DNA of 64,000 nucleotides, from NCBI GenBank assembly GCA_001828855.1, contig MHZT01000051.1:124001-188000 (forward strand), read 5' to 3'. Shown here piece by piece: positions 1-64,000 of this stretch; the first letter of the stretch is position 1, and each line of letters begins with the position of its first letter. Below the pieces are notes generated by a model, which saw only the letters and a list, made by a program, of their open reading frames with translations, was not told the origin of the DNA and made no database searches. The translations under genes were made by a program, and so were the position numbers. This stretch comes from Rhodobacterales bacterium RIFCSPHIGHO2_02_FULL_62_130. Its GTDB lineage: Bacteria > Pseudomonadota > Alphaproteobacteria > Rhodobacterales > Rhodobacteraceae.

Positions 1-442
1 CCGGAAGCAGGTCGATAAACGGGTTCGGATCGGGCGGCACGGCGCGGTGAACCGCGTCCAGAACCGCCTCGTACTGGTGCGGTCCGGTCACGGCCAGAAC
101 CTTCGGATGCGCGCCGGTGATATATTCGGGTTCCGCGCCAAGGCAGCCGGTCACGATGACGCGGCCATTTTCCTGCAAAGCCTCGCCAATCGCCTCAAGG
201 CTTTCGGCCTTGGCACTGTCAAGGAACCCGCAGGTGTTCACGATCACCGCATCCGCGCCCTTGTAATCCGGGCTGATCGCATAGCCCTCGGCCCGCAGGC
301 GGGTCAGGATGCGTTCGGAATCCACCAAGGCTTTGGGGCAGCCAAGGCTGACCATGCCGATGGTGGGCTGACCCTCGCGGCGGGTGTCAGGCACAAAGCT
401 GCGGGCAAGGTCGGGGCGGAGGTTGGGCGGATTTTGTGACAT
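1..442 (-). CDS. rimO: Ribosomal protein S12 methylthiotransferase RimO (N-terminal part, cut by window edge)
   Basis: Radical-SAM enzyme of the MiaB/RimO class that adds a methylthio group to an aspartate of ribosomal protein S12. Reading the complement from 442 gives a protein starting [15 protein letters not shown]. The N-terminal UPF0004 domain shows [16 protein letters not shown], with the first cluster-binding Cys, then [14 protein letters not shown] and [10 protein letters not shown], which supply the other two Cys of the N-terminal 4Fe-4S cluster. About 147 residues are visible; the radical-SAM CxxxCxxC and the TRAM domain lie beyond base 1. The spacing LGCPK...[10 protein letters not shown] favours RimO over MiaB. 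Confidence 0.93.
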
Positions 443-898
443 GGGCCTGCATATACAGGGGTTTGTCGCGGCAGGGTAGGGGGGCGTCCCGACTCGGGAC
501 ATTTTGGCGGTATTTGAAATCAGAGGGTTAGCAGGCGGCTGTTAAGGGTTTCTTAGGCTTTGTGCGCGGCTGTGGCGAAAAGGCCCCCCGAAGAAGGCAG
601 GTTTCGGCTTGGGTCAGGTCGACTTTATTTCATGGTTTCGCCTGCTGGCGCATCTATTCCGGTGCGGCGTTCAGAATGTCTTTACGCTTTCTGATGCAGG
701 CTTGTCCGGCCATGCAAGGCGGTCTTGGCGATAGCGGTGTTGTTTCGTGGGCCTTGCGGCGGCGCAGAAGGTTCCGGCGGTGAGGGGAGGGGTTTGTGAA
801 GCGTCGCGTGACGGCGAATTGATGCCAAGGGTTGTGCGGGCGCTTGTTTCGTTTCTGGACGGGCGTAGACTTTGTGCGGGTGGCTTTGGGAGGTGCTG
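443..898. other. 456-bp intergenic region between divergent rimO and the AsmA-like gene
   Basis: No gene could be supported here. A short open frame at 562-783 has an arginine-rich, low-complexity translation and no recognisable domain. A perfect 15-bp palindrome, GTCCCGA-C-TCGGGAC, lies at 486-500, about 45 bp upstream of the rimO start. It could be an operator or part of a promoter, but nothing identifies its protein. The rest holds the promoters of both flanking genes, which I could not place with confidence. Confidence 0.5.
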
Positions 899-2881
899 AT
901 GCGCTGGTTGGTCCGTTCGCTGTTTGCGCTGCTGGTTCTGGTCTTGCTTGGCGTCGGTGTGCTGTTCTTGATCCCTGCAGAACGGGTTGCGGCGCTGGCA
1001 ATTGCGAAGTTCAACGCGTTGACGGGGCGGGAGTTGGTGCTTTCCGGCGCGGTGCGGCCATCGTTCTGGCCGCAGTTGGGGGTGACCACAGGGCCGATCA
1101 GTGTCTCGAATGCGGACTGGTCGGATCAGGGGCCGATGGTGCAGGCCGAGGGGCTTTCGATCGGGCTGGATATGGCCGCGTTGCTGGGCGGCACGGTGAA
1201 AATCACCGGACTTGAGGCAATCGCGCCCAAGATCGTGCTGGAGCGCAGCAAGTCGGGCAAGGAAAACTGGGTTTTTGGCGGCGACAATGGCGGCGAGGTG
1301 ACAGGGGCTACGCCCGGCGTGGGGGCTGCCTTCACGCTGGATATGGGGGTGATCCGTGGCGGATCGATGTTGTTTGTCGATCATGGCACCGGCCAGCAGG
1401 TCGAGGTTTCGCAGATCGACGCCAAGGTTGCGATACCCGATTACGTCGGCGCCGCCAGCATTGATCTTGCGGCGGTGATGAACGGGCAGGCTTTTGCAGC
1501 GGTGGCAGAAGTCGGCGCTTTTCAGGCGTTTCTGGATGGCAAGGTGGTCCCGCTTGACCTGACGTTGTCGGCGGGGGCTGCCGAGGTGGCCTTTACGGGC
1601 CGCGCGGGCCACGGACCGCTTGAGGCCGAGGGCGATGTGACCGCCGATCTTGCCGATCTTGTGGCGATTTCGGCGCTGGCAGGAAGCTTGCCGCCCGCTT
1701 TGCCCAAAGGCTTTGGCGCTGACAAGGTGACCGTTGCGGGGGCCTTGACGGTGACGGCGAAACATTCGGCCCATCTGCGCGGCGGAACGGTGGTGCTGGA
1801 CGATAACAGCCTTGCGGTCGAGGCGGATCTGACCACGGCCGGCGACCGGCCCAAACTGTCGGCCAAAGTGGTGGCGGGCGATCTGGCCTTGGCCACCTTG
1901 ACGGGCGGAGGTGGAACAGGCGGCGCGCAGGCGGCGGGATGGCCGGACAGCCGGATTGATGTGGGGGCGCTTGGCGTGATCGACGCCGCGATTGCACTGA
2001 CGGCGAGCAGTCTGGATCTGGGAATGATGAAGGCGGGGACGGTGGCCGCAATGATCACCATCGACCGCGCGCGGGCCGTGTTCGATATCCGCAAGATTGC
2101 GGCTTATGAGGGCGTGATCTCGGGGCAGTTTGTGGTGAACGGGCGCAAGGGGCTGTCGGTGGGGGGCGATTTATCCTTTGCGGGCATGGCCTTGCAGCCC
2201 CTGCTGTCGGATTTCGGCGGCTATGAACGGCTGATCGGCACCGGCGATTTGCGCGTTGAATTTCTAGGCGTTGGCAATTCGGTCGATGCGATCATGCAGG
2301 GGCTGAAAGGCTCTGGCTCGCTGGCGCTGACGAAGGGAGAATTGCGGGGGCTGGACATCGCGGGGATGTTGCGGAGTTTTGATACCTCTTATGTGGGTGA
2401 GGGGCAGAAGACGATTTTCGACTCGGTTGCAGGCAGTTTCGTGATTGCGGGCGGGGTGCTGCAGAATGAGGATCTGGTGTTGAAATCGCCCTATATCACC
2501 GCGACAGGGGCGGGGGATGTGGGGTTGGGCGCGCGGGATCTGGATTACCGCATCAAGGCGACGGCGCTGGCGGATGACACCGGTGCGGGCGGGCTGACGG
2601 CACCTTTGATGATCACCGGACCTTGGGCAAAACCGCGCTTTGCCCTTGATCTTGAGGCGCTGGCCGCCGAGCAGTTGGCGGATGAGAAGGCGGCGCTAGA
2701 GGCGGCTGCTCAGGAAAAGGCGGCGGCGCTGGAGGCCGAGGCGAAGGCCAAGCTGGAGGCAGAGCTTGGCATCGTGCAGCAGGAAGGCGAGACTTTGGAA
2801 GATGCCGCGCGGCGGCGGGCGCAAGAAGCGCTGGACGATGAGGCGCGCAGGATCTTGGAGCAATTGCTGAACAGGGACTAG
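899..2881 (+). CDS. AsmA family protein
   Basis: Large periplasmic, inner-membrane-anchored protein of the AsmA family, which is linked to outer-membrane biogenesis and lipid trafficking. The start at 899 follows the ribosome site GGGAGG at 888-893 and begins MRWLVRSLFALLVLVLLG, a single N-terminal membrane anchor of about 20 residues. The next stretch (AERVAALAIAKFNALTGRELVLSG...) is the typical AsmA N-terminal domain, and LKGSGSLALTKGELRGLDI around residue 480 is the typical C-terminal AsmA_2 motif. The last ~70 residues are a charged Ala/Glu/Lys-rich helical tail, probably a coiled coil. At 660 residues it has normal family length. A bidirectional hairpin follows at 2911-2936. Confidence 0.85.
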   Translation: MRWLVRSLFALLVLVLLGVGVLFLIPAERVAALAIAKFNALTGRELVLSGAVRPSFWPQLGVTTGPISVSNADWSDQGPMVQAEGLSIGLDMAALLGGTVKITGLEAIAPKIVLERSKSGKENWVFGGDNGGEVTGATPGVGAAFTLDMGVIRGGSMLFVDHGTGQQVEVSQIDAKVAIPDYVGAASIDLAAVMNGQAFAAVAEVGAFQAFLDGKVVPLDLTLSAGAAEVAFTGRAGHGPLEAEGDVTADLADLVAISALAGSLPPALPKGFGADKVTVAGALTVTAKHSAHLRGGTVVLDDNSLAVEADLTTAGDRPKLSAKVVAGDLALATLTGGGGTGGAQAAGWPDSRIDVGALGVIDAAIALTASSLDLGMMKAGTVAAMITIDRARAVFDIRKIAAYEGVISGQFVVNGRKGLSVGGDLSFAGMALQPLLSDFGGYERLIGTGDLRVEFLGVGNSVDAIMQGLKGSGSLALTKGELRGLDIAGMLRSFDTSYVGEGQKTIFDSVAGSFVIAGGVLQNEDLVLKSPYITATGAGDVGLGARDLDYRIKATALADDTGAGGLTAPLMITGPWAKPRFALDLEALAAEQLADEKAALEAAAQEKAAALEAEAKAKLEAELGIVQQEGETLEDAARRRAQEALDDEARRILEQLLNRD

Positions 2882-2910
2882 GCGCGGTGATCGCATTTGG
2901 TCAAGGAAAA

Positions 2911-2936
2911 GGGCGCGCAGAGGGATCTGCGCGCCC
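2911..2936. terminator. Bidirectional terminator between the AsmA-like gene and gcrA
   Basis: Perfect 11-bp stem GGGCGCGCAGA / TCTGCGCGCCC with a GGGA loop, between two convergent genes. On the minus strand it is followed by TTTTCCTT, so it fits best as the gcrA terminator; on the plus strand the U-tract is poor (TTCC). Confidence 0.8.
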
Positions 2937-2953
2937 TTCCTGTAGAAGAATGA

Positions 2954-3616
2954 TCAGCGGCGGCGGTCGCGGCGCGCGCTCATCGGTTGGAAGGCGACGC
3001 CGACATGGGCCTCGCAATAGGGTTTGCCCGGCACCGACGGCAGGCCGCAGAACCAGAAATCTTCGGTGGCGGGATCGCCGATCGGCCATTTGCAGGTGCG
3101 CTCGGTCAATTCCATCAGCGACAGACGCTTGGCGCGCTTTTCGACTTCGCGGACCGAGGCCAGAGCCTCGGGCGAGATTTCGTTGGCGGAAGGCTGCGGC
3201 GGCAGGGGTTGACCGGCGGGGATGATGGCCTTGCGGATCGGCAAGGGCATGATCGTGGCGGTCGGCGCTGCGGCAACGGGGGCGGGCTGCGGACGTTCCG
3301 GCGCGGTTGCGGGCGCGCGCGGTGCGGCGGCCGGGGCCGGATCGGCGGCGCGGGGCGGTTCGGCGCGCGGGGCCACGGGTTCGACGCGAGGCGGCGGCGG
3401 GGCCGCGACGGGGGCCGCCGCTGCCGGAGCCTCGGCCTCGTCCCCGTCGTCACGGCCATTGCCTGCGCCCACACGGTTCGACAGGCCAAGGCGATGGACC
3501 TTGCCGATCACCGCGTTGCGGGTGACACCGCCCAATTCCTTGGCGATCTGGCTTGCCGACTGGCCTTCGGCCCACATTTTCTTGAGCGTCTCAACGCGCT
3601 CGTCGGTCCAGGACAT
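2954..3616 (-). CDS. gcrA: Cell-cycle regulator GcrA
   Basis: Alphaproteobacterial cell-cycle transcription factor that acts with sigma70 at promoters carrying CcrM-methylated GANTC sites. The protein starts MSWTDERVETLKKMWAEGQS with a helix-turn-helix (SASQIAKELGGVTRNAVIGKVHRLGLSNR) in the first ~45 residues. A long Pro/Ala-rich linker (about 50-130) follows, then a conserved C-terminal segment, LMELTERTCKWPIGDP...FCGLPSVPGKPYCEAHVGVAFQP, with paired Cys. The length of 220 residues is somewhat above Caulobacter GcrA because of the linker. A GATTC site, the GANTC pattern, lies upstream near 3717; I see it but cannot show that it is used. Confidence 0.95.
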   Translation of the reverse strand: MSWTDERVETLKKMWAEGQSASQIAKELGGVTRNAVIGKVHRLGLSNRVGAGNGRDDGDEAEAPAAAAPVAAPPPPRVEPVAPRAEPPRAADPAPAAAPRAPATAPERPQPAPVAAAPTATIMPLPIRKAIIPAGQPLPPQPSANEISPEALASVREVEKRAKRLSLMELTERTCKWPIGDPATEDFWFCGLPSVPGKPYCEAHVGVAFQPMSARRDRRR

Positions 3617-3806
3617 GGGTAACTCCGGTTCAGGGGGCCGATGGGCCTTGCGGCCCGTATTCTATTCGGGATGGCACGGGATACAAGCGGACGCCGCCAA
3701 GATCAAGCGCGCCTGCGATTCGGGCTTGATTGCGGGGCGTGCTTTTCCATAGGTGGGGGTGCGCGGGCGGCCCGACAAGGCTGCTGCGCCCAGACAGGGG
3801 GTCCAG

Positions 3807-4121
3807 ATGCACGACTATCGCGCCCAACGCGCCGACACTTTTGAAACCTTTGCCATGGTGGGGCGCGGGGTGAAGCTGCCGAAAACCTCTGTGGTGGTCT
3901 ATGAATTTGTCGCCGAGGAGGTGGACACCAAATGGGCCGAAGTGGAAAAAGCCTTGCGCGCCAAGGGGTTCAAGACTCACCACAAGGGCGATGTGCTGGA
4001 AGCGCGGATCGGGCCGATCACGATTGATGCCGAAACCGTCTGGCACTGGGAAAAGATTGCCACCGACATCGTGCTGCCGTTCGAATTCTTCCCGGACGGG
4101 TGGGAATTGGCCGACGACTGA
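3807..4121 (+). CDS. Small RraB-like protein (putative ribonuclease E inhibitor family)
   Basis: 104-residue soluble protein starting MHDYRAQRADTFETFAMVG; an in-frame upstream ATG at 3753 looks too early. The alpha/beta pattern (KTSVVVYEFVAEE, WAEVEKALRAKGFKTH, VLEARIGPITIDAETVWHWEK) and the acidic end (FEFFPDGWELADD) resemble short proteobacterial proteins annotated as ribonuclease E inhibitor RraB. E. coli RraB is longer with a more acidic tail, so the assignment is by general resemblance only. It stands alone between gcrA and guaD, and nothing in the context adds to its function. Confidence 0.6.
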   Translation: MHDYRAQRADTFETFAMVGRGVKLPKTSVVVYEFVAEEVDTKWAEVEKALRAKGFKTHHKGDVLEARIGPITIDAETVWHWEKIATDIVLPFEFFPDGWELADD

Positions 4122-4195
4122 GCCTGCTTCGGGCGGCTGACCACATTGAGCCGCTGGCGCGGCGTTGTTTTTGGTGAAGGGCCGCTGCGCGGGAT

Positions 4196-4232
4196 GCCTC
4201 CGGCGGGGATATTTTTGCAGAGAGGATCGGGG
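4196..4232 (+). repeat. Dispersed 3'-end repeat, copy 1 (CCGGCGGGGATATTT type)
   Basis: The 37-bp element begins GCCTCCGGCGGGGATATTT and ends AGAGGATCGGGG. It lies 75 bp past the stop of the RraB-like gene, in the same sense as that gene, and 12 bp before the end of convergent guaD. The copies at 36136 and 43132 are nearly identical. Confidence 0.8.
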
Positions 4233-4243
4233 GAAGGGCGCGC

Positions 4244-5557
4244 TTAGCGGCGCGGGCGGCTTTCTTTGCCGTTGATCCAAGTGGCGCGGATGGCGCGGTC
4301 GTCGCCCAGCATGATGGTGGGGAAGATTGCTTGCCAGATGGTTTCGGCGCGGCGGGTGGCCTGCTCGATGGCCGGGGTCGAGGCCAGATCGAGGATGGTC
4401 AGATCGGCCTCTAGCCCCGCTGCGATATTGCCGATGCGGTGTTCGGCATGCAGGGCGCGGGCCGAGCCGATGGTGGCCAGCCACCACAGTTGCGACGGAT
4501 GCAGGGCTTGGCCGCGCAGTTGCGCCACCTCGTAGGCGGCGGCCATGGTGTGTAGCATCGAAAAGCTGGAGCCGCCGCCGGTATCGGTGGCAAGGCCGAC
4601 GCGCAGGGATTGGGCAAGACCCATGTCGAACAGGCCGGAGCCGATGAAGGTGTTCGAGGTCGGGCAATGCACAAGGCTGGCCCCCGCCTCGCGCAAGCGG
4701 TCTTTTTCGCGCGGGGTCAGGTGGATGGCATGGCCATAGACGGCACCTTCGCGCAGCAGGCCTTGTGATTCATAGGTGTCCAGATAGTCGCGCGACTGCG
4801 GGAACAGGTCTTTGACCCAAGCGATTTCGTCCGTCTGCTCGGAGAGATGGGTCTGCATCAGGCAATCGGGGTATTCGTGCCAGAGCGCGCCCATGGCGGC
4901 GAGTTGTTCCGGCGTCGAAGTGGGGGAGAAGCGGGGCGTGATCACGTAGGACAGCCGGCCCTGCCCGTGCCATTTCTGCAGCAGGCGTTTGCTGTCGTCA
5001 TAAGCGGACTGGGCGGTATCGCGCAGGGCTTCGGGGGCGTTGCGGTCCATGCAGGTTTTGCCCGCAAAGGCGCGCAGGCCACGGGCTTGGGCGGCGGTGA
5101 AGAAGGCATCGACGGATTCGGGATGAATGGTGGCGTAGGAGCACATCGAGGTGGTGCCATGCGCCAAGGCCAGATCGAAATAGCGGTTGGCCACCTCATC
5201 GGCATAGGCGCGGTCGGCAAAGCGCATCTCTTCGGGGAAAGTGTAGCTGTTCAGCCAATCGATCAGGCGCTTGCCCCATGAGGCAATGATCGCGGTCTGG
5301 GGGTAATGCACATGGGCGTCAATAAAGCCTGCAGAAATAAGGCATTGGCCGTAATCGGTGATGCGGGCCTGCGGGTTGGCGGCGCGCAGGGCATCTGCGG
5401 GGCCGACCGCCGCGATCTTGCCGTTTTCGATCAGAACCGCGCCGTGGCGGTCATGGCGGGCGGCCTCGGGGCCAACCGCGAAGGGATCATCGGTAAAGGA
5501 CAGCACTTGCCCCAGAAGTAGATCGGCCATGGCTGCCCCCGTCATTTCATCGATCAT
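4244..5557 (-). CDS. guaD: Guanine deaminase
   Basis: Zinc amidohydrolase that deaminates guanine to xanthine in purine salvage and degradation. Motifs of the family are clear: FIDAHVHYPQT (HxH metal ligands), WLNSYTFPEE, ALAHGTTSMCSYATIHPES, MQTHLSEQTDEI (metal His), GHAIHLTPREKD and LATDTGGGSSFSML (catalytic/metal Asp). The 437-residue length is normal. The start could instead be the ATG at 5530 (MADLLLGQVLSFTDDPF), which is where homology would be expected to begin; neither has a strong ribosome site. It is a single gene here, with no xanthine dehydrogenase nearby. Confidence 0.92.
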   Translation of the reverse strand: MIDEMTGAAMADLLLGQVLSFTDDPFAVGPEAARHDRHGAVLIENGKIAAVGPADALRAANPQARITDYGQCLISAGFIDAHVHYPQTAIIASWGKRLIDWLNSYTFPEEMRFADRAYADEVANRYFDLALAHGTTSMCSYATIHPESVDAFFTAAQARGLRAFAGKTCMDRNAPEALRDTAQSAYDDSKRLLQKWHGQGRLSYVITPRFSPTSTPEQLAAMGALWHEYPDCLMQTHLSEQTDEIAWVKDLFPQSRDYLDTYESQGLLREGAVYGHAIHLTPREKDRLREAGASLVHCPTSNTFIGSGLFDMGLAQSLRVGLATDTGGGSSFSMLHTMAAAYEVAQLRGQALHPSQLWWLATIGSARALHAEHRIGNIAAGLEADLTILDLASTPAIEQATRRAETIWQAIFPTIMLGDDRAIRATWINGKESRPRR

Positions 5558-5650
5558 AGCTTATATGTTTGTGCCATTTCAGTAAAACAGCCCATGCCCC
5601 CTGTTTCCTTGAAACAGCTTTCGCTAAGGATGGGGCAATGGGGGCGCGGC

Positions 5651-7021
5651 ATGGCAGAAGATCTGGCAGTCATGGACGAGGATGAGGTTCACGCCGATCG
5701 CGTGGCCGCCATTCTGGACGCCGTTGAGGCGGGTGATGTCGCGCGGCTGACGCATTTGCTGGAGCCGCTGCACGCTGCCGATATTGCCGACTTGCTGGAG
5801 CAGATCGGGTCGGGTGACCGCAAGGCGCTGGTGGCGCTGTGGGCGGCGGAAATCGATGGCGAGTTGCTGTCGGAACTGGACGAATCGATCCGCGAGGAAG
5901 TGATCGAGGCGCTGCCGCGCGAAGTCGTGGCCGTGGCGATGCGCGAGCTGGATTCGGACGATGTCGTTGATATTCTTGAGGATCTTGATGCGCCGCAGCA
6001 GGGCATCATCCTTGAGGCGCTGGAAGATGCCGACCGCGTTGCGGTGGAACAGGCGCTGGCCTTTCCCGAGGAATCCGCTGGCCGTCTGATGCAGCGCGAG
6101 GTGGTTGTTTCGCCCGAACACTGGACGGTGGGCGAGGCGATTGACTATCTGCGCGGGGCCGAGCATCTGCCGGACCAGTTCTATCATGTGATCCTGACCG
6201 ATCCGCGCATGAAGCCTACGGGATATGTGACGCTGGGGCGGCTGCTGTCATCGCGGCGCGAGGTGCGGCTGAAGGATATTCTGGAAGACAGTTTCCGCAC
6301 GGTTCCGGCCACGGAATCCGAGGCCGATGTGGCCTATATGTTCAACCAGTATCACCTGATTTCCGCGCCGGTGGTCGACGGCTCGGGGCGGTTGGTGGGC
6401 GTGATTACCATTGATGACGCCATGAACGTGCTGGACGAGGAGCATGAGCAGGACATGCTGCGTCTGGCCGGTGTGGGCGACGAATCGAGCCTGTCGGACG
6501 GGGCTTTTGCGACGGCGCGGCAGCGGTTGCCTTGGCTGGTGGTGAATCTGTTCACGGCATCGATCAGTGCCTTTGTGATCTCGATGTTCGAGTCGACGAT
6601 TGCGGCCTTGGTGACGCTGGCGGCGCTGATGCCGATTGTGGCCTCGACGGGCGGGATCGCGGGGACGCAATCGCTGGCGGTGGCGGTGCGGGCGCTGGCG
6701 ACGCGCAGTCTGACTTCGGCCAACGCGCGGCGGGTGGTGCTGCGCGAATTGCTGGGGGGCTTGCTGAACGGCTGCGGTCTGGCGGTCATTCTGGGCGTGG
6801 CAAGTTTTGCCGTGTTCGGCGATTGGAAACTGGGCGTGGTGCTGGGCGTGGCGATGATCACCAATCAGGTGGTGGCGGGGCTGGGCGGCGTGCTGGTGCC
6901 GCTGACGCTGCACCGGTTCAAGCTTGATCCGGCGCTGGCCTCGGGGACGTTTGTGACGACCTTGACCGATGTGTTAGGATATTTGGCATTTCTGGGGCTG
7001 GCGAGTTGGTTTTTGCTATGA
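5651..7021 (+). CDS. mgtE: Magnesium transporter MgtE
   Basis: Inner-membrane Mg2+ channel/transporter. The N-terminal cytosolic MgtE_N superhelical domain (LLEPLHAADIADLLEQIG... through EESAGRLMQREVV) is followed by two CBS domains, about residues 130-250, containing ILTDPRMKPTGYVTLGRLL and YHLISAPVVDGSGRLVGVITIDDAM. The C-terminal five-helix pore starts at RLPWLVVNLFTASISAFVISMFE and includes PIVASTGGIAGTQSLAVAVRAL, a family signature. The frame is open to an ATG at 5594; I prefer 5651 (MAEDLAVMDEDEV) because the earlier residues look unconserved, but 5630 is also possible. The stop overlaps the next start (ATGA), so it is cotranscribed with the cyclo-ligase. Confidence 0.93.
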   Translation: MAEDLAVMDEDEVHADRVAAILDAVEAGDVARLTHLLEPLHAADIADLLEQIGSGDRKALVALWAAEIDGELLSELDESIREEVIEALPREVVAVAMRELDSDDVVDILEDLDAPQQGIILEALEDADRVAVEQALAFPEESAGRLMQREVVVSPEHWTVGEAIDYLRGAEHLPDQFYHVILTDPRMKPTGYVTLGRLLSSRREVRLKDILEDSFRTVPATESEADVAYMFNQYHLISAPVVDGSGRLVGVITIDDAMNVLDEEHEQDMLRLAGVGDESSLSDGAFATARQRLPWLVVNLFTASISAFVISMFESTIAALVTLAALMPIVASTGGIAGTQSLAVAVRALATRSLTSANARRVVLRELLGGLLNGCGLAVILGVASFAVFGDWKLGVVLGVAMITNQVVAGLGGVLVPLTLHRFKLDPALASGTFVTTLTDVLGYLAFLGLASWFLL

Positions 7022-7557
7022 TCGACAAGGGTGAAGCACGCAAAGCGGCCTTTGCCGCGCGCAAGGCGGCGTTTGCGGCGGGGCAGGGGCAGGCAGCAGA
7101 GTTGCTGGCCGATTTTCTGGCGGCATATCAAGGCAAGGCCTTGGCCGGATATATGGCGATGCGGACCGAGATTGATCCGCTGGCCGCGATGGTGGCGCAT
7201 CAGGGGCCGGTCTGCGTGCCGGTGATCATCGCCAATGGCCAGCCGCTGAAATTCCGCGAATGGTCGCCGGGGTGCCGGATGGAGATGGGGGCCTTTGGCG
7301 CGGAAATACCGGCGGAAGGGGCCTGGATCGAACCCGAGGTGCTGATCGTGCCGCTGGTGGGGTTCGATGCACGCGGCTACCGGCTGGGCTATGGCGGCGG
7401 GTTTTATGACCGCACGCTGGAAGGGTTACGGGCAAAGCGGCCAACGTTTGCTGTGGGATTTGCCTTTGACGCGCAGGAAATGCCGGAAGTGCCGATAGAC
7501 CAGTTCGATCAACGGCTTGACGCGATGGTGACGGAAAGCGGCCTGCGGTTGTTTTAA
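7018..7557 (+). CDS. 5-formyltetrahydrofolate cyclo-ligase
   Basis: ATP-dependent enzyme converting 5-formyl-THF to 5,10-methenyl-THF, a folate salvage step. The start at 7018 overlaps the mgtE stop by 4 bp (ATGA). The 179-residue protein begins MIDKGEARKAAFAARKAA. Family signatures are LAGYMAMRTEIDPLAAM, LIVPLVGFDARGYRLGYGGGFYDRTL (nucleotide-binding GYGGGFYD) and the C-terminal FDQRLDAMVTESGLRLF. Length is normal for the YgfA/FthC family. Confidence 0.93.
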   Translation: MIDKGEARKAAFAARKAAFAAGQGQAAELLADFLAAYQGKALAGYMAMRTEIDPLAAMVAHQGPVCVPVIIANGQPLKFREWSPGCRMEMGAFGAEIPAEGAWIEPEVLIVPLVGFDARGYRLGYGGGFYDRTLEGLRAKRPTFAVGFAFDAQEMPEVPIDQFDQRLDAMVTESGLRLF

Positions 7558-7607
7558 GGGCGCAAAGCTGCGATAGGGCGGGGCGCTTTGGGAATTGGGA
7601 CGCCAGC

Positions 7608-8411
7608 ATGATCATATCGCATCGCTACCGCTTTATCTTTGTGCGGACCCGCAAAGTGGCCAGTTCCAGCCTTGAGGTATGCCTGTCGGGCCTGTTGACG
7701 CCGGATGATTTCGCCACCCCGCAGACCGAGCGGGATCAGGGCATGAAGGCCGGGGAAAGCACCGTCAAGCCACGGATATTTCACGGCTTTACCCGCCACG
7801 GGCTGCCCCTGTTCATCAGTGGCCATGCGCCTTTGACCAAGGCCTATCAGCTTTTTGGCAGCCGCATCGCCGATTACAGGGTGATCGCGGCCGAGCGTGA
7901 CCCGTGGGATCGGGCGGTTTCGGTGTTCTATTGGAGCCACCGCAAAACCGATATGAAATCGCGGCCCCTGACCGAACAGATCGTGGCGTTTCGGGAATTT
8001 GTGCAGCGCACCGGCGCGCCGCGCAGCCTGTTGCAGCGCATGGGGCTGGGCAGCCACCGCTTTGTTTCGCAGCGTGCGCTGTATTCGATCGGCAGGGTGT
8101 CGATGGTGGATAGCCTGCTGCGGTTTGAATGTCTTGATCAGGATCTGGCCACGCTGTCGGTGGATTTGGGGCTGGATAAACCGCTGTCAGTGAAGGGAAT
8201 TTCAGCCAAGGTCGGTTTTCGCGCCAAGGGGCAAGAGGATTTGCGGGTGTTTCATGACGATGCAACCCGTGCCTTTGTTGCGGCGGAGTGCAAATGGGAA
8301 ATCGACCATTACGGCTATGATTTCATCACGCGGGGCTTGCCGCATTACAGCCCCGATCCCGCGCGCCATGCCGCCAAAGCCGATTACATCAGCCGGTTTG
8401 GCCGCCGCTGA
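7608..8411 (+). CDS. Sulfotransferase family 2-like protein
   Basis: Probable PAPS-dependent sulfotransferase (Sulfotransfer_2 / carbohydrate sulfotransferase-like). The N-terminus YRFIFVRTRKVASSSLEVCL matches the 5'-phosphosulfate loop (KVASSS), and IAAERDPWDRAVSVFYWSHRK matches the 3'-phosphate motif (RDP..R..S.Y). It has 267 residues, no signal peptide and no obvious membrane helix. The acceptor is unknown; relatives modify cell-surface polysaccharides or lipids. It starts 50 bp after the cyclo-ligase and ends exactly where the convergent AAA-ATPase gene ends (8411/8412), with no room for a separate terminator. Confidence 0.75.
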   Translation: MIISHRYRFIFVRTRKVASSSLEVCLSGLLTPDDFATPQTERDQGMKAGESTVKPRIFHGFTRHGLPLFISGHAPLTKAYQLFGSRIADYRVIAAERDPWDRAVSVFYWSHRKTDMKSRPLTEQIVAFREFVQRTGAPRSLLQRMGLGSHRFVSQRALYSIGRVSMVDSLLRFECLDQDLATLSVDLGLDKPLSVKGISAKVGFRAKGQEDLRVFHDDATRAFVAAECKWEIDHYGYDFITRGLPHYSPDPARHAAKADYISRFGRR

Positions 8412-9725
8412 TCACTTGGCGATTTTCTCGTCCCGCACGAACATGTTGCCCCAGGCGCGGTCGATCAATTCCGGAGTCATCTGATAGGGGATGCCTTCGA
8501 ATTCGCAGATCGCGATGATCTGGTCGATCAGAAAGGTCGGCTGATAATTGGCGTAAAGGTTGTTGATGGTGGGGTATTTCACCTTCATCAGGTGGAATAG
8601 GGCGCGTTCATCCAAGGGCATCCGGCGTTTGCGGGCAACCATGGCGAAGATTTTCAGGAAGAGGTCCTGCGTGGGGCCATCGACCTTGATCTTGAAGAAA
8701 ATCCGGCGCAGCGCGGCACCGTCGAAGATTTCGTTGGGGTGGAAGTTGGTGGAAAAGATCACCAGCGTGTCAAACGGAACGGTGAACTTCTCGCCCGATT
8801 GCAAGGCAAGGATGTCGCGGGATTCCTCCAGCGGCACGATCCAGCGGTTGACCAGTTTCTGCGGCGATTCCGCCTGACGGCCAAGGTCGTCCACGATGAA
8901 AATCCCGCCCGAGGATTTCAACTGCAAGGGGGCCTGATAGGTGCGCGCGGTGGGGTTGTATTTGAGGTCAAGCATGTCGAGCGTCAACTCGCCCCCCGTC
9001 ACAACCGAAGGCCGGTCACAATAGACATAGCGGTTGTCAAAACGGTTGCCCGAGCGGCGCAGGGAGGTGGGGTCGTCGATGGATTCCTCGGCCTTGGAAT
9101 GGACGATGGGATCGTAAACGGTGATCACCTGACCCGCATATTCGATGGCACGGGGGATATAGATCTTGTCGCCAAGTGCGGCGCGGATGCCGTTGGAGAT
9201 GCTGGATTTGCCGTTGCCGGGCGGACCATACATCAAGATTGATCGGCCAGACGTGACAGCAGGGCCAAGATTGTCGATCAGATCATGCGGCAGGATCAGG
9301 TGGCCCATGCCCGCCATCAATTCGGGACGCGTCAGTTTCAGGTTTCGGACGGATTGACGCTTCATCTGATCGGAGTAAGCGTTCAGTGGGACGGGCAGCG
9401 CGCCGTAATATTCCGACTGGCTTAGGGCATCCAGCGCGCGGGATTTGCCCGCATCGGTGAGTTGATAGCCCATCTCGTTGCCCGAGGTGGCATGCAGCGT
9501 GCCGGTGGCCTCCAGCAGACGTTGGCCGCGGGCCAGATCGACCAATTCCTGCGCCAGCGGCACCGGCAGGGCGATAGTGCGCGAAATCTCGGTGACGAGA
9601 TCGAGGTTCATGCGGAACATGGTCTTCAACAGGATATCGCGCATCATCACCGCCGAAAGGCCGGTTTCGGCCAGAGTTTTCGGGGCGGGGGGCGCGATCA
9701 CGCCGGTCGGCACTTGCATGTTCAT
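8412..9725 (-). CDS. AAA family ATPase at the distal end of the Tad pilus locus
   Basis: 437-residue soluble ATPase. ILMYGPPGNGKSSISNGI near residue 165 is the Walker A loop, GGIFIVDDLGRQ is Walker B, and TLVIFSTNFHPNEIFDGAALRRIFFKIKV carries the sensor-1 and arginine-finger region. The ~150-residue N-terminus (LAETGLSAVMMRDILLKTMFRMNLDLVTEI, QELVDLARGQRLLEATG) is all-alpha and not a domain I recognise. It follows the prepilin peptidase in the same direction with a 59-bp gap, so it is likely part of the pilus transcription unit. It is not CpaF/TadA (15.1 kb) or CpaE (16.4 kb); its exact role is unknown to me. Confidence 0.7.
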   Translation of the reverse strand: MNMQVPTGVIAPPAPKTLAETGLSAVMMRDILLKTMFRMNLDLVTEISRTIALPVPLAQELVDLARGQRLLEATGTLHATSGNEMGYQLTDAGKSRALDALSQSEYYGALPVPLNAYSDQMKRQSVRNLKLTRPELMAGMGHLILPHDLIDNLGPAVTSGRSILMYGPPGNGKSSISNGIRAALGDKIYIPRAIEYAGQVITVYDPIVHSKAEESIDDPTSLRRSGNRFDNRYVYCDRPSVVTGGELTLDMLDLKYNPTARTYQAPLQLKSSGGIFIVDDLGRQAESPQKLVNRWIVPLEESRDILALQSGEKFTVPFDTLVIFSTNFHPNEIFDGAALRRIFFKIKVDGPTQDLFLKIFAMVARKRRMPLDERALFHLMKVKYPTINNLYANYQPTFLIDQIIAICEFEGIPYQMTPELIDRAWGNMFVRDEKIAK

Positions 9726-9784
9726 GGACGGACCCTTTGCAGGGGCGGGCGCTGTGGCCCGCCGATCAATGATCCGTCAATGCC

Positions 9785-10282
9785 CTAGAAAAGGGGCAGG
9801 AGTGCGGCGGCAAGGTAGAAAATCAGTGTTCCTGACAGGGCAAGCCCCATCGGAAAGTCTTTGTGCGTCCAGCTTTGCCAATCGGTGGTGGCGTTGCGGA
9901 CAGCCGGAATCAGACGGGCAAGCCGGTGGGCGGTAAAGGCACCAAGGATGCAGGCGGCAATCAGGCCCAGCACAAAGCGCAGGTCGGCATGGACAAAGAC
10001 AGGGGCCATTGCGGCGGCAAATTTCGCATCGCCCGCCCCGACCAGCCCCGTCGCATTGGCGATAAAGCCTGCTGCCAAGGCGGCGGCCCCCACGGCCCAA
10101 CCCCAGAGCCAAAGCTGGAACGGCATCACCAGCACACCGACCACCAGATAGACGGCGGCCATCGCCAGCACCGCCTTGTTGGGGATTTTCATGAATTTCA
10201 TATCGCTCCATGACACCCAGATGCCGATGGGAAGCGCGAAAGGCAGGAAGGCCAGTGCGGCCATAGGAGAGATCATGGTCAT
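9785..10282 (-). CDS. Prepilin peptidase, A24 family (TadV/CpaA)
   Basis: Inner-membrane aspartyl protease that cleaves Flp prepilin leaders. 165 residues and about four to five membrane helices, the short form without the N-methylase domain. The two catalytic aspartates are visible in VSWSDMKFMKIPN and in the GxGD motif GLVGAGDAKFAAAM. The start ATG overlaps the stop of the upstream TPR gene (ATGA at 10279-10282), indicating translational coupling. Confidence 0.88.
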   Translation of the reverse strand: MTMISPMAALAFLPFALPIGIWVSWSDMKFMKIPNKAVLAMAAVYLVVGVLVMPFQLWLWGWAVGAAALAAGFIANATGLVGAGDAKFAAAMAPVFVHADLRFVLGLIAACILGAFTAHRLARLIPAVRNATTDWQSWTHKDFPMGLALSGTLIFYLAAALLPLF

Positions 10283-11127
10283 GCGTCCAAGGCTGCCAGG
10301 CTGCGGGCTGCGGCCTCAAAATATTGCGGATGGGTGTCGATGGCCTGCTGCAACAGGCCCTTGCCCACGGTGATGTCGCTTTGCTTGATCGCCGTCAGCG
10401 CCAGCGTATATAGCAGTTCGGCGCGTTCGGTCTGGGTCATGTCCAGCACGGGAAGATCGTATTTGCGCTGCGCCCCGCGCGCCAGAACAAGGTTGTTCTT
10501 GGCGGTGAACAGGGTGGCGTCATAGGTCAGCGCCTCGATGAACAGCTTTTCGGCGCCCGCGTAATCGCCGCGGGTCAGCTTGGAAAAGCCCCAGTTGTTC
10601 AGCACGCCTGCAGGTTTGGTCGTAAGACCTGCGGCGATTTCGTAAAAGCTGTCGGCCTTTTTCCAGTCTTTCTTGGAATCGGCCACCATCGCCTCAAGCC
10701 GGTAGCGTTCATAGGTTTCGTGGGTGGGCGGGATCTGGTTCAGCTCGGCCTCGGCGCGGGTCCAGTCATTGGTACGGATCAGGCTGTCGGCCAGCGCCAC
10801 GCGGTCTTCGTTGGTGCCTTCGGGCGAGGCGACGATCTGGGTCCAGACGGCCACAGCCTCGGTAGGGTGATTGGCGCGGATCAATGATTTCGCCAGACCG
10901 CGTTTCAGATCGATCCGCTCGGGCTGTTCGGCACTGGTTTTCTTGAAATAGGCCACGGCCTCATCCGGGTCGCCCACGGTCAGCATGATGTCATTGAGGT
11001 TGGATTCGTCGATGACGTTGACGCTTTTGATGGCGCGCTGCACCTCGGCATCAGATTGCCGCTGGCCGCAACCAGTCAGCGCGACTGTGCCGGACAGGCA
11101 CAGCGCAAGAAAAACAGGGTGGCGCAT
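10279..11127 (-). CDS. TPR-repeat lipoprotein of the Tad locus
   Basis: 282-residue protein with a lipoprotein signal (MRHPVFLALCLSGTVALTGC, lipobox LTGC), followed by about five to six TPR-type helical pairs (PDEAVAYFKKTSAEQPERIDLKRGL, ANHPTEAVAVWTQIVASPEG, GDYAGAEKLFIEALTYDATLFTAKNNLVLA). TadD-type TPR lipoproteins help assemble the secretin and pilus machinery at the outer membrane. This locus has two such genes in tandem, and this is the larger one. It is translationally coupled to the prepilin peptidase downstream. Confidence 0.82.
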   Translation of the reverse strand: MRHPVFLALCLSGTVALTGCGQRQSDAEVQRAIKSVNVIDESNLNDIMLTVGDPDEAVAYFKKTSAEQPERIDLKRGLAKSLIRANHPTEAVAVWTQIVASPEGTNEDRVALADSLIRTNDWTRAEAELNQIPPTHETYERYRLEAMVADSKKDWKKADSFYEIAAGLTTKPAGVLNNWGFSKLTRGDYAGAEKLFIEALTYDATLFTAKNNLVLARGAQRKYDLPVLDMTQTERAELLYTLALTAIKQSDITVGKGLLQQAIDTHPQYFEAAARSLAALDA

Positions 11128-11162
11128 TTTGCGTCCTTTTACTGCTCGAGTAGTCTGGGCCG

Positions 11163-11711
11163 TTACAGTTGGGACAGCAAAACGTAATTGCCGTTGCCCC
11201 GCCGCACGAGGGAGAATGCCTTCTTTTCTTCGGTATACACGGTGTTTTCGGTTCGGGCGATAGCCAGTCGCAGATTTTCGCGGATCGAGTCCGATTGGCC
11301 ACTGTCCAGCGCGAAAGCCTGCTGGAACACAACGCGGGCCTCTCCGGCCTTGCCCATCTCCATCAGCACACAGCCAAGGTTGTTCAGGGCGGGGACAAAG
11401 GCGGGATCAGCCTCAAGCGCGCGGCGCAGCAGCTTTTCGGCCTGACCCAGCCGCCCCAAGGCAAGGTTGGCGGACCCCAGCGCGGACAGCACGTCAACGT
11501 TGATCCCCTGTTCGGCAGCGGCGCGCAGATAGGCCTTCAGCGCCAGTTCATATTCGCCCGCCTCCATCAAGCGGTGACCGACCAGCAAACCATCCACGCC
11601 TTGCCGCGAGGAATCGGAGGCGGGGGGGCGGTTGGATGTAGCTTGACCGCCCGATGCACAGGCGGCCAAGGGAAGCAGGATAGGCGCAAAAAGCGCGGCA
11701 CGGCGGTTCAA
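11163..11711 (-). CDS. TadD-like TPR lipoprotein
   Basis: 182-residue lipoprotein (MNRRAALFAPILLPLAACASG, lipobox LAAC) with about three TPR units: VGHRLMEAGEYELALKAYLRAA, ALGSANLALGRLGQAEKLLRRALEADPAFVPALNNLGCVLME and GKAGEARVVFQQAFALD. It begins 6 bp after the tadC stop, within the motor operon. Together with the following TPR gene it probably plays the TadD role in placing or stabilising the secretin, inferred from family and position. Confidence 0.82.
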   Translation of the reverse strand: MNRRAALFAPILLPLAACASGGQATSNRPPASDSSRQGVDGLLVGHRLMEAGEYELALKAYLRAAAEQGINVDVLSALGSANLALGRLGQAEKLLRRALEADPAFVPALNNLGCVLMEMGKAGEARVVFQQAFALDSGQSDSIRENLRLAIARTENTVYTEEKKAFSLVRRGNGNYVLLSQL

Positions 11712-11717
11712 CGCAGA

Positions 11718-12701
11718 TCAGCCTTTCCCCATCGACAGGGTGGTTGCAATGCCATGCACGGACGGACCGATCAGGATGATCATCAACGGCGGCACGGTGA
11801 ACAACATTGTGCCGAGGGTCAGCTTGGTCGGCAAGGTGTTTGCCTTCTCTTCTGCCCGCATCACGCGTTTATCGCGCATTTCGGCAGAGTAGACCCGCAG
11901 CGCCTCGGCAATCGAGGTGCCGAAGGTCGCCGATTGCACCAGCGTGGTGACGAAGGACGAAACATCGGGGATGCCCACGCGTTCGGACATGTCTTTCAGC
12001 ACTTGCACGCGTTCCTTGCCTGCCTTGACCTCATGCGCGACGATTTCGAACTCTTCGGCCAAGGCGGGATAACCGGCGCGGCTTTCCTTGGCGACGCGGT
12101 TGATCGATTGATCAAGCGACTGGCCCGCCTCGACGCAGACCAGCATCAGATCAAGCGCGTCGGGAAAACCCGAGACGATCTCTTCCTTGCGGGTTTGCAG
12201 GCGGCGCTGCACCCAGTATTGCGGCAGGTAATAGCCCGCAGCCCCCGGCCCGATGGTGGCAATGATCATGAACTGGGTCGAGATTTCCTGCTGGGTCTGC
12301 ACGATCAGCGTGTAAATTACGCCAAAGATCAGAAAGCCGATGCCCAAGACCAATTGGGCAAAGTGGAACATCCGCACAGAGTTTTTGGCGCGATAGCCCG
12401 CCCGCAGCATTTTCAGCCGCGCTGCTGTCATCGTCTCGACGTCCTGAGGTTCAAGGAAGCCTGCGAATTTCTCAAGCTTATCGGCCTTCTCGCCGCGGCG
12501 CAATTCGGCCCCCGGGCGGGCTGCCTTGCCGGTATCCAGCCGCTGCGCCTTCAGTTTTGAAAATGGCTCGGGCTGTTTTTTCAACATCGCGGGCAGCGTG
12601 CCGACCACAAGCAACAGCCCCAGCAGCCCAAGGGCCAGCAACGGGCCAAGCGGGCCAAAGGCATCTGTCAGCTTGGCGTTGATATCGTTGAGAAATCCCA
12701 T
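11718..12701 (-). CDS. tadC: Tad inner-membrane platform protein TadC
   Basis: Type II/IV secretion F-domain (GspF/TadC) protein of 327 residues with an N-terminal helix (LGPLLALGLLGLLLVVGTLPAML), two helices around residues 120-170 and a C-terminal helix. The F-domain reads GFPDALDLMLVCVEAGQSLDQSINRVAKE...EFEIVAHEVKAGKERVQVLKDMSERVG, with the family signature S-FVTTLVQSATFGTSIAEALRVYSAEMRDKR. It works with TadB as the membrane platform turned by the CpaF ATPase. tadB ends 6 bp upstream. Confidence 0.92.
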   Translation of the reverse strand: MGFLNDINAKLTDAFGPLGPLLALGLLGLLLVVGTLPAMLKKQPEPFSKLKAQRLDTGKAARPGAELRRGEKADKLEKFAGFLEPQDVETMTAARLKMLRAGYRAKNSVRMFHFAQLVLGIGFLIFGVIYTLIVQTQQEISTQFMIIATIGPGAAGYYLPQYWVQRRLQTRKEEIVSGFPDALDLMLVCVEAGQSLDQSINRVAKESRAGYPALAEEFEIVAHEVKAGKERVQVLKDMSERVGIPDVSSFVTTLVQSATFGTSIAEALRVYSAEMRDKRVMRAEEKANTLPTKLTLGTMLFTVPPLMIILIGPSVHGIATTLSMGKG

Positions 12702-12707
12702 GATGCG

Positions 12708-13676
12708 TCAGACCTTGATATTGACCATGATTTTCATGAAGACCACGTTGATCACAAGGAACACCCCCACAACCAGCGCGGCCGGAATGAAGGCGGCGGT
12801 TTCTTTGACGTCGTCGTAGTAGTGCGGCTGGATGATCTGGATCATCACCAGCGCGCCAATCGGGAAGGCGGACAGGAACATGCCCGACCATTTCGCCTCG
12901 GCGGTGATGGCCTTGACGCGGCGAAACAGTTTGAAGCGTGCGCGGATCACCTTGGCCAGACCTTCCAGAATTTCGGCAAGGTTGCCGCCCGATTGCTGCT
13001 GGATCGAAACGGCCACGGCCAGAAAACGCAAATCCTGACTGTCCATCCGCTCGGCAAATGCCTTGAGGCTTTCGGACACATCGCGGCCATAGGCGGCCTC
13101 GTCCGAGATCATGCCAAATTCGGTTCCCAACGGGTCGGGAACCTCTTTCGACACGATGCCGATCGCCGAGGAAAACGGATGGCCCACGCGCAAGCTGCGG
13201 ACCATCAGCTCTACCGCGTCGGGAAGCTGTTCCTCCAGCAGCGCCATGCGCTTTTTGGCCTTGTTATTGACCCAAGTGTAGACGCCGCCCACCCCCATCG
13301 CGATGGCGATGCCGATGCGGATCGGCGGGCTGGCCTCGGTTCCCATGGTCAGGCCAAGATAGGCGAATATCGCCAGACCGCCCATGATTCCAATCAGTTG
13401 GCTGGGGGTAAAGGCGATGTTGGCCTTTTGCGCCTTGGTGGCCAGAATGGAATAGAGCGGAATCCCGCGCGAGTTCATGTGCTGGCTCATCTCCTTGCGG
13501 AGTTGTTCCAGCACCTGTTCGCGGTTGTGGTTCTTTTCCAGCAGGGCCAAGCGGCGGCTCATGCGGGAGTTCAGGCTGATCGATTTGCCGAAAACCGTCA
13601 GATACAGCCCTTCGACCAGCACCAGAACGGCGACGAAGATCAGAATATAGATAAGCGGGGCTGCCGAAAGTTGCAT
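12708..13676 (-). CDS. tadB: Tad inner-membrane platform protein TadB
   Basis: F-domain membrane protein of 322 residues, paralogous to TadC. It has an N-terminal helix (APLIYILIFVAVLVLVEGLYL), a pair near 95-135 and C-terminal helices (FLSAFPIGALVMIQIIQ and AALVVGVFLVINVVFMKIMV). The F-domain is LPDAVELMVRSLRVGHPFSSAIGIVSKEVPDPLGTEFG...AVSIQQQSGGNLAEILEGLAKVIRARFKLFRRVKAITAEAKWSG. It lies 9 bp after cpaF in the motor operon. Confidence 0.92.
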   Translation of the reverse strand: MQLSAAPLIYILIFVAVLVLVEGLYLTVFGKSISLNSRMSRRLALLEKNHNREQVLEQLRKEMSQHMNSRGIPLYSILATKAQKANIAFTPSQLIGIMGGLAIFAYLGLTMGTEASPPIRIGIAIAMGVGGVYTWVNNKAKKRMALLEEQLPDAVELMVRSLRVGHPFSSAIGIVSKEVPDPLGTEFGMISDEAAYGRDVSESLKAFAERMDSQDLRFLAVAVSIQQQSGGNLAEILEGLAKVIRARFKLFRRVKAITAEAKWSGMFLSAFPIGALVMIQIIQPHYYDDVKETAAFIPAALVVGVFLVINVVFMKIMVNIKV

Positions 13677-13685
13677 GATGTCCCC

Positions 13686-15140
13686 TTAAATGACCGGTTC
13701 GTAGATCGAGGCGGGCAGATCATAGCCCCATTGCCGGAAACGGTCGGAATAGTGCGACCGCACGCCGGTGGCGTTGAAGCGCCCGATGATCTTGCCGTTC
13801 GGTTCGACGCCCAGACGTTCGTAGCGGAAGATTTCCTGCATCGAGATCACCTCACCCTCCATGCCGGTGATTTCGGTCACCGACACCATCCGGCGCGAGC
13901 CGTCCTGCAGGCGCGACGCCTGCACGATCAGGTTGACGGCGCTGGCGATCTGGCTGCGGACAGCCTTCAGCGGCATTTCGATCCCGGCCATGGCGACCAT
14001 GTTTTCAAGGCGCGAAATGCCATCGCGGGCCGAGTTGGCGTGGATCGTGGTCATCGATCCGTCGTGGCCGGTGTTCATGGCCTGCAACATGTCGATGACC
14101 TCTTCGCCACGGGTTTCGCCCACGATGATGCGGTCGGGACGCATCCGCAACGCGTTGCGAAGGCAATCGCGCTGGGTCACGGCACCCTTGCCTTCGACGT
14201 TTGGCGGGCGGCTTTCCATGCGGCCGACGTGGACCTGCTGCAGTTGAAGTTCGGCGGTGTCTTCGATGGTCAGCACGCGTTCGGTGTTGTCGATAAAGGA
14301 CGACAGCGCGTTCAGCGTGGTGGTTTTCCCCGACCCCGTGCCACCCGACACGATCACGTTCAACCGGCAGGACACGGCGGCCTGAAGGTAGGCGGCCATT
14401 TCCTCGGTAAAGGCGCCAAAGCGGACCAGATCCGGCACGCCCAGCTTTTCCTTCTTGAATTTCCGAATGGAAACAAGGCTGCCATCCACCGCAACCGGCG
14501 GCACCATGGCGTTAAAGCGCGAGCCGTCGGCAAGGCGGGCGTCAACATAGGGGTTGGATTCGTCCACGCGGCGGCCCACGGCTGACACGATCTTGTCGAT
14601 GATCCGCAGCAGGTGGCGTTCGTCCTTGAAGGTGATGTCTGTCAGTTGCAGCTTGCCGCCACGTTCGACGAAAATCCGGTTGGGGCCGTTCACCAGAATA
14701 TCGTTGACGGTATCGTCTTTTAGCAGCGGCTCAAGCGGACCAAGGCCCATCACCTCGTCATAAAGTTCCTGATTCAGTGTGCTGCGGTCATCCTTGTTCA
14801 AGGACACCGACATTTCGTCCAGCGCCTCGGAGGTGATGGCGGCGATTTCGGACTTGAGGTTGGATTCGGTGGCCTGTTCCAGCGCGGCAAGGTTGAGGTT
14901 ATCCAGCAGGCGCTTGTGCAATTCTTGCTTCAACTCGCCCAGACGCTCTTTGCGTTTCTTTTCCTTGTCGGCGGCGGCGACTTCGGCGGCGGGGCGGGCT
15001 TGCGGGCCGGTGGGCATGGGGCGGTTGGCGATGATCGGCTTGACCGTGGCGGCTGGCGCGCGGGCGGCAGGCGCTGCGGTCGAGACGGGGGCCATGCCGG
15101 ATTTGGCCGCGCCCTCTGGCTTTTTGAAACGTGAAAACAT
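13686..15140 (-). CDS. cpaF: Tad pilus assembly ATPase CpaF/TadA
   Basis: Cytosolic hexameric secretion ATPase that powers Flp pilus assembly. 484 residues: an Ala/Pro-rich N-terminal ~60, a helical domain ([23 protein letters not shown]) and the GspE-type ATPase. Walker A is [18 protein letters not shown] near 265. The Asp box/Walker B region is [18 protein letters not shown] followed by [41 protein letters not shown], with the His-box residues. It lies 21 bp after cpaE and 9 bp before tadB. Confidence 0.96.
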
Positions 15141-15161
15141 CTATTCCCCCAATCGAACCGG

Positions 15162-16463
15162 TCAGCGCTTGCCGGTTTCGGCGTCTTTGTTCAGTTCATG
15201 CAGCGACTTGGCCAGCTTTTGGATCTCGCGGCGCAGCGGGTTCTTGCCCGCATTCTCCGAAAGGGGCAGGCCGTGGTCATTGGCTTGCGTTACCTGCGCG
15301 CCCCCGTCGGGAAGCTGCAATTCGATTGCGATATCAAGGCTTTCGGCCATCCGCTTTACCCGGCTTTTGGCGGCAAGATCGGTGAATTTCGGCGCGCGGT
15401 TCAGCACATAGCGCAGTTTCTCATGCGGCAGGCCTTCGGCCTTGAGTGCGCGCACCAGTCGCAGCACGTTCTGGGCCGAGCGCAGGTCCAACTCCATCAG
15501 GGCAAAGTAGACATGCGCGCGCGACAGAACGGCCTCGGTCCAGCTGACAATGGTTTTCGGCATGTCGATCACGACAAAATCGAAATTCGCGCGGGCCATA
15601 TCGATGATGCGGCCAATTTCTTCGGGGCCGATAATGTCAAGCGGCAGCATATCGGCGGGCGCGGTCAGCACATGCAGCTTTTCGTTATAGGTCAGCATGG
15701 ATTGCAAAAGCGTGTCGCTGTCGGCGTTCAGGGCATCGGACAAAAGATCTAGAACCGCCTCTTTGCGGGGCAGGTCCAGATAGGTCGCAGCCGAGCCATA
15801 TTGGAAATCAAGGTCGATCAGGCAGACGCGCGGAGCGTTGGTCTTGTCGATATTTGCCAATTCCCATGCAAGGTTGGTGGCAAAGGTCGAGGCACCGGCC
15901 CCACCGGCCAGCGCATGCACCGGCAGCACCACGGCATCGCGGTCGCCCTTGGCCTTGAAGGCGGGATGGGCCTGTGCGGTGTCATCTTCCGGATCGACAG
16001 GCGCGGGGGCCGCTGCCGGAGCGGCAGGGGCGGCGGATGCGGCGGCGGCGCCTTCGGGTTTGCGAATCCGTTCAATCGCCTCGTGCAAGGCACCGTCGGG
16101 CAGCGGGTAGGGCACAAAATCCTCGGCCCCTGTCCGCAGCAATTGATGCAGCGCAATCGGGCCGACCTGATCGGCAATCAGGATCACACGGATGTTGCGC
16201 GCCTTGGCTTTGCGAATGATCTCGACGATCCGGGCAAGATCGGCCTCGTCTTGCCCGTTCACGGCAATGGCGACAAATTCAAGCGTCGCGGCATCGGATT
16301 GATCCAGAAACAGCAAGGCATCGTCAAAGCCAAGGTCGCCCCAGCTTTCACCCAGTTCTTGCTCCATATGGTCGATCAGAATATCGAAATTCTGCACATC
16401 CCGCGAGATGGTGCAGGCCACAATCGGGGCCGGATCAGGTTGCAGGTTTGCCACGCTTGTCAT
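15162..16463 (-). CDS. cpaE: Tad pilus localisation protein CpaE/TadZ (ParA/MinD-like)
   Basis: 433-residue protein with an N-terminal receiver-like domain (about 1-140; IRVILIADQVGPIALHQLLRTGAEDFV) and a C-terminal MinD/ParA ATPase fold (about 170-420). The P-loop is degenerate: VHALAGGAGASTFATNLAWEL lacks both lysines of the deviant Walker A motif. Later motifs are intact: VCLIDLDFQYGSAATYLDL and FDFVVIDMPKTIVSWTEAVLSRA. TadZ/CpaE proteins position the pilus machine, often at a cell pole. It is the first gene of the motor segment; an ompA terminator at 16674-16700 lies upstream, so it probably has its own promoter in 16464-16673. Confidence 0.93.
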   Translation of the reverse strand: MTSVANLQPDPAPIVACTISRDVQNFDILIDHMEQELGESWGDLGFDDALLFLDQSDAATLEFVAIAVNGQDEADLARIVEIIRKAKARNIRVILIADQVGPIALHQLLRTGAEDFVPYPLPDGALHEAIERIRKPEGAAAASAAPAAPAAAPAPVDPEDDTAQAHPAFKAKGDRDAVVLPVHALAGGAGASTFATNLAWELANIDKTNAPRVCLIDLDFQYGSAATYLDLPRKEAVLDLLSDALNADSDTLLQSMLTYNEKLHVLTAPADMLPLDIIGPEEIGRIIDMARANFDFVVIDMPKTIVSWTEAVLSRAHVYFALMELDLRSAQNVLRLVRALKAEGLPHEKLRYVLNRAPKFTDLAAKSRVKRMAESLDIAIELQLPDGGAQVTQANDHGLPLSENAGKNPLRREIQKLAKSLHELNKDAETGKR

Positions 16464-16673
16464 TTGCCTATCGTCCTTCCAAAGACGGTCTCCGGTTGGT
16501 GCAATCCGCGCGAAGCGGCGCGAATCGGAACACCTGTCCGGAAACCGTGCCGCATCAAAGTGATGAGGCGACTGTTCCCATTGCTGAGAAGGTGCAGGCA
16601 GATGGTGGCGAGATTGGGGCTAAAAAATCGTCAATGTTTGATTTTTAACGATTCAGCAGTCGGAATGGAAACG

Positions 16674-16700
16674 AAAGGCCCGCGGGATACGCGGGCCTTT
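16674..16700 (-). terminator. Terminator after the OmpA-like gene
   Basis: 10-bp stem AAAGGCCCGC / GCGGGCCTTT with a 7-nt loop, 4 bp past the ompA stop. In the minus sense it runs into TTTCGTTTCC. It separates the cpaC-ompA segment from cpaE. The remaining ~210 bp up to cpaE has an AT-rich patch near 16620-16655 but no promoter I would call. Confidence 0.82.
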
Positions 16701-16703
16701 GAT

Positions 16704-17360
16704 TTACTGCCCTGCGGCCGGATTGACCTGGGTGCTGATGTCTGTGTTCGGCGGATGCGGGCGCACCGCATTGTTGATGTATTCGCGCATGATGATCGCG
16801 GCATATTTGCCATTCAGCAGCATTTCGCTGTCATTCACAAAGCCGGACACTTCGGTAACGGTGCGGCGGTTGCGTTCTTCGGGGCCGGGGGTCTGGATGA
16901 CGGGCTGGGTCTTGCCATAGGACACCACCGCCTCAAGCCGCGTGGTGCTGATGCCAAGGCTGCCGAAATAGGCGACAACAGCCTGCGCGCGGCGTAGCCC
17001 CAAGGATTTGTTATAGGCGTCAGAGCCGACAAGATCGGTATGGCCGTAGACGCGGAAACGCACTTCGGGGAATTGCCTGATCCAGTCCGCCTGTTGGCGC
17101 AGCGTGACGCGTGCAGCCTCGGTCAGTTGCGACGAGTTGAAGGCAAAGGTGATCGTGGACGGCACCTCGGTGGCAAAGCGGTTGCCAAGCGCCGAAGTTG
17201 CGTCGATCTGCCCCGTCATCAGCAGGGTGTTGTTCATGGTGGCATTGCCGAAGCCACCCTCATCAATTTCCGAACCGACGGGCTTGTTGAATTCGTAAGG
17301 GTTACAGGCGGCAAGGGCGAGGGCGGCTGTCAGAAACAGCGGGAAGGAGTGGGCGCGCAT
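16704..17360 (-). CDS. OmpA-domain lipoprotein of the Tad locus
   Basis: 218-residue outer-membrane lipoprotein (MRAHSFPLFLTAALALAACNPY, lipobox LAAC). Its C-terminal half is an OmpA peptidoglycan-binding domain: ITFAFNSSQLTEAARVTLRQQADWIRQFPEVRFRVYGHTDLVGSDAYNKSLGLRRAQAVVAYF. It sits between cpaC and cpaE, the place where other Tad loci carry the CpaD/TadE-region lipoprotein, so it may anchor the secretin to the peptidoglycan (inferred from position). It starts 4 bp after cpaC. Confidence 0.88.
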   Translation of the reverse strand: MRAHSFPLFLTAALALAACNPYEFNKPVGSEIDEGGFGNATMNNTLLMTGQIDATSALGNRFATEVPSTITFAFNSSQLTEAARVTLRQQADWIRQFPEVRFRVYGHTDLVGSDAYNKSLGLRRAQAVVAYFGSLGISTTRLEAVVSYGKTQPVIQTPGPEERNRRTVTEVSGFVNDSEMLLNGKYAAIIMREYINNAVRPHPPNTDISTQVNPAAGQ

Positions 17361-17364
17361 CAGA

Positions 17365-18768
17365 TCACTCCATCACATAGCCATAAGAGCCCGAGAAATC
17401 CTGACGGGCCACTTCGCCCGCAGCCCCCTTTTGCTTGCCTGCGACCTGACCGAACAGGAACAGCTCGCGTTCGGTCGGAATGCGGATGCGGTCGGTGGGC
17501 AGGGCCAGCGCCTCGCCCCGCGTCGGGGTGACAAGGTGCGGGGTGACGATGATCACCAGTTCCGACTGCGCGCGCTGATATTCCGAAGACCGGAACAGCG
17601 CGCCAAGGATCGGAATGTCGCCCAGCCACGGAACCTGACCATTCAGATCGCGGAAGTCGTCTTGCAGCAGGCCCGCGATGGCAAAGCTTTCGCCGTCGCG
17701 CATTTCCACCGTGGTCGAGGTTTCGCGGCGTTTGAAGGCGTTCAGCGAAAAGCCGTTGGATTCGACGCTGGTGGTGGTGTCGATCGAGGACACGGCGGCG
17801 TTGATGATCAGGTTGATGATATCGCCATCGACAACGGTGGGGGTGAAGTTCAATTCAACGCCAAAGGGTTTGTATTGAATCTTCACGCCATCTTTGTCGG
17901 CCACGGGAATCGGATATTCGCCACCGGCAAGAAACTTGGCTTCTTGCCCCGACAGGGCGGTCAGGTTCGGTTCGGCCAGCGTACGGACGACGCCCTTCGA
18001 TTCCAAAGCCTCAAGCAGCACGGCAAATTCCAGCGAGCCTGCCGAAAAGCCCAAGGTCATCCGGCCCTCTGCCTCATTCGACGAGGTGATGGTGTCGCCG
18101 TTCAGCAGGTTTTCAAGATTCGAGCTATCGGCCAGCACGCCGTTTCCGGCGTTGACGCCAAACGAATCGCCCCCCGCAAGACCCAGCGAAGCCGACAGGT
18201 TCTTGGAGACCGACCGCTGCATTTCGGCAAAGCGCACCTTCAGCATCACTTGCTGGGTGCCGCCCACGCTCATCAGGTTGGACACGCGTTCGGGGGCATA
18301 GCGATTGGCCAGATCCAGGGCGCGATCCAGTTTCGCCGTTGAGGACACGGTGCCAGACAGCACGATGCCGTCATTGGCGGTGCGGACCTCGATATTCTCG
18401 CCGGGCAGGATCTGCTGCAGGCGTTCCTTGAATTCGGCGATATCGGGGGTGACATGCACATCCACGTTGGCGATCAGTTTGCCATCGGGGGAAAGCAGGG
18501 TCAGCGTGGTGCGGCCAGGTGTCTTGCCAAGCACATAGATCGAGCGGTCCGACAGGGTGGAAATATCGGCAATGCCGGGGTTTGCGATGGACAGTTCGGC
18601 AAAGGCGACATCGCTTTCCACAACAACGGCGCGGTTCATCGGCACGTTCAGCGGCTCGGACTCGGCACCCGACATGACCCGCAGCGTTTGCGCGGGCAGG
18701 GCAGTCATACAGGTTGTCGCAAGGGCAAGCCCAAGCAATCCTGCCCCCAGAAAGTCCCGCAATCTCAT
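17365..18768 (-). CDS. cpaC: Tad pilus secretin CpaC/RcpA
   Basis: Outer-membrane secretin ring through which the Flp pilus exits. I chose the ATG at 18768, which opens a clear signal peptide (MRLRDFLGAGLLGLALATTC..ALPAQT), over an upstream frame opening at 18828. The 467 residues hold a BON/N-domain region (NRAVVVESDVAFAELSIANPGIADISTLSDRSIYVLGKTPGRTTLTL; LQQILPGENIEVRTANDGIVLSGTV) and the secretin core (GVVRTLAEPNLTALSGQEAKFLAGGEYPIPV; VELNFTPTVVDGDIINLIINAAVS; VPWLGDIPILGALFRSSEYQRAQSELVIIVTPHLV). It is separated from cpaB by a terminator. Confidence 0.95.
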   Translation of the reverse strand: MRLRDFLGAGLLGLALATTCMTALPAQTLRVMSGAESEPLNVPMNRAVVVESDVAFAELSIANPGIADISTLSDRSIYVLGKTPGRTTLTLLSPDGKLIANVDVHVTPDIAEFKERLQQILPGENIEVRTANDGIVLSGTVSSTAKLDRALDLANRYAPERVSNLMSVGGTQQVMLKVRFAEMQRSVSKNLSASLGLAGGDSFGVNAGNGVLADSSNLENLLNGDTITSSNEAEGRMTLGFSAGSLEFAVLLEALESKGVVRTLAEPNLTALSGQEAKFLAGGEYPIPVADKDGVKIQYKPFGVELNFTPTVVDGDIINLIINAAVSSIDTTTSVESNGFSLNAFKRRETSTTVEMRDGESFAIAGLLQDDFRDLNGQVPWLGDIPILGALFRSSEYQRAQSELVIIVTPHLVTPTRGEALALPTDRIRIPTERELFLFGQVAGKQKGAAGEVARQDFSGSYGYVME

Positions 18769-18925
18769 CCGAGCTGCCCTTTCGATATGCCTCTGCGCCG
18801 GGTCTTTGTTGCCCGTTCCATTCCCCAAAATGCAGCAGAACCTGTTTTATTGCAAGAATCAAACGCTTGGGGGGCGTTCCTTATGTGGATAGCCTGCAAC
18901 ACACAGCTATCCTTGGCGTAAAAGC

Positions 18926-18958
18926 AAAGCGCGGCCCCCAGATAGGGTGCCGCGCTTT
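18926..18958 (-). terminator. Terminator between cpaB and cpaC
   Basis: Stem AAAGCGCGGC / GCCGCGCTTT, 10 bp, loop 13 nt, followed in the minus sense by TTTGCTTTTACG. It lies 14 bp past the cpaB stop and should limit read-through from the pilin/cpaB segment into cpaC, which would then need its own promoter in 18769-18925. Confidence 0.82.
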
Positions 18959-18972
18959 GGCAAAAATCCGGC

Positions 18973-19806
18973 TCAGTTGGTGCAAGGGATCGGGATTTCC
19001 AGCACATCGGCACCTTTGCGGGTGCGGATCGTGCAGACTTTTTCCTCTTCGATCTTGGCGGCGGTCTGTTGTTCGATGCCCAGAAGCGCATCGGAATCCA
19101 CCTCGACAAAGCCTGCGGCACTGTCATCGCCCATGCCGACCAGAGACATCACCAGCCGCCCCGTGGCCTGCGCCTGCGCCAGACGCGCGACCTGTTCCGG
19201 TGTGGCGGCCACGGTCATCGTGCGGGCCGCTATCGCGCCATCGGACAGCCCTTTTTTCGGGCTGCGATCCACGGCGATGATTTTGACCTTGGTTTCGATC
19301 AGGCGGGTCAATTCCCCGTCATTGCCGCTTACGGCACCCGTCCAGTAGATATCGACATGATCGCCCGGCTGCAGGAAGTCTGCCGCGTCCACCTTGATCG
19401 CAAAAGCGCGCATGCCGCGTTCGATCGATCCGTTCAGCCCGGCCTGCTCGCCCGGCTCGGTGACTTTCATGGCCAGAACCGGCTCGAACTGTTCCATCTG
19501 GCGCAGCACATAGCGCGGTGCGGTATTGTCTTCGGGAAACAGCACGGCCGGATCAAAGAAGGCGGCTTCGGGCAGGGCATTCTTGGGCCAGTAGATCATC
19601 TGGACGTCGTCCTTGGTCAGCTGCTCGCCATAGTTCTTGGGCTTGTTGACCACGAACAATTCGACCAGACCACCGGTGCGGGCCTTGATCTTCAACTCTT
19701 CCTGCAGGGCAAATTCGGTTTTGTTGATATAGCCCTTCGCCATGTAGACTGCCGCCCCGGCAAGGGCGATGCCTACAATCAGGACCAGTCCGAAAATCAT
19801 CCGCAT
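18973..19806 (-). CDS. cpaB: Flp pilus assembly protein CpaB/RcpC
   Basis: 277-residue inner-membrane-anchored periplasmic protein: an N-terminal helix (MRMIFGLVLIVGIALAGAAVYMAKGY), then SAF-type domains (VELFVVNKPKNYGEQLTKDDVQMIYWPKNALPEAAF; MRAFAIKVDAADFLQPGDHVDIYWTG; VKIIAVDRSPKK). It ends with a Cys-containing strand (KVCTIRTRKGADVLEIPIPCTN). RcpC/CpaB modulates the secretin. It follows the second Flp gene by 42 bp. Confidence 0.92.
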   Translation of the reverse strand: MRMIFGLVLIVGIALAGAAVYMAKGYINKTEFALQEELKIKARTGGLVELFVVNKPKNYGEQLTKDDVQMIYWPKNALPEAAFFDPAVLFPEDNTAPRYVLRQMEQFEPVLAMKVTEPGEQAGLNGSIERGMRAFAIKVDAADFLQPGDHVDIYWTGAVSGNDGELTRLIETKVKIIAVDRSPKKGLSDGAIAARTMTVAATPEQVARLAQAQATGRLVMSLVGMGDDSAAGFVEVDSDALLGIEQQTAAKIEEEKVCTIRTRKGADVLEIPIPCTN

Positions 19807-19848
19807 AGTGTCACCTTGTCCTTGTTACACAGCATCGGGAGGCAAGCC

Positions 19849-20043
19849 TCAACGGGTGCTGACGTAGCCCACGCCACGGGCCGAGATGGAATCCGAGATA
19901 CCCTGAGACGAGCTTTCGGCACTGAAGGCTACGGGGTAAAGCACCAGCATTCCCATGCCGATCACCGCCGCGCTTAGCACCACCCAGTCAATCGTGACCG
20001 CGCCGTCCTCATCCGTCAGGAAGTTGGTCAGTTCTGTCGTCAT
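19849..20043 (-). CDS. Flp-type prepilin 2
   Basis: 64-residue prepilin. The start at 20043 has a good ribosome site (GGAAGGA, about 7 bp upstream). The leader MTTELTNFLTDEDG is followed by the hydrophobic mature N-terminus AVTIDWVVLSAAVIGMGMLVLYPVAF. Cleavage after Gly is expected. In classic Flp pilins positions +5/+6 are Glu-Tyr; here they read Asp-Trp (AVTIDW). The C-terminal part (SAESSSQGISDSISARGVGYVSTR) differs from pilin 1, so this may be a minor or alternative pilin. Confidence 0.88.
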   Translation of the reverse strand: MTTELTNFLTDEDGAVTIDWVVLSAAVIGMGMLVLYPVAFSAESSSQGISDSISARGVGYVSTR

Positions 20044-20186
20044 AATCGCATCCTTCCAGGCTTGGCTGCCATGACAGCACCGGCGGCACTTCCCACGTCT
20101 CAACCGCATTTTGGTGCCAAAACTTGCCCGAATTGCGGCAAGTGCGTGGCTCGAATGCGGTTTGTTCCTTCGGGTTGCTCAAATGC

Positions 20187-20213
20187 AAAAGACCGCCCTT
20201 TCGGGCGGCCTTT
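20187..20213 (-). terminator. Terminator or attenuator between the two Flp genes
   Basis: Stem GGCCGCCC / GGGCGGTC with a GAAA tetraloop, followed in the minus sense by TTTTGC. It lies 22 bp past the stop of pilin 1. Such a hairpin would make the first pilin transcript more abundant than the downstream genes. Confidence 0.82.
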
Positions 20214-20234
20214 CGTTCAGATCGGGGATATCGA

Positions 20235-20444
20235 TCAGGGTGCAGCCGGTGCCGAGGTGTAGCCCGATTCACGGCCCTGCAGGTCGGCCACAACGGTGTC
20301 GCCCAGGTCTTCGATGCCGCCGCCGACGGTCTGCATCACGACCATGCCGAGGCCGACGATGGCGGCGGTCAGCACGACCCAGTCAACGGTCACAGCGCCG
20401 GATTCGTCGTTTTTGAAGGTCTTGAAGATGTTGAGAATTTTCAT
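20235..20444 (-). CDS. Flp-type prepilin 1 (probable major pilin)
   Basis: 69-residue prepilin starting MKILNIFKTFKNDESG, with AAAGGGAC upstream as ribosome site. After the Gly cleavage point comes AVTVDWVVLTAAIVGLGMVV, the hydrophobic polymerisation segment, again with Asp-Trp in place of Glu-Tyr at +5/+6. The C-terminal part is TVGGGIEDLGDTVVADLQ... It is the most upstream gene of the locus, is followed at once by a terminator, and has a long AT-rich leader region, all consistent with a strongly expressed major pilin. Confidence 0.9.
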   Translation of the reverse strand: MKILNIFKTFKNDESGAVTVDWVVLTAAIVGLGMVVMQTVGGGIEDLGDTVVADLQGRESGYTSAPAAP

Positions 20445-20819
20445 GGTCTTGTCCCTTTCAAGGTGATGCTCTGGTTTTTTCCTACCGCTGCGCGTCTGTG
20501 CTGGATGGCCTCTGTTCCGGTCCAACTACGCTTTGGATGTAGCCTTTTTCACTTTCGATAGTGGCGCGAATGGGATCGGATCGCGGCATTCTTGGAATTT
20601 TGCATAAAATTCGAAAATTTAAGGTAACACATTGAAAAATAATAAAATAATAATGTGATGTGGCGAGATGCGCGGCGGTGGGGGCGTTGCTTTGCTGCCA
20701 ATTCTGGCGAAATTGCCATGATTGCGGGCCAAAGCCGTAGAAAAACGCCCTGTTCTCTGGCAGGGTTGGCGTCAATGATAAGAGGCGGAGCTATCCGCCG
20801 ATATACGGGCAAACTCGGC
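20445..20819. promoter_or_regulatory. 375-bp divergent control region between the Flp locus and a lytic transglycosylase
   Basis: No gene is supported. The stretch 20600-20660 is strikingly AT-rich for this genome (ATAATAATGTG, AAAATTCGAAAATTTAAGG) and lies 160-210 bp upstream of prepilin 1, as expected for an upstream promoter or activator region. I could not assign firm -35/-10 boxes. The start of the transglycosylase is not certain, so the region may be shorter by 45 bp (in-frame ATG at 20775). Confidence 0.5.
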
Positions 20820-21665
20820 ATGCGATCCCATTTCGGGATGATTCCAGTGATTTTATGCCTTGCCCTGCCGCTGCCTGCGGCGGGCCAGCCTGTGCAGGAT
20901 GACTTCACCTTCAAGCGGGTGCGTGTGGGCGACGGGTTGCCCGGCAAGCGGATTACAGTGCAGATCGATCCGGCAGAACAGGCGCGCGCGCTGGCGGCCC
21001 TGCCGAAGGTTGATGCCCGTCCAGCCCCTTCGCCAGAAGTGCCTCCGCTGGCGCCGGCCCCCGCAGGGGCAGCCTATGACTGGTTCTGGGATGTGATTCC
21101 TGTCGCGCAGGATGCGGTGCAGGGGCGATTCCCACAGGCCTTGGCTACGCTGTCACAGGGGCCGGGCGGTGTTTCGGTGGCAGCCCCGCGGATGCAGGCG
21201 CTGCAGGAAATCGCGCAAAGCTATGGCACTGACATTCTGAAGGCCACGATCGGCACGCAGGTGTCCCCTGCCCTGGTGCTGGCCGTGATGGGCATTGAGA
21301 GCGGCGGCAAGGCAGATGCGGTCAGCCCCAAGGGCGCGCAGGGGCTTATGCAACTGATCCCTGACACGGCTTCGCGCTTTGGAGTGGCTGATTCGACAGA
21401 TCCGGCACAGAATATCAAGGGTGGGGTGGCCTATCTGGACTGGCTGATGACCGAGTTCGACCGTGACCCGCTGATGGTGATTGCGGCTTATAACGCCGGA
21501 GAAGGGGCCGTGCGGGCCAATGCGGGGGTGCCACCCTATGCCGAGACGCGGGATTATGTGCCGAAGGTGCTGGCAGCGTGGCAGGTGGCGCAGGGGCTAT
21601 GCCTGACGCCGCCAGAGCTGGTCACCGATCCATGTGTGTTCAAGGTGATTGCAGCGGGTGGCTAG
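20820..21665 (+). CDS. Lytic transglycosylase (SLT domain)
   Basis: 281-residue periplasmic muramidase-like enzyme starting MRSHFGMIPVILCLALPLPAAGQ, a signal peptide. After a Pro/Ala-rich linker, the SLT domain runs from about 135 to 245: PALVLAVMGIESGGKADAVSPKGAQGLMQLIPDTASRFGV, with the catalytic Glu in GIESGG, then NIKGGVAYLDWLM and LMVIAAYNAGEGAVRANAGVPPYAETRDYVPKVL. Cutting peptidoglycan could open the way for the Tad machine, whose genes start divergently 375 bp away; this is inference from position. Confidence 0.88.
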   Translation: MRSHFGMIPVILCLALPLPAAGQPVQDDFTFKRVRVGDGLPGKRITVQIDPAEQARALAALPKVDARPAPSPEVPPLAPAPAGAAYDWFWDVIPVAQDAVQGRFPQALATLSQGPGGVSVAAPRMQALQEIAQSYGTDILKATIGTQVSPALVLAVMGIESGGKADAVSPKGAQGLMQLIPDTASRFGVADSTDPAQNIKGGVAYLDWLMTEFDRDPLMVIAAYNAGEGAVRANAGVPPYAETRDYVPKVLAAWQVAQGLCLTPPELVTDPCVFKVIAAGG

Positions 21666-21677
21666 GCGTGGGGCGGA

Positions 21678-21720
21678 GGGGGGCTGTCTGCCCCCCACGA
21701 CCCCTTCGCATGCGAAGGGG
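21678..21720 (+). terminator. Two adjacent hairpins after the lytic transglycosylase
   Basis: GGGGGGC-TGTCT-GCCCCCC at 21678-21696 is followed by a perfect 20-bp palindrome CCCCTTCGCATGCGAAGGGG at 21701-21720. This block precedes repeat copy 2. There is no U-tract after either hairpin, but the position between two convergent genes suits termination. Confidence 0.6.
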
Positions 21721-21757
21721 CCTCCCCCCGAGGATATTTGTGCAAAGAGGATGTCGG
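21721..21757 (+). repeat. Dispersed 3'-end repeat, copy 2 (GAGGATATTTGTGC type)
   Basis: CCTCCCCCCGAGGATATTTG followed by TGCAAAGAGGATGTCGG. It shares ATATTTGTGCAAAGAGGAT exactly with copy 4 (40391-40424). It lies 56 bp past the transglycosylase stop, in the same sense. Confidence 0.75.
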
Positions 21758-21762
21758 AGCGG

Positions 21763-22047
21763 TCAGACCGAAAAGGCGTCCGCCCATTCGGGATGCTTTT
21801 TGCGTTGCGCGTTCACGAAGGGGCAAAGCGGCATGATCTTGAAGCCCTCGGCGCGGGCGTCGGCCACCAGTTGCGTGACCAATGCCAGACCTGCGCCGGT
21901 GCCGCGAAAGGCATCCGGCACTGCGGTGTGGTCTGCGATCACCAGCGTGGGGCTGGTGATCGAGTAGGTCAGTTCAGCCTCGGCCCCATCGCGGCGCAGG
22001 ACGTAGCGGCCTTTGCTGCCGGTGGTTTCGCGGACGATCTCAGTCAA
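21763..22047 (-). CDS. GNAT-family acetyltransferase-like protein
   Basis: Small GNAT protein of the YidJ/YjdJ type (Gcn5-like, about 94 residues). Conserved parts are [65 protein letters not shown], including the acetyl-CoA loop RGTGAG and the typical CPF...H end. The start is unclear: a TTG at 22047 overlaps the scoB end by 8 bp and fits homologues; the frame also opens at an ATG at 22110, deeper inside scoB. Substrate unknown. Confidence 0.75.
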
Positions 22048-22666
22048 CGATCGTAGCCTCGGTCGCGGCGCGCAATTCGGCCTCGGTGACACCTTCGGCA
22101 CATTCGACAATCTTCAGGCCGCCGGGAACAACATCGAATACGCCCAGATTGGTGATGATACGGTTAACGACTCCGGCGCCCGTCAGCGGCAGGGTGCAGG
22201 ATTTCAGCACCTTGGATTCGCCGTGTTTGCTGGTGTGGTCCATTACGACGACGACGCGGCCGACGCCTGCGACCAGATCCATCGCGCCGCCCATGCCTTT
22301 GACCAGCTTGCCCGGAATCATCCAGTTCGCCAGATCGCCGTTTTCCGCGACCTCCATCGCGCCAAGGATGGCCATGGCGATCTTGCCGCCACGGATCATC
22401 GCAAAGGACTGGGCGCTGTCGAAATAGGCGGTTTGCGGCAGTTCGGTGATGGTTTGTTTGCCTGCGTTGATCAGATCGGGGTCTTCCTCGCCTTCAAACG
22501 GGAAAGGGCCCATGCCGAGCATGCCGTTTTCCGACTGTAAGGTAACGTTAACCCCTGCCGGAATATAGTTGGCCACCAGCGTGGGGATGCCGATGCCAAG
22601 GTTCACATACCAGCCGTCTTGCAATTCGCGCCCCGCGCGTTCGGCCATCTGGTTGCGGTCCCACAT
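22040..22666 (-). CDS. scoB: 3-oxoacid (succinyl/acetoacetate) CoA-transferase subunit B
   Basis: Subunit B of the heterodimeric CoA-transferase that moves CoA between succinyl-CoA (or acetyl-CoA) and acetoacetate. 208 residues starting [18 protein letters not shown]. Signatures are [34 protein letters not shown] (catalytic Glu in ENG), [24 protein letters not shown] and the end [20 protein letters not shown]. It begins one base after the scoA stop and its last 8 bp overlap the acetyltransferase start. Confidence 0.94.
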
Positions 22667-22667
22667 C

Positions 22668-23369
22668 TTACGATTCCTTCTTGCGAGTCGTGCGGTTTTC
22701 GATGCGCTTTTCGTGTTCGCCCTGAACGATGCGGTGCACATAGATGCCCGGCAGGTGGATGGTGTCGGGATCAAGGCTGCCCAGCGGCACGATTTCTTCC
22801 ACCTCCACAACGCAGACCTTACCGGCGGTCGCGGCGGGCGGGTTGAAGTTGCGCGCCGTCTTGCGGAACACAAGGTTGCCCGAGGGATCGGCCTTCCACG
22901 CCTTTACGATGGATAGATCGGCGACGATTCCACGCTCAAGAATATAGGTCTTGCCGTTGAAATCGTGGTGTTCCTTGCCCTCGGCGATCACGGTGCCAAC
23001 GCCTGTGGCGGTGTAAAAGCCGGGGATGCCAGCACCACCGGCGCGCAGGCGCTCGGCCAGCGTGCCTTGGGGGTTGAACTCAAGCTCAAGTTCACCCGAG
23101 AGGTATTGGCGCATGAATTCAGCGTTTTCGCCGACGTAGGACGAGATCATCTTCTTGACCTGACGGGTTTCCAGCAGTTGGCCCAGACCGAAGCCGTCGA
23201 CGCCCGCGTTATTCGACGCGATGGTCAGATTTTTGGTGCCGGCCTCACGGATCGCGGCGATCAGCAGTTCAGGAATGCCGCACAGGCCAAACCCGCCGGA
23301 TGCGATCAACATCCCGTCAAACAACAGACCCTCAAGCGCCGCTGCGGCGCTGGGATAGACTTTCTTCAT
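22668..23369 (-). CDS. scoA: 3-oxoacid CoA-transferase subunit A
   Basis: Subunit A of the same enzyme; 233 residues. Family motifs are [20 protein letters not shown] (glycine-rich CoA site), [59 protein letters not shown] and [31 protein letters not shown]. The operon is scoA-scoB. The products allow use of acetoacetate and ketone-body-like intermediates, or linkage to polyhydroxybutyrate turnover. Confidence 0.94.
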
Positions 23370-23482
23370 CGGTAGGCCTCCCGCAAACTCTTGGGCAGGA
23401 TAAGAGCCAGCGATTTTGGCAAAGTCAATCGCCGCAGTGCGGCGTGATGGAGGTATGTTGCAAACGCAACGATTTCCGCGCC

Positions 23483-23510
23483 TTTACCCGGCGCGGCGAG
23501 TTGCTATGCT
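23483..23510 (+). promoter_or_regulatory. Probable promoter of tRNA-Leu
   Basis: TTTACC at 23483-23488 and TATGCT at 23505-23510 are separated by 16 bp. Transcription would start near 23517, only a few bases before the mature tRNA 5' end. Each box matches the sigma70 consensus at four of six positions. Confidence 0.5.
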
Positions 23511-23519
23511 GCAAAGCCT

Positions 23520-23605
23520 GCCCGCGTGGTGAAATGGTAGACACATGAGACTTAAAATCTCCCGGCCTTATGGCCATGCCGGTTCAAGTCCGGCCGCGGG
23601 CACCA
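23520..23605 (+). tRNA. tRNA-Leu (anticodon UAA)
   Basis: The 7-bp acceptor stem GCCCGCG (23520-23526) pairs with CGCGGGC (23595-23601), followed by A and an encoded CCA. The anticodon arm GAGA-CTTAAAA-TCTC gives TAA, which reads UUA codons. A long variable arm (CCGGCCTTATGGCCATG) of the leucine class and a T-arm with GGTTCAAGTCC are present. The 3' CCA ends immediately before the last codon of the convergent putR gene. Confidence 0.97.
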
Positions 23606-24067
23606 TCAGGACAGTTCTTTGACGGCCTCCATCGCCACATAGGTGGAGGTGTTGGACACATGCGGCAGCGCACTGATGTGTTCGGCCAGCACACGGCGGT
23701 AATCCTGAATATCAGTGGTGCGAACCTTGAGCAGGTAATCGAAACGCGACGCGATCATGTGGCATTGTTCGACCTCTGGCACAGCCAGAACCGCCTTGTT
23801 GAAGGCCTGAAGCGCGGCCTCGCGCGTGTCGGAAAGGCGCACCTCGACAAAGGCAACATGGGCTTGGCCCATGCGGACCGGATCGAGATTGGCGCGATAG
23901 CCGGTGATGACGCCGCTGTCTTCCAGCCGTTTCATACGGGCTTGGGTCGGGGATTTTGACAGACCGATGCGGCGGGCAAGTTCGGTGGCGCTGATCCGGC
24001 CTTCGGCGGCCAGAACGCGCAGAATTGCATGGTCAAAGCGGTCAAGTTCTATGCGGGCGGATTGCAT
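23606..24067 (-). CDS. putR: Lrp/AsnC-family regulator, probable proline-responsive PutR
   Basis: 153-residue Lrp-type regulator starting MQSARIELDRFDHAILRVL. The N-terminal helix-turn-helix is EGRISATELARRIGLSKSPTQARMKRLEDSGVITGY. The C-terminal RAM/AsnC ligand domain includes VPEVEQCHMIASRFDYLLKVRTTDIQDYRRVLAEHISALPHVSNTSTYVAMEAVKE. The divergent arrangement with putA is that known for PutR, the proline-dependent activator of putA in Rhodobacter and related bacteria. PutA here lacks its own DNA-binding domain, so a separate regulator is expected. Confidence 0.9.
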   Translation of the reverse strand: MQSARIELDRFDHAILRVLAAEGRISATELARRIGLSKSPTQARMKRLEDSGVITGYRANLDPVRMGQAHVAFVEVRLSDTREAALQAFNKAVLAVPEVEQCHMIASRFDYLLKVRTTDIQDYRRVLAEHISALPHVSNTSTYVAMEAVKELS

Positions 24068-24073
24068 GGCGTT

Positions 24074-24088
24074 TTGAACCCTTTTCAA
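24074..24088. promoter_or_regulatory. Inverted repeat in the putR-putA intergenic region
   Basis: TTGAA-CCCTT-TTCAA lies 7 bp upstream of the putR start, between the divergent genes. It is a candidate site for PutR, or for autorepression of putR. The pattern also fits the loose MetR consensus (TGAA-N5-TTCA), so the binding protein is not certain. Confidence 0.4.
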
Positions 24089-24174
24089 CCTGTTCGGCTG
24101 CAATTACTCATAACTTCGGGAAAACAGCCTGTCAAACCTGCGTTAGTATGGGTCAACCTGATAGGAGAGCTGAT

Positions 24175-27100
24175 ATGCCCCGCGACCTGACCGAAAGCTG
24201 GACCGTGATTGACCGTGCATCGCTGCGCGACGAGGCGGCGCTGATCGCCGATCTGATCGCTGCGGCGGGGCTGGACGGGGCCGCGCGGGCGCGGATTACG
24301 GCGGCAGGGGCCGATCTGGTGCGGCGGATTCGCGGCTCGGTCAAGCCCGGTCTGATGGAGGTTTTTCTGGCCGAATATGGCCTGTCGACCGATGAGGGCA
24401 TCGCGCTGATGTGTCTGGCCGAGGCGCTGTTGCGGGTGCCGGATGCCGAGACGATGGATGCGCTGATCGAGGACAAGATCGCGCCCAGCGACTGGGGGCG
24501 GCATCTGGGGCGGTCGGCCTCGTCGCTGGTGAATGCGTCCACATGGGCGTTGATGTTGACGGGCAAGGTGCTGGAAGAGCGCGAACCGGGTGTGGTGGGG
24601 CATCTGAAGGCGGCGGTAAAGCGGCTGGGTGAACCTGTGATCCGTGGTGCTGTGACGCGGGCGATGAAGGAAATGGGGCGCAACTTTGTGTTGGGCGAAA
24701 CCATTGATCTTGCAATGAAACGCGCGCGGGAACTAGAGGCGCAGGGCTATACCTACAGCTATGACATGCTGGGCGAGGCGGCACGGACCGAGGCCGATGC
24801 GCGGCGCTATCATCTGTCCTATTCGGCGGCGATCACGGCGATTGCTGCGGCGGCGACCACGGGCGACATCCGCACCAATCCCGGCATTTCGGTGAAGCTG
24901 TCGGCGCTGCATCCGCGCTATGAGGTGGCCAAGGAATCCCGCGTGATGGAAGAACTGGTGCCGCGCGTCCGCGCGCTGGCCGGTCTGGCCAAGGCGGCGG
25001 GTCTGGGGTTTAACATTGATGCGGAGGAAGCCGACCGTCTGGCGATTTCCTTGAAGGTGATCGAGGCGGTTCTGTCTGATCCGGCACTGCGCGGTTGGGA
25101 CGGGTTTGGCGTGGTGGTGCAGGCTTACGGGCGTCGTGCGGGGGCGGTGATCGACTGGCTTTATGCGCTGTCGGTGCGGCTGGATCGCAAGATCATGGTG
25201 CGTCTGGTCAAGGGCGCTTATTGGGATGCCGAGGTGAAGCGCGCGCAGGTTCTGGGGCTGTCGTCCTTTCCGGTGTTCACGCGGAAACAGGCGACGGATG
25301 TGTCCTATATCGCCAATGCCAAGAAACTGCTGGGCATGACGGACCGGATTTATCCGCAATTTGCCACCCATAACGCCCATACGGTTGCGGCGATCATGGA
25401 TATGGCGGTCGATAAGAAAGCGTTCGAATTCCAGCGCTTGCACGGCATGGGCGAACGGCTGCACGACATCGTTCTGACCGATAACGGCACGCGCTGCCGG
25501 ATTTATGCGCCGGTGGGTGCGCACCGCGATCTGCTGGCCTATCTGGTGCGGCGGCTGTTGGAGAACGGGGCGAACTCTTCCTTTGTGAACCAGATCGTGA
25601 ACGAGGAAGTCGCCCCCGAGCGTGTTGCGGCCTGCCCGCTGACGGCGATGGAGGGGATGGCCTCGGTCGTCAATCCGGCGATTCTGACGGGGCCTGCGCT
25701 GTTTGGCGGGCGGAAGAACTCGGCGGGCTGGGATCTGACGGATTCGGGGGATCTGGAGGCGATTGCCACCGCCCGCGCCCCGCATGAGTCCGCGCTGTTC
25801 GAGGCCGCGCCGATGCTGGCGGGCCGCGCGGCGGGCGGGTTGCGGCTGGAGGTGGCCAATCCGGCAACCGGCGGGGCCGTGGGCCATGTACTGACGGCCT
25901 CGGTCGCGGATGTGGATACTGCCTTGCGGCTGGCGGAACCTTGGGCCGCAACGGCGGATGTGCGGGCGCAGGTGCTGCGCCGTGCGGCTGATCTTTATGA
26001 AGCGAACTTCGGCCCGATCTTTGCGCTTCTGGCGCGTGAGGCGGGCAAGACGCTGGCCGATGCCGTGGCCGAACTGCGCGAGGCTGTTGATTTCCTGCGC
26101 TATTATGCCGATGGGGCTACTGCGCTGACGGCCCCCGCGCGCGGTGTGTTTGCCTGCATCAGCCCGTGGAACTTCCCGCTGGCGATTTTCTCGGGGCAGA
26201 TCGGCGCGGCGCTGGCTGCGGGCAATTCTGTGCTGGCCAAGCCCGCCGAACAGACGCCACTGATTGCGGCGCTGGCAGTGAAGCTGCTGCATGAGGCGGG
26301 GGTTCCGGCTTCGGCGCTGCAACTGCTGCCCGGTGATGGCGCGGTGGGGGCGGCGATCACGCGCGATGCGCGGGTGAATGGCGTGGCCTTTACCGGATCG
26401 ACCGAAACCGCGCTGCTGATCCGGCGGGCGATGGCCGACAATCTGGACCCGACCGCGCCCCTGATCGCGGAAACCGGCGGTCTGAATGCGATGATGGTGG
26501 ACAGCACCGCGCTGCCGGAACAGGCGGTGCGGGATATTCTGGCGGCCTCGTTCCAGTCGGCGGGGCAGCGCTGTTCGGCGCTGCGCTGCCTGTATGTGCA
26601 GGAGGACGTGGCCGAAACGCTGCAGGAAATGCTGTTTGGCGCAATGGACGAGTTGGCGATCGGTGATCCGTGGGGGCTGTTCACCGATGTCGGGCCGGTG
26701 ATTGATGCTGAGGCCAAGTCGGGAATCTTGGACTATATCGCCGCCGCGCGGGCCGAGGGGCGGGTGTTGAAGGAAATGGCGGCACCGGCTCAGGGGCATT
26801 TCGTGGCCCCCACCGTGCTGCGCGTCAGCGGGATCGAGGCGATGCCGCGCGAGATTTTTGGGCCGGTGCTGCATATCGCCACCTTCAAGGCGGGCGAGAT
26901 TGCCAAGGTGGTCGCGGCGGTGAATGCCACCGGATACGGCCTGACCTTTGGTCTGCACACGCGGATTGATGACCGCGTGCAATCAGTGATCGAGGCGCTG
27001 CAGGTGGGCAACACCTATGTCAACCGCAACCAGATCGGGGCGGTGGTGGGCAGCCAACCCTTTGGCGGCGAGGGGCTTTCCGGCACAGGGCCAAAGGCGG

Positions 27101-27618
27101 GCGGGCCGGACTATCTGCATCGGTTCGTGGTTACCTCTGCCCCTGTGGGGGCCGAGGATACGCGCGTGGCGGCAGAGGCCGAAATCGCCGCCGATCTGCG
27201 GCTGGATCGCAAGACCGCGCATCCGGCGGTGGCGCGGGTCTTGCCGGGGCCGACGGGCGAATCCAACCGGCTGACGGCGGTGCCGCGCGCGCCGGTGCTG
27301 TGCCTTGGGCCAAGTGCCGCCACGGCTTTGCAACAGGCCGAGGCGATCCGTGCCTTGGGCGGCCACGCGGTTGAAGCGGCGGGGCTGGAGGTGGCGGCGC
27401 TGACGCGGCTGAACGGGTTCTCGGGCGCTGTGTGGTGGGGCGATGTGGCGGGCGGGCGACTGCGGGCGCAGGCCTTGGCCAGCCGCAAAGGCCCGATCCT
27501 GCCGCTGATCGGCGGGATGCCGGATGCGGGCCATGCGCTGTTGGAACGGCATGTCTGCATCGACACCACGGCGTCGGGCGGCAACGCGCAACTGCTGGCC
27601 GAGGTTTCGGGCAGCTAA
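24175..27618 (+). CDS. putA: Bifunctional proline dehydrogenase / L-glutamate gamma-semialdehyde dehydrogenase PutA
   Basis: 1147-residue enzyme that oxidises proline to glutamate in two steps. The start MPRDLTESWTVIDRASLRDEA at 24175 follows AGGAGAG. The proline dehydrogenase barrel spans about 60-480 (GFNIDAEEADRLAISLKVIE, KIMVRLVKGAYWDAEVKRAQ, FATHNAHTVAAIMDMA). The aldehyde dehydrogenase spans about 560-1000 (ISPWNFPLAIFSGQIGAALAAGN, FTGSTETALLIRRAM, ETGGLNAMMVDSTALPEQAV with the Glu, QSAGQRCSALR with the catalytic Cys). A C-terminal ~130-residue extension follows. The N-terminal ribbon-helix-helix DNA-binding domain of enterobacterial PutA is absent. Confidence 0.97.
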   Translation: MPRDLTESWTVIDRASLRDEAALIADLIAAAGLDGAARARITAAGADLVRRIRGSVKPGLMEVFLAEYGLSTDEGIALMCLAEALLRVPDAETMDALIEDKIAPSDWGRHLGRSASSLVNASTWALMLTGKVLEEREPGVVGHLKAAVKRLGEPVIRGAVTRAMKEMGRNFVLGETIDLAMKRARELEAQGYTYSYDMLGEAARTEADARRYHLSYSAAITAIAAAATTGDIRTNPGISVKLSALHPRYEVAKESRVMEELVPRVRALAGLAKAAGLGFNIDAEEADRLAISLKVIEAVLSDPALRGWDGFGVVVQAYGRRAGAVIDWLYALSVRLDRKIMVRLVKGAYWDAEVKRAQVLGLSSFPVFTRKQATDVSYIANAKKLLGMTDRIYPQFATHNAHTVAAIMDMAVDKKAFEFQRLHGMGERLHDIVLTDNGTRCRIYAPVGAHRDLLAYLVRRLLENGANSSFVNQIVNEEVAPERVAACPLTAMEGMASVVNPAILTGPALFGGRKNSAGWDLTDSGDLEAIATARAPHESALFEAAPMLAGRAAGGLRLEVANPATGGAVGHVLTASVADVDTALRLAEPWAATADVRAQVLRRAADLYEANFGPIFALLAREAGKTLADAVAELREAVDFLRYYADGATALTAPARGVFACISPWNFPLAIFSGQIGAALAAGNSVLAKPAEQTPLIAALAVKLLHEAGVPASALQLLPGDGAVGAAITRDARVNGVAFTGSTETALLIRRAMADNLDPTAPLIAETGGLNAMMVDSTALPEQAVRDILAASFQSAGQRCSALRCLYVQEDVAETLQEMLFGAMDELAIGDPWGLFTDVGPVIDAEAKSGILDYIAAARAEGRVLKEMAAPAQGHFVAPTVLRVSGIEAMPREIFGPVLHIATFKAGEIAKVVAAVNATGYGLTFGLHTRIDDRVQSVIEALQVGNTYVNRNQIGAVVGSQPFGGEGLSGTGPKAGGPDYLHRFVVTSAPVGAEDTRVAAEAEIAADLRLDRKTAHPAVARVLPGPTGESNRLTAVPRAPVLCLGPSAATALQQAEAIRALGGHAVEAAGLEVAALTRLNGFSGAVWWGDVAGGRLRAQALASRKGPILPLIGGMPDAGHALLERHVCIDTTASGGNAQLLAEVSGS

Positions 27619-27642
27619 CCGTTCCGAACCGTTGATCCAAGC

Positions 27643-27690
27643 AAGCCCCTGTTGGCCTCTCCGGTTTGCCGGAAGGGCCAACAGGGGCTT
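27643..27690 (+). terminator. putA terminator
   Basis: 15-bp perfect stem AAGCCCCTGTTGGCC / GGCCAACAGGGGCTT, with a loop that itself contains TCCGG..CCGGA, followed by TGTC. It starts 24 bp past the putA stop. Confidence 0.82.
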
Positions 27691-27761
27691 TGTCATGTGG
27701 GGCCGTGGGCAATCTGCTTTGGAAAAGGCGGATATGACTTCTTTGTCTGACGTTGGCGTGA

Positions 27762-28013
27762 GAGCGACTGCACCCCTTGGCCTTGGCGGTGGTTCTGGCC
27801 GGAACCGAGGCGGAGGCCCGGCAGGCATCGCCGCGTGACATCCATGAGGCGGTCACCACCCAAGCCGTGGCAGAGGCGTCATTGCCGCCCAAACCTGCCG
27901 AGACGGTCGCGCCTGTGGCGGATGAACTGGACGATATCCTGTTCTAGGGGCCGATCCGGCAGACCGTTGCGACGCCGCTTGACGCCCCGTCGCGGATCGT
28001 CAAACTGGCAGCC
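27762..28013 (+). pseudogene. Short coding-like stretch in the rhomboid frame, interrupted by TAG
   Basis: After a TGA at 27759, one frame reads ERLHPLALAVVLAGTEAEAR...PVADELDDILF, then TAG at 27945-27947. It continues in the same frame as GPIRQTVATPLDAPSRIVKLAA directly into the rhomboid ATG at 28014. Codon third positions are GC-rich, like coding DNA here. An ATG with MTSLSDVGVRATA lies just upstream in another frame (27734), so a frameshift is also possible. I recognise no family. It may be a decayed small gene, or a short real ORF with a GTG/TTG start ending at 27947. Confidence 0.35.
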
Positions 28014-28751
28014 ATGTTTCCGATCCGCGACCATAACCCGTCAGGCCGCCGCCCTTTGGTGACCTATGCCCTGATAGCGATCAACATCGCGGTCTTTCTG
28101 GCCTATTTTCCGGGGGCGGATTCGGAACAGGCCTTGGGCTGGTTCTTTTACACATGGGGTCTGGTGCCTGAGGCAGTGATGTCGGGACAGAACTCTGTGA
28201 CGGTTATCACCCATATGTTCCTGCATGGTGGCTGGATGCATCTGGCGGGCAACATGCTGTTCCTGTGGATTTTCGGGGACAATCTGGAAGACGAGATGGG
28301 TCATCTGCGGTTTTTGCTGTTCTACCTGGGCTGCGGTCTGGCGGCAGCGGCCTTGCAGATTGCGGCCGATCCGGCATCCGCTGCGCCGATGGTGGGCGCT
28401 TCGGGGGCGATTGCGGGGGTTCTGGGCGGCTATCTGCTGCTGTTCCCGCGCGCGCGGATTGATGTGCTGTTCATCTTTGTGATCTTTTTCCGCGTGTTCT
28501 CGATCTCGGCATGGATCGTGCTGGGGGTCTGGTTCGGGCTGCAACTGCTGAACAGCGCCTCGGGGGCCGAGGATGGCGTGGCCTATCTGGCCCATGTCGG
28601 CGGCTTTGTGGCGGGTGTGGTGCTGACGCTGCCCGCGCTGATGAAGCGCGGCGGGCGGGGCTATTGGGCGCAGAATGCAGGCGCGCCACCGCATCCCGAA
28701 ACCCGCTACAAGATCACGCCCACCGCCATTCCGCGCGTGCCAAAACGATAA
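28014..28751 (+). CDS. Rhomboid family intramembrane serine protease
   Basis: 245-residue membrane protease with six to seven helices. The catalytic Ser is S130 in GASGAIAGVLGGY and the catalytic His is H194 in YLAHVGGFVAG. The conserved THMFLHGGWMHLAGNMLFLWIFGDNLED motif, with the oxyanion-hole His/Asn, lies at about 66-93. An ordinary start at 28014 is supported by the N-terminus MFPIRDHNPSGRRPLVTYALIAINI, typical of alphaproteobacterial rhomboids. The substrate is unknown. Confidence 0.92.
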   Translation: MFPIRDHNPSGRRPLVTYALIAINIAVFLAYFPGADSEQALGWFFYTWGLVPEAVMSGQNSVTVITHMFLHGGWMHLAGNMLFLWIFGDNLEDEMGHLRFLLFYLGCGLAAAALQIAADPASAAPMVGASGAIAGVLGGYLLLFPRARIDVLFIFVIFFRVFSISAWIVLGVWFGLQLLNSASGAEDGVAYLAHVGGFVAGVVLTLPALMKRGGRGYWAQNAGAPPHPETRYKITPTAIPRVPKR

Positions 28752-28773
28752 AGGCCAGCGCGAGGCTGGCCTT
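28751..28773. terminator. Terminator between the rhomboid gene and suhB
   Basis: AAGGCCAGC / GCTGGCCTT, 9-bp stem with a 5-nt loop, beginning at the last base of the rhomboid stop codon and lying between convergent genes. A long U-tract is lacking in either direction. Confidence 0.7.
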
Positions 28774-28803
28774 CGGGGTCGTGGTCCGGTTTGTTTATTC
28801 GTT

Positions 28804-29592
28804 CTATTCGTCGCGGATGATCTTTTTCAGCGGCTCGAACAGCGGATCGTTGGCGCAGAGAAGCGCGCCTTTTTCCAGAATGTCATAGCCTTCGCGGATC
28901 GGGGCAACCATGCCGCCCGCCTCTTTGACCAGAAGCAGGCCGGCAGCGATGTCCCATGCCTGCAACTCGCGCTCCCAGTAGCCGTCAAAGCGGCCAGCGG
29001 CGACATAGGCCAGATCCAGCGAGGCCGCACCCCAGCGCCGCACACCGGCGCAGGCGGGCATCAGGCGGGCCAGATCGCCCAGCATGGCAGGCAGGGTTTT
29101 CTTGGCACCAAACGGCACGCCGGTGGCAAATACCGCCTCGTGCAGGTGGCGGCGGCCCGAGACGCGCAGGCGGCGGTCATTCATCCATGCGCCCGAGCCT
29201 TTTTCAGCCCAGAACATTTCGTCCTTGGCTGCATCGAAGACGACGGCGGACACGATTTCGCCCTTATGCTCCAGCGCGATGGAGATCGCCCAATGCGGCA
29301 TGCCGTGCAAGAAGTTGGTGGTGCCGTCCAGGGGATCGACGATCCAGCGGCGGGTCGGGTCCTGCCCGTCGGTGCCGCCGGTTTCCTCGCCCAGCCAGCC
29401 ATAGGTGGGACGCGCGCCCATCAGGTCTTCCTTGATGATCCGCTCGGCCTCACGGTCGGCCTTGGAGACGAAATCGCCCGGACCTTTGGTGGAAACCTGA
29501 AGGTTCTCGACCTCGCGGAAGTCTTTCACAAGGCTTTTGCCAGCGCGGCGCGCGGCTTTGATCATCAGGTTGAGGTTGGCGCTACCCTGCAT
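28804..29592 (-). CDS. suhB: Inositol monophosphatase family protein
   Basis: 262-residue Mg2+/Li+-sensitive phosphatase of the IMPase/SuhB family. Metal ligands are visible: GEE at 68-70 and DPLDGT at 86-91 (WIVDPLDGTTNFLHG), plus the later WGAASLDLAYVAAGRFDGYWE...WDIAAGLLLVKEAGG with the third-metal Asp. The N-terminal FVSKADREAE motif is also typical. In E. coli SuhB also binds RNA polymerase/NusA; whether that holds here cannot be seen. A single gene, convergent with the rhomboid. Confidence 0.92.
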   Translation of the reverse strand: MQGSANLNLMIKAARRAGKSLVKDFREVENLQVSTKGPGDFVSKADREAERIIKEDLMGARPTYGWLGEETGGTDGQDPTRRWIVDPLDGTTNFLHGMPHWAISIALEHKGEIVSAVVFDAAKDEMFWAEKGSGAWMNDRRLRVSGRRHLHEAVFATGVPFGAKKTLPAMLGDLARLMPACAGVRRWGAASLDLAYVAAGRFDGYWERELQAWDIAAGLLLVKEAGGMVAPIREGYDILEKGALLCANDPLFEPLKKIIRDE

Positions 29593-29705
29593 GGGATGTC
29601 TCCGGTCGGTTCAAGTTGGGGGGCATACACGCGCAGGCGTCCAAAGGGAAGGGGGGCCTGCGTAAGTGGTGCAAGCAGGGCGCAGATGCGAAAAATTGAA
29701 TGTAT

Positions 29706-29719
29706 TTGAGCAGGATCAA
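29706..29719 (+). promoter_or_regulatory. FNR-like box upstream of the beta-barrel protein gene
   Basis: TTGAG-CAGG-ATCAA matches the FNR/FnrL consensus TTGAT-N4-ATCAA at nine of ten positions, inside the longer near-palindrome TTTGAGCAGGATCAAAG. Its centre (29712.5) is about 70 bp upstream of the ATG. A weak -10 (GACACT, 29742-29747) would place the site near -41.5. The -10 is poor, so the site is a candidate only. Confidence 0.5.
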
Positions 29720-29781
29720 AGCGCCACGCGGAAGACTCTGCGACACTTGCGGCATCGGGAAACCAAGTTGGAGGGGATGAA

Positions 29782-30450
29782 ATGAAACGTCTTAAATCGG
29801 GAATCGCGGCCGCCTTGTTGGTTGTTACTGTGGGTGCCGCCCATGCCGAGGATATGACCGGACTTTACTTTGGGGGTCATCTTGGTTCGGCGCAGGCTTC
29901 GGGCGATTACATGGCCTATACCCCGCGCAACAGCTATGACGGATTTGACATGCAGGGGCTGGATGGCTCGGCCTTGGCGGGTGGGGTTCATGCAGGCTAT
30001 AACTGGGATCAAGGGGCCTATCTGTTTGGGGTGGAAGGCACGCTGACCGCCTTTGACATCAACACGCTGTCCACCACCTCGGAGCTTTTGGGGGAAGGTG
30101 CAGAGTTCGGTCGTTCGGTCGGGAATATGGCCACGCTTGCGCCAAAGCTGGGTATCAAGCTTGGCAACGGGCTGATTTATGCCAAGGCTGGCCTTGCGGT
30201 GGGCAGCATCGGGGCCACGCATGACCAGAATGGCGAGTTCTTGAGCGGCAGCGCCACGCAGACCGGCTGGATGGCAGGGATCGGGGCCGAATTTCCGATG
30301 GCCGAGCGGCTGACGATGCGGGTTGACTACACCTATGCCGACTTTGGCTTGACCCGAACGGACATGTTTGGCGACGACGCCGATATCTGGGTGGATCAGT
30401 CGATTTCAGAAGGTCTGCTGACGGTCGGTTTCAACTATTACTTCAAATAG
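29782..30450 (+). CDS. Outer-membrane beta-barrel protein
   Basis: 222-residue protein with a signal peptide (MKRLKSGIAAALLVVTVGAAHA|ED) and alternating strands typical of an 8-stranded barrel: TGLYFGGHLGSAQ, SALAGGVHAGYNWDQGAYLFGVEGTLTAF, NMATLAPKLGIKLGNGLIYAKAGLAVGSI, GWMAGIGAEFPMAERLTMRVDYTYADFGL and LLTVGFNYYFK. The end YYF plus one Lys is near the usual aromatic C-terminus. The ribosome site GGAGGGG at 29770-29776 is strong. It resembles OmpA-like/Omp25-type porin-family proteins; cargo or function unknown. A very strong terminator follows. Confidence 0.85.
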   Translation: MKRLKSGIAAALLVVTVGAAHAEDMTGLYFGGHLGSAQASGDYMAYTPRNSYDGFDMQGLDGSALAGGVHAGYNWDQGAYLFGVEGTLTAFDINTLSTTSELLGEGAEFGRSVGNMATLAPKLGIKLGNGLIYAKAGLAVGSIGATHDQNGEFLSGSATQTGWMAGIGAEFPMAERLTMRVDYTYADFGLTRTDMFGDDADIWVDQSISEGLLTVGFNYYFK

Positions 30451-30461
30451 CTTCTGTCTTT

Positions 30462-30505
30462 GACAAGCAACGGGCGCGGCAAATCTGCCGCGCCCGTTGC
30501 TTGTC
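30462..30505. terminator. Strong bidirectional terminator
   Basis: Perfect 20-bp stem starting GACAAGCAACGGGCGCGGCA with its complement after an AATC loop, between the convergent beta-barrel and emrB genes. Flanks carry only short T-runs (CTTGTCTGC). Confidence 0.85.
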
Positions 30506-30511
30506 TGCGGA

Positions 30512-32038
30512 TCAGTCATGGATCACGGGGGACTCGGTTGCTGTCAGGGTGCGCGGTGCGGGTTTGCGCAGCAGCCAGATCAGCGGCAGGGCGGCAAGGG
30601 TCACGATCATCATCAGCTTGAAATCGTTGATATAGCCGATCATCAGCGCCTGCTGGTTCACCAGCCCGTCCATGATTTGCAGCGTCAGCGGGCTGCGGCC
30701 CATGCTTTGCAGCGCATCAACGGTATTGGGGTTATAGGTCGAGATGGCCGCCCCCAATTCGGCATGGTTTATCTGCACGTTGCGCGTCAGCATGACTGAA
30801 ACCACCGAGATTCCGATGGAAGACCCGATGTTGCGGACCAGCGAGAACAGGCTTGTCGCATCGGCGCGATATTCGGGGGCGATGGTGGCAAAGGCCACAG
30901 TGGACATCGGCACGAAGACAAGGCCAAGGCCGAGTCCCTGTAGCACGCCCGTCCAGATCACCGGACCGGACCCCATCTGCGGGGAAAAATCGGTCATGTA
31001 ATACAGCGAGGCCGCTGCCAGCAGCAGGCCCGCCGTCATCAGGATGCGCGCATCCACCACCCGCATCAGGCGGCCCACAAGGATCATCGAGATCATCGTT
31101 CCAACCCCGCGCGGCCCCATCACAAGGCCGGTGGTGATGGTGGGATAGCCGAAAATCCGCGCCAGCATCGGCGGCAGCAGCGCCAGCGAAGCCAGCAGGA
31201 TCACTCCGATGAAGAAGGTAAAGATCAGGCCGGTGGCATAGTTGCGGTCCAGAAACATCTTGGGATCAAGGAAGGGCTTGGCCGTGCCGATGATATGGAT
31301 GACAAACACCCAGAAGCCGGTGAGGCAGAGGAAGGTGTAGATCCAGATTTCGGGGGCGGCGAACCAGTCCACCTCGTTGCCACGGTCAAGGATCATTTGC
31401 AGCGCGCCGATGCCCATCGACAGCATCACAAAGCCGAACATGTCAAAGCGGCGCGGGCGGCGTTCGGTGCGGGGCAGATAGGCGGCGCATCCCAGAAAGG
31501 CGATGATGCCGACGGGCAGGTTGATGAAAAACACCCAGCGCCAGTTATAGCTTTCGGTCAGCCAGCCGCCCAAGGTCGGGCCGATGATCGGGCCGATCAT
31601 GATGCCCGCGCCCCAGAGGGCCATCGCTTGCCCCGCCTTTTCGCGGCTGTTGATGTCCAGAAGGAAGGTTTGCGACAAAGGCACGATGGCCGCACCAAAG
31701 ATGCCCTGCAGCAGGCGGAAGGCCACCATGGATGGCAGGCTCCACGCGATGCCGCAGGCCATCGAGGTGGCGACAAATCCGGCAATCGATATCAGGAAGA
31801 ACTCGCGCTTGCCGATGCGGTCGGAAATCAAGCCGGTTGCGGGTGTCATGATGGCGGCGGCCACGATATAGCTGGTCAGCACCCATGTGATCGTATCTTG
31901 CGAGGCGCCAAGGTCGCCCGTCATGGTGGGCAGCGCGACGTTGGCGATGGTGGTATCCAGCACCTGCATGATCGTGGCCAGCATGATGGATAGGGTGATC
32001 AGCCCCTTGTGAGGCACGACGGGGGCTGCGTCGGACAT
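30512..32038 (-). CDS. emrB: DHA2-family MFS multidrug exporter (EmrB-like)
   Basis: 508-residue, 14-helix drug:H+ antiporter of the EmrB/QacA type. Motifs: ATIMQVLDTTIANVALPTM (helix 1, motif D1), TSYIVAAAIMTPATGLISDRIGKREFFL (motif A), LQGIFGAAIVPLSQTFLLDI and WGAGIMIGPIIGPTLGGWLTESYNWRWVFFINLPVGI (motif C). It starts 7 bp after emrA ends and forms with it a tripartite pump that exports hydrophobic drugs. The substrate is not predictable from sequence. Confidence 0.92.
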   Translation of the reverse strand: MSDAAPVVPHKGLITLSIMLATIMQVLDTTIANVALPTMTGDLGASQDTITWVLTSYIVAAAIMTPATGLISDRIGKREFFLISIAGFVATSMACGIAWSLPSMVAFRLLQGIFGAAIVPLSQTFLLDINSREKAGQAMALWGAGIMIGPIIGPTLGGWLTESYNWRWVFFINLPVGIIAFLGCAAYLPRTERRPRRFDMFGFVMLSMGIGALQMILDRGNEVDWFAAPEIWIYTFLCLTGFWVFVIHIIGTAKPFLDPKMFLDRNYATGLIFTFFIGVILLASLALLPPMLARIFGYPTITTGLVMGPRGVGTMISMILVGRLMRVVDARILMTAGLLLAAASLYYMTDFSPQMGSGPVIWTGVLQGLGLGLVFVPMSTVAFATIAPEYRADATSLFSLVRNIGSSIGISVVSVMLTRNVQINHAELGAAISTYNPNTVDALQSMGRSPLTLQIMDGLVNQQALMIGYINDFKLMMIVTLAALPLIWLLRKPAPRTLTATESPVIHD

Positions 32039-32045
32039 GATCGAC

Positions 32046-33128
32046 CTATTTCAGAAAGGCTGGCAGCAGATCGGACAGGCTGCGGCTTTGGCCGGTATCG
32101 ACCGAAACCTCGGCGCTGACGCCCGAGGACAGGCCCGCGGCATCTTCGGGGTGCAGCAGGCGCAGGCGCACCGGCACGCGCTGAGTCACCTTGACCCAGT
32201 TTCCGGTCGCATTCTGCGCGGGCAGCAGGGAAAACTCCGACCCCGTGCCTGCGCCAATCGCCTCGACCACGGCCTCAACCTTGCGGCCTGCGTCCAGATC
32301 AAAGCTGATCTCGGCGGGCTGGCCCTTGGCGATATGGGTCAATTGGGTTTCCTTGAAATTCGCTTCGACCCAAAGATCGCCGGTTTCCACCAGCGCAAAC
32401 AGGCTGACACCGGGCGACACCATCTGACCCGCTTTGAAGGACGAAGCCTGATAGATCACGCCATCGGCAGCGGCTTTGACTGTAGCGTTGTCCAGATTGA
32501 AGGCGGCCTGATCGCGAGCGACCAAAGCGGCTTGCACGGCAGGCAGACTATCGGTGTCCGGGTTGGTCGTGCCACCCAGTGCTGCCAGCGCCATTGCGAC
32601 ATTCTGACGGGCCAGATCAAGCTGATCCAGCGCGCGGCGTTCGGCATGGCGGGCGTCTTCCAACTGGGTGTCGGTGGTGACGCCCTTTTGTTCAAGCTCT
32701 TCTTGTCGCTTACGCTCAAGGCTCTGATAGGCGGCCTCATCCCCTGCCAGCCGAAGCTGCGACTCGGCGGCGGTATAGGCGAGTTTCAACTGTGCCACCC
32801 CAAGCCGCGCGGCAGAAACGGCGGTTTCGGTCTGGGCAAGGGCCAGTTTGTAGGGGGTGGGATCAAGCGTGAACAAGACATCGCCAGCCTTGACGCTTTG
32901 GTTATCGGTAAAGCTGACACTTTCCACCCGTCCGCCGACCTGCGCGGCCACGGCAATGCGGGCCTGATGCAGATAGGCGTTTTCGGTGGCCTCATAGCGC
33001 CCGCCCGACAACCACCACAGGCCAGCGCCCGCGATCAGCACAAGCGGACCTGCCAGCATCAGCAACCGACGTTTCTTGCGCGGGGTCTCGGTGGACCGAA
33101 GCGGGGCATTGGTGGCAATCGCGGTCAT
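32046..33128 (-). CDS. emrA: HlyD/EmrA-family membrane-fusion protein
   Basis: Periplasmic adaptor for the EmrB-like pump, about 360 residues. One N-terminal transmembrane helix (RRLLMLAGPLVLIAGAGLWWL) is followed by a biotinyl-lipoyl-like domain (ARIAVAAQVGGRVESVSFTDNQSVKAGDVLFTLDP), an alpha-hairpin coiled coil (about 110-200) and the HlyD_3 barrel (GVIYQASSFKAGQMVSPGVSLFALVETGDLWVEANFKETQLTHI). I chose MTAIATNAPL at 33128; an ATG at 33161 in frame would overlap marR. The ATG comes directly after the marR stop. Confidence 0.92.
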   Translation of the reverse strand: MTAIATNAPLRSTETPRKKRRLLMLAGPLVLIAGAGLWWLSGGRYEATENAYLHQARIAVAAQVGGRVESVSFTDNQSVKAGDVLFTLDPTPYKLALAQTETAVSAARLGVAQLKLAYTAAESQLRLAGDEAAYQSLERKRQEELEQKGVTTDTQLEDARHAERRALDQLDLARQNVAMALAALGGTTNPDTDSLPAVQAALVARDQAAFNLDNATVKAAADGVIYQASSFKAGQMVSPGVSLFALVETGDLWVEANFKETQLTHIAKGQPAEISFDLDAGRKVEAVVEAIGAGTGSEFSLLPAQNATGNWVKVTQRVPVRLRLLHPEDAAGLSSGVSAEVSVDTGQSRSLSDLLPAFLK

Positions 33129-33129
33129 G

Positions 33130-33591
33130 TCAGTGCTTTCTTGGGCAGTCGTCCAGACCATCGTCCGGCGTCGAAAGGGAGGAGATGACCGAGGACAGAC
33201 CGATCAGCAGGGCAGCACGCCCCGACGGATCAAGGCCCGACAGCGCCTCGTCATATACCGCATTGGCGGTGGATTTCAGTTGGTCGCGCAGGGCGCGGGT
33301 CTTGTCGGTGGCCACGATGACGCGCACGCGGCGGTCATCGGGGTCAGGTTCACGCGTGACCCAACCCGCCTGTTCCATCCGGTCGACAAGGCGCGAGACG
33401 GAAATCGGTTCAATCTCAAGCCGGTCGGCAAGGCGGGCCTGCGAGACGCGGGTTTCGCGCAGCACATGCACCAGAAGCCGCCATTGTGCCGAGGACAGGC
33501 CGAAATGCGCGGCGCGTTCCTCGAACCGCTTTCGCAGCAGGCGGGCGGCGTCATGCAACAGCAGGCCAAGCTGATCAGGTGGGGTGTTCAT
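33130..33591 (-). CDS. MarR-family transcriptional regulator
   Basis: 153-residue winged-helix repressor: FGLSSAQWRLLVHVLRETRVSQARLADRLEIEPISVSRLVDRMEQAGWVTREPDPDDRRVRVIVATDKTRAL includes the recognition helix and the wing with the D(P)DDRR signature. It is the first gene of a marR-emrA-emrB operon, so it most likely represses the pump and is released by a transported compound. A palindrome lies 16 bp upstream of its start. Confidence 0.9.
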   Translation of the reverse strand: MNTPPDQLGLLLHDAARLLRKRFEERAAHFGLSSAQWRLLVHVLRETRVSQARLADRLEIEPISVSRLVDRMEQAGWVTREPDPDDRRVRVIVATDKTRALRDQLKSTANAVYDEALSGLDPSGRAALLIGLSSVISSLSTPDDGLDDCPRKH

Positions 33592-33606
33592 AAGCGAGCA
33601 ATATGA

Positions 33607-33618
33607 TAAGCAGGCTTA
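33607..33618 (-). promoter_or_regulatory. Candidate MarR operator
   Basis: Palindrome TAAGC-AG-GCTTA just upstream of the marR start, in an AT-rich patch (AATATGATAAGC..CTTAGTAATC). Autorepression through such a site is usual for marR-emr operons. The assignment rests on position and symmetry only. Confidence 0.5.
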
Positions 33619-33666
33619 GTAATCAATCGCAAAGCAGGGCCAAGCCAATCTTTGACTGCATGGCTG

Positions 33667-34572
33667 TTATGCGCGTTGCAGCTTCACCGGCTCGGACCGG
33701 CCCAGTTTCAGGAAATGCGCGATATAGGGTTTGGCGACATCATCTTCGCGCGTGGCGGCGTAAAGGCGTTTGGTGATGGTGCCATCGCCCAAGGGGCGGG
33801 TGATATAGTCGGCATTGGATTTCACATCATGCAGCACCCAGTCGGGCAGCACGGCCACACCGCGATTCGATCCGACCAGCATCAGAATCACCGCTGTCAG
33901 TTCCACGGGGCGCTGGGCGCGGGGTTCCACCTTGGCGGGGGTCAGCAATTCGGTGAACACGTCCAGCTTATCGCGGCCCACAGGATAGGTGATCAGGGTC
34001 TGGTCGCGGAAATCTTCGGCCTCGATGGCAGCTTTCTCGGCCAGCGGGTTCTTGGCCGAGGCGATGAACATCGGGTGGTAATCGAACAGGGCGTTATAGG
34101 CGATGCCGGGGAGGGGTTCGGGGTTGGACGAGATCACCAGATCGACCTCTTCGCGCAGCAGGGCGGGAAAGCTGTCAAAGGCCAGCCCTGCGCGGATGTC
34201 GACGTCGACCTCGGGCCAAGCGTGGCGGAACAGTTCCAGCACTGGGAAAAGCCAGTCAAAACAGGCATGACACTGGATGGCGATGTGCAGCCGGCCCGTC
34301 TTTCCCGATTGCAGCGCGCGGAATTCCTCTTCCAGCGCGGTGATTTCGGGCAGTATCTTTTCCGCCGCCCGCAGCATCCGTATTCCCGCCGCAGACAGTT
34401 TCATCGGTTTGGACCGGCGCACGAACAACTCCATCCCGACCTGATCCTCAAGCCCCGCGACCTGATGGCTTAGCGCCGATTGCGTCATGTTCATCATGTC
34501 GGCAGCACGGGCCAACCCGCCCGCCTGATGGATCGCGCGGATGGTGCGAAGGTGGCGGAGTTCGATATACAT
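33667..34572 (-). CDS. metR: LysR-family methionine-metabolism regulator MetR
   Basis: 301-residue LysR regulator starting MYIELRHLRTIRAIHQAGG. The N-terminal HTH is ARAADMMNMTQSALSHQVAGLEDQVGMELFVRRSKPMKLSAAG, followed by the linker and the substrate-binding fold. The residues IQCHACFDWLFPVLELFRHAWPEVDVDI are characteristic of MetR, which senses homocysteine. The frame stays open far upstream to 35775, but that part is antisense to metF. It is divergent from metF, with a MetR-type box between. Confidence 0.93.
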   Translation of the reverse strand: MYIELRHLRTIRAIHQAGGLARAADMMNMTQSALSHQVAGLEDQVGMELFVRRSKPMKLSAAGIRMLRAAEKILPEITALEEEFRALQSGKTGRLHIAIQCHACFDWLFPVLELFRHAWPEVDVDIRAGLAFDSFPALLREEVDLVISSNPEPLPGIAYNALFDYHPMFIASAKNPLAEKAAIEAEDFRDQTLITYPVGRDKLDVFTELLTPAKVEPRAQRPVELTAVILMLVGSNRGVAVLPDWVLHDVKSNADYITRPLGDGTITKRLYAATREDDVAKPYIAHFLKLGRSEPVKLQRA

Positions 34573-34603
34573 GCTGCGAACCTCATGTTCATCTTGAAAA
34601 CTA

Positions 34604-34616
34604 TGAATTGGATTCA
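34604..34616. promoter_or_regulatory. MetR-binding box between metR and metF
   Basis: TGAA-TTGGA-TTCA is an exact match to the known MetR consensus TGAA-N5-TTCA. It lies in the 90-bp gap between divergent metR and metF, 47 bp upstream of the metF start. A half-site-like GTTCATCTTGAA lies about 15 bp to the left. Confidence 0.75.
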
Positions 34617-34662
34617 ATTTATCGGCTCTGCGATAAGGGGGCAAGCAAAAGGAGCCTACCAA

Positions 34663-35529
34663 ATGTCCGCACCCCGTATCTCGTTCGAGTTCTTTCCCCC
34701 GCAATCGCTGGATGCATCCTTCCGGCTGTGGGAAACCGTGCAGGCACTGGCTCCGATGGCACCGAATTTCGTCTCGGTCACCTATGGGGCGGGCGGGACG
34801 ACGCGGAAGGTGACGCATGAGGCAGTCTCGGCGATCCACCGCAATTACGGGCTGAACGTGGCGGCGCACCTGACCTGCGTGGATGCCACCCGCGTGGAAA
34901 CGCTGGAAATCGCGGCTGCCTATGCCGAGGCTGGTGTGACCGAGATTGTCGCGCTGCGCGGCGATGCGCCGAAAGGGGCCACCCGTTTCACCCCGCATGC
35001 CGACGGCTTTGCCAATTCGGTAGAGCTGGTCGAGGCGCTGGCGAAAACCGGCAAGTTCAAGCTGCGCGTGGGCGCATACCCTGAACCCCACCCCGATGCC
35101 GCCGACAGCTTTGCCGATGTGGCATGGCTCAAGCGCAAGATTGACGCCGGTGCTACCAGCGCCATCACCCAGTTTTTCTTCGATGCCGATACGTTCTTCC
35201 GCTTTCGCGATGCCTGCGTGAAGGCCGGGATCGATGCCCCCATCATTCCGGGCATCCTGCCGATCCAAAGCTGGGATGGCGCGAAACGCTTTGCAGCGCG
35301 TTGCGGCACCAAGGTTCCGGTCAAGCTGGACGAGGCCTTTACCACCGCTGCCCGCGATGGCCGCGAGAACCTGCTGGCGCTGACCCAATGCACCAGCCTG
35401 TGCGACCGTCTGATTCAGGGCGGTGTGCAGGACCTGCACTTCTATACCCTTAACCGCCCCAACCTGACACGCGAAGTCGTGCGGGCCTTGGGCATCGCGC
35501 CGGAAGTGGCGCTGGAAAAGGTGGCGTGA
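34663..35529 (+). CDS. metF: 5,10-Methylenetetrahydrofolate reductase
   Basis: 288-residue flavoprotein that reduces 5,10-methylene-THF to 5-methyl-THF for methionine synthesis. It starts MSAPRISFEFFPPQSLDASF, with AAGGAG 9 bp upstream. Motifs: SFEFFPP (with the catalytic Glu), VSVTYGAGGTTR, HLTCVDATRVETLEIAAAYAEAGVTEIVALRGDAP, RVGAYPEPHPDA and TQFFFDADTFFRFRDAC. The length matches bacterial MetF. Control by MetR is supported by the box at 34604-34616. Confidence 0.96.
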   Translation: MSAPRISFEFFPPQSLDASFRLWETVQALAPMAPNFVSVTYGAGGTTRKVTHEAVSAIHRNYGLNVAAHLTCVDATRVETLEIAAAYAEAGVTEIVALRGDAPKGATRFTPHADGFANSVELVEALAKTGKFKLRVGAYPEPHPDAADSFADVAWLKRKIDAGATSAITQFFFDADTFFRFRDACVKAGIDAPIIPGILPIQSWDGAKRFAARCGTKVPVKLDEAFTTAARDGRENLLALTQCTSLCDRLIQGGVQDLHFYTLNRPNLTREVVRALGIAPEVALEKVA

Positions 35530-35575
35530 CCAAAACCTTGTCTCCCTGACGACTGTCTGATGGTCCCCACCTCTT

Positions 35576-35606
35576 GCGCGCCTTCCCCCACGGAAGGCGC
35601 GCTTTT
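35576..35606 (+). terminator. metF terminator
   Basis: 11-bp stem GCGCGCCTTCC / GGAAGGCGCGC with a CCAC loop, followed by TTTTTCTT. A textbook intrinsic terminator 47 bp after the metF stop. Confidence 0.92.
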
Positions 35607-35672
35607 TCTTGTGCGCTTTGCGGGCGCGCCCCGATCGGCTAAGGTCGGGCAAAACAGCAAAGGACGCATCCC

Positions 35673-36116
35673 GTGGCCAAGCCGATCTATGTTCTGAACG
35701 GACCCAACCTGAACCTGCTGGGCCTGCGCCAGCCGGAAATCTACGGCAAGGAAACGCTGGCGGATGTGGCGGCAAGCCTGTCGGATCTGGCCGATGATCT
35801 GGGCCTGTCGGTGCGCTGCCTGCAATCGAACCACGAAGGGCAGTTGATCGACTGGATTCACGAAGCGCGAACGGAAGGCGCGGGAATCATTATAAATCCG
35901 GGGGCTTACACGCATACATCGGTGGCGATTTTCGACGCGCTGAACGCCTTTGACGGGCCGGTGCTGGAGGTTCATATCTCGAATATCCACAAGCGCGAGG
36001 CGTTCCGGCATCATTCGTTTGTCTCGGCGCGGGCCGAAGGCGTGATCGCGGGGTTCGGCACGGAAGGCTATGTGTTGGCGCTGCGGCGGATGGCGAGCCT
36101 TTTGGGTAAACGCTGA
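35673..36116 (+). CDS. aroQ: 3-Dehydroquinate dehydratase, type II
   Basis: 147-residue dodecameric shikimate-pathway enzyme converting 3-dehydroquinate to 3-dehydroshikimate. The start is a GTG (AAAGGACGCATCCC-GTG). Motifs: [20 protein letters not shown] (catalytic Arg and Tyr loop), [35 protein letters not shown] and [17 protein letters not shown] (catalytic His). The gene is monocistronic; repeat copy 3 lies 20 bp past its stop. Confidence 0.96.
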
Positions 36117-36135
36117 GCCTTGGGGATGGGGCAGA

Positions 36136-36172
36136 GCCTCCGGCGGGGATATTTAAGCGAAGAGGATCGGGG
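36136..36172 (+). repeat. Dispersed 3'-end repeat, copy 3
   Basis: Begins GCCTCCGGCGGGGATATTT, then AAGCGAAGAGGATCGGGG. It lies 20 bp after the aroQ stop, in the sense of aroQ. It is open in the frame of the following ligase gene, so gene finders may absorb it into that protein (as SLRRGYLSEEDRG). Confidence 0.8.
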
Positions 36173-36203
36173 GAGCCGGTTTTCTTGGCATCCGTCTGCG
36201 CGG

Positions 36204-37349
36204 GTGTTTGATGGCGCGGGTGGGGAAGTGCTGCCGGTTGCTGCGTGCGAAGGCGGCGGGATTGCCGAGCGGCCTTCAGGGCTGGCGCTGGCGCGGGCTT
36301 TGGCAGCCGAGGGGCCGTTCCGGATCGGGGGAAGCGGCGCGATTTCCGCGGGCGATGTGCCGATGTTCGAGACGCTGACCTCGGGGTCAAGCGGCGCGGC
36401 GCGGCGGATCTGGCGGACGCAAGCGTCGTGGATTGCCAGTTTTGCGGTGAATGCGGGGCTGTTCGGGATCGGGCCGGGGGCCTGCGTGGCGGTACTGGGG
36501 CGGCTGGTTCATTCGCTGGCACTTTATGGTGCGCTGGAGGCAGTGCATCTGGGGGCCGAACTGCATCTGCTGGATGATCTGCGGCCGGATCGGCAGCGGG
36601 CGGCCTTGGCGGCGCGGCGGGTGGCGGTGCTATATGCAACACCCGCGCAGGTGCGGTTGCTGGTAGAGGCGGGCGGCACTGGCTTGCCCGATCTGCGCTT
36701 GATTCTGCTGGGCGGGTCCAAGCTGGATGATGCCTTGCGCGCGGCGGTGGCAGAGATGGCACCTATGGCCGATCTGCGCGAGTTTTACGGCGCGGCGGAG
36801 GCCAGTTTCATCACGTTGGCGGGGCCGGACAGTCCGCCCGCATCGGTTGGTGCGGCCTATCCGGGGGTTGAGATCGCGGTGCGCGATGCGGATGGGGCTG
36901 GGCTGGGCGAGATCTGGGTGCGCAGCCCCTATCTGTTTGTCAGTTATGCCGGAGAGGATCGCGGCTCGGCCCGATGGGATCAGGGTTGGCTTTCGGTGGG
37001 CGAGATTGGCCGGATTGAGGGCGGGCAGCTTTATCTGGCCGGGCGGGCGGGGCGCATGGTGACGGTGGCTGACCAGAACGTATTTCCCGAAGAGATTGAG
37101 GCGTTTCTGGCGGCCCAGACCGGCGTCACCCGCGTGGCTGTTCTGCCGCGCGCCGATGCATTGCGCGGTGTGGTTATGGTTGCGGTGGCGCAAGGTGATC
37201 CGGCCTGCGAGGCCGACCTGCTTGCGGCAGGGCGGCGGCAGTTCGGGCCGCTGAAAGCGCCGCGCGCGGTGATCTGGCGGCAGGATTGGCCGATGCTGGC
37301 CTCGGGCAAGACCGATCTGGCGGCTTTGGCCCGTGTGGTGGCGGGATGA
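36204..37349 (+). CDS. AMP-binding acyl-CoA ligase-like protein (YhfT-like)
   Basis: Adenylate-forming ligase with a shortened N-terminus. The phosphate loop is FETLTSGSSGAARRI. Further motifs are DLREFYGAAEASFITLAG (A5 region), GEIWVRSPYLFVSY, DQGWLSVGEIGRIEGGQLYLAGRAGRMVTVADQNVFPEEIEAFL (A7-A8, Asp and hinge) and the C-terminal LASGKTDLAAL with the A10 Lys. The frame is open from ATG 36120, but that start would run through repeat copy 3; I place the start at GTG 36204, with GTG 36228 also possible. It overlaps the thiolase start by 4 bp. An acyl-CoA ligase plus thiolase next to bioY recalls the yhfT-yhfS-bioY unit of Bacillus subtilis. The true substrate is unknown. Confidence 0.78.
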   Translation: MFDGAGGEVLPVAACEGGGIAERPSGLALARALAAEGPFRIGGSGAISAGDVPMFETLTSGSSGAARRIWRTQASWIASFAVNAGLFGIGPGACVAVLGRLVHSLALYGALEAVHLGAELHLLDDLRPDRQRAALAARRVAVLYATPAQVRLLVEAGGTGLPDLRLILLGGSKLDDALRAAVAEMAPMADLREFYGAAEASFITLAGPDSPPASVGAAYPGVEIAVRDADGAGLGEIWVRSPYLFVSYAGEDRGSARWDQGWLSVGEIGRIEGGQLYLAGRAGRMVTVADQNVFPEEIEAFLAAQTGVTRVAVLPRADALRGVVMVAVAQGDPACEADLLAAGRRQFGPLKAPRAVIWRQDWPMLASGKTDLAALARVVAG

Positions 37350-38425
37350 ACGCGATGATAATCGCGGCGCGGCGCACAGCGGTGGTGCCGCGTGGCGGTG
37401 CCTTTGCGCGGTTGTCGATTGAAGATCTGGCCGCCCCTGTCATTGCGGCGCTGTTGGCGGATGCCGGATTGGATGCCGTGGCGGTGGACGAGGTGATCGT
37501 CTCGAACGCTTTGGGCGCGGGTGGGAATCCTGCGCGGCGTGTGGCGCTGGCGGCTGGTCTGCCCGAACGGGTAGCGGGGCTGTCGCTGGATCGGCAATGC
37601 GCGGGGGGGTTGGATGCGGTGCTGCTGGCGCGGGCGTTGGTGGACAGCGGGGCAGCAAAGGTCGTGATTGCGGGCGGTGTGGAAAGCTATTCCCGCAGGC
37701 CACTGCGCTTTGCCACCGATCCGGATGGCGGGGCTGCGATTCCCTATGACCAGCCGCCCTTTACGCCTTGGCCGGATCGTGATCCCGATATGTCGCAGGC
37801 GGCAGAGGCTTTGGCGCTGCGGTTGCAGATATCGCGGGCGGAGCAGGACGCTTGGGCGGTGGACAGTCATCGCAAGGCAAAAGGGCTGCCCTTGGCCGAG
37901 ATTGTGCCGCTGGCAGGGCAGGCGCACGATGCCTTCGCGCGTGATCTGACGCCGGTGCTGGCAGCGCGGGCGAAACCGATTGCCGGGTCGATCACAGCGG
38001 CCAATGCCGCCGTTGCGGCGGATGCAGCAGCGTTTGTGGTGGTGGTGGCCGCTGACCTTGCGCGGGGACAGGGTTTGCGGATTGTCGGGGGCGCGACCTT
38101 GGGCGCCGATCCGGTCGAGCCGGGGCTGGCGCCGGTTCCGGCGATCCGGCAGGTGCTTGCGCGGGCGGGGATCGCGCCCTCCGATCTGGCGCGGGCCGAG
38201 GTGATGGAGGCCTATGCAGTGCAGGCGATGGCCTGCGTGCGTGCGGCGGGTCTGGACCCTGCGCGGATCAATCCCGAAGGCGGGGCTTTGGCCCGAGGCC
38301 ACCCGATCGGGGCCTCGGGCGCTCTTCTGGCGGTGCGCCTGTTCCACGGCTTGCAGCAAGGCTATGGCCTTGCTGCCATTGCCGCCGCCGGGGGCATTGG
38401 CACCGCGTTGCTGCTGCGGCGTTAG
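37346..38425 (+). CDS. Thiolase-family acetyl-CoA acyltransferase (YhfS-like)
   Basis: 359-residue thiolase starting MNAMIIAARRTAVVPRGGAF at the ATG overlapping the ligase stop. The nucleophilic Cys is C85 in LSLDRQCAGGLDAV; the second-half motifs MEAYAVQAMACVRAAG..INPEGGALARGHPIGASGALL carry the catalytic His and Gly-rich loop. It is shorter than typical PhaA/AtoB (about 390), mostly from shorter central loops. Its stop overlaps the bioY stop (TTAG at 38422-38425). Coupled translation with the ligase suggests joint action on one acyl-CoA. Confidence 0.85.
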   Translation: MNAMIIAARRTAVVPRGGAFARLSIEDLAAPVIAALLADAGLDAVAVDEVIVSNALGAGGNPARRVALAAGLPERVAGLSLDRQCAGGLDAVLLARALVDSGAAKVVIAGGVESYSRRPLRFATDPDGGAAIPYDQPPFTPWPDRDPDMSQAAEALALRLQISRAEQDAWAVDSHRKAKGLPLAEIVPLAGQAHDAFARDLTPVLAARAKPIAGSITAANAAVAADAAAFVVVVAADLARGQGLRIVGGATLGADPVEPGLAPVPAIRQVLARAGIAPSDLARAEVMEAYAVQAMACVRAAGLDPARINPEGGALARGHPIGASGALLAVRLFHGLQQGYGLAAIAAAGGIGTALLLRR

Positions 38426-38964
38426 GCGCGCGACAGCAGGGCTGCGGGGCGGGCGCGGGCGATGGCTTGGGTCACCAGACCGGCCAGAACCGCCTTGATC
38501 GTATCGCCGATCAGGTAGGGTGCGGCCAGAAGCGCCGCTTCGGGCAAGGTTTTCTCAAGCATGAAGGACATGCCGACCACGCCGATGGCATTCAGCAGCA
38601 AGATACCGCCCAGAATCGCGCCGACTGTCGCCGCCACGCCGACTTCGACCTTCCATGCCGAGGTGATCCAGCCCGTGACAAAAGCCGCAATCGGAAAGCC
38701 GATGATATAGCCGACAGTGGGCGAGGCCAGAACGGCAAAGCCGCCGCGACCGCCAGCCAGCAGCGGCAAACCGGCAATGGTCAGGAACAGGAACAGCAGC
38801 ACCGCAAGCGCCCCGTTGCGTGCCCCAAGCACCGTGCCGCACAGCATGATCCCCAGCGATTGCGCGGTGATCGGCACGCCGGTCGCCAGATCAATCTTGG
38901 GAACCAGCCCCAGCACCGCAATCAATGCCGCAAACAGGGCGATATGGGTAAGGTTCTTTTCCAT
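38422..38964 (-). CDS. bioY: Biotin transporter S-component BioY
   Basis: 180-residue membrane protein with six helices, the biotin-binding S component of an ECF transporter. Family signatures: GVPITAQSLGIMLCGTVLGARNGALAVLLFLFLTIAGLPLLAGGRGGFAVLASPTVGYIIGFPIAAFVTGWI and the later PYLIGDTIKAVLAGLV. The dedicated EcfT (BioN) and EcfA (BioM) genes lie upstream in the same direction, the bioMNY arrangement known from Rhodobacter capsulatus. Confidence 0.95.
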   Translation of the reverse strand: MEKNLTHIALFAALIAVLGLVPKIDLATGVPITAQSLGIMLCGTVLGARNGALAVLLFLFLTIAGLPLLAGGRGGFAVLASPTVGYIIGFPIAAFVTGWITSAWKVEVGVAATVGAILGGILLLNAIGVVGMSFMLEKTLPEAALLAAPYLIGDTIKAVLAGLVTQAIARARPAALLSRA

Positions 38965-38991
38965 GGCTTTCTCCTTGCCGTTTCAGCCCTA

Positions 38992-39591
38992 CTAGGCCGA
39001 ACCGCCCCGCGCGCGCAAGGCTTCTGCCACATGCTCGGCATCGTCCAGGGCCGCCAAGGTGGCGGGCATCAGCACCCGCCATCCGGCGCGGCGGGCCGAT
39101 CGCGCGCGCCAGCTTTGGCTGATTTGCTCGGCCCGGTCCTGCATCACCGGGATAAACCGGATCACCAGCGCCACCGCCAAGGCAAGTGTGCGCGGTGACA
39201 GGCCAAAGGCCGACAGCGGGCGGGCCAGACGTTCCAGCACGGTGATCATGTCGGAAAGCCGCGTGGTCATGGTGACGAAATTGGCCAGCGTCACGGCGGT
39301 CAGCATCCGCAGGATCACCACCGCCCCTCCGGACAGATCGCGCGACCACAGGTGCCACAGCGCCACGATCAGCACGAAGGGCCACAGCGGGCGCAGGTGG
39401 CGCAGGGCTGTCTTGGCAAAGATCGCGCCACCCGACAGCATCAGCAGAACGGCAGCGAGTGCGGCAGTGGCCAAGGGCAGGGGGCTGTTCAGGGCGAAAA
39501 GCCCTATGGTTGCCCCGCAAAGTGCGGTCAGCTTGACCGCCGCAGGCAGCCCGTGCGCCCATGTCTTAACCGGAGAGGTCAGTGTCAGCAT
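38992..39591 (-). CDS. bioN: ECF transporter transmembrane protein BioN (EcfT)
   Basis: 199-residue membrane coupling protein starting MLTLTSPVKTWAHGLPAAVKL at 39591, overlapping the bioM end by 26 bp. It has four to five helices and the EcfT coupling motifs with Ala-Arg-Gly cores: SWRARSARRAGWRVLMPATLAAL and AEHVAEALRARGG. In the bioMNY system it links the BioM ATPase to BioY. Confidence 0.92.
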   Translation of the reverse strand: MLTLTSPVKTWAHGLPAAVKLTALCGATIGLFALNSPLPLATAALAAVLLMLSGGAIFAKTALRHLRPLWPFVLIVALWHLWSRDLSGGAVVILRMLTAVTLANFVTMTTRLSDMITVLERLARPLSAFGLSPRTLALAVALVIRFIPVMQDRAEQISQSWRARSARRAGWRVLMPATLAALDDAEHVAEALRARGGSA

Positions 39592-40336
39592 CACGCTCCC
39601 CCAACTCGGCCATGCGGGCGGTGAAACCGGCCAGAACCGCAGCGGCCTGACCATCCGCCACAACGCGCCCGCCCTCGATCCAGATCACGCGGTCACAGCC
39701 GGAAACGGCTGCGGGATCATGGCTTATCGTGACCAGACGTTGCGGCAGCGCGGTTAGGCGTCGTGACAGGCGGGCCTGCGTCGGCAGGTCCAGTCCGGCA
39801 AATGGCTCATCCAGCAGGATGGTTTGCGGCTGCATCAGCAGCACCGCCAACAGGCACAGGTAATGGCGCTGGCCTTGGGACAGCGTATGCGTGGCCGCGC
39901 CCTCCCAATGCCTGCGGCCCTCGGCGGCCAGCAGGTCGCGCACCTTGGCGCGCGCGGCGGGTTCACTCAGGCCGATCTGGCGCAGGCCAAAGCCCAGTTC
40001 CTCGCCCACGGTCGGGAACAGGATCTGGTGGTCGGGGTTCTGGAACAGGATGCCCATACGGGCCAGCATCGCCTTGCGGTCGCGCGACGGGTCCAATCCG
40101 TCAACCCGAACCGTGCCGGACGAAGGCGCGATCAGCCCCGCCATCAGCCGCAGCAGCGTCGATTTCCCTGAACCATTGCGCCCGATGATGCCAATGCGCG
40201 GCTCGGTCAAATGCAGCGAGATCTCCGACAGGATCACCTTTCCGGCCACGGAATACCCCGCGCCGGTCAGCCTGATCCCCGTCTCGCCTACCCCTGCCAT
40301 CATCGCCCGCCAGCTTGTCCAATAGGGCAGGCTCAT
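39566..40336 (-). CDS. bioM: ECF transporter ATP-binding protein BioM (EcfA)
   Basis: ABC ATPase of about 256 residues. Walker A is IGIIGRNGSGKSTLLRLMAGL; Q-loop GILFQNPDHQILFPTVGEELGFGLRQIGL; signature HTLSQGQRHYLCLLAVLLM; Walker B TILLDEPFAGLDLPTQ; switch His TISHDP. I start at MSLPYW (40336); an ATG pair at 40300/40303 (MMAGVGETG) is a good alternative. An ATG at 40471 in frame would read through repeat copy 4 and is rejected. First gene of bioMNY. Confidence 0.92.
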   Translation of the reverse strand: MSLPYWTSWRAMMAGVGETGIRLTGAGYSVAGKVILSEISLHLTEPRIGIIGRNGSGKSTLLRLMAGLIAPSSGTVRVDGLDPSRDRKAMLARMGILFQNPDHQILFPTVGEELGFGLRQIGLSEPAARAKVRDLLAAEGRRHWEGAATHTLSQGQRHYLCLLAVLLMQPQTILLDEPFAGLDLPTQARLSRRLTALPQRLVTISHDPAAVSGCDRVIWIEGGRVVADGQAAAVLAGFTARMAELGERDADTDLSG

Positions 40337-40390
40337 ACCCTTAGCCCCCCTGAAAGCCAATCCGGCAAAAGAAAAAGAGGGCCGAAGCCC

Positions 40391-40424
40391 CCTTGATCCT
40401 CTTTGCACAAATATCCCACGGGGG
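40391..40424 (-). repeat. Dispersed 3'-end repeat, copy 4 (minus sense)
   Basis: In the minus sense it reads CCCCCGTGGGATATTTG followed by TGCAAAGAGGATCAAGG. It shares ATATTTGTGCAAAGAGGAT with copy 2. It lies about 47 bp past the gabT stop, in the sense of gabT, and upstream of bioM. Confidence 0.75.
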
Positions 40425-40439
40425 AGCGGCCTTGGCCGC

Positions 40440-40460
40440 GCGGGGGTGTGAAACCCCCGC
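40440..40460 (-). terminator. gabT terminator hairpin
   Basis: Perfect 8-bp stem GCGGGGGT / ACCCCCGC with a GTGAA loop, 11 bp past the gabT stop. There is no long U-tract; repeat copy 4 follows directly. Confidence 0.65.
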
Positions 40461-40470
40461 CTTTTTGCCA

Positions 40471-41748
40471 TTAGCCCTGACGCGCCGCCGCCACGGCAGC
40501 CTCCAGAATATCCATCGCCTCGGCGAAATGCGCGTCGGGAATGGTGATCGGCGCAAGGAAGCGCACGACGTTGCCGTATACGCCGCAGGTCAGCAGGATC
40601 AGCCCGCGCTTTTGCGCCTCGACCCGCACGCGGGTGGTGAAACCGGCGTCGGGTTCGTGGTTGGCGGGGTTTGCGAATTCGACCGCCACCATGAAACCGG
40701 GGCCGCGAATATCGCTGATTTCCGGCGTGACCGACCGCAAGGCTTCAAGCCGTTGCTTCAGGCGGCTGCCCAGTTCATTGGCGCGGTCGCACAGCTTTTC
40801 CTCGTCGATCACGTCCAGAACGGCGTTGGCCGCAGCGATACCGATCGGGTTGCCGCCATAGGTGCCGCCAAGACCGCCCGGATGGGCTGCATCCATCAGG
40901 CTGGCCTTGCCGGTCAGCGCCGCCAGCGGCAGACCACCGGCCAGACCCTTGGCCATGGTGGTGATGTCGGCGGCGATGCCGTAGCCTTCCATCGCGAACA
41001 TGGTGCCGGTGCGGGCAAAGCCGGTCTGCACCTCGTCGGCGATCATCACGATGCCATTGTCATCGCAGAGCTTGCGGATGGCTTTGACCAGATCTTTCGG
41101 AGCCGGATAAAAACCACCCTCGCCCTGCACAGGTTCAAAGATGATCGCGGCCACGCGGGTCGGGTCCAGATCGGCCTTGAACAGCTTGGTGATGCCCGCC
41201 ATGGCGTCATCGGTGGAAATGCCGTGAACCTCTTGCGGGAAGGGGACGTGATAGACGTCGGGCATCATCGCGCCGAAGCCCTTCTTGTAGGGATCAACTT
41301 TGCCGGTCAGCGACATACCCAAAAGGGTGCGGCCATGGAAGGCGCCGCCAAAGGCGATCACGGCATTGCGGCCCGTGGCAATCCGCGCGACTTTGATCGC
41401 GTTTTCCACAGCCTCGGCACCCGTGGTCACGAACACGGTCTTCTTCGGAAAATCGCCCGGAACGGCGGCGTTCAGACGTTCGGCCAGACGGACGTAGTTT
41501 TCGTAGGGCAGAACCTGATGGCAGGTGTGGGTGAATTTCGACAGTTGCTTGGACACCGCATCCATGACCTTGGGGTGGCAATGGCCGGTGTTGACCACGG
41601 CAATCCCCGCCGCAAAGTCGATATAGCGGTTGCCTTCGATGTCCCAGACTTCCGAGTTCAGGGCGCGATCGACATAAATCTGGGTCTGCACCCCGACCCC
41701 GCGCGAGATGCTCTCGGTCCGGCGGGCGGCGACTTCTGCGTTATTCAT
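40471..41748 (-). CDS. gabT: 4-Aminobutyrate aminotransferase (class III PLP enzyme)
   Basis: 425-residue omega-aminotransferase. The pyridoxal-binding region is VMIADEVQTGFARTGTMFAMEGYGIAADITTMAKGLAGGLPLAALTGKASLMDA, with the Asp and the Schiff-base Lys in MAKGLAGG. Other family parts: NRYIDFAAGIAVVNTGHCHPKV, VTTGAEAVENAIKVARIATGR, AFGGAFHGRTLLGMSLTGK and GGTYGGNPIGIAAANAVLDVI. Best match in pattern is GabT (GABA to succinate semialdehyde); other omega-amino acids are possible. It stands alone, without an adjacent gabD. Confidence 0.88.
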   Translation of the reverse strand: MNNAEVAARRTESISRGVGVQTQIYVDRALNSEVWDIEGNRYIDFAAGIAVVNTGHCHPKVMDAVSKQLSKFTHTCHQVLPYENYVRLAERLNAAVPGDFPKKTVFVTTGAEAVENAIKVARIATGRNAVIAFGGAFHGRTLLGMSLTGKVDPYKKGFGAMMPDVYHVPFPQEVHGISTDDAMAGITKLFKADLDPTRVAAIIFEPVQGEGGFYPAPKDLVKAIRKLCDDNGIVMIADEVQTGFARTGTMFAMEGYGIAADITTMAKGLAGGLPLAALTGKASLMDAAHPGGLGGTYGGNPIGIAAANAVLDVIDEEKLCDRANELGSRLKQRLEALRSVTPEISDIRGPGFMVAVEFANPANHEPDAGFTTRVRVEAQKRGLILLTCGVYGNVVRFLAPITIPDAHFAEAMDILEAAVAAARQG

Positions 41749-41950
41749 CGTGGTATCCTCCGAAGGCCCGTGGGCTTGGGCCGTGTCTGGTTCAGGGTTG
41801 AGGCTATTTGATCAAACTTTGCGGGCAGCTTCAATCGCGTTCCGCCGCAATTTGCAAGAATCACGGCAGGACGGCGGGAAATCCCTGTGGGATTCACCAA
41901 GCGTTAACCTTGCGCCGCCCAGACTGCGAATCGACAAAAGGGCAAAGCGC

Positions 41951-43105
41951 ATGGCAATGGGTTTGACATCCTTCCCCCGGCTTGGGGGCGACGATCCGGC
42001 GGACTGGTTGCGGCTGATCCGGTCGCGGCGTGTCGGGGCGGTGACGTTCCATCGCCTTCTGGCCGAACACGGATCGGTTGCGGCGGCGCTGGCGGCGCTG
42101 CCCGACGTGGCGCGCGGGGCGGGTGTCGAGAATTATGCGACCTGCCCGATTGAGGTTGTCCGGCATGAAATGGCGCAAGGGCGGTTAGCGGGGGCAAGGC
42201 TGTTGCATTGGGGGGGGCCGGATTATCCCGCATCTCTGATGGATCTGCCCGATGCACCGCCGGTGTTATGGGCGCTGGGCGATGTGGCACTGCTGGCGCG
42301 TCCGATGGTGGCAATGGTGGGTGCGCGCAATGCGTCGTCCTTGGGGCTGCGGATGGCGCGGCGGCTTTCGGAAGGGCTGGGGCAGGCGGGTCAGGTGGTG
42401 GTCTCGGGCCTTGCGCGCGGCATTGATGCCGAGGCACACCGAGCGGCACTGGACAGTGGCACTGTGGCGGTGATGGCGGGTGGGGTGGATGTGATCTATC
42501 CCGAGGAAAACGCCGAACTCGCAGCACAGATCGCGGCCAAGGGCTGTCGTGTGTCGGAACAACCGATGGGGTTGGTGCCGCAGGTCCGGCATTTCCCGCA
42601 GCGCAACCGTATCGTTTCGGGTCTGGCCCGCGCCGTGGTGGTGGTTGAGGCTGCGGCGCGGTCTGGCAGTCTGATCACGGCCCGCGCTGCCGCCGATCAG
42701 GGGCGCGAAGTGCTTGCGGTGCCGGGCCACCCGTTTGATGCCCGCGCGGCAGGGTGCAACATGCTGCTGCGCGATGGCGCGACGCTGGTGCGCGGCCCGC
42801 AGGATGTGCTGGAGGCGGTGGGCGTTTCGGCTGCGGCGGTGGTTTCGGCGCCGATGCCCGCCTACACACCCGACCCGATCCCCGATCCGTTGCCCGGCCC
42901 TGTGCCACTGCGCCGCCCGCTGTCGGATATAGCCTCGGTCCATAGCCAGATCCTGGCCCGTCTTGGCCCCAGCCCCTTGGCCGAAGACCAGTTGATCCGC
43001 GATCTGGCCATGCCCCCGGCGGCGCTGGCCCCCGCACTGATCGCACTGGAACTGGAAGGGCGGATACAGCGGCAATCGGGAGGGTTATTGTCGCGGGTCG
43101 ATTGA
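41951..43105 (+). CDS. dprA: DNA-processing protein DprA (Smf)
   Basis: 384-residue protein that loads RecA on incoming single-stranded DNA during transformation. An N-terminal SAM-like region (residues 1-70) precedes the Rossmann DprA core: PPVLWALGDVALLARPMVAMVGARNASSLGLRMARRL, VVSGLARGIDAEAHRAALDSGTVAVMAGGVDVIYPEEN, HFPQRNRIVSGLARAVVVVEAAARSGSLITARAAADQGREVLAVPGHPFDARAAGCNMLLRDGA. A C-terminal winged-helix DML1-like domain follows (PLAEDQLIRDLAMPPAALAPALIALELEGRIQRQSGG). ATG 41957 is an alternative start. It is followed by topA, a common pairing. Confidence 0.95.
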   Translation: MAMGLTSFPRLGGDDPADWLRLIRSRRVGAVTFHRLLAEHGSVAAALAALPDVARGAGVENYATCPIEVVRHEMAQGRLAGARLLHWGGPDYPASLMDLPDAPPVLWALGDVALLARPMVAMVGARNASSLGLRMARRLSEGLGQAGQVVVSGLARGIDAEAHRAALDSGTVAVMAGGVDVIYPEENAELAAQIAAKGCRVSEQPMGLVPQVRHFPQRNRIVSGLARAVVVVEAAARSGSLITARAAADQGREVLAVPGHPFDARAAGCNMLLRDGATLVRGPQDVLEAVGVSAAAVVSAPMPAYTPDPIPDPLPGPVPLRRPLSDIASVHSQILARLGPSPLAEDQLIRDLAMPPAALAPALIALELEGRIQRQSGGLLSRVD

Positions 43106-43131
43106 GGTTGTGCTTGGCATTGATGTCGGAT

Positions 43132-43168
43132 GCCTCCGGCGGGGATATTTAAGCAAAGAGGATCGGGG
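43132..43168 (+). repeat. Dispersed 3'-end repeat, copy 5
   Basis: Begins GCCTCCGGCGGGGATATTT, then AAGCAAAGAGGATCGGGG; it differs from copy 3 by one base. It lies 27 bp past the dprA stop, in the sense of dprA, and about 115 bp before topA. Confidence 0.8.
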
Positions 43169-43283
43169 GAAGGCACGGTTTTGACCCATCGGTTTGCCTG
43201 CGCCCAAATGCCCCCGTTGACAAGGCTTGCCGCTTCCGCCCATGTTGCCGCGCCGTCTGCGGTCCGGAAGCCAAGGAAATTTC

Positions 43284-46025
43284 ATGCCAGTCGTCGTTGT
43301 CGAATCTCCTGCCAAGGCCAAGACAATCAACAAATATTTGGGGTCGAACTATACGGTTCTTGCCTCTTACGGCCATGTGCGGGATTTGCCTGCCAAGGAC
43401 GGTTCGGTCGATACCGAACATGATTTTGCGATGACATGGGAAGTGGCGGCTGACAGCAAGAAGCATATTCGTGCCATCACCGAAGCCTTGAAAACCGATG
43501 ACGAGTTGATCCTTGCAACCGACCCCGACCGCGAGGGCGAGGCGATTTCGTGGCATTTGCAAGAGGCGCTGGCCAGCACTCTGAAGAAGGGCAAGAAGGT
43601 CAGCCGCGTGACCTTCAACGCGATCACCAAGGACGCCGTGACCGAGGCGATGAAAAATCCGCGTCAGGTGGATACGCCTTTGGTCGAGGCCTATCTGGCC
43701 CGCCGCGCGCTGGATTATCTGGTGGGCTTTACCCTGTCACCGGTGCTGTGGCGCAAACTGCCCGGCTCGCGTTCTGCTGGCCGTGTGCAATCGGTTTGCC
43801 TGCGTCTGATCGTCGAGCGCGAGATGGAGATTGAAGCTTTCCGCGCCCGCGAATTCTGGACCGTGACGGCCATGCTGCTGACCCCGCGCGGGCAGGAATT
43901 TTCGGCACGGCTGACGGTGCTGGGCGGCAAGAAGCTGGACAAATTCGACATTCCGACCGCCGAGGCGGCGGAATTGGCGGTGCAGGCTGTCACTTCCCGA
44001 ACCTTGGCGGTGCAATCTGTTGAGGCCAAGCCTGCCTCGCGCAACCCCTATCCGCCCTTCATGACCTCGACCCTGCAACAAGAGGCCAGCCGCAAATTCG
44101 GCATGGGCGCCAAGGCCTGCATGTCGGCAGCACAGCGTCTGTATGAGGCGGGGCATATCACCTATATGCGGACCGACGGCATCGACATGGCCCCCGAGGC
44201 CGTGGCGCAGGCGCGCGCCGAAATCGGGCGGCGGTTCGGGGACAAATACGTCCCCGACACCCCGCGCATCTACAAGAACAAGGCCAAGAACGCGCAAGAG
44301 GCGCATGAGTGCATCCGCCCGACGGATATGGCCGTCTCGCATGACGATCTGCGACTGGCCGAAGCCGATCAGCGCAAGCTTTATGAGCTGATCTGGAAGC
44401 GCACCCTCGCCAGCCAGATGGCGGCGGCGCGGATGGAGCGCACCGTCGTTGATATCGGCAGCGCGGATGGCCAGATCAGTCTGCGCGCCAACGGTCAGGT
44501 GCTTTTGTTCGATGGCTTCTTGCGCGTCTACGACGAGGGGCGCGACGACGAGGATGAGGACGAAGGCCGCCTGCCGCAGATCATGGCGGGCGAAACCGCT
44601 GCCCCGAAGAAGGGCGCGATGGAGCCTGCGTTCAAGAAGCAGGCCGATCAGGCCGGCAAGGATGATTTCGATCTGATCGACAGCGCGGTCTCGGTCCGCC
44701 GTGTCGAAGGTGCGGTGATCAGCCCCGATGGCGCGGTTCTGGCCAGCCAAAGCCACACCCAGCCGCCGCCGCGCTATACCGAAGCGACGCTGGTCAAGCG
44801 GATGGAAGAACTGGGCATCGGCCGCCCTTCGACCTATGCCTCGGTGCTGACCACGATTGTGGATCGCGAATATGTCCGCAAGGACAAGAACAGGCTGTTC
44901 CCCGAGGACAAGGGGCGGCTGGTCACGGCCTTCCTGACCAACTTCTTCCGCCGCTATGTCGAGTATGATTTCACCGCCGATCTCGAAAGCCAGCTTGACG
45001 ATGTTTCGGCGGGTGAGCGGGATTACAAAGAAGTCCTGTCGCGCTTCTGGCGGGATTTCGCGGCGGCTGTTGCGGAAACCGCTGATCTGCGGATTAGCGA
45101 AGTTCTTGACAAAATTGATGATTTCCTGTCGCCGCATCTTTATCCTGTGCGTGCGGATGGATCAGACCCGCGGTCTTGCCCGACCTGCGGTTCAGGCCGG
45201 CTGCACCTGAAAACGGCGCGATCGGGCGGGGCATTCATCGGCTGTGGCAACTACCCCGAATGTCGCTATACGCGCCCGATTTCCGGTGGCGACGAGGGTG
45301 GCTCGGTGGATGGGCGTGTGCTGGGAATTGACCCGGACGGGGTCGAGATCAGCCTGCGTGCGGGGCGCTTTGGTCCCTATGTGCAAAAGGGCGAGGCGAC
45401 AGAAGAGGCCCCGAAACCACCGCGCGCCAGCCTGCCCAAAGGCTGGGCGCAGGATGCCCTGACGCTGGAGCGTGCGATCGAGTTGTTGTCACTGCCGCGC
45501 CAGATCGGACCGCACCCTGAAGATGGCGCGATGGTCGAGGCTGCCATTGGCCGCTTTGGCCCTTATGTCAAACATGGCTCGGTCTATGCGAATATTCCCG
45601 ATGTCGAAGAGGTCTTCACCATCGGGATGAACCGCGCGGTTGAAGTGCTGGCTCTGAAGGCGGCAGGGCGTCGCGGATCGGCCACCGCAGTTGCCCCCCT
45701 GCGCGAATTGGGAGAACATCCCGATGGCGGGCCGGTGCAGGTGATGCCGGGGAAATACGGGCCGTATGTGAAATGGGCCAAGGTGAACGCAACCCTGCCC
45801 AAAGGGATTGAGCCGGAAGCTGTCACTCTGGAAGAAGCGCTTGCTTTGATTGCGGAAAAGGCGGGGAAATCCGGCAAAAAACCCGCAGCCAAGAAAGTTG
45901 CTGCCGAGAAAAAGCCCGCTGCGAAAAAGCCCGCTGCGAAGAAAGCAGCACCTAAAGTTGCCACCAAGACTGCTGCAGCCAAGAAAACCTCGGCAAAGAA
46001 GGCGGCGGAAGAACTGGAAGGCTGA
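43284..46025 (+). CDS. topA: DNA topoisomerase I
   Basis: 913-residue type IA topoisomerase that relaxes negative supercoils. It starts MPVVVVESPAKAKTINKYLG (Toprim) after AAGGAAA. Acidic Toprim triad: TDPDREGEAISWHL. The catalytic Tyr lies in YEAGHITYMRTDGIDM. The core includes EAHECIRPTDM and TLVKRMEELGIGRPSTYASVLTTI. A zinc-finger-like CPTCGSGRLHLKT..FIGCGNYPEC follows, then FGPYVKHG-type repeats. The last ~50 residues are a Lys/Ala-rich tail (KKPAAKKPAAKKAAPK) likely to bind DNA. Confidence 0.97.
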   Translation: MPVVVVESPAKAKTINKYLGSNYTVLASYGHVRDLPAKDGSVDTEHDFAMTWEVAADSKKHIRAITEALKTDDELILATDPDREGEAISWHLQEALASTLKKGKKVSRVTFNAITKDAVTEAMKNPRQVDTPLVEAYLARRALDYLVGFTLSPVLWRKLPGSRSAGRVQSVCLRLIVEREMEIEAFRAREFWTVTAMLLTPRGQEFSARLTVLGGKKLDKFDIPTAEAAELAVQAVTSRTLAVQSVEAKPASRNPYPPFMTSTLQQEASRKFGMGAKACMSAAQRLYEAGHITYMRTDGIDMAPEAVAQARAEIGRRFGDKYVPDTPRIYKNKAKNAQEAHECIRPTDMAVSHDDLRLAEADQRKLYELIWKRTLASQMAAARMERTVVDIGSADGQISLRANGQVLLFDGFLRVYDEGRDDEDEDEGRLPQIMAGETAAPKKGAMEPAFKKQADQAGKDDFDLIDSAVSVRRVEGAVISPDGAVLASQSHTQPPPRYTEATLVKRMEELGIGRPSTYASVLTTIVDREYVRKDKNRLFPEDKGRLVTAFLTNFFRRYVEYDFTADLESQLDDVSAGERDYKEVLSRFWRDFAAAVAETADLRISEVLDKIDDFLSPHLYPVRADGSDPRSCPTCGSGRLHLKTARSGGAFIGCGNYPECRYTRPISGGDEGGSVDGRVLGIDPDGVEISLRAGRFGPYVQKGEATEEAPKPPRASLPKGWAQDALTLERAIELLSLPRQIGPHPEDGAMVEAAIGRFGPYVKHGSVYANIPDVEEVFTIGMNRAVEVLALKAAGRRGSATAVAPLRELGEHPDGGPVQVMPGKYGPYVKWAKVNATLPKGIEPEAVTLEEALALIAEKAGKSGKKPAAKKVAAEKKPAAKKPAAKKAAPKVATKTAAAKKTSAKKAAEELEG

Positions 46026-46037
46026 CACACAGCAAAA

Positions 46038-46057
46038 GGTGCGTGAAATCACGCACC
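46038..46057 (+). terminator. topA 3' palindrome (GGTGCGTGA type)
   Basis: GGTGCGTGA-AA-TCACGCACC, 9-bp stem with a 2-nt spacer, 12 bp past the topA stop. The same palindrome recurs at 46932-46953. No U-tract follows, so termination here may depend on the next inverted repeat as well. Confidence 0.65.
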
Positions 46058-46067
46058 CTACCCTTTG

Positions 46068-46102
46068 GGCTTCATCTTGGCTCAAATACTCCCGCCGGAG
46101 GC
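46068..46102 (-). repeat. 3'-end repeat variant, left arm of inverted pair
   Basis: In the minus sense it reads GCCTCCGGCGGGAGTATTTG, then AGCCAAGATGAAGCC. It is the exact reverse complement of the right arm at 46123-46157. Confidence 0.9.
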
Positions 46103-46122
46103 ACCCGCTCTTGGCAATGGAA

Positions 46123-46157
46123 GCCTCCGGCGGGAGTATTTGAGCCAAGATGAAGCC
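46123..46157 (+). repeat. 3'-end repeat variant, right arm of inverted pair
   Basis: 35 bp, GCCTCCGGCGGGAGTATTTG followed by AGCCAAGATGAAGCC. With the left arm it forms a perfect 35-bp inverted repeat around a 20-bp spacer, between convergent topA and the gene at 46168. Transcribed from either side it would make a very stable hairpin and probably ends transcription in both directions. Confidence 0.9.
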
Positions 46158-46167
46158 GTTGTCGCGT

Positions 46168-46851
46168 TCAGGGGCGGATGTAGGTCAGCGTATTGCCGCG
46201 CCCGATGTAGGAAAGCTCCATACGGTCAGGGGTGATCTCGAGGATGGCATAGCAGGGCGCGTCCATCGGATCAGCGCCCATCATTTGTTTGATCACCACG
46301 GGACCATCTGCAGTCGCAGTCCCGGGGCAAGAGTCGGAATAGGTCACAACCGAGGTGCCAAGATATTCGCCTGCATAGCTGGCGGTTTCCTCTGATCCAA
46401 GGATTGTCAGCGCGGATTTCGGATCGGAGCTGTCAACCCAATCGCCTTGGGACAGGGCGCGCAGTTTGGCATAGGCGTCGGGTTGGTCGGGGGCTGCGGT
46501 CGAGACGGCAGCGTCCACCGTGATGTCGCCAAAGCTGATCATGTCGCCCGAGATCAGCAGGGCTGCATTTACGGGCAGGGCTGCCATAAGGGTTAGGGCT
46601 GCTGGGTTTGAAAGGCCGTCAACTGTGGCAATCCAGCGCGCGCCTTCGGCATAGAAGGTACAGGCTTGACCCATTTCGGTTGCGCCGCAGCCTTGGAGCA
46701 GGGCCTGCACGGAATAGGGTTCGCCATGGGTTCCCGCAGCAAAGCTTGCTTGCGCTGCGGCCGTGAGGGTGGATTGCGACGGGGCCTCTGCCCAAAGAGG
46801 CGTGGCACAAAGCAGGCTGGCGACAAGAAGGCTTGGGGCAAAGCGGGGCAT
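46168..46851 (-). CDS. Conserved-looking periplasmic protein of unknown function
   Basis: 227-residue protein with a signal peptide (MPRFAPSLLVASLLCATPLWAEA) and AGGAG upstream of ATG 46851. I do not recognise a family. Four Cys in the mature part (LLQGCGATEMGQACTFYAEGARW; YSDSCPGTATADGP; MDAPCYAILEI) could form two disulfides in the periplasm. A repeated Ser/Ala/Asp-rich pattern and the ending MELSYIGRGNTLTYIRP suggest a beta-rich fold. It is convergent with topA and downstream of choV in the same direction but separated by a palindrome, so it is probably its own unit. Confidence 0.7.
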   Translation of the reverse strand: MPRFAPSLLVASLLCATPLWAEAPSQSTLTAAAQASFAAGTHGEPYSVQALLQGCGATEMGQACTFYAEGARWIATVDGLSNPAALTLMAALPVNAALLISGDMISFGDITVDAAVSTAAPDQPDAYAKLRALSQGDWVDSSDPKSALTILGSEETASYAGEYLGTSVVTYSDSCPGTATADGPVVIKQMMGADPMDAPCYAILEITPDRMELSYIGRGNTLTYIRP

Positions 46852-46931
46852 GATCACTCCTGATCCTATCCGACCCGAAGGCGAGCAGCCGGACTTTTTG
46901 TGTTTGGAAATCGCCGCCGAGGCAGGGGTAG

Positions 46932-46953
46932 GGTGCGTGATCTCACGCACCCT
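46932..46953 (-). terminator. Palindrome after choV (GGGTGCGTGA type)
   Basis: GGGTGCGTGA-TC-TCACGCACCC, 10-bp stem with a 2-nt spacer, 3 bp past the choV stop. It is a second copy of the palindrome at 46038-46057 and probably ends the choXWV transcript. Confidence 0.65.
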
Positions 46954-46956
46954 TGG

Positions 46957-47982
46957 TCAAACCACGCCGCGCGGGTTGATCAGTTTGGCCATCAGGCCCT
47001 TGGCGCGGATCATGCCGATGGCGTGGCCGTTTTCGGTGACGGTCAGGTCACTGTCGTCCTGACACAGCCGGCCCATCACCGCTTTGACCGGCATTTCGCA
47101 ATCGACGGCCATGCCGCCGCCTTCGCCTTGCTCCATCACATCGCGGGCGGTCAGCACGCCCAGCGGGTTCATATGGGCCACGAATTCGGCCACATAGTCC
47201 GAGCTGGGATTGGCGATGATTTCGCGGGCGGTGCCGATCTGCACGATGCGCCCGCCCTCCATCAGCGCGATGCGGTTGCCGAGTTTGAAAGCCTCGTCCA
47301 GATCATGCGACACGAAGATGATGGTGCGTTGCAGCTTGGCTTGCAGGTCCAGCAATTCATCCTGAAGCCGTGCGCGGATCAGCGGGTCCAGCGCCGAGAA
47401 GGGTTCGTCCATCAGCAGGATCGGCGCGTCGGTGACAAAGGCGCGCGCAAGGCCCACACGTTGCTGCATGCCGCCCGACAGTTCGCCCACCTTGCGATCC
47501 GCCCATTGCGACAGGTTCACCAGCGCCAGTTGCTGGTCCACCTTGGCGCGGCGCTGTTCGGGGGTTTGCCCAGCCAGTTCAAGACCCAGGCCCACATTCT
47601 CGCGCACGGTTCGCCAGGGCAGCAGGCCGAATTGCTGAAACACCATCGCAATTGTCGAGAGCCGTAAGCCGCGCAGCGTGTCCGGTTTGGCGTGGGTCAC
47701 AGACACCATCTCGCCGCCGGCGCGCACCCGCACTTCACCGCGCACCACGGGGTTCAGCGCATTGACCCCGCGCAGCAGCGTGGATTTGCCCGAGCCTGAC
47801 AGGCCCATCAAGACAAGGATTTCACCTTCGCCCACCGACAGGCTGCAATCATGCACGCCAAGGACTTGCCCGGTCTTTTCCTGAATTTCTCCACGGCTTA
47901 GGCCGTGATCCATCAGGGGCAAGGCGCGGTCGGGCTGGTCGCCAAAGACGATGGAGACGCGGTCGAATTCTACGGCGTTCAT
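46957..47982 (-). CDS. choV: Choline/betaine ABC transporter ATP-binding protein ChoV
   Basis: 341-residue ABC ATPase of the ProV/OpuA class. Walker A ILVLMGLSGSGKSTLLRGVNAL; Q-loop MVFQQFGLLPWRTVRENVGLG; signature VGELSGGMQQRVGLARAF; Walker B PILLMDEPFSALDPLIR; H-loop FVSHDLDEAFKLGNRIAL. The C-terminal ~70 residues resemble a CBS-like domain (CQDDSDLTVTENGHAIGMIRAKGLMAKLI). The start overlaps the choW stop (ATGA). The adjoining choX and bet genes make choline the likely substrate. Confidence 0.92.
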   Translation of the reverse strand: MNAVEFDRVSIVFGDQPDRALPLMDHGLSRGEIQEKTGQVLGVHDCSLSVGEGEILVLMGLSGSGKSTLLRGVNALNPVVRGEVRVRAGGEMVSVTHAKPDTLRGLRLSTIAMVFQQFGLLPWRTVRENVGLGLELAGQTPEQRRAKVDQQLALVNLSQWADRKVGELSGGMQQRVGLARAFVTDAPILLMDEPFSALDPLIRARLQDELLDLQAKLQRTIIFVSHDLDEAFKLGNRIALMEGGRIVQIGTAREIIANPSSDYVAEFVAHMNPLGVLTARDVMEQGEGGGMAVDCEMPVKAVMGRLCQDDSDLTVTENGHAIGMIRAKGLMAKLINPRGVV

Positions 47983-48824
47983 TTGCGCGTCACCCTCAGC
48001 ATACGGTCCAGCAGGATGGCCACCACCACGATGATGAAGCCGGATTCAAACCCCAGTGCGGTATTGACCGAGTTCAGCGCCCGCACCACCGGCACGCCCA
48101 GTCCGTTCGCCCCAACAAGGGCCGCAATCACCACCATCGACAGCGACAGCATGATGGTCTGGTTCAGACCCGCCATGATTTGCGGGAAGGCATAGGGGAG
48201 TTCGACCTTCCACAGCCGTTGTTTGGGGGTGGCCCCAAAGGCGGTCGCGGCCTCCAGCAGCGCGGTGGGGGTGGTCGAAACGCCCAGATAGGTCAGACGG
48301 ATCGGTGCGGGCAGCACGAAGATCACCGTGGCAATCAGACCCGGCACGGCGCCAAGGCCGAAGAACACGATAGCGGGGATCAGGTAGACAAAGGTTGGCA
48401 GCGTCTGCATCAGGTCCAGCACCGGCACCATTGCGGTATAGAGGCGCGGGCGGTGTGCGGCGGCGATACCGACCGGCACGCCAAGCCCCATGCAGACCAC
48501 ACAGGACGACAGGATCAGCGTCAGGCTTTCGGTGGTTTCCTCCCAATAGCCTTGGTTCAGGATGAACAGAAAGCCGATCAGGACGCCCGCGCAAACCTTC
48601 CAGTTGCGTTGCAGATACCATGTCAGGGCAAGGAACAGGGCAATGATCACCAGCGGGTGCGGCGTTTGCAGCAACCACAGAATCGCACCGATCAGCCACT
48701 CCATGACGGCGGAAATCGCGTCGAACAGCGGGCCAAGGTTGTTGTTCAGCCAATCGAAGATGGCTTTTGCCACCTTGCCCACCGGAATTTTGTGATCAGT
48801 CAGCCAGTCCATTTGCCCCCGCAA
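47979..48824 (-). CDS. choW: Choline/betaine ABC transporter permease ChoW
   Basis: 281-residue permease of the ProW class with about six helices in the BPD-type domain: ESLTLILSSCVVCMGLGVPVGIAAAHRP, VYLIPAIVFFGLGAVPGLIATVIFVLPAPIRLTYLG, and the EAA loop ALLEAATAFGATPKQRLWKVELPYAFPQIMAGLNQTIMLSLSMVVIAALVGANGLG. The start MRGQMDWLTDHKI has an in-frame alternative at 48812 (MDWLTD). A hairpin separates it from choX. Confidence 0.92.
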   Translation of the reverse strand: MRGQMDWLTDHKIPVGKVAKAIFDWLNNNLGPLFDAISAVMEWLIGAILWLLQTPHPLVIIALFLALTWYLQRNWKVCAGVLIGFLFILNQGYWEETTESLTLILSSCVVCMGLGVPVGIAAAHRPRLYTAMVPVLDLMQTLPTFVYLIPAIVFFGLGAVPGLIATVIFVLPAPIRLTYLGVSTTPTALLEAATAFGATPKQRLWKVELPYAFPQIMAGLNQTIMLSLSMVVIAALVGANGLGVPVVRALNSVNTALGFESGFIIVVVAILLDRMLRVTRK

Positions 48825-48840
48825 GGTTCAGGATAGAGAA

Positions 48841-48865
48841 TGGCCCCGGAGATGATCCGGGGCCA
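48841..48865 (-). terminator. Intercistronic hairpin between choX and choW
   Basis: 10-bp perfect stem TGGCCCCGGA / TCCGGGGCCA with a 5-nt loop, 8 bp past the choX stop, with no U-tract. Hairpins at this place in ABC operons usually protect or attenuate the message, so that the binding protein is made in excess of the permease. Confidence 0.7.
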
Positions 48866-48873
48866 CGCGAAGG

Positions 48874-49803
48874 TTACTGAAGGGCGGCCGTCACGGCTGC
48901 TTTGGCGTCGCCGCCGTCTTTGGTTGTCACGCCGTCAAGCCATGCTTCCCAAGCGGTGGGGTTTGCTGCAAGCCATGCTTTGGCGGCATCTTTCGGATCG
49001 GCACCATCGTTCAGAATCGCGCCCATGATCTCGTTTTCCATGGCCAGCGTGAAGGACAGGTTCGACAGCAGTTTGCCGGTGTTCGGGCATTCGGCGACAT
49101 AGCCTGCGCGCACGTTGGTATCGACAACCGCACCGCCAAGGTTCGGCCCGAAGTAATCGTCCCCGCCAGTCAGGTAGGTCATCTTGAAATTGGCGTTCAT
49201 CGGGTGGGGTTCCCAGCCAAGGAAGATGATCGGCTTGGCGTCGCCCGTGGCCTTGGCCACTTCGGCCAGCATGCCCTGCTCCGAGGATTCCACAACTTCG
49301 AACCCGTCCAGACCGAAGGGGCCGGAGGCGATCATGTCAAGGATCAGGCGGTTGCCATCGTTGCCCGGCTCGATCCCGTAGATCTTGCCTTCCAGCGCGT
49401 CTTTCTGGGCGGCGATGTCTTTGAAATCCTTGATGCCAAGGGCCGCGCCAGCCTCGTTCGTGGCCAGCGTGTATTTCGCGCCTTCAAGGTTGGTGCGGAC
49501 CACATCGACGGTTTTGGCGTCGCGGTAGGGGGCAAGGTCTGCCTCCATCGTGGGCATCCAGTTGCCAAGGAACACGTCGATATCGCCTTCGGCAAGGCCG
49601 GTATAGGTGACCGGCACCGACAGCACCTTGGTTTCGGTTTCATATCCCAGCGCCTCGGCGATCAGCGAGGTGGCTGCGGTGGTTGCGGTGATGTCGGTCC
49701 AACCAACATCCGAGAAGACAATCTTGTCGCAGCCTTCGGCATGGGCCGAACCGGCAAAGGCGAAGGCGACGGCAGTGGCGAGAAGTGCAGATTTCACAGA
49801 CAT
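48874..49803 (-). CDS. choX: Choline ABC transporter substrate-binding protein ChoX
   Basis: 309-residue periplasmic binding protein with a signal peptide (MSVKSALLATAVAFAFAGSAHA|EG). OpuAC-type fold: IVFSDVGWTDITATTAATSLIAEALGYETETKVLSVPVTYTGLAEGDIDVFLGNWMPTM, GIEPGNDGNRLILDMI and PIIFLGWEPHPMNANFKMTYL. The aromatic residues in GNWMP and GWEPHPM fit a trimethylammonium cage as in Sinorhizobium ChoX. First gene of choXWV, divergent from betI. Confidence 0.93.
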   Translation of the reverse strand: MSVKSALLATAVAFAFAGSAHAEGCDKIVFSDVGWTDITATTAATSLIAEALGYETETKVLSVPVTYTGLAEGDIDVFLGNWMPTMEADLAPYRDAKTVDVVRTNLEGAKYTLATNEAGAALGIKDFKDIAAQKDALEGKIYGIEPGNDGNRLILDMIASGPFGLDGFEVVESSEQGMLAEVAKATGDAKPIIFLGWEPHPMNANFKMTYLTGGDDYFGPNLGGAVVDTNVRAGYVAECPNTGKLLSNLSFTLAMENEIMGAILNDGADPKDAAKAWLAANPTAWEAWLDGVTTKDGGDAKAAVTAALQ

Positions 49804-49815
49804 CAAGGGCTCCCT

Positions 49816-49844
49816 GTTTATTGTTGATTGACGAGTCAATAAAC
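49816..49844. promoter_or_regulatory. Candidate BetI operator between choX and betI
   Basis: Nested inverted repeat: outer arms GTTTATTG / CAATAAAC and inner arms ATTGAC-GA-GTCAAT (49827-49840). The core TTGATTGACGAGTCAATA closely resembles the BetI-binding sequence of the E. coli bet genes as I remember it. It lies in the 88-bp gap, so one repressor could control both choline uptake and oxidation. Confidence 0.72.
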
Positions 49845-49891
49845 TTCAAGCTAGCTGCCCTTGGCAAGCATTTTATTTAAGGCCGTGCAAC

Positions 49892-50476
49892 ATGCCGAAG
49901 CTTGGAATGGAGCCTATCCGAAAGGCGGCCCTCGTCAAAGCCACGATTGTCGAGATCGGGCGGGCGGGGTCTTTGGACGTGACCGTGAGCCAGATCGCCA
50001 AGCGGGCGGGGATGTCTTCGGCCTTGGCGCATCACTATTTCGGCAGCAAGGAAGAGATCTTTCTGGCGGCGATGCGGCATATCCTGTCGCTTTATGGGGC
50101 CGAGGTGCGCGGCGCGCTGCATCTGGCGCATGGGCCGGAAGAGCGGCTGCGGGCGATTCTGGCGGCCTCGTTTTCGGCGGCCAACTTCCGGCGCGAAGCG
50201 GTGGGCGCGTGGCTGAATTTCTGGGTGCTGGCGCAAACGGTGCCAGAGGCCAAGCGGCTTCTGGCCGTCTATCAAAAGCGGCTGCGGTCGAACCTGCTGG
50301 CGGGATTGCGCCCTTTGGCGGGGGATCGGGCCGAGAATATCGCGGATGGTCTGGGCGCGCTGATTGACGGGCTTTACCTGCGCGAAGTGTTGAAAACGGG
50401 CGCCCCCGACGGGGCGGCGGCTGTGGCTACGGCCATGGCCTATCTGACTGCAAAATTGGAAAGGGCGCAGACATGA
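49892..50476 (+). CDS. betI: TetR-family choline-responsive repressor BetI
   Basis: 194-residue TetR regulator. The N-terminal HTH is [50 protein letters not shown], a strong match to BetI. The C-terminal BetI-type ligand domain contains [40 protein letters not shown] and [15 protein letters not shown]. Its stop overlaps the betB start (ATGA), so it belongs to a betIBA operon. Confidence 0.95.
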
Positions 50477-51924
50477 TCGCGCAACCGAAAGCCAGCCATT
50501 TTGTCGATGGCAGCTATCTTGAGGACAAGGCCGGTGCGCCGATCGAAGTGATTTATCCCGCCACCGGCGAGGTGATCGCCGTTGTGCATGAGGCGACGCC
50601 TGCTGTGGTCGAGGCGGCTTTGGCCTCGGCAACCCGCGCGCAGGGGGCTTGGGCCGCGATGCGGCCCGTTGATCGCGCGCGGATTTTGCGCCGCGCCGCC
50701 GATCTGATCCGCGAACGCAATCAAGACCTTGCACGGCTGGAGACGCTTGATACCGGCAAGCCCTTGCAGGAAACGCTGGTGGCGGACTGGCCCTCAGGGG
50801 CGGATGCGCTGGAATATTTCGCGGGGCTTGCGCCGACGGTGACGGGCGAAACCATCCCGCTTGGTCGCGATTTTGTCTATACGATCCGCGAGGCTTTGGG
50901 CGTTTGCGTTGGCATCGGCGCGTGGAATTACCCCAGCCAGATCGCCTGCTGGAAATCCGCGCCCGCGCTGGCTTTGGGCAATGCGATGGTGTTCAAGCCG
51001 TCCGAAGTCACCCCCTTGGGCGCGTTGAAACTGGCCGAGATTTTCACCGAAGCCGGTCTGCCTGCGGGTCTGTTCAACGTGGTGCAGGGGCGTGGTTCTG
51101 TGGGGGGCGCGCTTGTGACCGATCCGCGCGTGGCCAAAGTGTCGCTGACCGGATCGGTGCCGACAGGGCAGAAGGTCTATGCAGCCGCAGCGGCGGGCGT
51201 GCGCCATGTCACGATGGAGTTGGGCGGCAAATCCCCGATTCTGGTGTTTGACGACGCTTCTGTCGAGGATGCCGTGGGCGCGGCCATGCTGGGGAATTTC
51301 TATTCCGCAGGGCAGGTTTGCAGCAATGGCACGCGGGTATTCGTGCAAAAGGGCATCAAGGCCGCCTTCCTGAAGCGGCTTGCCGAACGCAGCGCCGCGA
51401 TTGTCATGGGCGATCCGTTGAACGAGGCCACACAGATGGGGCCGCTTGTTTCGGCGTCGCAACGGGCCAAGGTTCTTGCCTATATCGAAACCGCCAAATC
51501 CGAGGGGGCGACCCTGATCACGGGCGGCGGGCAGGCAGGGCAGGGTGGTTGTTTCGTGCAGCCGACCGTCTTTGCCGATGTGACTGACGGCATGACCATC
51601 GCCCGCGAAGAGGTGTTCGGCCCCGTCATGGCGGTGCTGGATTTCGACACCGAGGATGAGGCAATCGCCCGCGCCAATGCTACCGAATTCGGCCTTGCGG
51701 CGGGGGTGTTTACAGCGGACCTCACCCGCGCGCATCGGGTGATCGCGGCTTTGCAGGCCGGAACCTGTTGGATCAACGCCTATAACCTGACGCCGGTTGA
51801 AGCCCCGTTTGGCGGCGTGAAATCCTCGGGCGTGGGGCGCGAAAACGGCCATGCGGCGGTGGCGCATTATACGCAGGTGAAGTCTGTCTATGTCGGCATG
51901 GGGCCAGTGGACGCACCTTACTAA
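50473..51924 (+). CDS. betB: Betaine-aldehyde dehydrogenase
   Basis: 483-residue NAD(P)+-dependent aldehyde dehydrogenase that makes glycine betaine from betaine aldehyde. Motifs: [84 protein letters not shown] (general-base Glu), [17 protein letters not shown] (catalytic Cys) and [20 protein letters not shown]. It starts on the ATG overlapping the betI stop. Confidence 0.95.
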
Positions 51925-51966
51925 GTTGTAAAACATCAAGAAAAGAAGGGTCCGGGGTTCCGGGCG

Positions 51967-53628
51967 ATGGGGAAGATGACAGCGGATTATGTGATCATCG
52001 GGTCGGGGTCGGCAGGGTCGGCAATGGCATATCGGCTGGCGCAGGCCGGCAAACGGGTGACCGTGATCGAACAGGGTGGCACCGATGCCGGCCCGTTCAT
52101 CCAGATGCCAGCGGCGCTGTCTTATCCAATGAACATGGGGGTTTACGACTGGGGCTTTCAGTCGGAACCCGAACCGCACTTGGGCGGGCGGCAGCTTGCC
52201 ACCCCGCGCGGCAAGGTGATCGGCGGGTCGTCCAGTATCAACGGCATGGTCTATGTGCGCGGCCACGCCCGCGATTTTGACACTTGGGAAGGCATGGGCG
52301 CGCAGGGGTGGAGCTATGCCGACGTGCTGCCCTATTTCAAGCGTATGGAAAACTGGCACGGTGGCGAGGGCAAGCCGGAATTCCGCGGCAATGACGGCCC
52401 GCTGCACATCACCCGCGGCCCGCGCAAGAACCCGCTGTTCGACGCCTTCATCGAGGCGGGCGCGCAGGCCGGTTACCCCGTGACGCGCGATTACAATGGC
52501 CAGTCGCAAGAGGGGTTTGGCCCGATGGAGGCGACGATCTGGAAGGGTCAACGCTGGTCTGCCGCCAATGCCTATCTGAAACCGGCGATGAATGCGGGCA
52601 ATGTGCAGGTCGTGCGCGGCTTTGCGCGGCGGGTGGTGATTGAAAACGGCCGTGCGACGGGCGTGGAAATCCTGCGCGGCGGCCAGATTGAGGTTATTCC
52701 GGCGGCTGCGGAAGTGATCGTCGCGGCCTCGTCCATCAACACGCCGAAAATCCTGATGCTGTCGGGCATCGGCCCTGCGGCGCATCTGCGCGAACACGGG
52801 ATCGACGTGGTGGCAGATCGTCCGGGCGTTGGAGCGAACCTGCAAGATCACCTTGAAATCTATATGCAATTTCAGGCCAGCCAGCCGGTGACCCTGTATA
52901 AATACTGGAACCTCTGGGGCAAGGCCGCGATTGGCGCGCAATGGCTTCTGACGGGCAAAGGCTTGGGCGCAAGCAACCAGTTCGAGGCCTGTGCCTTTAT
53001 TCGTTCCAAGCCCGGCGTCGAATATCCCGACATCCAGTATCACTTCCTGCCCATCGCCGTGCGCTATGACGGCAAGGCGGCGGCGGGGGGCCACGGCTTT
53101 CAGGCCCATGTCGGCCCGATGCGGTCAAAATCGCGCGGGGCGGTCAGCTTGCGGTCGGGCGACCCGATGGATAACCCCAAGATTCTGTTCAACTATATGT
53201 CTCACCCCGAGGATTGGGAGGACTTCCGCCGCTGCATCCGCCTGACGCGGGAAATTTTCGGGCAAGAGGCGTTCAAGCCCTATCTGAAATCCGAAATCCA
53301 GCCCGGATCGGCGCTGCAAAGCGACGACCAGTTGGACGATTTCCTGCGTGAGCATGTCGAAAGTGCCTATCACCCCTGCGGCACCGCGCGGATGGGGCGG
53401 CGGGATGATCCGATGGCGGTGGTCGATCCGGAATGTCGGGTGATCGGGGTCGAAGGGCTGCGGGTTGCCGACAGCTCGATCTTCCCGCAGGTCACGAATG
53501 GCAACCTGAACGGGCCGTCGATCATGGTCGGTGAAAAGGCCAGCGACCACATCCTTGGCCGCACGCCTTTGCCGAAATCGAACCTTGAACCGCTGCTGAA
53601 CCCGAATTGGCGCGAAAGCCAGCGGTGA
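51967..53628 (+). CDS. betA: Choline dehydrogenase
   Basis: 553-residue FAD-dependent GMC oxidoreductase that oxidises choline to betaine aldehyde. FAD Rossmann motif [36 protein letters not shown] signatures [28 protein letters not shown] and [22 protein letters not shown]; catalytic His in [13 protein letters not shown] and the Asn in [21 protein letters not shown]. It starts at 51967 or 51976 (MTADYVIIG). It follows betB by 42 bp. An FNR box overlaps its stop codon and serves the next gene. Confidence 0.95.
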
Positions 53629-53629
53629 T

Positions 53630-53671
53630 TTGATCAATATCAAAGTCGCCTTTGTGCGGGGTTGATAGAAT
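53630..53671 (+). promoter_or_regulatory. FNR/FnrL-type promoter of the YdcH-family gene
   Basis: TTGAT-CAAT-ATCAA at 53630-53643 is a perfect FNR/FnrL consensus, inside TTTGATCAATATCAAAG. TAGAAT at 53666-53671 is a good -10. A start about 7 bp after it (53677-53678) puts the FNR centre (53636.5) at -41.5, the class II activator position. The box begins two bases after the betA stop codon. Confidence 0.8.
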
Positions 53672-53700
53672 CGCGGTGTAGACAGAAGAAGGAGACCGCG

Positions 53701-53937
53701 ATGTCACATACCCCGCACGGGCTGGCCGAAGAATTTCCCGCACAAGCGTTGAAAATCAGCGCGATGAAGGAAAAAGATGCCCACTTCGCCAATCTGGTGG
53801 ACGAATACAATGCAGTGAACAAACTGGTTCATCGCGCCGAGTCGCGGCTTGATCTGCTGACCGAGGAAGAGGAAGAGCAGCTTCGCAAGAAGCGCGCCGC
53901 GATCAAGGACCACGTCTGGCAGCACATCAAGGGCTAA
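53701..53937 (+). CDS. YdcH family protein (DUF465)
   Basis: 78-residue, highly charged helical protein. The DUF465 pattern is EEFPAQALKISAMKEKDAHFANLVDEYNAVNKLVHRAESRLDLLTEEEEEQLRKKRAAIKDHVWQHIKG, which should form an antiparallel coiled-coil pair. AAGGAGA lies 7 bp upstream of ATG 53701. The molecular role of this family is not established. The perfect FNR box suggests low-oxygen induction. It ends 3 bp before the convergent pccR stop. Confidence 0.9.
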   Translation: MSHTPHGLAEEFPAQALKISAMKEKDAHFANLVDEYNAVNKLVHRAESRLDLLTEEEEEQLRKKRAAIKDHVWQHIKG

Positions 53938-53940
53938 CGC

Positions 53941-55338
53941 CTAGTCTGCAATATCATAGGGCAACAGCCCGCGCCGGTCGGGGTCCACCCGCAAACGGCG
54001 CTCCAGCGGCGGGACTGATCTTTGATGACAGTCCCGCCGTTCGCATATCCGGCAGGAAATCCCGATCGGTTCAAAGCGGCCCTTAAGGTCAAGCCCGTCG
54101 GAATAGACAAGACTGGAGGCATGGGTGATCTCGCAGCCAAGCCCGATGGCATAGCGGCGCACCGGGGCCAGAAACGCGCCCCCCGGCTTCGAGACATCGC
54201 GCGCAAGACACAGATAGCGCACCCCGTCGGGCGTTTCGGCCAGTTGGCGCAGGAAGTGGCCCGGTGTTTCAAAGGCACGATGCACGTTCCACAACGGGCA
54301 AGCCCCGCCAAAGCGCGCGAATTGCAGCCGCGTGGCCGAGTGGCGTTTGGTGATCGTGCCCGCCTGATCGACGCGGACAAAGAAGAACGGAATCCCTTTG
54401 GCACCGGGGCGTTGTAGCGTCGACAGCCGGTGCGCGACCTGCTCGATGCTTGCGCCAAAAATATCGGCCAGCCGTTCCAGATCATGGCGGGTCTTTTGCG
54501 CGGCCTCAAGGAAGGCGCGATAGGGCATCAGTGCGGCCCCGGCGAAATAGTTGGCCATGCCGATCTTGGCGATATCGCGGGCCTCGGGCGTCTGGAAACG
54601 GGCTAGGTCCAGCGTCGCCTCGAGCAGTTCGTTCTGGGTTTGCAGGGCGACCTGATACAGCAGTTGGAAGCGCTGTGTCGGGGCGGCGGCGCGGGCCGAC
54701 AGGTCAAGCCTGCGTGCCGTCTGATCAAACTGCCGCAAGGTGCCATTATCGGAAAATTGCACATCGATACCCCGCTTTCGCAAGGCCTCGGTCGCGGTGA
54801 TAAGCGGGTCTTTTCCAACACCTGCGGCGGTTATGAAATGTTCGGCTGCCCGGTCCACCGCATCCACGTAATTGTCGCAATAATGAAAGAAGTCGCGCAC
54901 CTCTTCCCAAGGGCTTGCGCGCAGGGTGGCGTCGTCACGGCCCAAAGCCTCGTCCAGAGAGGCCAGCCGTTCGTGGCTTTGGCGATAGGCGCGGTGCAGG
55001 TCCAGAAAGGCGCGGGCAAGGGCGGGGGCGTTGCTGGCGGCAAGGCGCAGGTCGGCCAAAGGCGGGGTGGTTTTGGAGAAAACCGGATCGGCCAAAGCCT
55101 CACGCATGTCGGAGACCAGACGTTCGCCCTCGCCTGCGTTCAACTCGGTCACGTCCAGTCCGAACTCTTGCGCCAAGGCCAGAACGACCGTGGCCGAGAC
55201 GGGGCGGTGGTTGTTCTCCATCTGGTTCAGATAGGGCAGGGACACCCCCAGCTTGTCGGCAAAGGCGCGTTGGGTCAGCGTCAGCCGCCCGCGCAATTCG
55301 CGCAGCTTGGCTCCGGCGTAAAGTTTCTGAACGGCCAT
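53941..55338 (-). CDS. pccR: Short-chain fatty acyl-CoA regulator PccR (ScfR/RamB family)
   Basis: 465-residue regulator starting MAVQKLYAGAKLRELRGRLTLTQ. An N-terminal XRE-type HTH (TQRAFADKLGVSLPYLNQMENNHRPVSATVVLALAQEFG) is followed by the IrrE/DUF955-like centre (about 150-300: DNYVDAVDRAAEHFITAAGV...FAGAALMPYRAFLEAAQKTRHDLERLADIFGASIEQVAHRLSTLQRPG) and the C-terminal DUF2083 region with a Cys cluster (GISCRICERRDCHQRSVPP). In Rhodobacter sphaeroides PccR senses propionyl/acyl-CoA and controls pccB through TTTGCAAA motifs; both this gene and pccB here carry such motifs upstream. Confidence 0.92.
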   Translation of the reverse strand: MAVQKLYAGAKLRELRGRLTLTQRAFADKLGVSLPYLNQMENNHRPVSATVVLALAQEFGLDVTELNAGEGERLVSDMREALADPVFSKTTPPLADLRLAASNAPALARAFLDLHRAYRQSHERLASLDEALGRDDATLRASPWEEVRDFFHYCDNYVDAVDRAAEHFITAAGVGKDPLITATEALRKRGIDVQFSDNGTLRQFDQTARRLDLSARAAAPTQRFQLLYQVALQTQNELLEATLDLARFQTPEARDIAKIGMANYFAGAALMPYRAFLEAAQKTRHDLERLADIFGASIEQVAHRLSTLQRPGAKGIPFFFVRVDQAGTITKRHSATRLQFARFGGACPLWNVHRAFETPGHFLRQLAETPDGVRYLCLARDVSKPGGAFLAPVRRYAIGLGCEITHASSLVYSDGLDLKGRFEPIGISCRICERRDCHQRSVPPLERRLRVDPDRRGLLPYDIAD

Positions 55339-55346
55339 GACATCCC

Positions 55347-55376
55347 CTTTGCAAAGCCTATGGTGGCTTTGCAAAC
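55347..55376 (-). promoter_or_regulatory. Paired TTTGCAAA sites upstream of pccR
   Basis: TTTGCAAA at 55348-55355 (inside the palindrome CTTTGCAAAG) and again at 55368-55375, 20 bp apart or two helical turns, ending 9-10 bp before the pccR start. They match the known PccR/RamB half-site, so direct autoregulation is likely. Confidence 0.78.
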
Positions 55377-55384
55377 CTGCGTGG

Positions 55385-56602
55385 TCAAGAGCCAAGCCCC
55401 AAGGCGCGCGCGCGGCGGATCACCGCAAGGATTGCCAGCACCGATGCGATGGACGAGGCCAGCATCAGCAAGACCAGCGGCATTTCGGTTGAGCCGGGCG
55501 GAAGCAGCGCCCCCGCCAAGGCCGCAAGCCCCGCCCCGCCGCCAATGGTGATCGCGCCGCCAAGGCCCGATGCAGTTCCGGCAAGCTCTGGCCGGACCGA
55601 CAGCATTCCGGCGTTGGCCGATGGCAGGCCGATACCGTTGCCCAAGCCCATCGCAATGGTCAGGGCAAAGAAGGTGATCGGACCCGACAGACCCAAAACC
55701 GTCAGTAGCGTCAGAACCGACAGCCCCGCCGTGGTCACCAGACTGCCGATCAGCACCATGCGGTTCATCCCCAACCGCACCGAAAACCGTCCGGCAATGA
55801 AGTTGCCCGCTGCATAGCCGATCGCTGTCAGCGCGAACAAAAGACCGATCTGGCTTGAACTTAGCCCGAATACAACGGTGCCGACATAGGGCGCACCACC
55901 CAGATAGGCGAAAAAGCAGCCCGAGGCGAAGGCCGCCGAGGCACAATAGCCCCAAAATCGGCGCGATGCCAAAAGGCCGGGATACTGCCGCATCTGCTGG
56001 CCAAAACTGATCCGTTTGATCGTGGCGGTTTCGCCCAGATCAGCCCAGACCAGCGCCAGCACCACCAACCCCAAGCCCAAAAGCAGCCCGAAATTCGCCT
56101 GCCAGCCAAAGGCCTCATCCAGCACGCCGCCGATCACCGGGCCGATCATGGGAACCAGACTCATCCCCATCGTGACATAGCCGATCATCGAGGCGGCCTC
56201 GTTGTCCGACACCATGTCGCGCACCACCGCGCGGCTTAGCACCATGCCCGCCGCGATGACCGCCTGCGCCATGCGGAAGATCAGGAAAACCGTGGCATTT
56301 GGCGCGATCAGCGTGCCGACTGTTGCCAGCAGGAACAGACACAGCGCCCCCAGAATCACCTTGCGCCGTCCGAACCTGTCCGAGATCGGGCCGATCACGA
56401 TTTGCAGAACCGCCGACAGCGCCAGATAGAGTGCTACGGAAAGCTGCATCAGCGCATAAGGCACGCCAAACCACGCCGCCATGCCGGGCAGCGATGGCAG
56501 GAAGATGTTCATGGTCAGCGCCGACAGCCCCGCCAGCAGCGTCAGGGTAACAATCTTGGGCGGCGTGCTGCGATCCAGAAAGCGGGCAGGGGTGTGTTTC
56601 AT
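55385..56602 (-). CDS. Bcr/CflA-family MFS drug exporter
   Basis: 405-residue, 12-helix transporter. Motifs: LTMNIFLPSLPGMAAWFGVPYALMQLSVALYLALSAVLQIVIGPISDRFGRRKVILGAL (motif A with DRFGRR) and RAVVRDMVSDNEAASMIGYVTMGMSLVPMIGPVIGGVLDEAFGWQANF, the Bcr/CflA motif C region. It lies 46 bp upstream of pccR in the same direction, so it may be read into pccR or share its control. Substrate unknown. Confidence 0.88.
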   Translation of the reverse strand: MKHTPARFLDRSTPPKIVTLTLLAGLSALTMNIFLPSLPGMAAWFGVPYALMQLSVALYLALSAVLQIVIGPISDRFGRRKVILGALCLFLLATVGTLIAPNATVFLIFRMAQAVIAAGMVLSRAVVRDMVSDNEAASMIGYVTMGMSLVPMIGPVIGGVLDEAFGWQANFGLLLGLGLVVLALVWADLGETATIKRISFGQQMRQYPGLLASRRFWGYCASAAFASGCFFAYLGGAPYVGTVVFGLSSSQIGLLFALTAIGYAAGNFIAGRFSVRLGMNRMVLIGSLVTTAGLSVLTLLTVLGLSGPITFFALTIAMGLGNGIGLPSANAGMLSVRPELAGTASGLGGAITIGGGAGLAALAGALLPPGSTEMPLVLLMLASSIASVLAILAVIRRARALGLGS

Positions 56603-56665
56603 CAGCCTTGGCTACGCCTCATGGCTGGCCTTGTCCATAAGGGTGATTGGCGCTGCCTTTCTGCC

Positions 56666-57019
56666 TTATGACCATTTGTGAAAGATGAAGAAGCCGCCCA
56701 TTGCGATGAAAGCAAAGCCGAGCGCATGGTTCCAGTGCAGAGGCTCTTTCAGGTAAAACACGGAAAACACCGCGAAAACCGTCAGGGTGATGATTTCTTG
56801 AATGGTTTTCAACTCGGCGGCCGAGAACTGGCCGTGGCCAATGCGGTTGGCTGGCACCATCAGGCAATACTCAAAGAATGCGATGCCCCAAGATATGAAG
56901 ATCACGGCGATCAGCGAGGTGGTTTTGAATTTCAGGTGGCCATACCATGCGAAGGTCATAAAGACATTCGAGGCCAGCAGCAGGCCGATGGTGGCAAGGG
57001 GGGTGGGGATTGTGGGCAT
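56666..57019 (-). CDS. DMT-type DUF486 small membrane protein
   Basis: 117-residue protein with four helices: PLATIGLLLASNVFMTFAWYGHLKF, LIAVIFISWGIAFFEYCLMVPANRIG, EIITLTVFAVFSVFYLKEPLHWNHALGFAFIAMGGFFIFHKW. The sequence W-G-I-A-F-F-E-Y and the central PANRIGHGQFSAAELKTIQEIITL are typical of DUF486, related to small drug/metabolite transporters. Function not established. It is divergent from pccB, and the TTTGCAAA sites lie in the gap between them. Confidence 0.88.
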   Translation of the reverse strand: MPTIPTPLATIGLLLASNVFMTFAWYGHLKFKTTSLIAVIFISWGIAFFEYCLMVPANRIGHGQFSAAELKTIQEIITLTVFAVFSVFYLKEPLHWNHALGFAFIAMGGFFIFHKWS

Positions 57020-57078
57020 GATGGCTCTTTTGTCGCAAAGGCCTTGTCATAGCTTGGCAGGCAGTCTTGCACCATAGA

Positions 57079-57126
57079 TTTGCTAGTTTGCAATTCGCAG
57101 AATGGCATCAGCCAATAGTTTGCAAA
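57079..57126 (+). promoter_or_regulatory. TTTGC-type PccR sites upstream of pccB
   Basis: TTTGCTAG-TTTGCAAT at 57079-57094 and an exact TTTGCAAA at 57119-57126, in an AT-rich patch about 70-120 bp upstream of the pccB start. They repeat the half-site found twice before pccR, linking that regulator to propionyl-CoA carboxylase. Confidence 0.75.
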
Positions 57127-57197
57127 TTTACTAGGTTCCGCTAGGCGCGCGGCAGTGGTGACGATATGGTGGCGCGGAATTCGGGGGGAGACCGGGC

Positions 57198-58724
57198 ATG
57201 AAAGACATCCTGCAACAGCTGGAAGATCGCCGCAACGTGGCACGTCAGGGTGGCGGGCAGCGCCGGATCGACGCCCAGCACGCCAAAGGCAAGCTGACCG
57301 CGCGCGAGCGGATCGAGTTGTTGCTGGACGAAGGCTCGTTCGAAGAATTCGACATGTTCGTGGCCCACCGCTGCACCGATTTCGGGATGGAGCAGGACCG
57401 GCCCGCAGGCGATGGCGTGGTGACAGGCTGGGGAACCGTGAATGGCCGGATGATCTACGTGTTCTCGCAGGATTTCACGGTGTTCGGCGGCTCTCTTTCG
57501 GAAACGCACGCGCAGAAAATCTGCAAGATCATGGATATGGCGATGCAGAACGGCGCGCCGGTGATCGGCTTGAACGACTCGGGCGGCGCGCGGATTCAGG
57601 AAGGTGTGGCGTCTTTGGCAGGCTATGCCGAGGTGTTCCAGCGCAATATCATGGCCTCTGGCGTGGTGCCGCAAATCTCGGTCATCATGGGGCCATGCGC
57701 GGGCGGCGCTGTTTACTCTCCGGCGATGACCGACTTTATCTTCATGGTCAAAGATTCCAGCTATATGTTCGTCACCGGTCCCGATGTGGTGAAAACGGTG
57801 ACGAACGAGGTTGTGACGGCGGAAGAATTGGGCGGGGCTTCGACCCATACCAAGAAATCCAGCGTTGCCGATGGTGCGTTTGAAAACGATGTCGAGGCCT
57901 TGGCCGAAACCCGACGCCTGATCGATTTCCTGCCGCTGAACAACCGCGAGAAAGCGCCCGTGCGGCCTTTCTTCGACGATCCGGCGCGGCTGGAGGCCAG
58001 CCTTGATACGCTGATCCCCGACAACCCGAACCAGCCCTATGACATGAAAGAGCTGATCGGCAAGATCGCGGATGAATCCGATTTCTTCGAGATACAGAAG
58101 GACTTTGCGGGCAACATCATCACGGGCTTCATTCGCATAGAAGGTCAGTCGGTGGGCGTTGTCGCCAACCAGCCGATGGTGCTGGCGGGCTGTCTGGACA
58201 TTGACGCCTCGCGCAAGGCCGCGCGGTTTGTGCGGTTCTGCGATGCGTTTGAAATTCCGATCCTGACGCTGGTCGATGTGCCGGGTTTCCTGCCCGGTGT
58301 GGCGCAGGAACTGGGCGGCGTCATCAAGCATGGCGCGAAACTGCTGTTCGCCTATGGTGAGGCGACGGTGCCGAAAGTGACAGTCATCACCCGCAAGGCC
58401 TATGGTGGGGCTTATGACGTTATGGCCTCGAAGCACCTGCGCGGCGATTTCAACTATGCGTGGCCCACGGCGGAAATCGCGGTGATGGGGGCCAAGGGCG
58501 CCACCGAGATCATTCATCGCGGCAAATCGCCCGAAGAAATCGCGCGGCTGACCAAGGAATACGAAGACCGCTTTGCCAACCCGTTCGTGGCCGCCGAAAA
58601 GGGCTTTATTGACGAAGTGATCATGCCCCATTCGACGCGGCGCCGCATCGCGCGGGCCTTTGCGTCCCTGCGGGGCAAGAAGTTGAACAACCCTTGGAAG
58701 AAACACGATAATATCCCGCTCTGA
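57198..58724 (+). CDS. pccB: Propionyl-CoA carboxylase beta (carboxyltransferase) subunit
   Basis: 508-residue carboxyltransferase that transfers CO2 from carboxybiotin on PccA to propionyl-CoA, giving (S)-methylmalonyl-CoA. Motifs: [134 protein letters not shown] and [33 protein letters not shown] strong GGGGAGA lies 7-12 bp upstream of the ATG. Confidence 0.97.
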
Positions 58725-58778
58725 CATCATTTGACCGGAGGCGGACATGCGCGGGATATTTGCAGGGGCGGGGCGGCT

Positions 58779-59174
58779 ATGACCGATCCGATCATGGTTG
58801 AGGCCGAAGGGCCGCAGGTGATTGCGGGCGAAGATGCCGTGGTGGCGGTGCCGTCGGGGCAGGACGTTCGCCTGCTGGAGGTGGTGCTGAATGCACCCGG
58901 TCCTGACGGGGTTGCGGCGCGGTTCCGCTTTGTTGCCCCTGCAATTGCCAAGGATGGCGGCGAGATCGATTTCGAAACCGCCAGCGCCGATATGGCGCAT
59001 CTGTGCCAGACCTACGCGCTGCCAAAACTGGCCGAACTGGGGCCGGTTCCGACGCAAATCATCATCTCGTTCTCGGATCGCGCCGTGCCGTTTGGCGAGG
59101 CCGCGCCCGATGCCACGCAGTTTTTCGAAGCCTACCGCGTCGAAGGCGACGCCTGCATATGGGAGGCGTTTTGA
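58779..59174 (+). CDS. DUF6497-like small protein between pccB and pccA
   Basis: 131-residue soluble acidic protein starting MTDPIMVEAEGPQVIAGEDAV. Conserved-looking parts are VPSGQDVRLLEVVLNAPGPDGVAARFRFVAPAI, DFETASADMAHLCQTYALPKLAELGPVPTQIIISFSDRAVPFGEAAPDATQFFEAYRVEGDACIWEAF. The pattern fits a Rhodobacteraceae family I recall as DUF6497, without a known function. A TTG at 58731 is an alternative start. It follows pccB by 54 bp and is likely in the same transcript. Confidence 0.78.
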   Translation: MTDPIMVEAEGPQVIAGEDAVVAVPSGQDVRLLEVVLNAPGPDGVAARFRFVAPAIAKDGGEIDFETASADMAHLCQTYALPKLAELGPVPTQIIISFSDRAVPFGEAAPDATQFFEAYRVEGDACIWEAF

Positions 59175-59376
59175 TGCGGACACAAAATCTAGCGCAGGCC
59201 CAAAGCTTGGCCTGTCGGGCTGATGTAGCGATGCCACAGGCAGGGGCATTGGGCATTTTTGCGTGTCAATCCGGTGCTTTGTCGGCTATTGTTCACGCAG
59301 GCCCAAGCGATTTGGCCTATGTCTCGCAATGGGGGCCGGCACAAGGCACGGCTCTCCAAGAAAATAGGAGTCGAGG

Positions 59377-59514
59377 ATGTCGAGCACCAAAATCACCGTT
59401 CTGGCACTTTGCATGGTTGCCGTCGTGGCAGCATGCGCCAAGAAAGAAGAAGTCGTCTACGTTGACGAACCGGCGGTCACCGTCGAGCCGACCGACACCG
59501 GCAAATACAAGTAA
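59377..59514 (+). CDS. Micro-lipoprotein 1 with C-terminal TGKYK
   Basis: 45-residue protein: signal and lipobox MSSTKITVLALCMVAVVAAC, then a short acidic stretch AKKEEVVYVDEPAVTVEPTD and the end TGKYK. AGGAG lies 7-11 bp upstream of the ATG. It is a paralogue of the gene at 59677. The mature lipopeptide would be only about 26 residues. A hairpin follows (59519-59560). The preceding 200 bp (59175-59376) holds no gene I can support and probably its promoter. Confidence 0.78.
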   Translation: MSSTKITVLALCMVAVVAACAKKEEVVYVDEPAVTVEPTDTGKYK

Positions 59515-59518
59515 TCCG

Positions 59519-59560
59519 AAGGGGCGGGCATATCGGGCCGCGCAGGCTCGGCCCGCCCTT
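59519..59560 (+). terminator. Terminator after micro-lipoprotein 1
   Basis: GGGCGGGC / GCCCGCCC stem, extended by AA/TT, with a 21-nt inner loop, followed by TTTCC. Confidence 0.65.
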
Positions 59561-59676
59561 TCCATCCTTGCCGCGGGGCAAGCAGATTTCCCCGTCGGGT
59601 CCGCCTACCTGTTTGCCACTGGGCGAAGCTTTGCTTATTCTGCCGCGACACGCACCGTGTCATACTGGAGAATAAC

Positions 59677-59802
59677 ATGCGGACCACTGCCCTTATCGCC
59701 ATGCTGGCTCTTGCCACCGTCGCAGCTTGCTCGAAGCCCGCGCCCGAGCCTGAAGTTGCACCGCTGTCGGTCGAACCGGCACAAACCGGCAAATACAAAT
59801 AA
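59677..59802 (+). CDS. Micro-lipoprotein 2 with C-terminal TGKYK
   Basis: 41-residue protein: lipoprotein signal MRTTALIAMLALATVAAC, then SKPAPEPEVAPLSVEPAQ and TGKYK. GGAG lies 7-10 bp upstream. Like its neighbour it has a Pro/Glu/Val-rich middle (VEP-T/Q) and the same last five residues. It has its own terminator. Function unknown; members of this kind may be stress-responsive outer-membrane lipopeptides, but that is a guess. Confidence 0.78.
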   Translation: MRTTALIAMLALATVAACSKPAPEPEVAPLSVEPAQTGKYK

Positions 59803-59808
59803 TCAAAC

Positions 59809-59835
59809 GGGGCAGGCCCCGTATGGGTCTGCCCC
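59809..59835 (+). terminator. Terminator after micro-lipoprotein 2
   Basis: GGGGCAG / CTGCCCC, 7-bp stem with a 13-nt loop that includes GCCCC, followed by ATTTGG. It lies 6 bp past the stop. Confidence 0.68.
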
Positions 59836-59868
59836 ATTTGGCCGCCTGCCCGTTGGGATGGTGGCATC

Positions 59869-60273
59869 ATGCTGAAACATCGCGGCTTTCCGGGGCGTCT
59901 TCCCGGCACAGATTTCCAATTCACGATCCGTCGCGCCAACGTCAAAGGCGGCGCAACCAAGATCATCAAGCGTGAGCGGTTCAAGGATCGCAAGCACGCC
60001 GACCGCATGGCCGATCAGGGCTTTATGGCGGCGCTTTGGGAACATTTCGGCGAAGAAACCTTTGAACGCGGCAATCTGGACGCAGGGCGTCTGTCGTGGC
60101 TGTTTGGCCGCGAAGTGGTTGCCGCCGAAGACCCCTTTGATCCTACGTCTTATGAGGCGCTGCTGCGGATCGACCTTAAACGCGCGCAGGTGTCGTTCCC
60201 TTCGGTTTTTGCCGAAGATGCCGAGCCAATGGATTTCGGCGATTGGGACGATGAAGACGGGGACGAGGACTAG
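59869..60273 (+). CDS. Hypothetical protein between pccB and pccA
   Basis: 134-residue soluble protein with a basic N-terminal half (MLKHRGFPGRLPGTDFQFTIRRANVKGGATKIIKRERFKDRKHADRMADQGFMAALWEHFG) and a very acidic C-terminus (EDAEPMDFGDWDDEDGDED). I do not recognise a domain. The codon pattern is like that of its neighbours, so it is a real gene. A strong terminator lies 174 bp downstream. Confidence 0.72.
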   Translation: MLKHRGFPGRLPGTDFQFTIRRANVKGGATKIIKRERFKDRKHADRMADQGFMAALWEHFGEETFERGNLDAGRLSWLFGREVVAAEDPFDPTSYEALLRIDLKRAQVSFPSVFAEDAEPMDFGDWDDEDGDED

Positions 60274-60604
60274 GCATGTTTCCGCGCACCCCCATAGCGA
60301 TCTGGCAGGAATTCGCGCAGGGCAAAACCCATGCGGATGAAGGCTTTGCCATGGGGCGGCGGGTCAGCAATGATACAGTGGTGATTGGCGGATTGAAGCT
60401 TTGCGCGACCGTCCCGTTTGCCTGTTACCCTTTCCCTTCAAACTGGCCCGATCCGGCGCGGATCGGGTCATTTTTTTCGGGTTTTTCGGCCTCATTGCGG
60501 CGGGTTGTTGCCAGTGTCGTGAATGACTGCTTTTTTCAGTTTGCTTCGGCGCTGGTTGCTGTAGAATCCTTTCTCAGAACAACAAGCAAACGAGGCAGTT
60601 GCAC
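60274..60604 (+). other. 331-bp gap with a terminator; first half coding-like
   Basis: A frame from ATG 60276 reads MFPRTPIAIWQEFAQGKTH..., with reasonable codon use, but it passes straight through the terminator at 60447-60478 and then antisense-like filler up to 60935, so it is not accepted as a gene. The part after the terminator should hold the promoter of the glycine-zipper lipoprotein (TAGAAT near 60563 is a possible -10). Confidence 0.5.
60447..60478 (+). terminator. Strong intrinsic terminator
   Basis: 8-bp stem CCCGATCC / GGATCGGG with a GGCGC loop, followed by TCATTTTTTT. Confidence 0.9.
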
Positions 60605-60808
60605 ATGCGGAAAACTCTTATCCTTCTCGCTCTTCTCAGCACGCCGCTGGCGGGCTGCATGGGCGCAAGCCCCACGGCAACCTGCGCGGGCGCAGGCGCT
60701 GTTGGTGGCGCAGCTTTGGGCTCGCTCACTGATAACAATCTGGCCGAATCGGCTTTGGTCGGCGGCATCATCGGTGCTGTTGCAGGCGAAAACGGCGCTT
60801 GCGGCTGA
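60605..60808 (+). CDS. Small glycine-zipper lipoprotein
   Basis: 67 residues: lipoprotein signal MRKTLILLALLSTPLAGC, then MGASPTATCAGAGAVGGAALGSLTDNNLAESALVGGIIGAVAGENGACG, a glycine-zipper-like segment (GAGAVGGAALG; VGGIIGAVAG) and two extra Cys. Such proteins insert into or cross-link the outer membrane; exact role unknown. Terminated at 60842-60880 before pccA. Confidence 0.8.
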   Translation: MRKTLILLALLSTPLAGCMGASPTATCAGAGAVGGAALGSLTDNNLAESALVGGIIGAVAGENGACG

Positions 60809-60841
60809 TATCGCGCTAACGCGCACTGAATTTTCGTCATT

Positions 60842-60880
60842 GGCCGGTCGGGGTGCGTCCCCGTCCGGCCTTTTCTATTT
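60842..60880 (+). terminator. Terminator between the glycine-zipper lipoprotein gene and pccA
   Basis: GGCCGGTCGGGG-TGCGT-CCCCGTCCGGCC, a 12-position stem with one T-T mismatch, followed by TTTTCTATTT. Confidence 0.88.
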
Positions 60881-60916
60881 CTACGCCCCGGCCCGGGCAT
60901 CTGGAGGAAAAGAGCC

Positions 60917-62920
60917 ATGTTCAAGAAGATCCTGATCGCAAACCGGGGCGAAATCGCCTGCCGCGTCATCAAATCGGCGCGGAAAATGGGGATCAAGACC
61001 GTGGCGGTCTATTCCGATGCCGACCGCAACGCGCTGCATGTGAAAATGGCGGATGAGGCCGTGCATATCGGCGCATCCCCCGCCGCCCAGTCCTATATCG
61101 TGATCGACAAGATCATGGACGCTATCCGCCAGACCGGAGCCGAGGCGGTGCATCCGGGCTATGGGTTCCTGTCTGAAAACATGAACTTCGCCGCCGCATT
61201 GGAGGCCGAGGGCGTGGTTTTCGTTGGCCCGCCGTCGCCTGCGATCGAGGCGATGGGCGACAAGATCACTTCGAAGAAAATCGCGCAAGAGGCGGGGGTC
61301 AGCACCGTTCCGGGCCATATGGGCCTGATCGCCGACGCGGAAGAGGCGGTGAAGATCGCCACGCAAATCGGCTATCCAGTGATGATCAAGGCCAGCGCGG
61401 GCGGTGGTGGCAAGGGCATGCGGATCGCATGGGATGACGCCGAAGCGCGGGAAGGCTTTCAGTCGTCCAAGAACGAGGCTGCGGCCTCCTTTGGCGATGA
61501 CCGGATTTTCATCGAGAAATTCGTGACCCAACCCCGCCATATCGAAATTCAGGTTCTGGCCGACAAGCACGGCAACTGCGTCTACCTGCATGAACGCGAG
61601 TGCAGCATCCAGCGCCGGAACCAGAAGGTGATCGAAGAGGCACCCTCGCCGTTTCTGGACGATGCGACGCGAAAGGCGATGGGCGAACAGGCCTGCGCCT
61701 TGGCCAAGGCGGTGGGCTATACATCCGCCGGCACGGTGGAATTCATCGTCGACGGCAATCGCAACTTCTACTTCCTTGAGATGAACACCCGCCTTCAGGT
61801 GGAACATCCCGTCACCGAACTGATCACCGGCGTCGATCTGGTCGAACAGATGATCCGCGTGGCCAATGGCGAGCCGCTGCCCTTCAAGCAGGAAGACCTG
61901 AAGATCAACGGATGGGCGATGGAAAGCCGCCTTTACGCCGAAGATCCCTACCGCAACTTCCTGCCCTCGATTGGCCGCCTGACCCGCTATCGCCCGCCCG
62001 TCGAAGGCACGACGCCGCGCGGAGGGATCGTTCGCAACGACACCGGCGTGTTCGAAGGGGGCGAGATTTCGATGTTCTACGACCCGATGATCGCCAAGCT
62101 TTGCACCTGGGGTCCGACCCGTCACGCCGCGATTGAAGAAATGCGGCTGGCTTTGGACACGTTCGAAGTCGAAGGCATCGGCCATAACCTGCCATTCGTC
62201 GGCGCTGTGATGGACCACCCGCGCTTTGTCTCCGGCAACATCACCACCGCCTTTATTGCCGAGGAATATCCCGAAGGCTTCCAGGGGGCGACGCTGGATG
62301 ACGACACCTTGCGCCGTGTGGCGGCCAGTGCGGCGGCGATGAACCGGGTCGCGGAAATCCGGCGCACCCGTATTAGCGGCACGATGGACAACCACGAACG
62401 CCGCGTGGGCGATGATTGGGTGGTGTCGCTGCAAGGTGTTGAATATGTGATGAAAATTGATGCCGATCAAACCGGCTCGACGGTGCATTTTGCCGATGGC
62501 ACCGCCGTTCGGGTGGCGTCCGACTGGGTGCCGGGCCAGCCTTTGGCAAGCCTGATGATCGACACTGTGCCAGTGGTGATGAAGGTCGCCAAGATCAGCG
62601 GCGGCTTCCGTTTGCGCCTGCGCGGAGCGGATCTGAAGGTGCATGTCCGCACGCCGCGTCAGGCCGAACTGGCCAAGCTGATGCTGGAAAAACTGCCGCC
62701 GGACACCTCGAAATTCCTGCTCTGCCCGATGCCCGGTCTGATCGCCAAGATCATGGTCGATGTCGGTGACGAGGTGCAGGAAGGGCAGGCTTTGGCCACC
62801 GTCGAGGCGATGAAAATGGAGAACATCCTGAAGGCGGAACGCAAAGGCGTGGTCAAGGCGATCAAGGCCAGCGCGGGCAGCAGCCTGAAGGTGGACGAAG
62901 TGATTATGGAGTTCGAATAA
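60917..62920 (+). CDS. pccA: Propionyl-CoA carboxylase alpha (biotin carboxylase/carrier) subunit
   Basis: 667-residue subunit. Biotin carboxylase domain (1-450): KILIANRGEIACRVIKSARKMGIKTVAVYSDAD, VMIKASAGGGGKGMRIAWD (ATP-grasp Gly-rich loop), ERECSIQRRNQKVIEEAPSP and FYFLEMNTRLQVEHPVTELITGVDLVEQMI. After a BT domain, the biotin carrier ends with LATVEAMKMENILKAERKGVVKAI, carrying the biotinyl Lys. AGGAAAAGAG lies upstream. It is separated from pccB by 2.2 kb and at least three terminators, so it needs its own promoter. Biotin supply links it to bioMNY at 38-40 kb. Confidence 0.97.
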   Translation: MFKKILIANRGEIACRVIKSARKMGIKTVAVYSDADRNALHVKMADEAVHIGASPAAQSYIVIDKIMDAIRQTGAEAVHPGYGFLSENMNFAAALEAEGVVFVGPPSPAIEAMGDKITSKKIAQEAGVSTVPGHMGLIADAEEAVKIATQIGYPVMIKASAGGGGKGMRIAWDDAEAREGFQSSKNEAAASFGDDRIFIEKFVTQPRHIEIQVLADKHGNCVYLHERECSIQRRNQKVIEEAPSPFLDDATRKAMGEQACALAKAVGYTSAGTVEFIVDGNRNFYFLEMNTRLQVEHPVTELITGVDLVEQMIRVANGEPLPFKQEDLKINGWAMESRLYAEDPYRNFLPSIGRLTRYRPPVEGTTPRGGIVRNDTGVFEGGEISMFYDPMIAKLCTWGPTRHAAIEEMRLALDTFEVEGIGHNLPFVGAVMDHPRFVSGNITTAFIAEEYPEGFQGATLDDDTLRRVAASAAAMNRVAEIRRTRISGTMDNHERRVGDDWVVSLQGVEYVMKIDADQTGSTVHFADGTAVRVASDWVPGQPLASLMIDTVPVVMKVAKISGGFRLRLRGADLKVHVRTPRQAELAKLMLEKLPPDTSKFLLCPMPGLIAKIMVDVGDEVQEGQALATVEAMKMENILKAERKGVVKAIKASAGSSLKVDEVIMEFE

Positions 62921-62970
62921 CCCATGATGCAACGGGTGGGCGGGCAAAACGACGTGATGCCTAGACAGAT

Positions 62971-62985
62971 GTTCATCATTTGTTC
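62971..62985 (+). promoter_or_regulatory. LexA (SOS) box of the alphaproteobacterial type
   Basis: GTTC-ATCATTT-GTTC is an exact match to GTTC-N7-GTTC, the LexA direct repeat of alphaproteobacteria, 42 bp upstream of a Y-family polymerase gene. It is the only such site I noticed in an intergenic region of the window. Confidence 0.82.
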
Positions 62986-63026
62986 TAATTCGGGGGTGTC
63001 TTCGCGCAACCCCGAGTCGTCCCGTC

Positions 63027-64000
63027 ATGTCCCTTCGCGTCTCGACCCTGTTTTTCGACATGAACAGCTTTTACGCCTCGGTCGCGCAGGCCGAGGAGCC
63101 TGCTCTGCTGGGGCGTCCGGTGGGGGTGCTGACAACAGATGCGCCGGGGGCGGCCTGCATTGCGGCCAGCATCGACGCCAAACGTCTTGGGGTCGGGATG
63201 GGAACGCGGCAGGACGAGGCCCGCAAGCTTTGCCCCGGCATCGTCTTCCGTGCGGTCAAGCACGATGTCTGCGTGCGCTATCATCATGCGATTTTGCGCG
63301 CGGTGGAAACCGTGGTGCCTGTGCATCGGATCTGGTCGATCGACGAATGTTCGTGCCTGCTGACGGGGACCGAGCAGGAACTCGAACGCGCGCTGGAACT
63401 GGGGCGTGCCTTGCAGGCGGCGGTGCTGGCCCAAGTCAGTCCGGCTTTGAGATGTTCGGTCGGGTTGGGGCCGACGCGGCTTTTGGCCAAAGTGGCGGCG
63501 GGCTTGGAAAAACCGGGCGGGCTGCATTGGCTTTTGCCGCATATCCTGCCCGACCGGATCGCGCATCTGCCACTGGATGGCTTGCCGGGGATTTCATGGC
63601 GGATGAAGGCGCGGCTGGAGGCGGCAGGGATCACCAGTGTTCGGGCGCTGTATGCTTTGGACCCAAGACGCGCGCGCATCATCTGGGGCAGCGTTTCGGG
63701 CGAGCGTTTTCTGCGCGAATTGCAGGGCGAAACCGTGGTCTGGCCGGAAACGCGGCGGGGCATGATCGGCCATGGGCAGGTGTTGACGGCAGACAACAAG
63801 ACGGTCGAGGGCGCGCGGCTGGTCGCACGGCGTTTGCTGGTCAAGGCCGCCGCGCGTCTGCGGCGCGAGGGGTTTCTAGCGCGCAGCCTGCATCTGTCGC
63901 TGCGCTTGGGCAATGGCGGGCGCCCGCAAGCAGAAGGCCAGATCAAACCCACGCAAGACACGTTCTTTCTGTTGCAAACGCTGGATCGCTATTGGGACAA
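63027..64000 (+). CDS. Y-family DNA polymerase (5' part, cut by window edge)
   Basis: Translesion polymerase; 324 residues are visible and the frame is open at the right edge. Catalytic carboxylates: D11 in TLFFDMNSFYASVAQAEEPALLGRPVGV, and D106/E107 in RIWSIDECSCLL. The palm continues with GLGPTRLLAKVAAGLEKPGGL, the thumb has the HhH-like DGLPGISWRMKARLEAAGITSVRALYAL, and little-finger sequence begins at about 245 (MIGHGQVLTADNKTVEGARLVARRLLVKAAARLRREG). The DMNSFYASV motif is nearer UmuC than DinB; the rest looks DinB-like, so I give no symbol. SOS control is indicated by the LexA box. Confidence 0.88.
   Translation, partial: MSLRVSTLFFDMNSFYASVAQAEEPALLGRPVGVLTTDAPGAACIAASIDAKRLGVGMGTRQDEARKLCPGIVFRAVKHDVCVRYHHAILRAVETVVPVHRIWSIDECSCLLTGTEQELERALELGRALQAAVLAQVSPALRCSVGLGPTRLLAKVAAGLEKPGGLHWLLPHILPDRIAHLPLDGLPGISWRMKARLEAAGITSVRALYALDPRRARIIWGSVSGERFLRELQGETVVWPETRRGMIGHGQVLTADNKTVEGARLVARRLLVKAAARLRREGFLARSLHLSLRLGNGGRPQAEGQIKPTQDTFFLLQTLDRYWD

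Follow-up and report, generated by a model that had tools for sequence, protein, structure and literature searches.

Probable REP/BIME-like repeats at gene 3' ends in Rhodobacteraceae

Introduction

The BIMEs of E. coli and the RIME of Rhizobium are mosaics of several palindromic modules located at gene ends, and the E. coli BIMEs accompany RAYT. The REP sequences of the GTAG and CGTC super-families were described as short palindromic intergenic units of high copy number, which occur as singles and as head-to-head or tail-to-tail dimers (Di Nocera et al. 2013, PMC3733652). According to that article, they are found mainly between convergent and unidirectional genes, show complementary changes in their stems, and may form several families in one genome, while Rhodobacter, Roseobacter, Paracoccus, Ruegeria, and Dinoroseobacter do not appear in its main text. 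In alphaproteobacteria, Br-REP1 and Br-REP2 of Bradyrhizobium are described as REPs that lie in 3' UTRs and overlap small RNAs (PMC5082802). As for transcript ends in Rhodobacter sphaeroides, the UpsM terminator was reported to be Rho-independent, with a U-tract and a GC hairpin at the end of the transcript (PMC5089854).

Here, we describe a dispersed repeat of Rhodobacterales bacterium RIFCSPHIGHO2_02_FULL_62_130, based on a window of 64,000 nucleotides (contig MHZT01000051.1, positions 124,001 to 188,000) and on comparisons with related genomes. A search of the open-access literature found no description of this repeat family. The initial annotation of the window offered three roles, namely a transcription end signal, an mRNA 3'-processing or stability mark, and a REP-like mobile repeat. 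The last of these fits best in view of the dimers, mosaics, 3' location, and hairpins of the repeat, although the genome yielded no REP transposase and the repeat lacks a GTAG/CGTC tag.

Results

Copies in the Window

All of the annotated copies were found in place and stand far above chance as judged by shuffles. With up to three mismatches allowed, the tail pattern GGATATTTNNGCNAAGAGGAT had five matches in the window versus 0.02 expected from shuffles, and the head pattern GCCTCCGGCGGGNNTATTT had five versus 0.40 expected. Copies 1 (4196..4232), 3 (36136..36172), and 5 (43132..43168), all on the plus strand, share the head GCCTCCGGCGGG, the core GATATTT, and the tail T1 (GCAGAGAGGATC). Copy 1 is located in a convergent gap, 74 bp past the stop of a gene ending at 4121, copy 3 in a tandem gap, 19 bp past aroQ (dehydroquinase II), and copy 5 between dprA and topA, 26 bp past the stop. 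Their predicted folds are no better than those of shuffles (z = +1.0, -0.6, and +1.0, respectively).

Copies 2 (21721..21757, plus) and 4 (40391..40425, minus) possess the same core and tail, but a C-run (CCCCCCGAGG, CCCCCGTGG) takes the place of GCCTCCGGCGGG, which had been taken as the common head, and a separate hairpin precedes it. The exact match between these two copies extends over 21 bp instead of the reported 19 bp. Copy 2, with the C-type head CCTCCCCCCGAGG, lies in a convergent gap 55 bp past the stop of a transglycosylase SLT gene. It is adjoined by a hairpin that represents the variable-sequence module (21701..21720, plus; CCCCTTCG(CATG)CGAAGGGG), with an outer hairpin further upstream (21678..21696, plus; GGGGGGC(TGTCT)GCCCCCC), and the fold of 21670-21762, upstream hairpins included, has a z of -2.1. 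Copy 4, with the C-type head TCCCCCGTGG, lies 43 bp past the stop of a class-III aminotransferase gene (40471-41748, minus) and is preceded by an adjoining hairpin, GCGGC(CAAG)GCCGC (40426..40439, minus), and by a second one upstream, GCGGGGGT(TTCAC)ACCCCCGC (40440..40460, minus). An ordinary hairpin with a T-run, which is terminator-like, directly follows copy 4 and overlaps its last bases (40367..40394, minus).

The topA pair begins 42 bp past topA (gene end 46025, arm start 46068) and is a perfect 35-bp head-to-head inverted repeat, whose left (46068..46102, minus) and right (46123..46157, plus) arms enclose a strandless 20-bp spacer (46103..46122). For 46030-46175, the predicted fold is a 35-bp stem formed by the two arms (-97.7 kcal/mol, z = -12). 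Both arms are of the B subtype (GAGTATTT, tail T2), which proved to be another subtype that keeps the register, GCCTCCGGCGGG-AG-TATTT-GAGCCAAGATGAAG, and not a variant in which part of the repeat was replaced. A GTAG-tagged hairpin, GTAG-GGTGCGTG-ATTT-CACGCACC, is present on the left flank of the pair (46038..46061, minus).

The copies thus lie past stop codons as proposed, at measured distances of about 20-75 bp and not up to 100 bp. Pfam confirmed the transglycosylase SLT, dehydroquinase II (aroQ), class-III aminotransferase, DprA, and topoisomerase I assignments, whereas for the gene before copy 1, named 'RraB-like', the search gave no match at E<=0.001. An Rfam scan of the window (covariance models, gathering score) detected only a tRNA and no family matching the repeat.

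Structure of the Repeat Unit

The unit is composed, in order, of a hairpin or GC head, the core RRTATTT, and a tail that is rich in purines and about 14 nt long. The head is either a variable-sequence hairpin followed by a C-run (C-head) or the short GC head GCCTCCGGCGGG (H-head); the tail marks the subtype, and either core occurs with either head. The link between core and tail is strict in the window genome and broken in the relative G005, where a GA core is joined to a T2-like tail. No U-tract directly follows the stem, as it would in an intrinsic terminator: the core contains only TTT, and a C-run or GC head separates it from the stem, which bears out the earlier view that this is not an ordinary U-tract terminator.

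In C-head copies, the stems remain paired although their sequence varies. A perfect stem of at least 5 bp ending no more than 8 nt from the C-run is present in 31 of 40 C-head copies (the total ranges from 40 to 46 depending on the detector), compared with 8% of shuffles. Similarly, the 34 nt that precede the constant part contain a stem of at least 6 bp in 29/42 C-head singles, compared with 7% of shuffles and 17% of 310 control windows located after other stop codons. Outside the window genome, 31 of 47 C-head copies have an abutting stem. H-head singles are weakly palindromic alone (stem of at least 6 bp in 4/30 versus 6% of shuffles).

Nine hairpin types, which were chosen from the units themselves, occur 35 times on the plus strand of 1.2 Mb, with 28 occurrences intergenic and 25 within 60 bp of a unit, as expected of a hairpin that is part of the unit. 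A scenario in which a constant tag was inserted next to hairpins or terminators already in place is not favoured, because the tested hairpin types are hardly found away from the unit. Pairing of the C-run with GGGGG after tail T1 was seen by eye in some copies and proved inconsistent. The position tables of either subtype contain no conserved GTAG/CGTC end, GTAG being part of the neighbouring hairpin module.

Copy Number and Genomic Location

The whole genome (4.97 Mb) contains 134 tail-type and 217 head-type matches (backward-pattern controls, 0 and 0), and 157 copies were detected in a sample of 1.2 Mb (reversed control, 1). In this sample, convergent gaps hold 72 copies versus 22.1 expected by space (p about 1e-21), divergent gaps 7 versus 46.9 (p about 1e-15), and tandem gaps 74 versus 84.0, while 3 copies fall in called coding sequence and 1 at a contig edge; the gap classes rest on a codon-usage gene caller and would be blurred by false small genes. 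The preference for gene 3' ends suggested by the window is therefore strong in the sample, and it recurs in the relative G007 (convergent, 22 versus 7.9 expected; divergent, 2 versus 16.2). Among gaps of 80-300 bp, a unit is present in 46/66 convergent and 2/136 divergent ones, and no unit was found in 112 convergent gaps shorter than 80 bp. In G007, only 15/62 convergent gaps of 80-300 bp have a unit. A palindromic unit of 20-40 bp, a high copy number, and an intergenic location mostly between convergent and unidirectional genes are features of REPs that this repeat shares. The location at 3' ends could, on the other hand, be mere tolerance.

Pairs, Mosaics, and the Transposase

Pairs account for 81 of the 157 copies, and the other 76 are single. 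Within a distance of 80 bp, the 1.2-Mb sample has 29 head-to-head, 11 tail-to-tail, and 1 direct pair. The head-to-head spacer measures 18-21 bp in 25/26 pairs, and its sequence differs between loci. Mixed A/B pairs are common, making up 8/19, and their pairing is imperfect. In B-B pairs (n=11), the arms agree at positions 19-22 more than shuffled ones (0.82 versus 0.62, p=0.0006), while whole-arm similarity is not significantly raised (0.909 versus 0.890, p=0.072). Arms and hairpins are intact where spacers and flanks diverge.

Such pairs could be the high-affinity form, about two helical turns apart, of a site functioning in DNA, for example one for gyrase or for a nucleoid protein that takes up supercoiling where genes converge. 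The free-sequence spacer of 18-21 bp, the enrichment in convergent gaps, and an orientation that is largely indifferent in the window genome are consistent with it. However, a freely varying stem with kept pairing is hard to square with a sequence-reading protein, and single copies make up about half of the total, so we consider a DNA-level site very improbable.

The GTAG hairpin (GTAG-GGTGCGTG...CACGCACC) has 46 copies in 800 kb at no more than two mismatches (reversed control, 0) and 126 exact copies genome-wide, and is present in 34/198 family genomes. With its tag, 6-13 bp stem, short loop, and high copy number, this module has the makeup of a GTAG REP. It lies no more than 170 bp from a unit in 39/46 cases, and the 800 kb contain 11 groups in which GTAG hairpins flank a unit pair on both sides. 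Many pairs are nested between outward-pointing GTAG hairpins, forming mosaics of about 150-170 bp.

The Y1 transposase (PF01797) has no match in the window genome and is present in 5/14 control genomes and 18/198 family genomes. Neither a unit nor a GTAG hairpin accompanies any of the ten Y1 loci inspected, and of the 15 genomes with at least four GTAG hairpins, a single one, G171, has a Y1 match as well. A RAYT-driven REP was therefore rejected for the window genome, which has no Y1 transposase, given also the weak overlap of Y1 and GTAG hairpin in the family.

Distribution and Turnover in Rhodobacteraceae

The initial annotation mentioned similar sequence in other Rhodobacteraceae, and of the 198 family genomes, 149 and 171 indeed have matches to the two head forms, with few matches in some; 24 genomes from other families showed at most one match. 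For G007 (p=0.0014) and G005 (p=0.002), orthologous gaps share units more often than expected by chance. In G001, sharing is not significant (1 gap with shared units, 5 and 2 without sharing, and 45 empty gaps; p=0.31). Gap sharing is underestimated because at least one G007 copy (C34:174517), which is visible by eye, escaped the detector. Seven shared gap comparisons each revealed a copy of the same sense that differs in tail or core. The gap of copy 3 has a same-sense copy with a different tail in G007 and G005, and the dprA-topA gap carries a head-to-head pair in G001, G005, and G007. In some orthologous gaps, the copy was retained and its subtype changed, and units were also gained or lost between related species. 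Among the best 80 topA orthologues listed, the profile detected a unit no more than 400 bp after topA in 5, although it undercounts because several of these loci end shortly after topA and tails differ across the family. The loci of these 80 have 27 profile matches in all (reversed control, 0); a relaxed detector gave 26, with 4 in its reversed control.

The unit might be a decayed MITE or another selfish insertion-sequence remnant that has no role and remains at gene 3' ends since insertion elsewhere harms. Its arms, which look like terminal inverted repeats enclosing a diverged spacer, and the gains or losses between related species would fit such an origin. The presence of a unit in 0/112 of the shortest convergent gaps and in 46/66 of those of 80-300 bp also looks as if insertion had lengthened the gap. 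Yet arms and hairpins stay intact amid diverging spacers and flanks, and a change of subtype in the same place and sense is not simple decay. This origin seems quite unlikely to us.

Orientation and Ordinary Terminators

The five single copies in the window point in the direction of their genes, as annotated, but the genome sample shows a tendency only: tandem-gap singles are 29 sense and 17 antisense (p=0.10). The ratio is 19:7 for subtype A (p=0.03), 10:9 for subtype B, and 16:12 for C-head singles. So weak a sense bias is odd for a pure RNA signal. In relatives, the terminase-portal gap of gene-transfer-agent-like clusters has a sense bias of 32:8, and loci chosen by portal similarity have 12 sense copies and 1 antisense copy.

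Ordinary terminators share some gaps with the unit. They occur at 12/41 tandem gene ends with a unit versus 27/184 without (p=0.04, opposite to replacement), and at 12/62 convergent ends with a unit versus 19/58 without (p=0.10), every convergent gap entering once per gene. Unit and ordinary terminator coincide in 1/72 terminase-portal gaps, with no significant exclusivity (p=1). Replacement of ordinary terminators by the unit is supported neither by the gene-end counts nor by the terminase-portal gap.

These data bear on the possibility of a dedicated, family-specific end signal, in which hairpin, C-run or GC head, RRTATTT, and purine tail are read jointly by RNA polymerase and a lineage-specific factor, and the tail would vary through co-evolution with that factor. 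A free-sequence hairpin with a fixed 3' tract resembles the logic of a terminator, and the 3'-end location, the sense bias at the terminase-portal and portal-similarity loci, and the same-sense copies with another tail or core in 7/7 shared gap comparisons speak for it. Nevertheless, we find such a signal doubtful, as the sense bias is weak in the window genome, ordinary terminators are neither visibly replaced nor significantly excluded from the terminase-portal gap, and the TATTT of the topA pair is buried in the predicted stem.

Discussion

On balance, we think it fairly probable that these are REP/BIME-like 3'-end repeats of Rhodobacteraceae that provide an RNA 3'-boundary hairpin and spread without a genome-encoded RAYT. 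The units would sit in 3' UTRs and, as RNA, may form a hairpin, which could reach 33-35 bp in well-matched pairs. This hairpin would most likely serve as a 3' boundary, slowing RNA polymerase read-through and/or blocking 3' exonucleases, and the copies would spread and overwrite each other by a route that does not involve a RAYT of the window genome. It appears unlikely that they constitute a family-specific transcript 3'-end system that differs from both U-tract terminators and the known Rho-dependent ones, with an interchangeable hairpin, RRTATTT, and a purine tail that co-evolves by lineage with a putative reading factor, the copies again overwriting each other without RAYT.

If the REP/BIME-like reading is true, one repeat family occupies most mid-sized convergent gaps of the window genome (46/66 sampled; 15/62 in a relative) and has matches in most of the genera sampled from a large bacterial family. 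It would also be a REP-like family in a genome that lacks the usual REP transposase, which makes the persistence and homogenisation of such repeats testable, and its recurrence in the terminase-portal gap would offer a defined site for testing the effect of the unit on expression.

Compared with REPs as described in the GTAG/CGTC survey, the Rhodobacteraceae unit has in common the copy number, dimers, gene-end location, complementary stem changes, and multiple families. The described REPs, however, consist of a conserved hairpin and a 4-nt tag, whereas in the unit the C-head hairpin is free and about 30 nt of constant 3' sequence are conserved. The unit has no GTAG or CGTC tag, and no RAYT was found in the window genome. 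Br-REP1 and Br-REP2 are alphaproteobacterial like the unit but belong to another order, and the likeness is one of published description. U-tract terminators, such as UpsM as reported, have a similar GC hairpin, while the unit has no U-tract after the stem and bears a conserved tail. Finally, the unit mosaics are similar to E. coli BIMEs and the Rhizobium RIME in their modular build at gene ends, with different sequences.

Abundance and Anatomy of the Repeat Unit

The unit found past gene ends comprises a hairpin with a C-run, or a GC head, followed by the core RRTATTT and a purine-rich tail, and every copy that the initial annotation had placed in the window was recovered at its position. Tail and head patterns each matched the window five times, where shuffles predict 0.02 and 0.40 matches, respectively. 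Across the whole genome (4,970,223 bases in 53 contigs; window at C51:124001-188000), 134 tail-pattern and 217 head-pattern matches with up to two mismatches were obtained, and the backward-read controls gave 0 and 0. A context sample of 1.2 Mb was taken as stretches of the genome, with genes from a home-made codon-usage caller; its profile scan yielded 157 copies, compared with one in the reversed sequence.

According to position tables, the core is mostly GA-TATTT (subtype A) or AG-TATTT (subtype B). In the 1.2 Mb, the GA core pairs solely with tails T1 (NNGCRAAGAGGAT, 53 copies) or T3 (AACAGATGAAA, 15 copies) and the AG core solely with T2 (CCAAGATGAA, 82 copies), while seven tails were unclassed; this link is not general, as the GA core also occurs with AAGATGAAA in the related genome G005. 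Two head types, H (GCCTCCGGCGGG) and C (a C-run such as CCCCCGAGG), are each found with both cores, and the unit is therefore mosaic, its head and core meeting at a joint.

A perfect stem of at least 5 bp ending at most 8 nt from the C-run was present in 31 of 40 C-head copies versus 8% of shuffles. As well, 29 of 42 C-head singles carry a stem of at least 6 bp in the 34 nt preceding the constant part; such stems occur in 7% of shuffles and, among 310 control windows located after other stop codons, in 17%. For H-head singles a stem of that length was found in 4 of 30 (shuffles, 6%). The stems differ among C-head copies, for instance GCCATGTTGG(CAGG)CCAACATGGC versus GCCCTGTTGG(CAGG)CCAACAGGGC, and pairing has therefore been kept while the sequence changes. 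In C-head copies from other genomes, a stem of at least 5 bp is present in 31 of 47, the shuffles giving 5-18% in sets of at least two copies and 30% in a one-copy set. For nine of these hairpin types, the plus strand of the 1.2 Mb gave 35 occurrences, 28 in intergenic sequence and 25 within 60 bp of a unit, a proximity count that tests only for unit-free copies since the types were taken from units. In the window, copies 2 and 4, taken together with their hairpins, fold better than shuffles (z -2.1 and -3.6), and copies 1, 3, and 5 fold no better (z 1.0, -0.6, and 1.0).

Location and Orientation Relative to Genes

With intergenic length as the basis of expectation, convergent gaps hold 72 of the 157 copies (22.1 expected), divergent gaps 7 (46.9), and tandem gaps 74 (84.0); three further copies lie in coding sequence and one at a contig edge. 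Among gaps of 80-300 bp in the 1.2 Mb, a copy is present in 46 of 66 convergent, 2 of 136 divergent, and 38 of 236 tandem gaps; none was found in the 112 convergent gaps under 80 bp or the six of at least 300 bp. In 800 kb of the related genome G007, a relaxed detector identified 57 copies, among them 22 in convergent gaps against 7.9 expected, 2 in divergent gaps against 16.2, and 31 in tandem gaps against 30.9. Of the 62 convergent gaps there that measure 80-300 bp, 15 hold one. Therefore, the 3'-end preference holds in two species, and convergent gaps are filled to a very high degree in one, that of the window genome.

Each single copy had been described as lying in the sense of its gene. 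A tendency in that direction is all that the window genome retains, because 29 single copies in tandem gaps of the 1.2 Mb lie in sense and 17 in antisense (p=0.10), with subtype A at 19:7 (p=0.03) and subtype B at 10:9. The bias of subtype A had looked stronger (16:3) in a smaller 800-kb sample.

Pairs and the GTAG Hairpin Module

Pairs account for 81 of the 157 copies. Counting members no more than 80 bp apart, the 1.2 Mb has 29 head-to-head pairs, 11 tail-to-tail pairs, and a single direct pair. Of 26 head-to-head pairs found by the regex detector, 25 have a spacer of 18-21 bp; mixed A/B pairs make up 8 of 19. Identity between loci, over the 19 pairs of the first sample, is 0.92 for arm heads, 0.73 for arm tails, 0.39-0.49 for spacer ends, and 0.36 for flanks. 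At variable positions 19-22 of 11 B-B pairs, the arms of a pair match at 0.82 versus 0.62 for shuffled arms (p=0.0006); whole-arm similarity in these pairs was not significant (0.909 versus 0.890, p=0.072). The head-to-head B pair past topA (46068-46102 and 46123-46157) folds with a 35-bp stem, its 146 nt reaching -97.7 kcal/mol (z -12).

A separate module, the outward-pointing hairpin GTAG-GGTGCGTG-(n)-CACGCACC, flanks many pairs of units. It was detected 46 times in 800 kb, in 39 cases no more than 170 bp from a unit, and this sequence has 11 groups in which two such hairpins enclose a unit pair. The window holds hairpins at 46038-46061 (-) and 46928-46951 (+). The window genome carries 126 exact copies, and 34 of 198 family genomes have matches. 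The anatomy of the module is that of the GTAG REP described in PMC3733652, and these hairpins are a GTAG-REP-like family. A second GTAG-tagged palindrome, GTAGG(T/G)CGGGGTTCACCCCG(A/C)C, was noticed by eye in several unit-free convergent gaps of the G000 sample, such as C34:259736-259908, C34:266566-266865, and C48:10471-10608.

Distribution and Turnover among Relatives

Each genus contributed one genome to a set of 198 from the family. The H head plus core (at most one mismatch) was found in 149 of them, with a maximum of 211 copies in the window genome; with the backward control, two genomes had a single match each. The C-run form was found in 171 of 198 (maximum 144); its controls gave 0-3 per genome, so that one to three matches in a genome cannot be told apart from chance. 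In 24 genomes from other families of the class, 20 had no match at two mismatches and four had one each. Tail repertoires differ by species, yet overlap: G007 has AGAGCAAAT, AGTATGAAA, AATGTGAAA, and T1- and T3-like tails, while AATGTGAAA is found in G001, AAGAAGTGA in G015, and ACAATGAAA in G024.

Across conserved adjacencies, the window genome and G007 share a unit in three gaps, with three and three unshared and 109 empty in both (p=0.0014). The comparison with G005 gave three shared, one and three unshared, and 55 empty (p=0.002), and that with G001 was not significant (one shared, five and two unshared, 45 empty; p=0.31); the three tests reuse the same window-genome gaps and are not independent. 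All seven shared cases include a copy in the same sense whose tail or core differs, and some relatives hold unit pairs in shared gaps, hence both senses. The unit at C34:174517 is C-AG-T2 in the window genome versus C-GA-T1-like in G007 (by eye). In the dprA-topA gap, the window genome has one unpaired A copy (copy 5, 43132-43168, +), and G001, G005, and G007 have head-to-head pairs, with both arms AG in G001 and both GA in G005; G009 has a decayed head-to-head pair, and no unit above threshold was found in this gap of G004, G014, and G011. Between two loci of this gap, L122 and L123, the orthologous pair has both arms AG in one species and both GA in the other, a matched change on both sides. 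A unit after topA is rare, occurring in 5 of 80 named genomes among the best 80 topA orthologues listed (profile).

All eight gaps (window 43169-43283 and seven genus relatives) have a GTTGACA stretch between the unit and topA, which suggests a candidate topA promoter; a simple sigma-70 scan of window 36000-46300 found no promoter-like site.

Terminase-Portal Gaps of Viral Contigs

An exact scan of IMG/VR returned 62 contigs with the motif, of which 54 contain a terminase and 55 a portal homologue. The clusters appear to be gene-transfer-agent-like, judging from gene order and an Rcc01698_C domain in one contig. Of the 71 copies in these contigs, which were selected for carrying the motif, the terminase-portal gap contains 44 in sense and 15 in antisense, and the other 12 lie outside it; one-copy contigs dereplicated by element sequence gave 32 sense versus 8 antisense (p=0.0002). 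A second set consisted of the best 80 portal-similar contigs listed, of which 72 were assessable and at least four also belong to the motif-selected set. Its terminase-portal gaps hold a sense unit in 12 cases (one doubtful) and an antisense unit in one (10 and 1 with a stricter detector), and an ordinary terminator in nine sense and seven antisense cases; 65 coding windows gave no unit and four terminator-like sites. Unit and ordinary terminator were not significantly exclusive in this set, both being present in one gap (p=1).

In the viral contig loci of both sets (L246-L307 and L308-L387), the unit recurs between the terminase and portal genes, mostly in sense. In some other lineages, that gap contains an ordinary hairpin followed by a T-run, and a ACCGTACGGT-like palindrome was seen by eye in several unit-free gaps of L308-L387.

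Relation to Terminators and REP Elements

A simple hairpin-plus-T-run scan found an ordinary terminator at 12 of 41 tandem gene ends with a unit versus 27 of 184 without (p=0.04), and at 12 of 62 convergent ends with a unit versus 19 of 58 without (p=0.10, with a gap entering once for each of its genes). Moreover, an ordinary terminator-like hairpin and T-run lies directly 3' of copy 4. These counts and this site do not support the unit as a simple replacement of the U-tract terminator. From its place and the kept pairing, the unit would most likely act as an RNA 3' boundary.

PF01797, the Y1 transposase (RAYT) domain linked with REP repeats, was not detected in the window genome but matched 5 of the 14 genomes used as controls; it is present in 18 of 198 family genomes, and neither unit nor GTAG hairpin was found at ten Y1 loci fetched from them. 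No description of the unit was found in the literature covered, which was open access with few subscription journals and included parts of PMC3733652, PMC5089854, and PMC5082802. The defining tag and the RAYT link of GTAG or CGTC REPs were both sought and are lacking from the unit, which is therefore not classed as either. In its abundance, place, dimers, mosaics, and hairpins, the unit resembles REPs and BIMEs.
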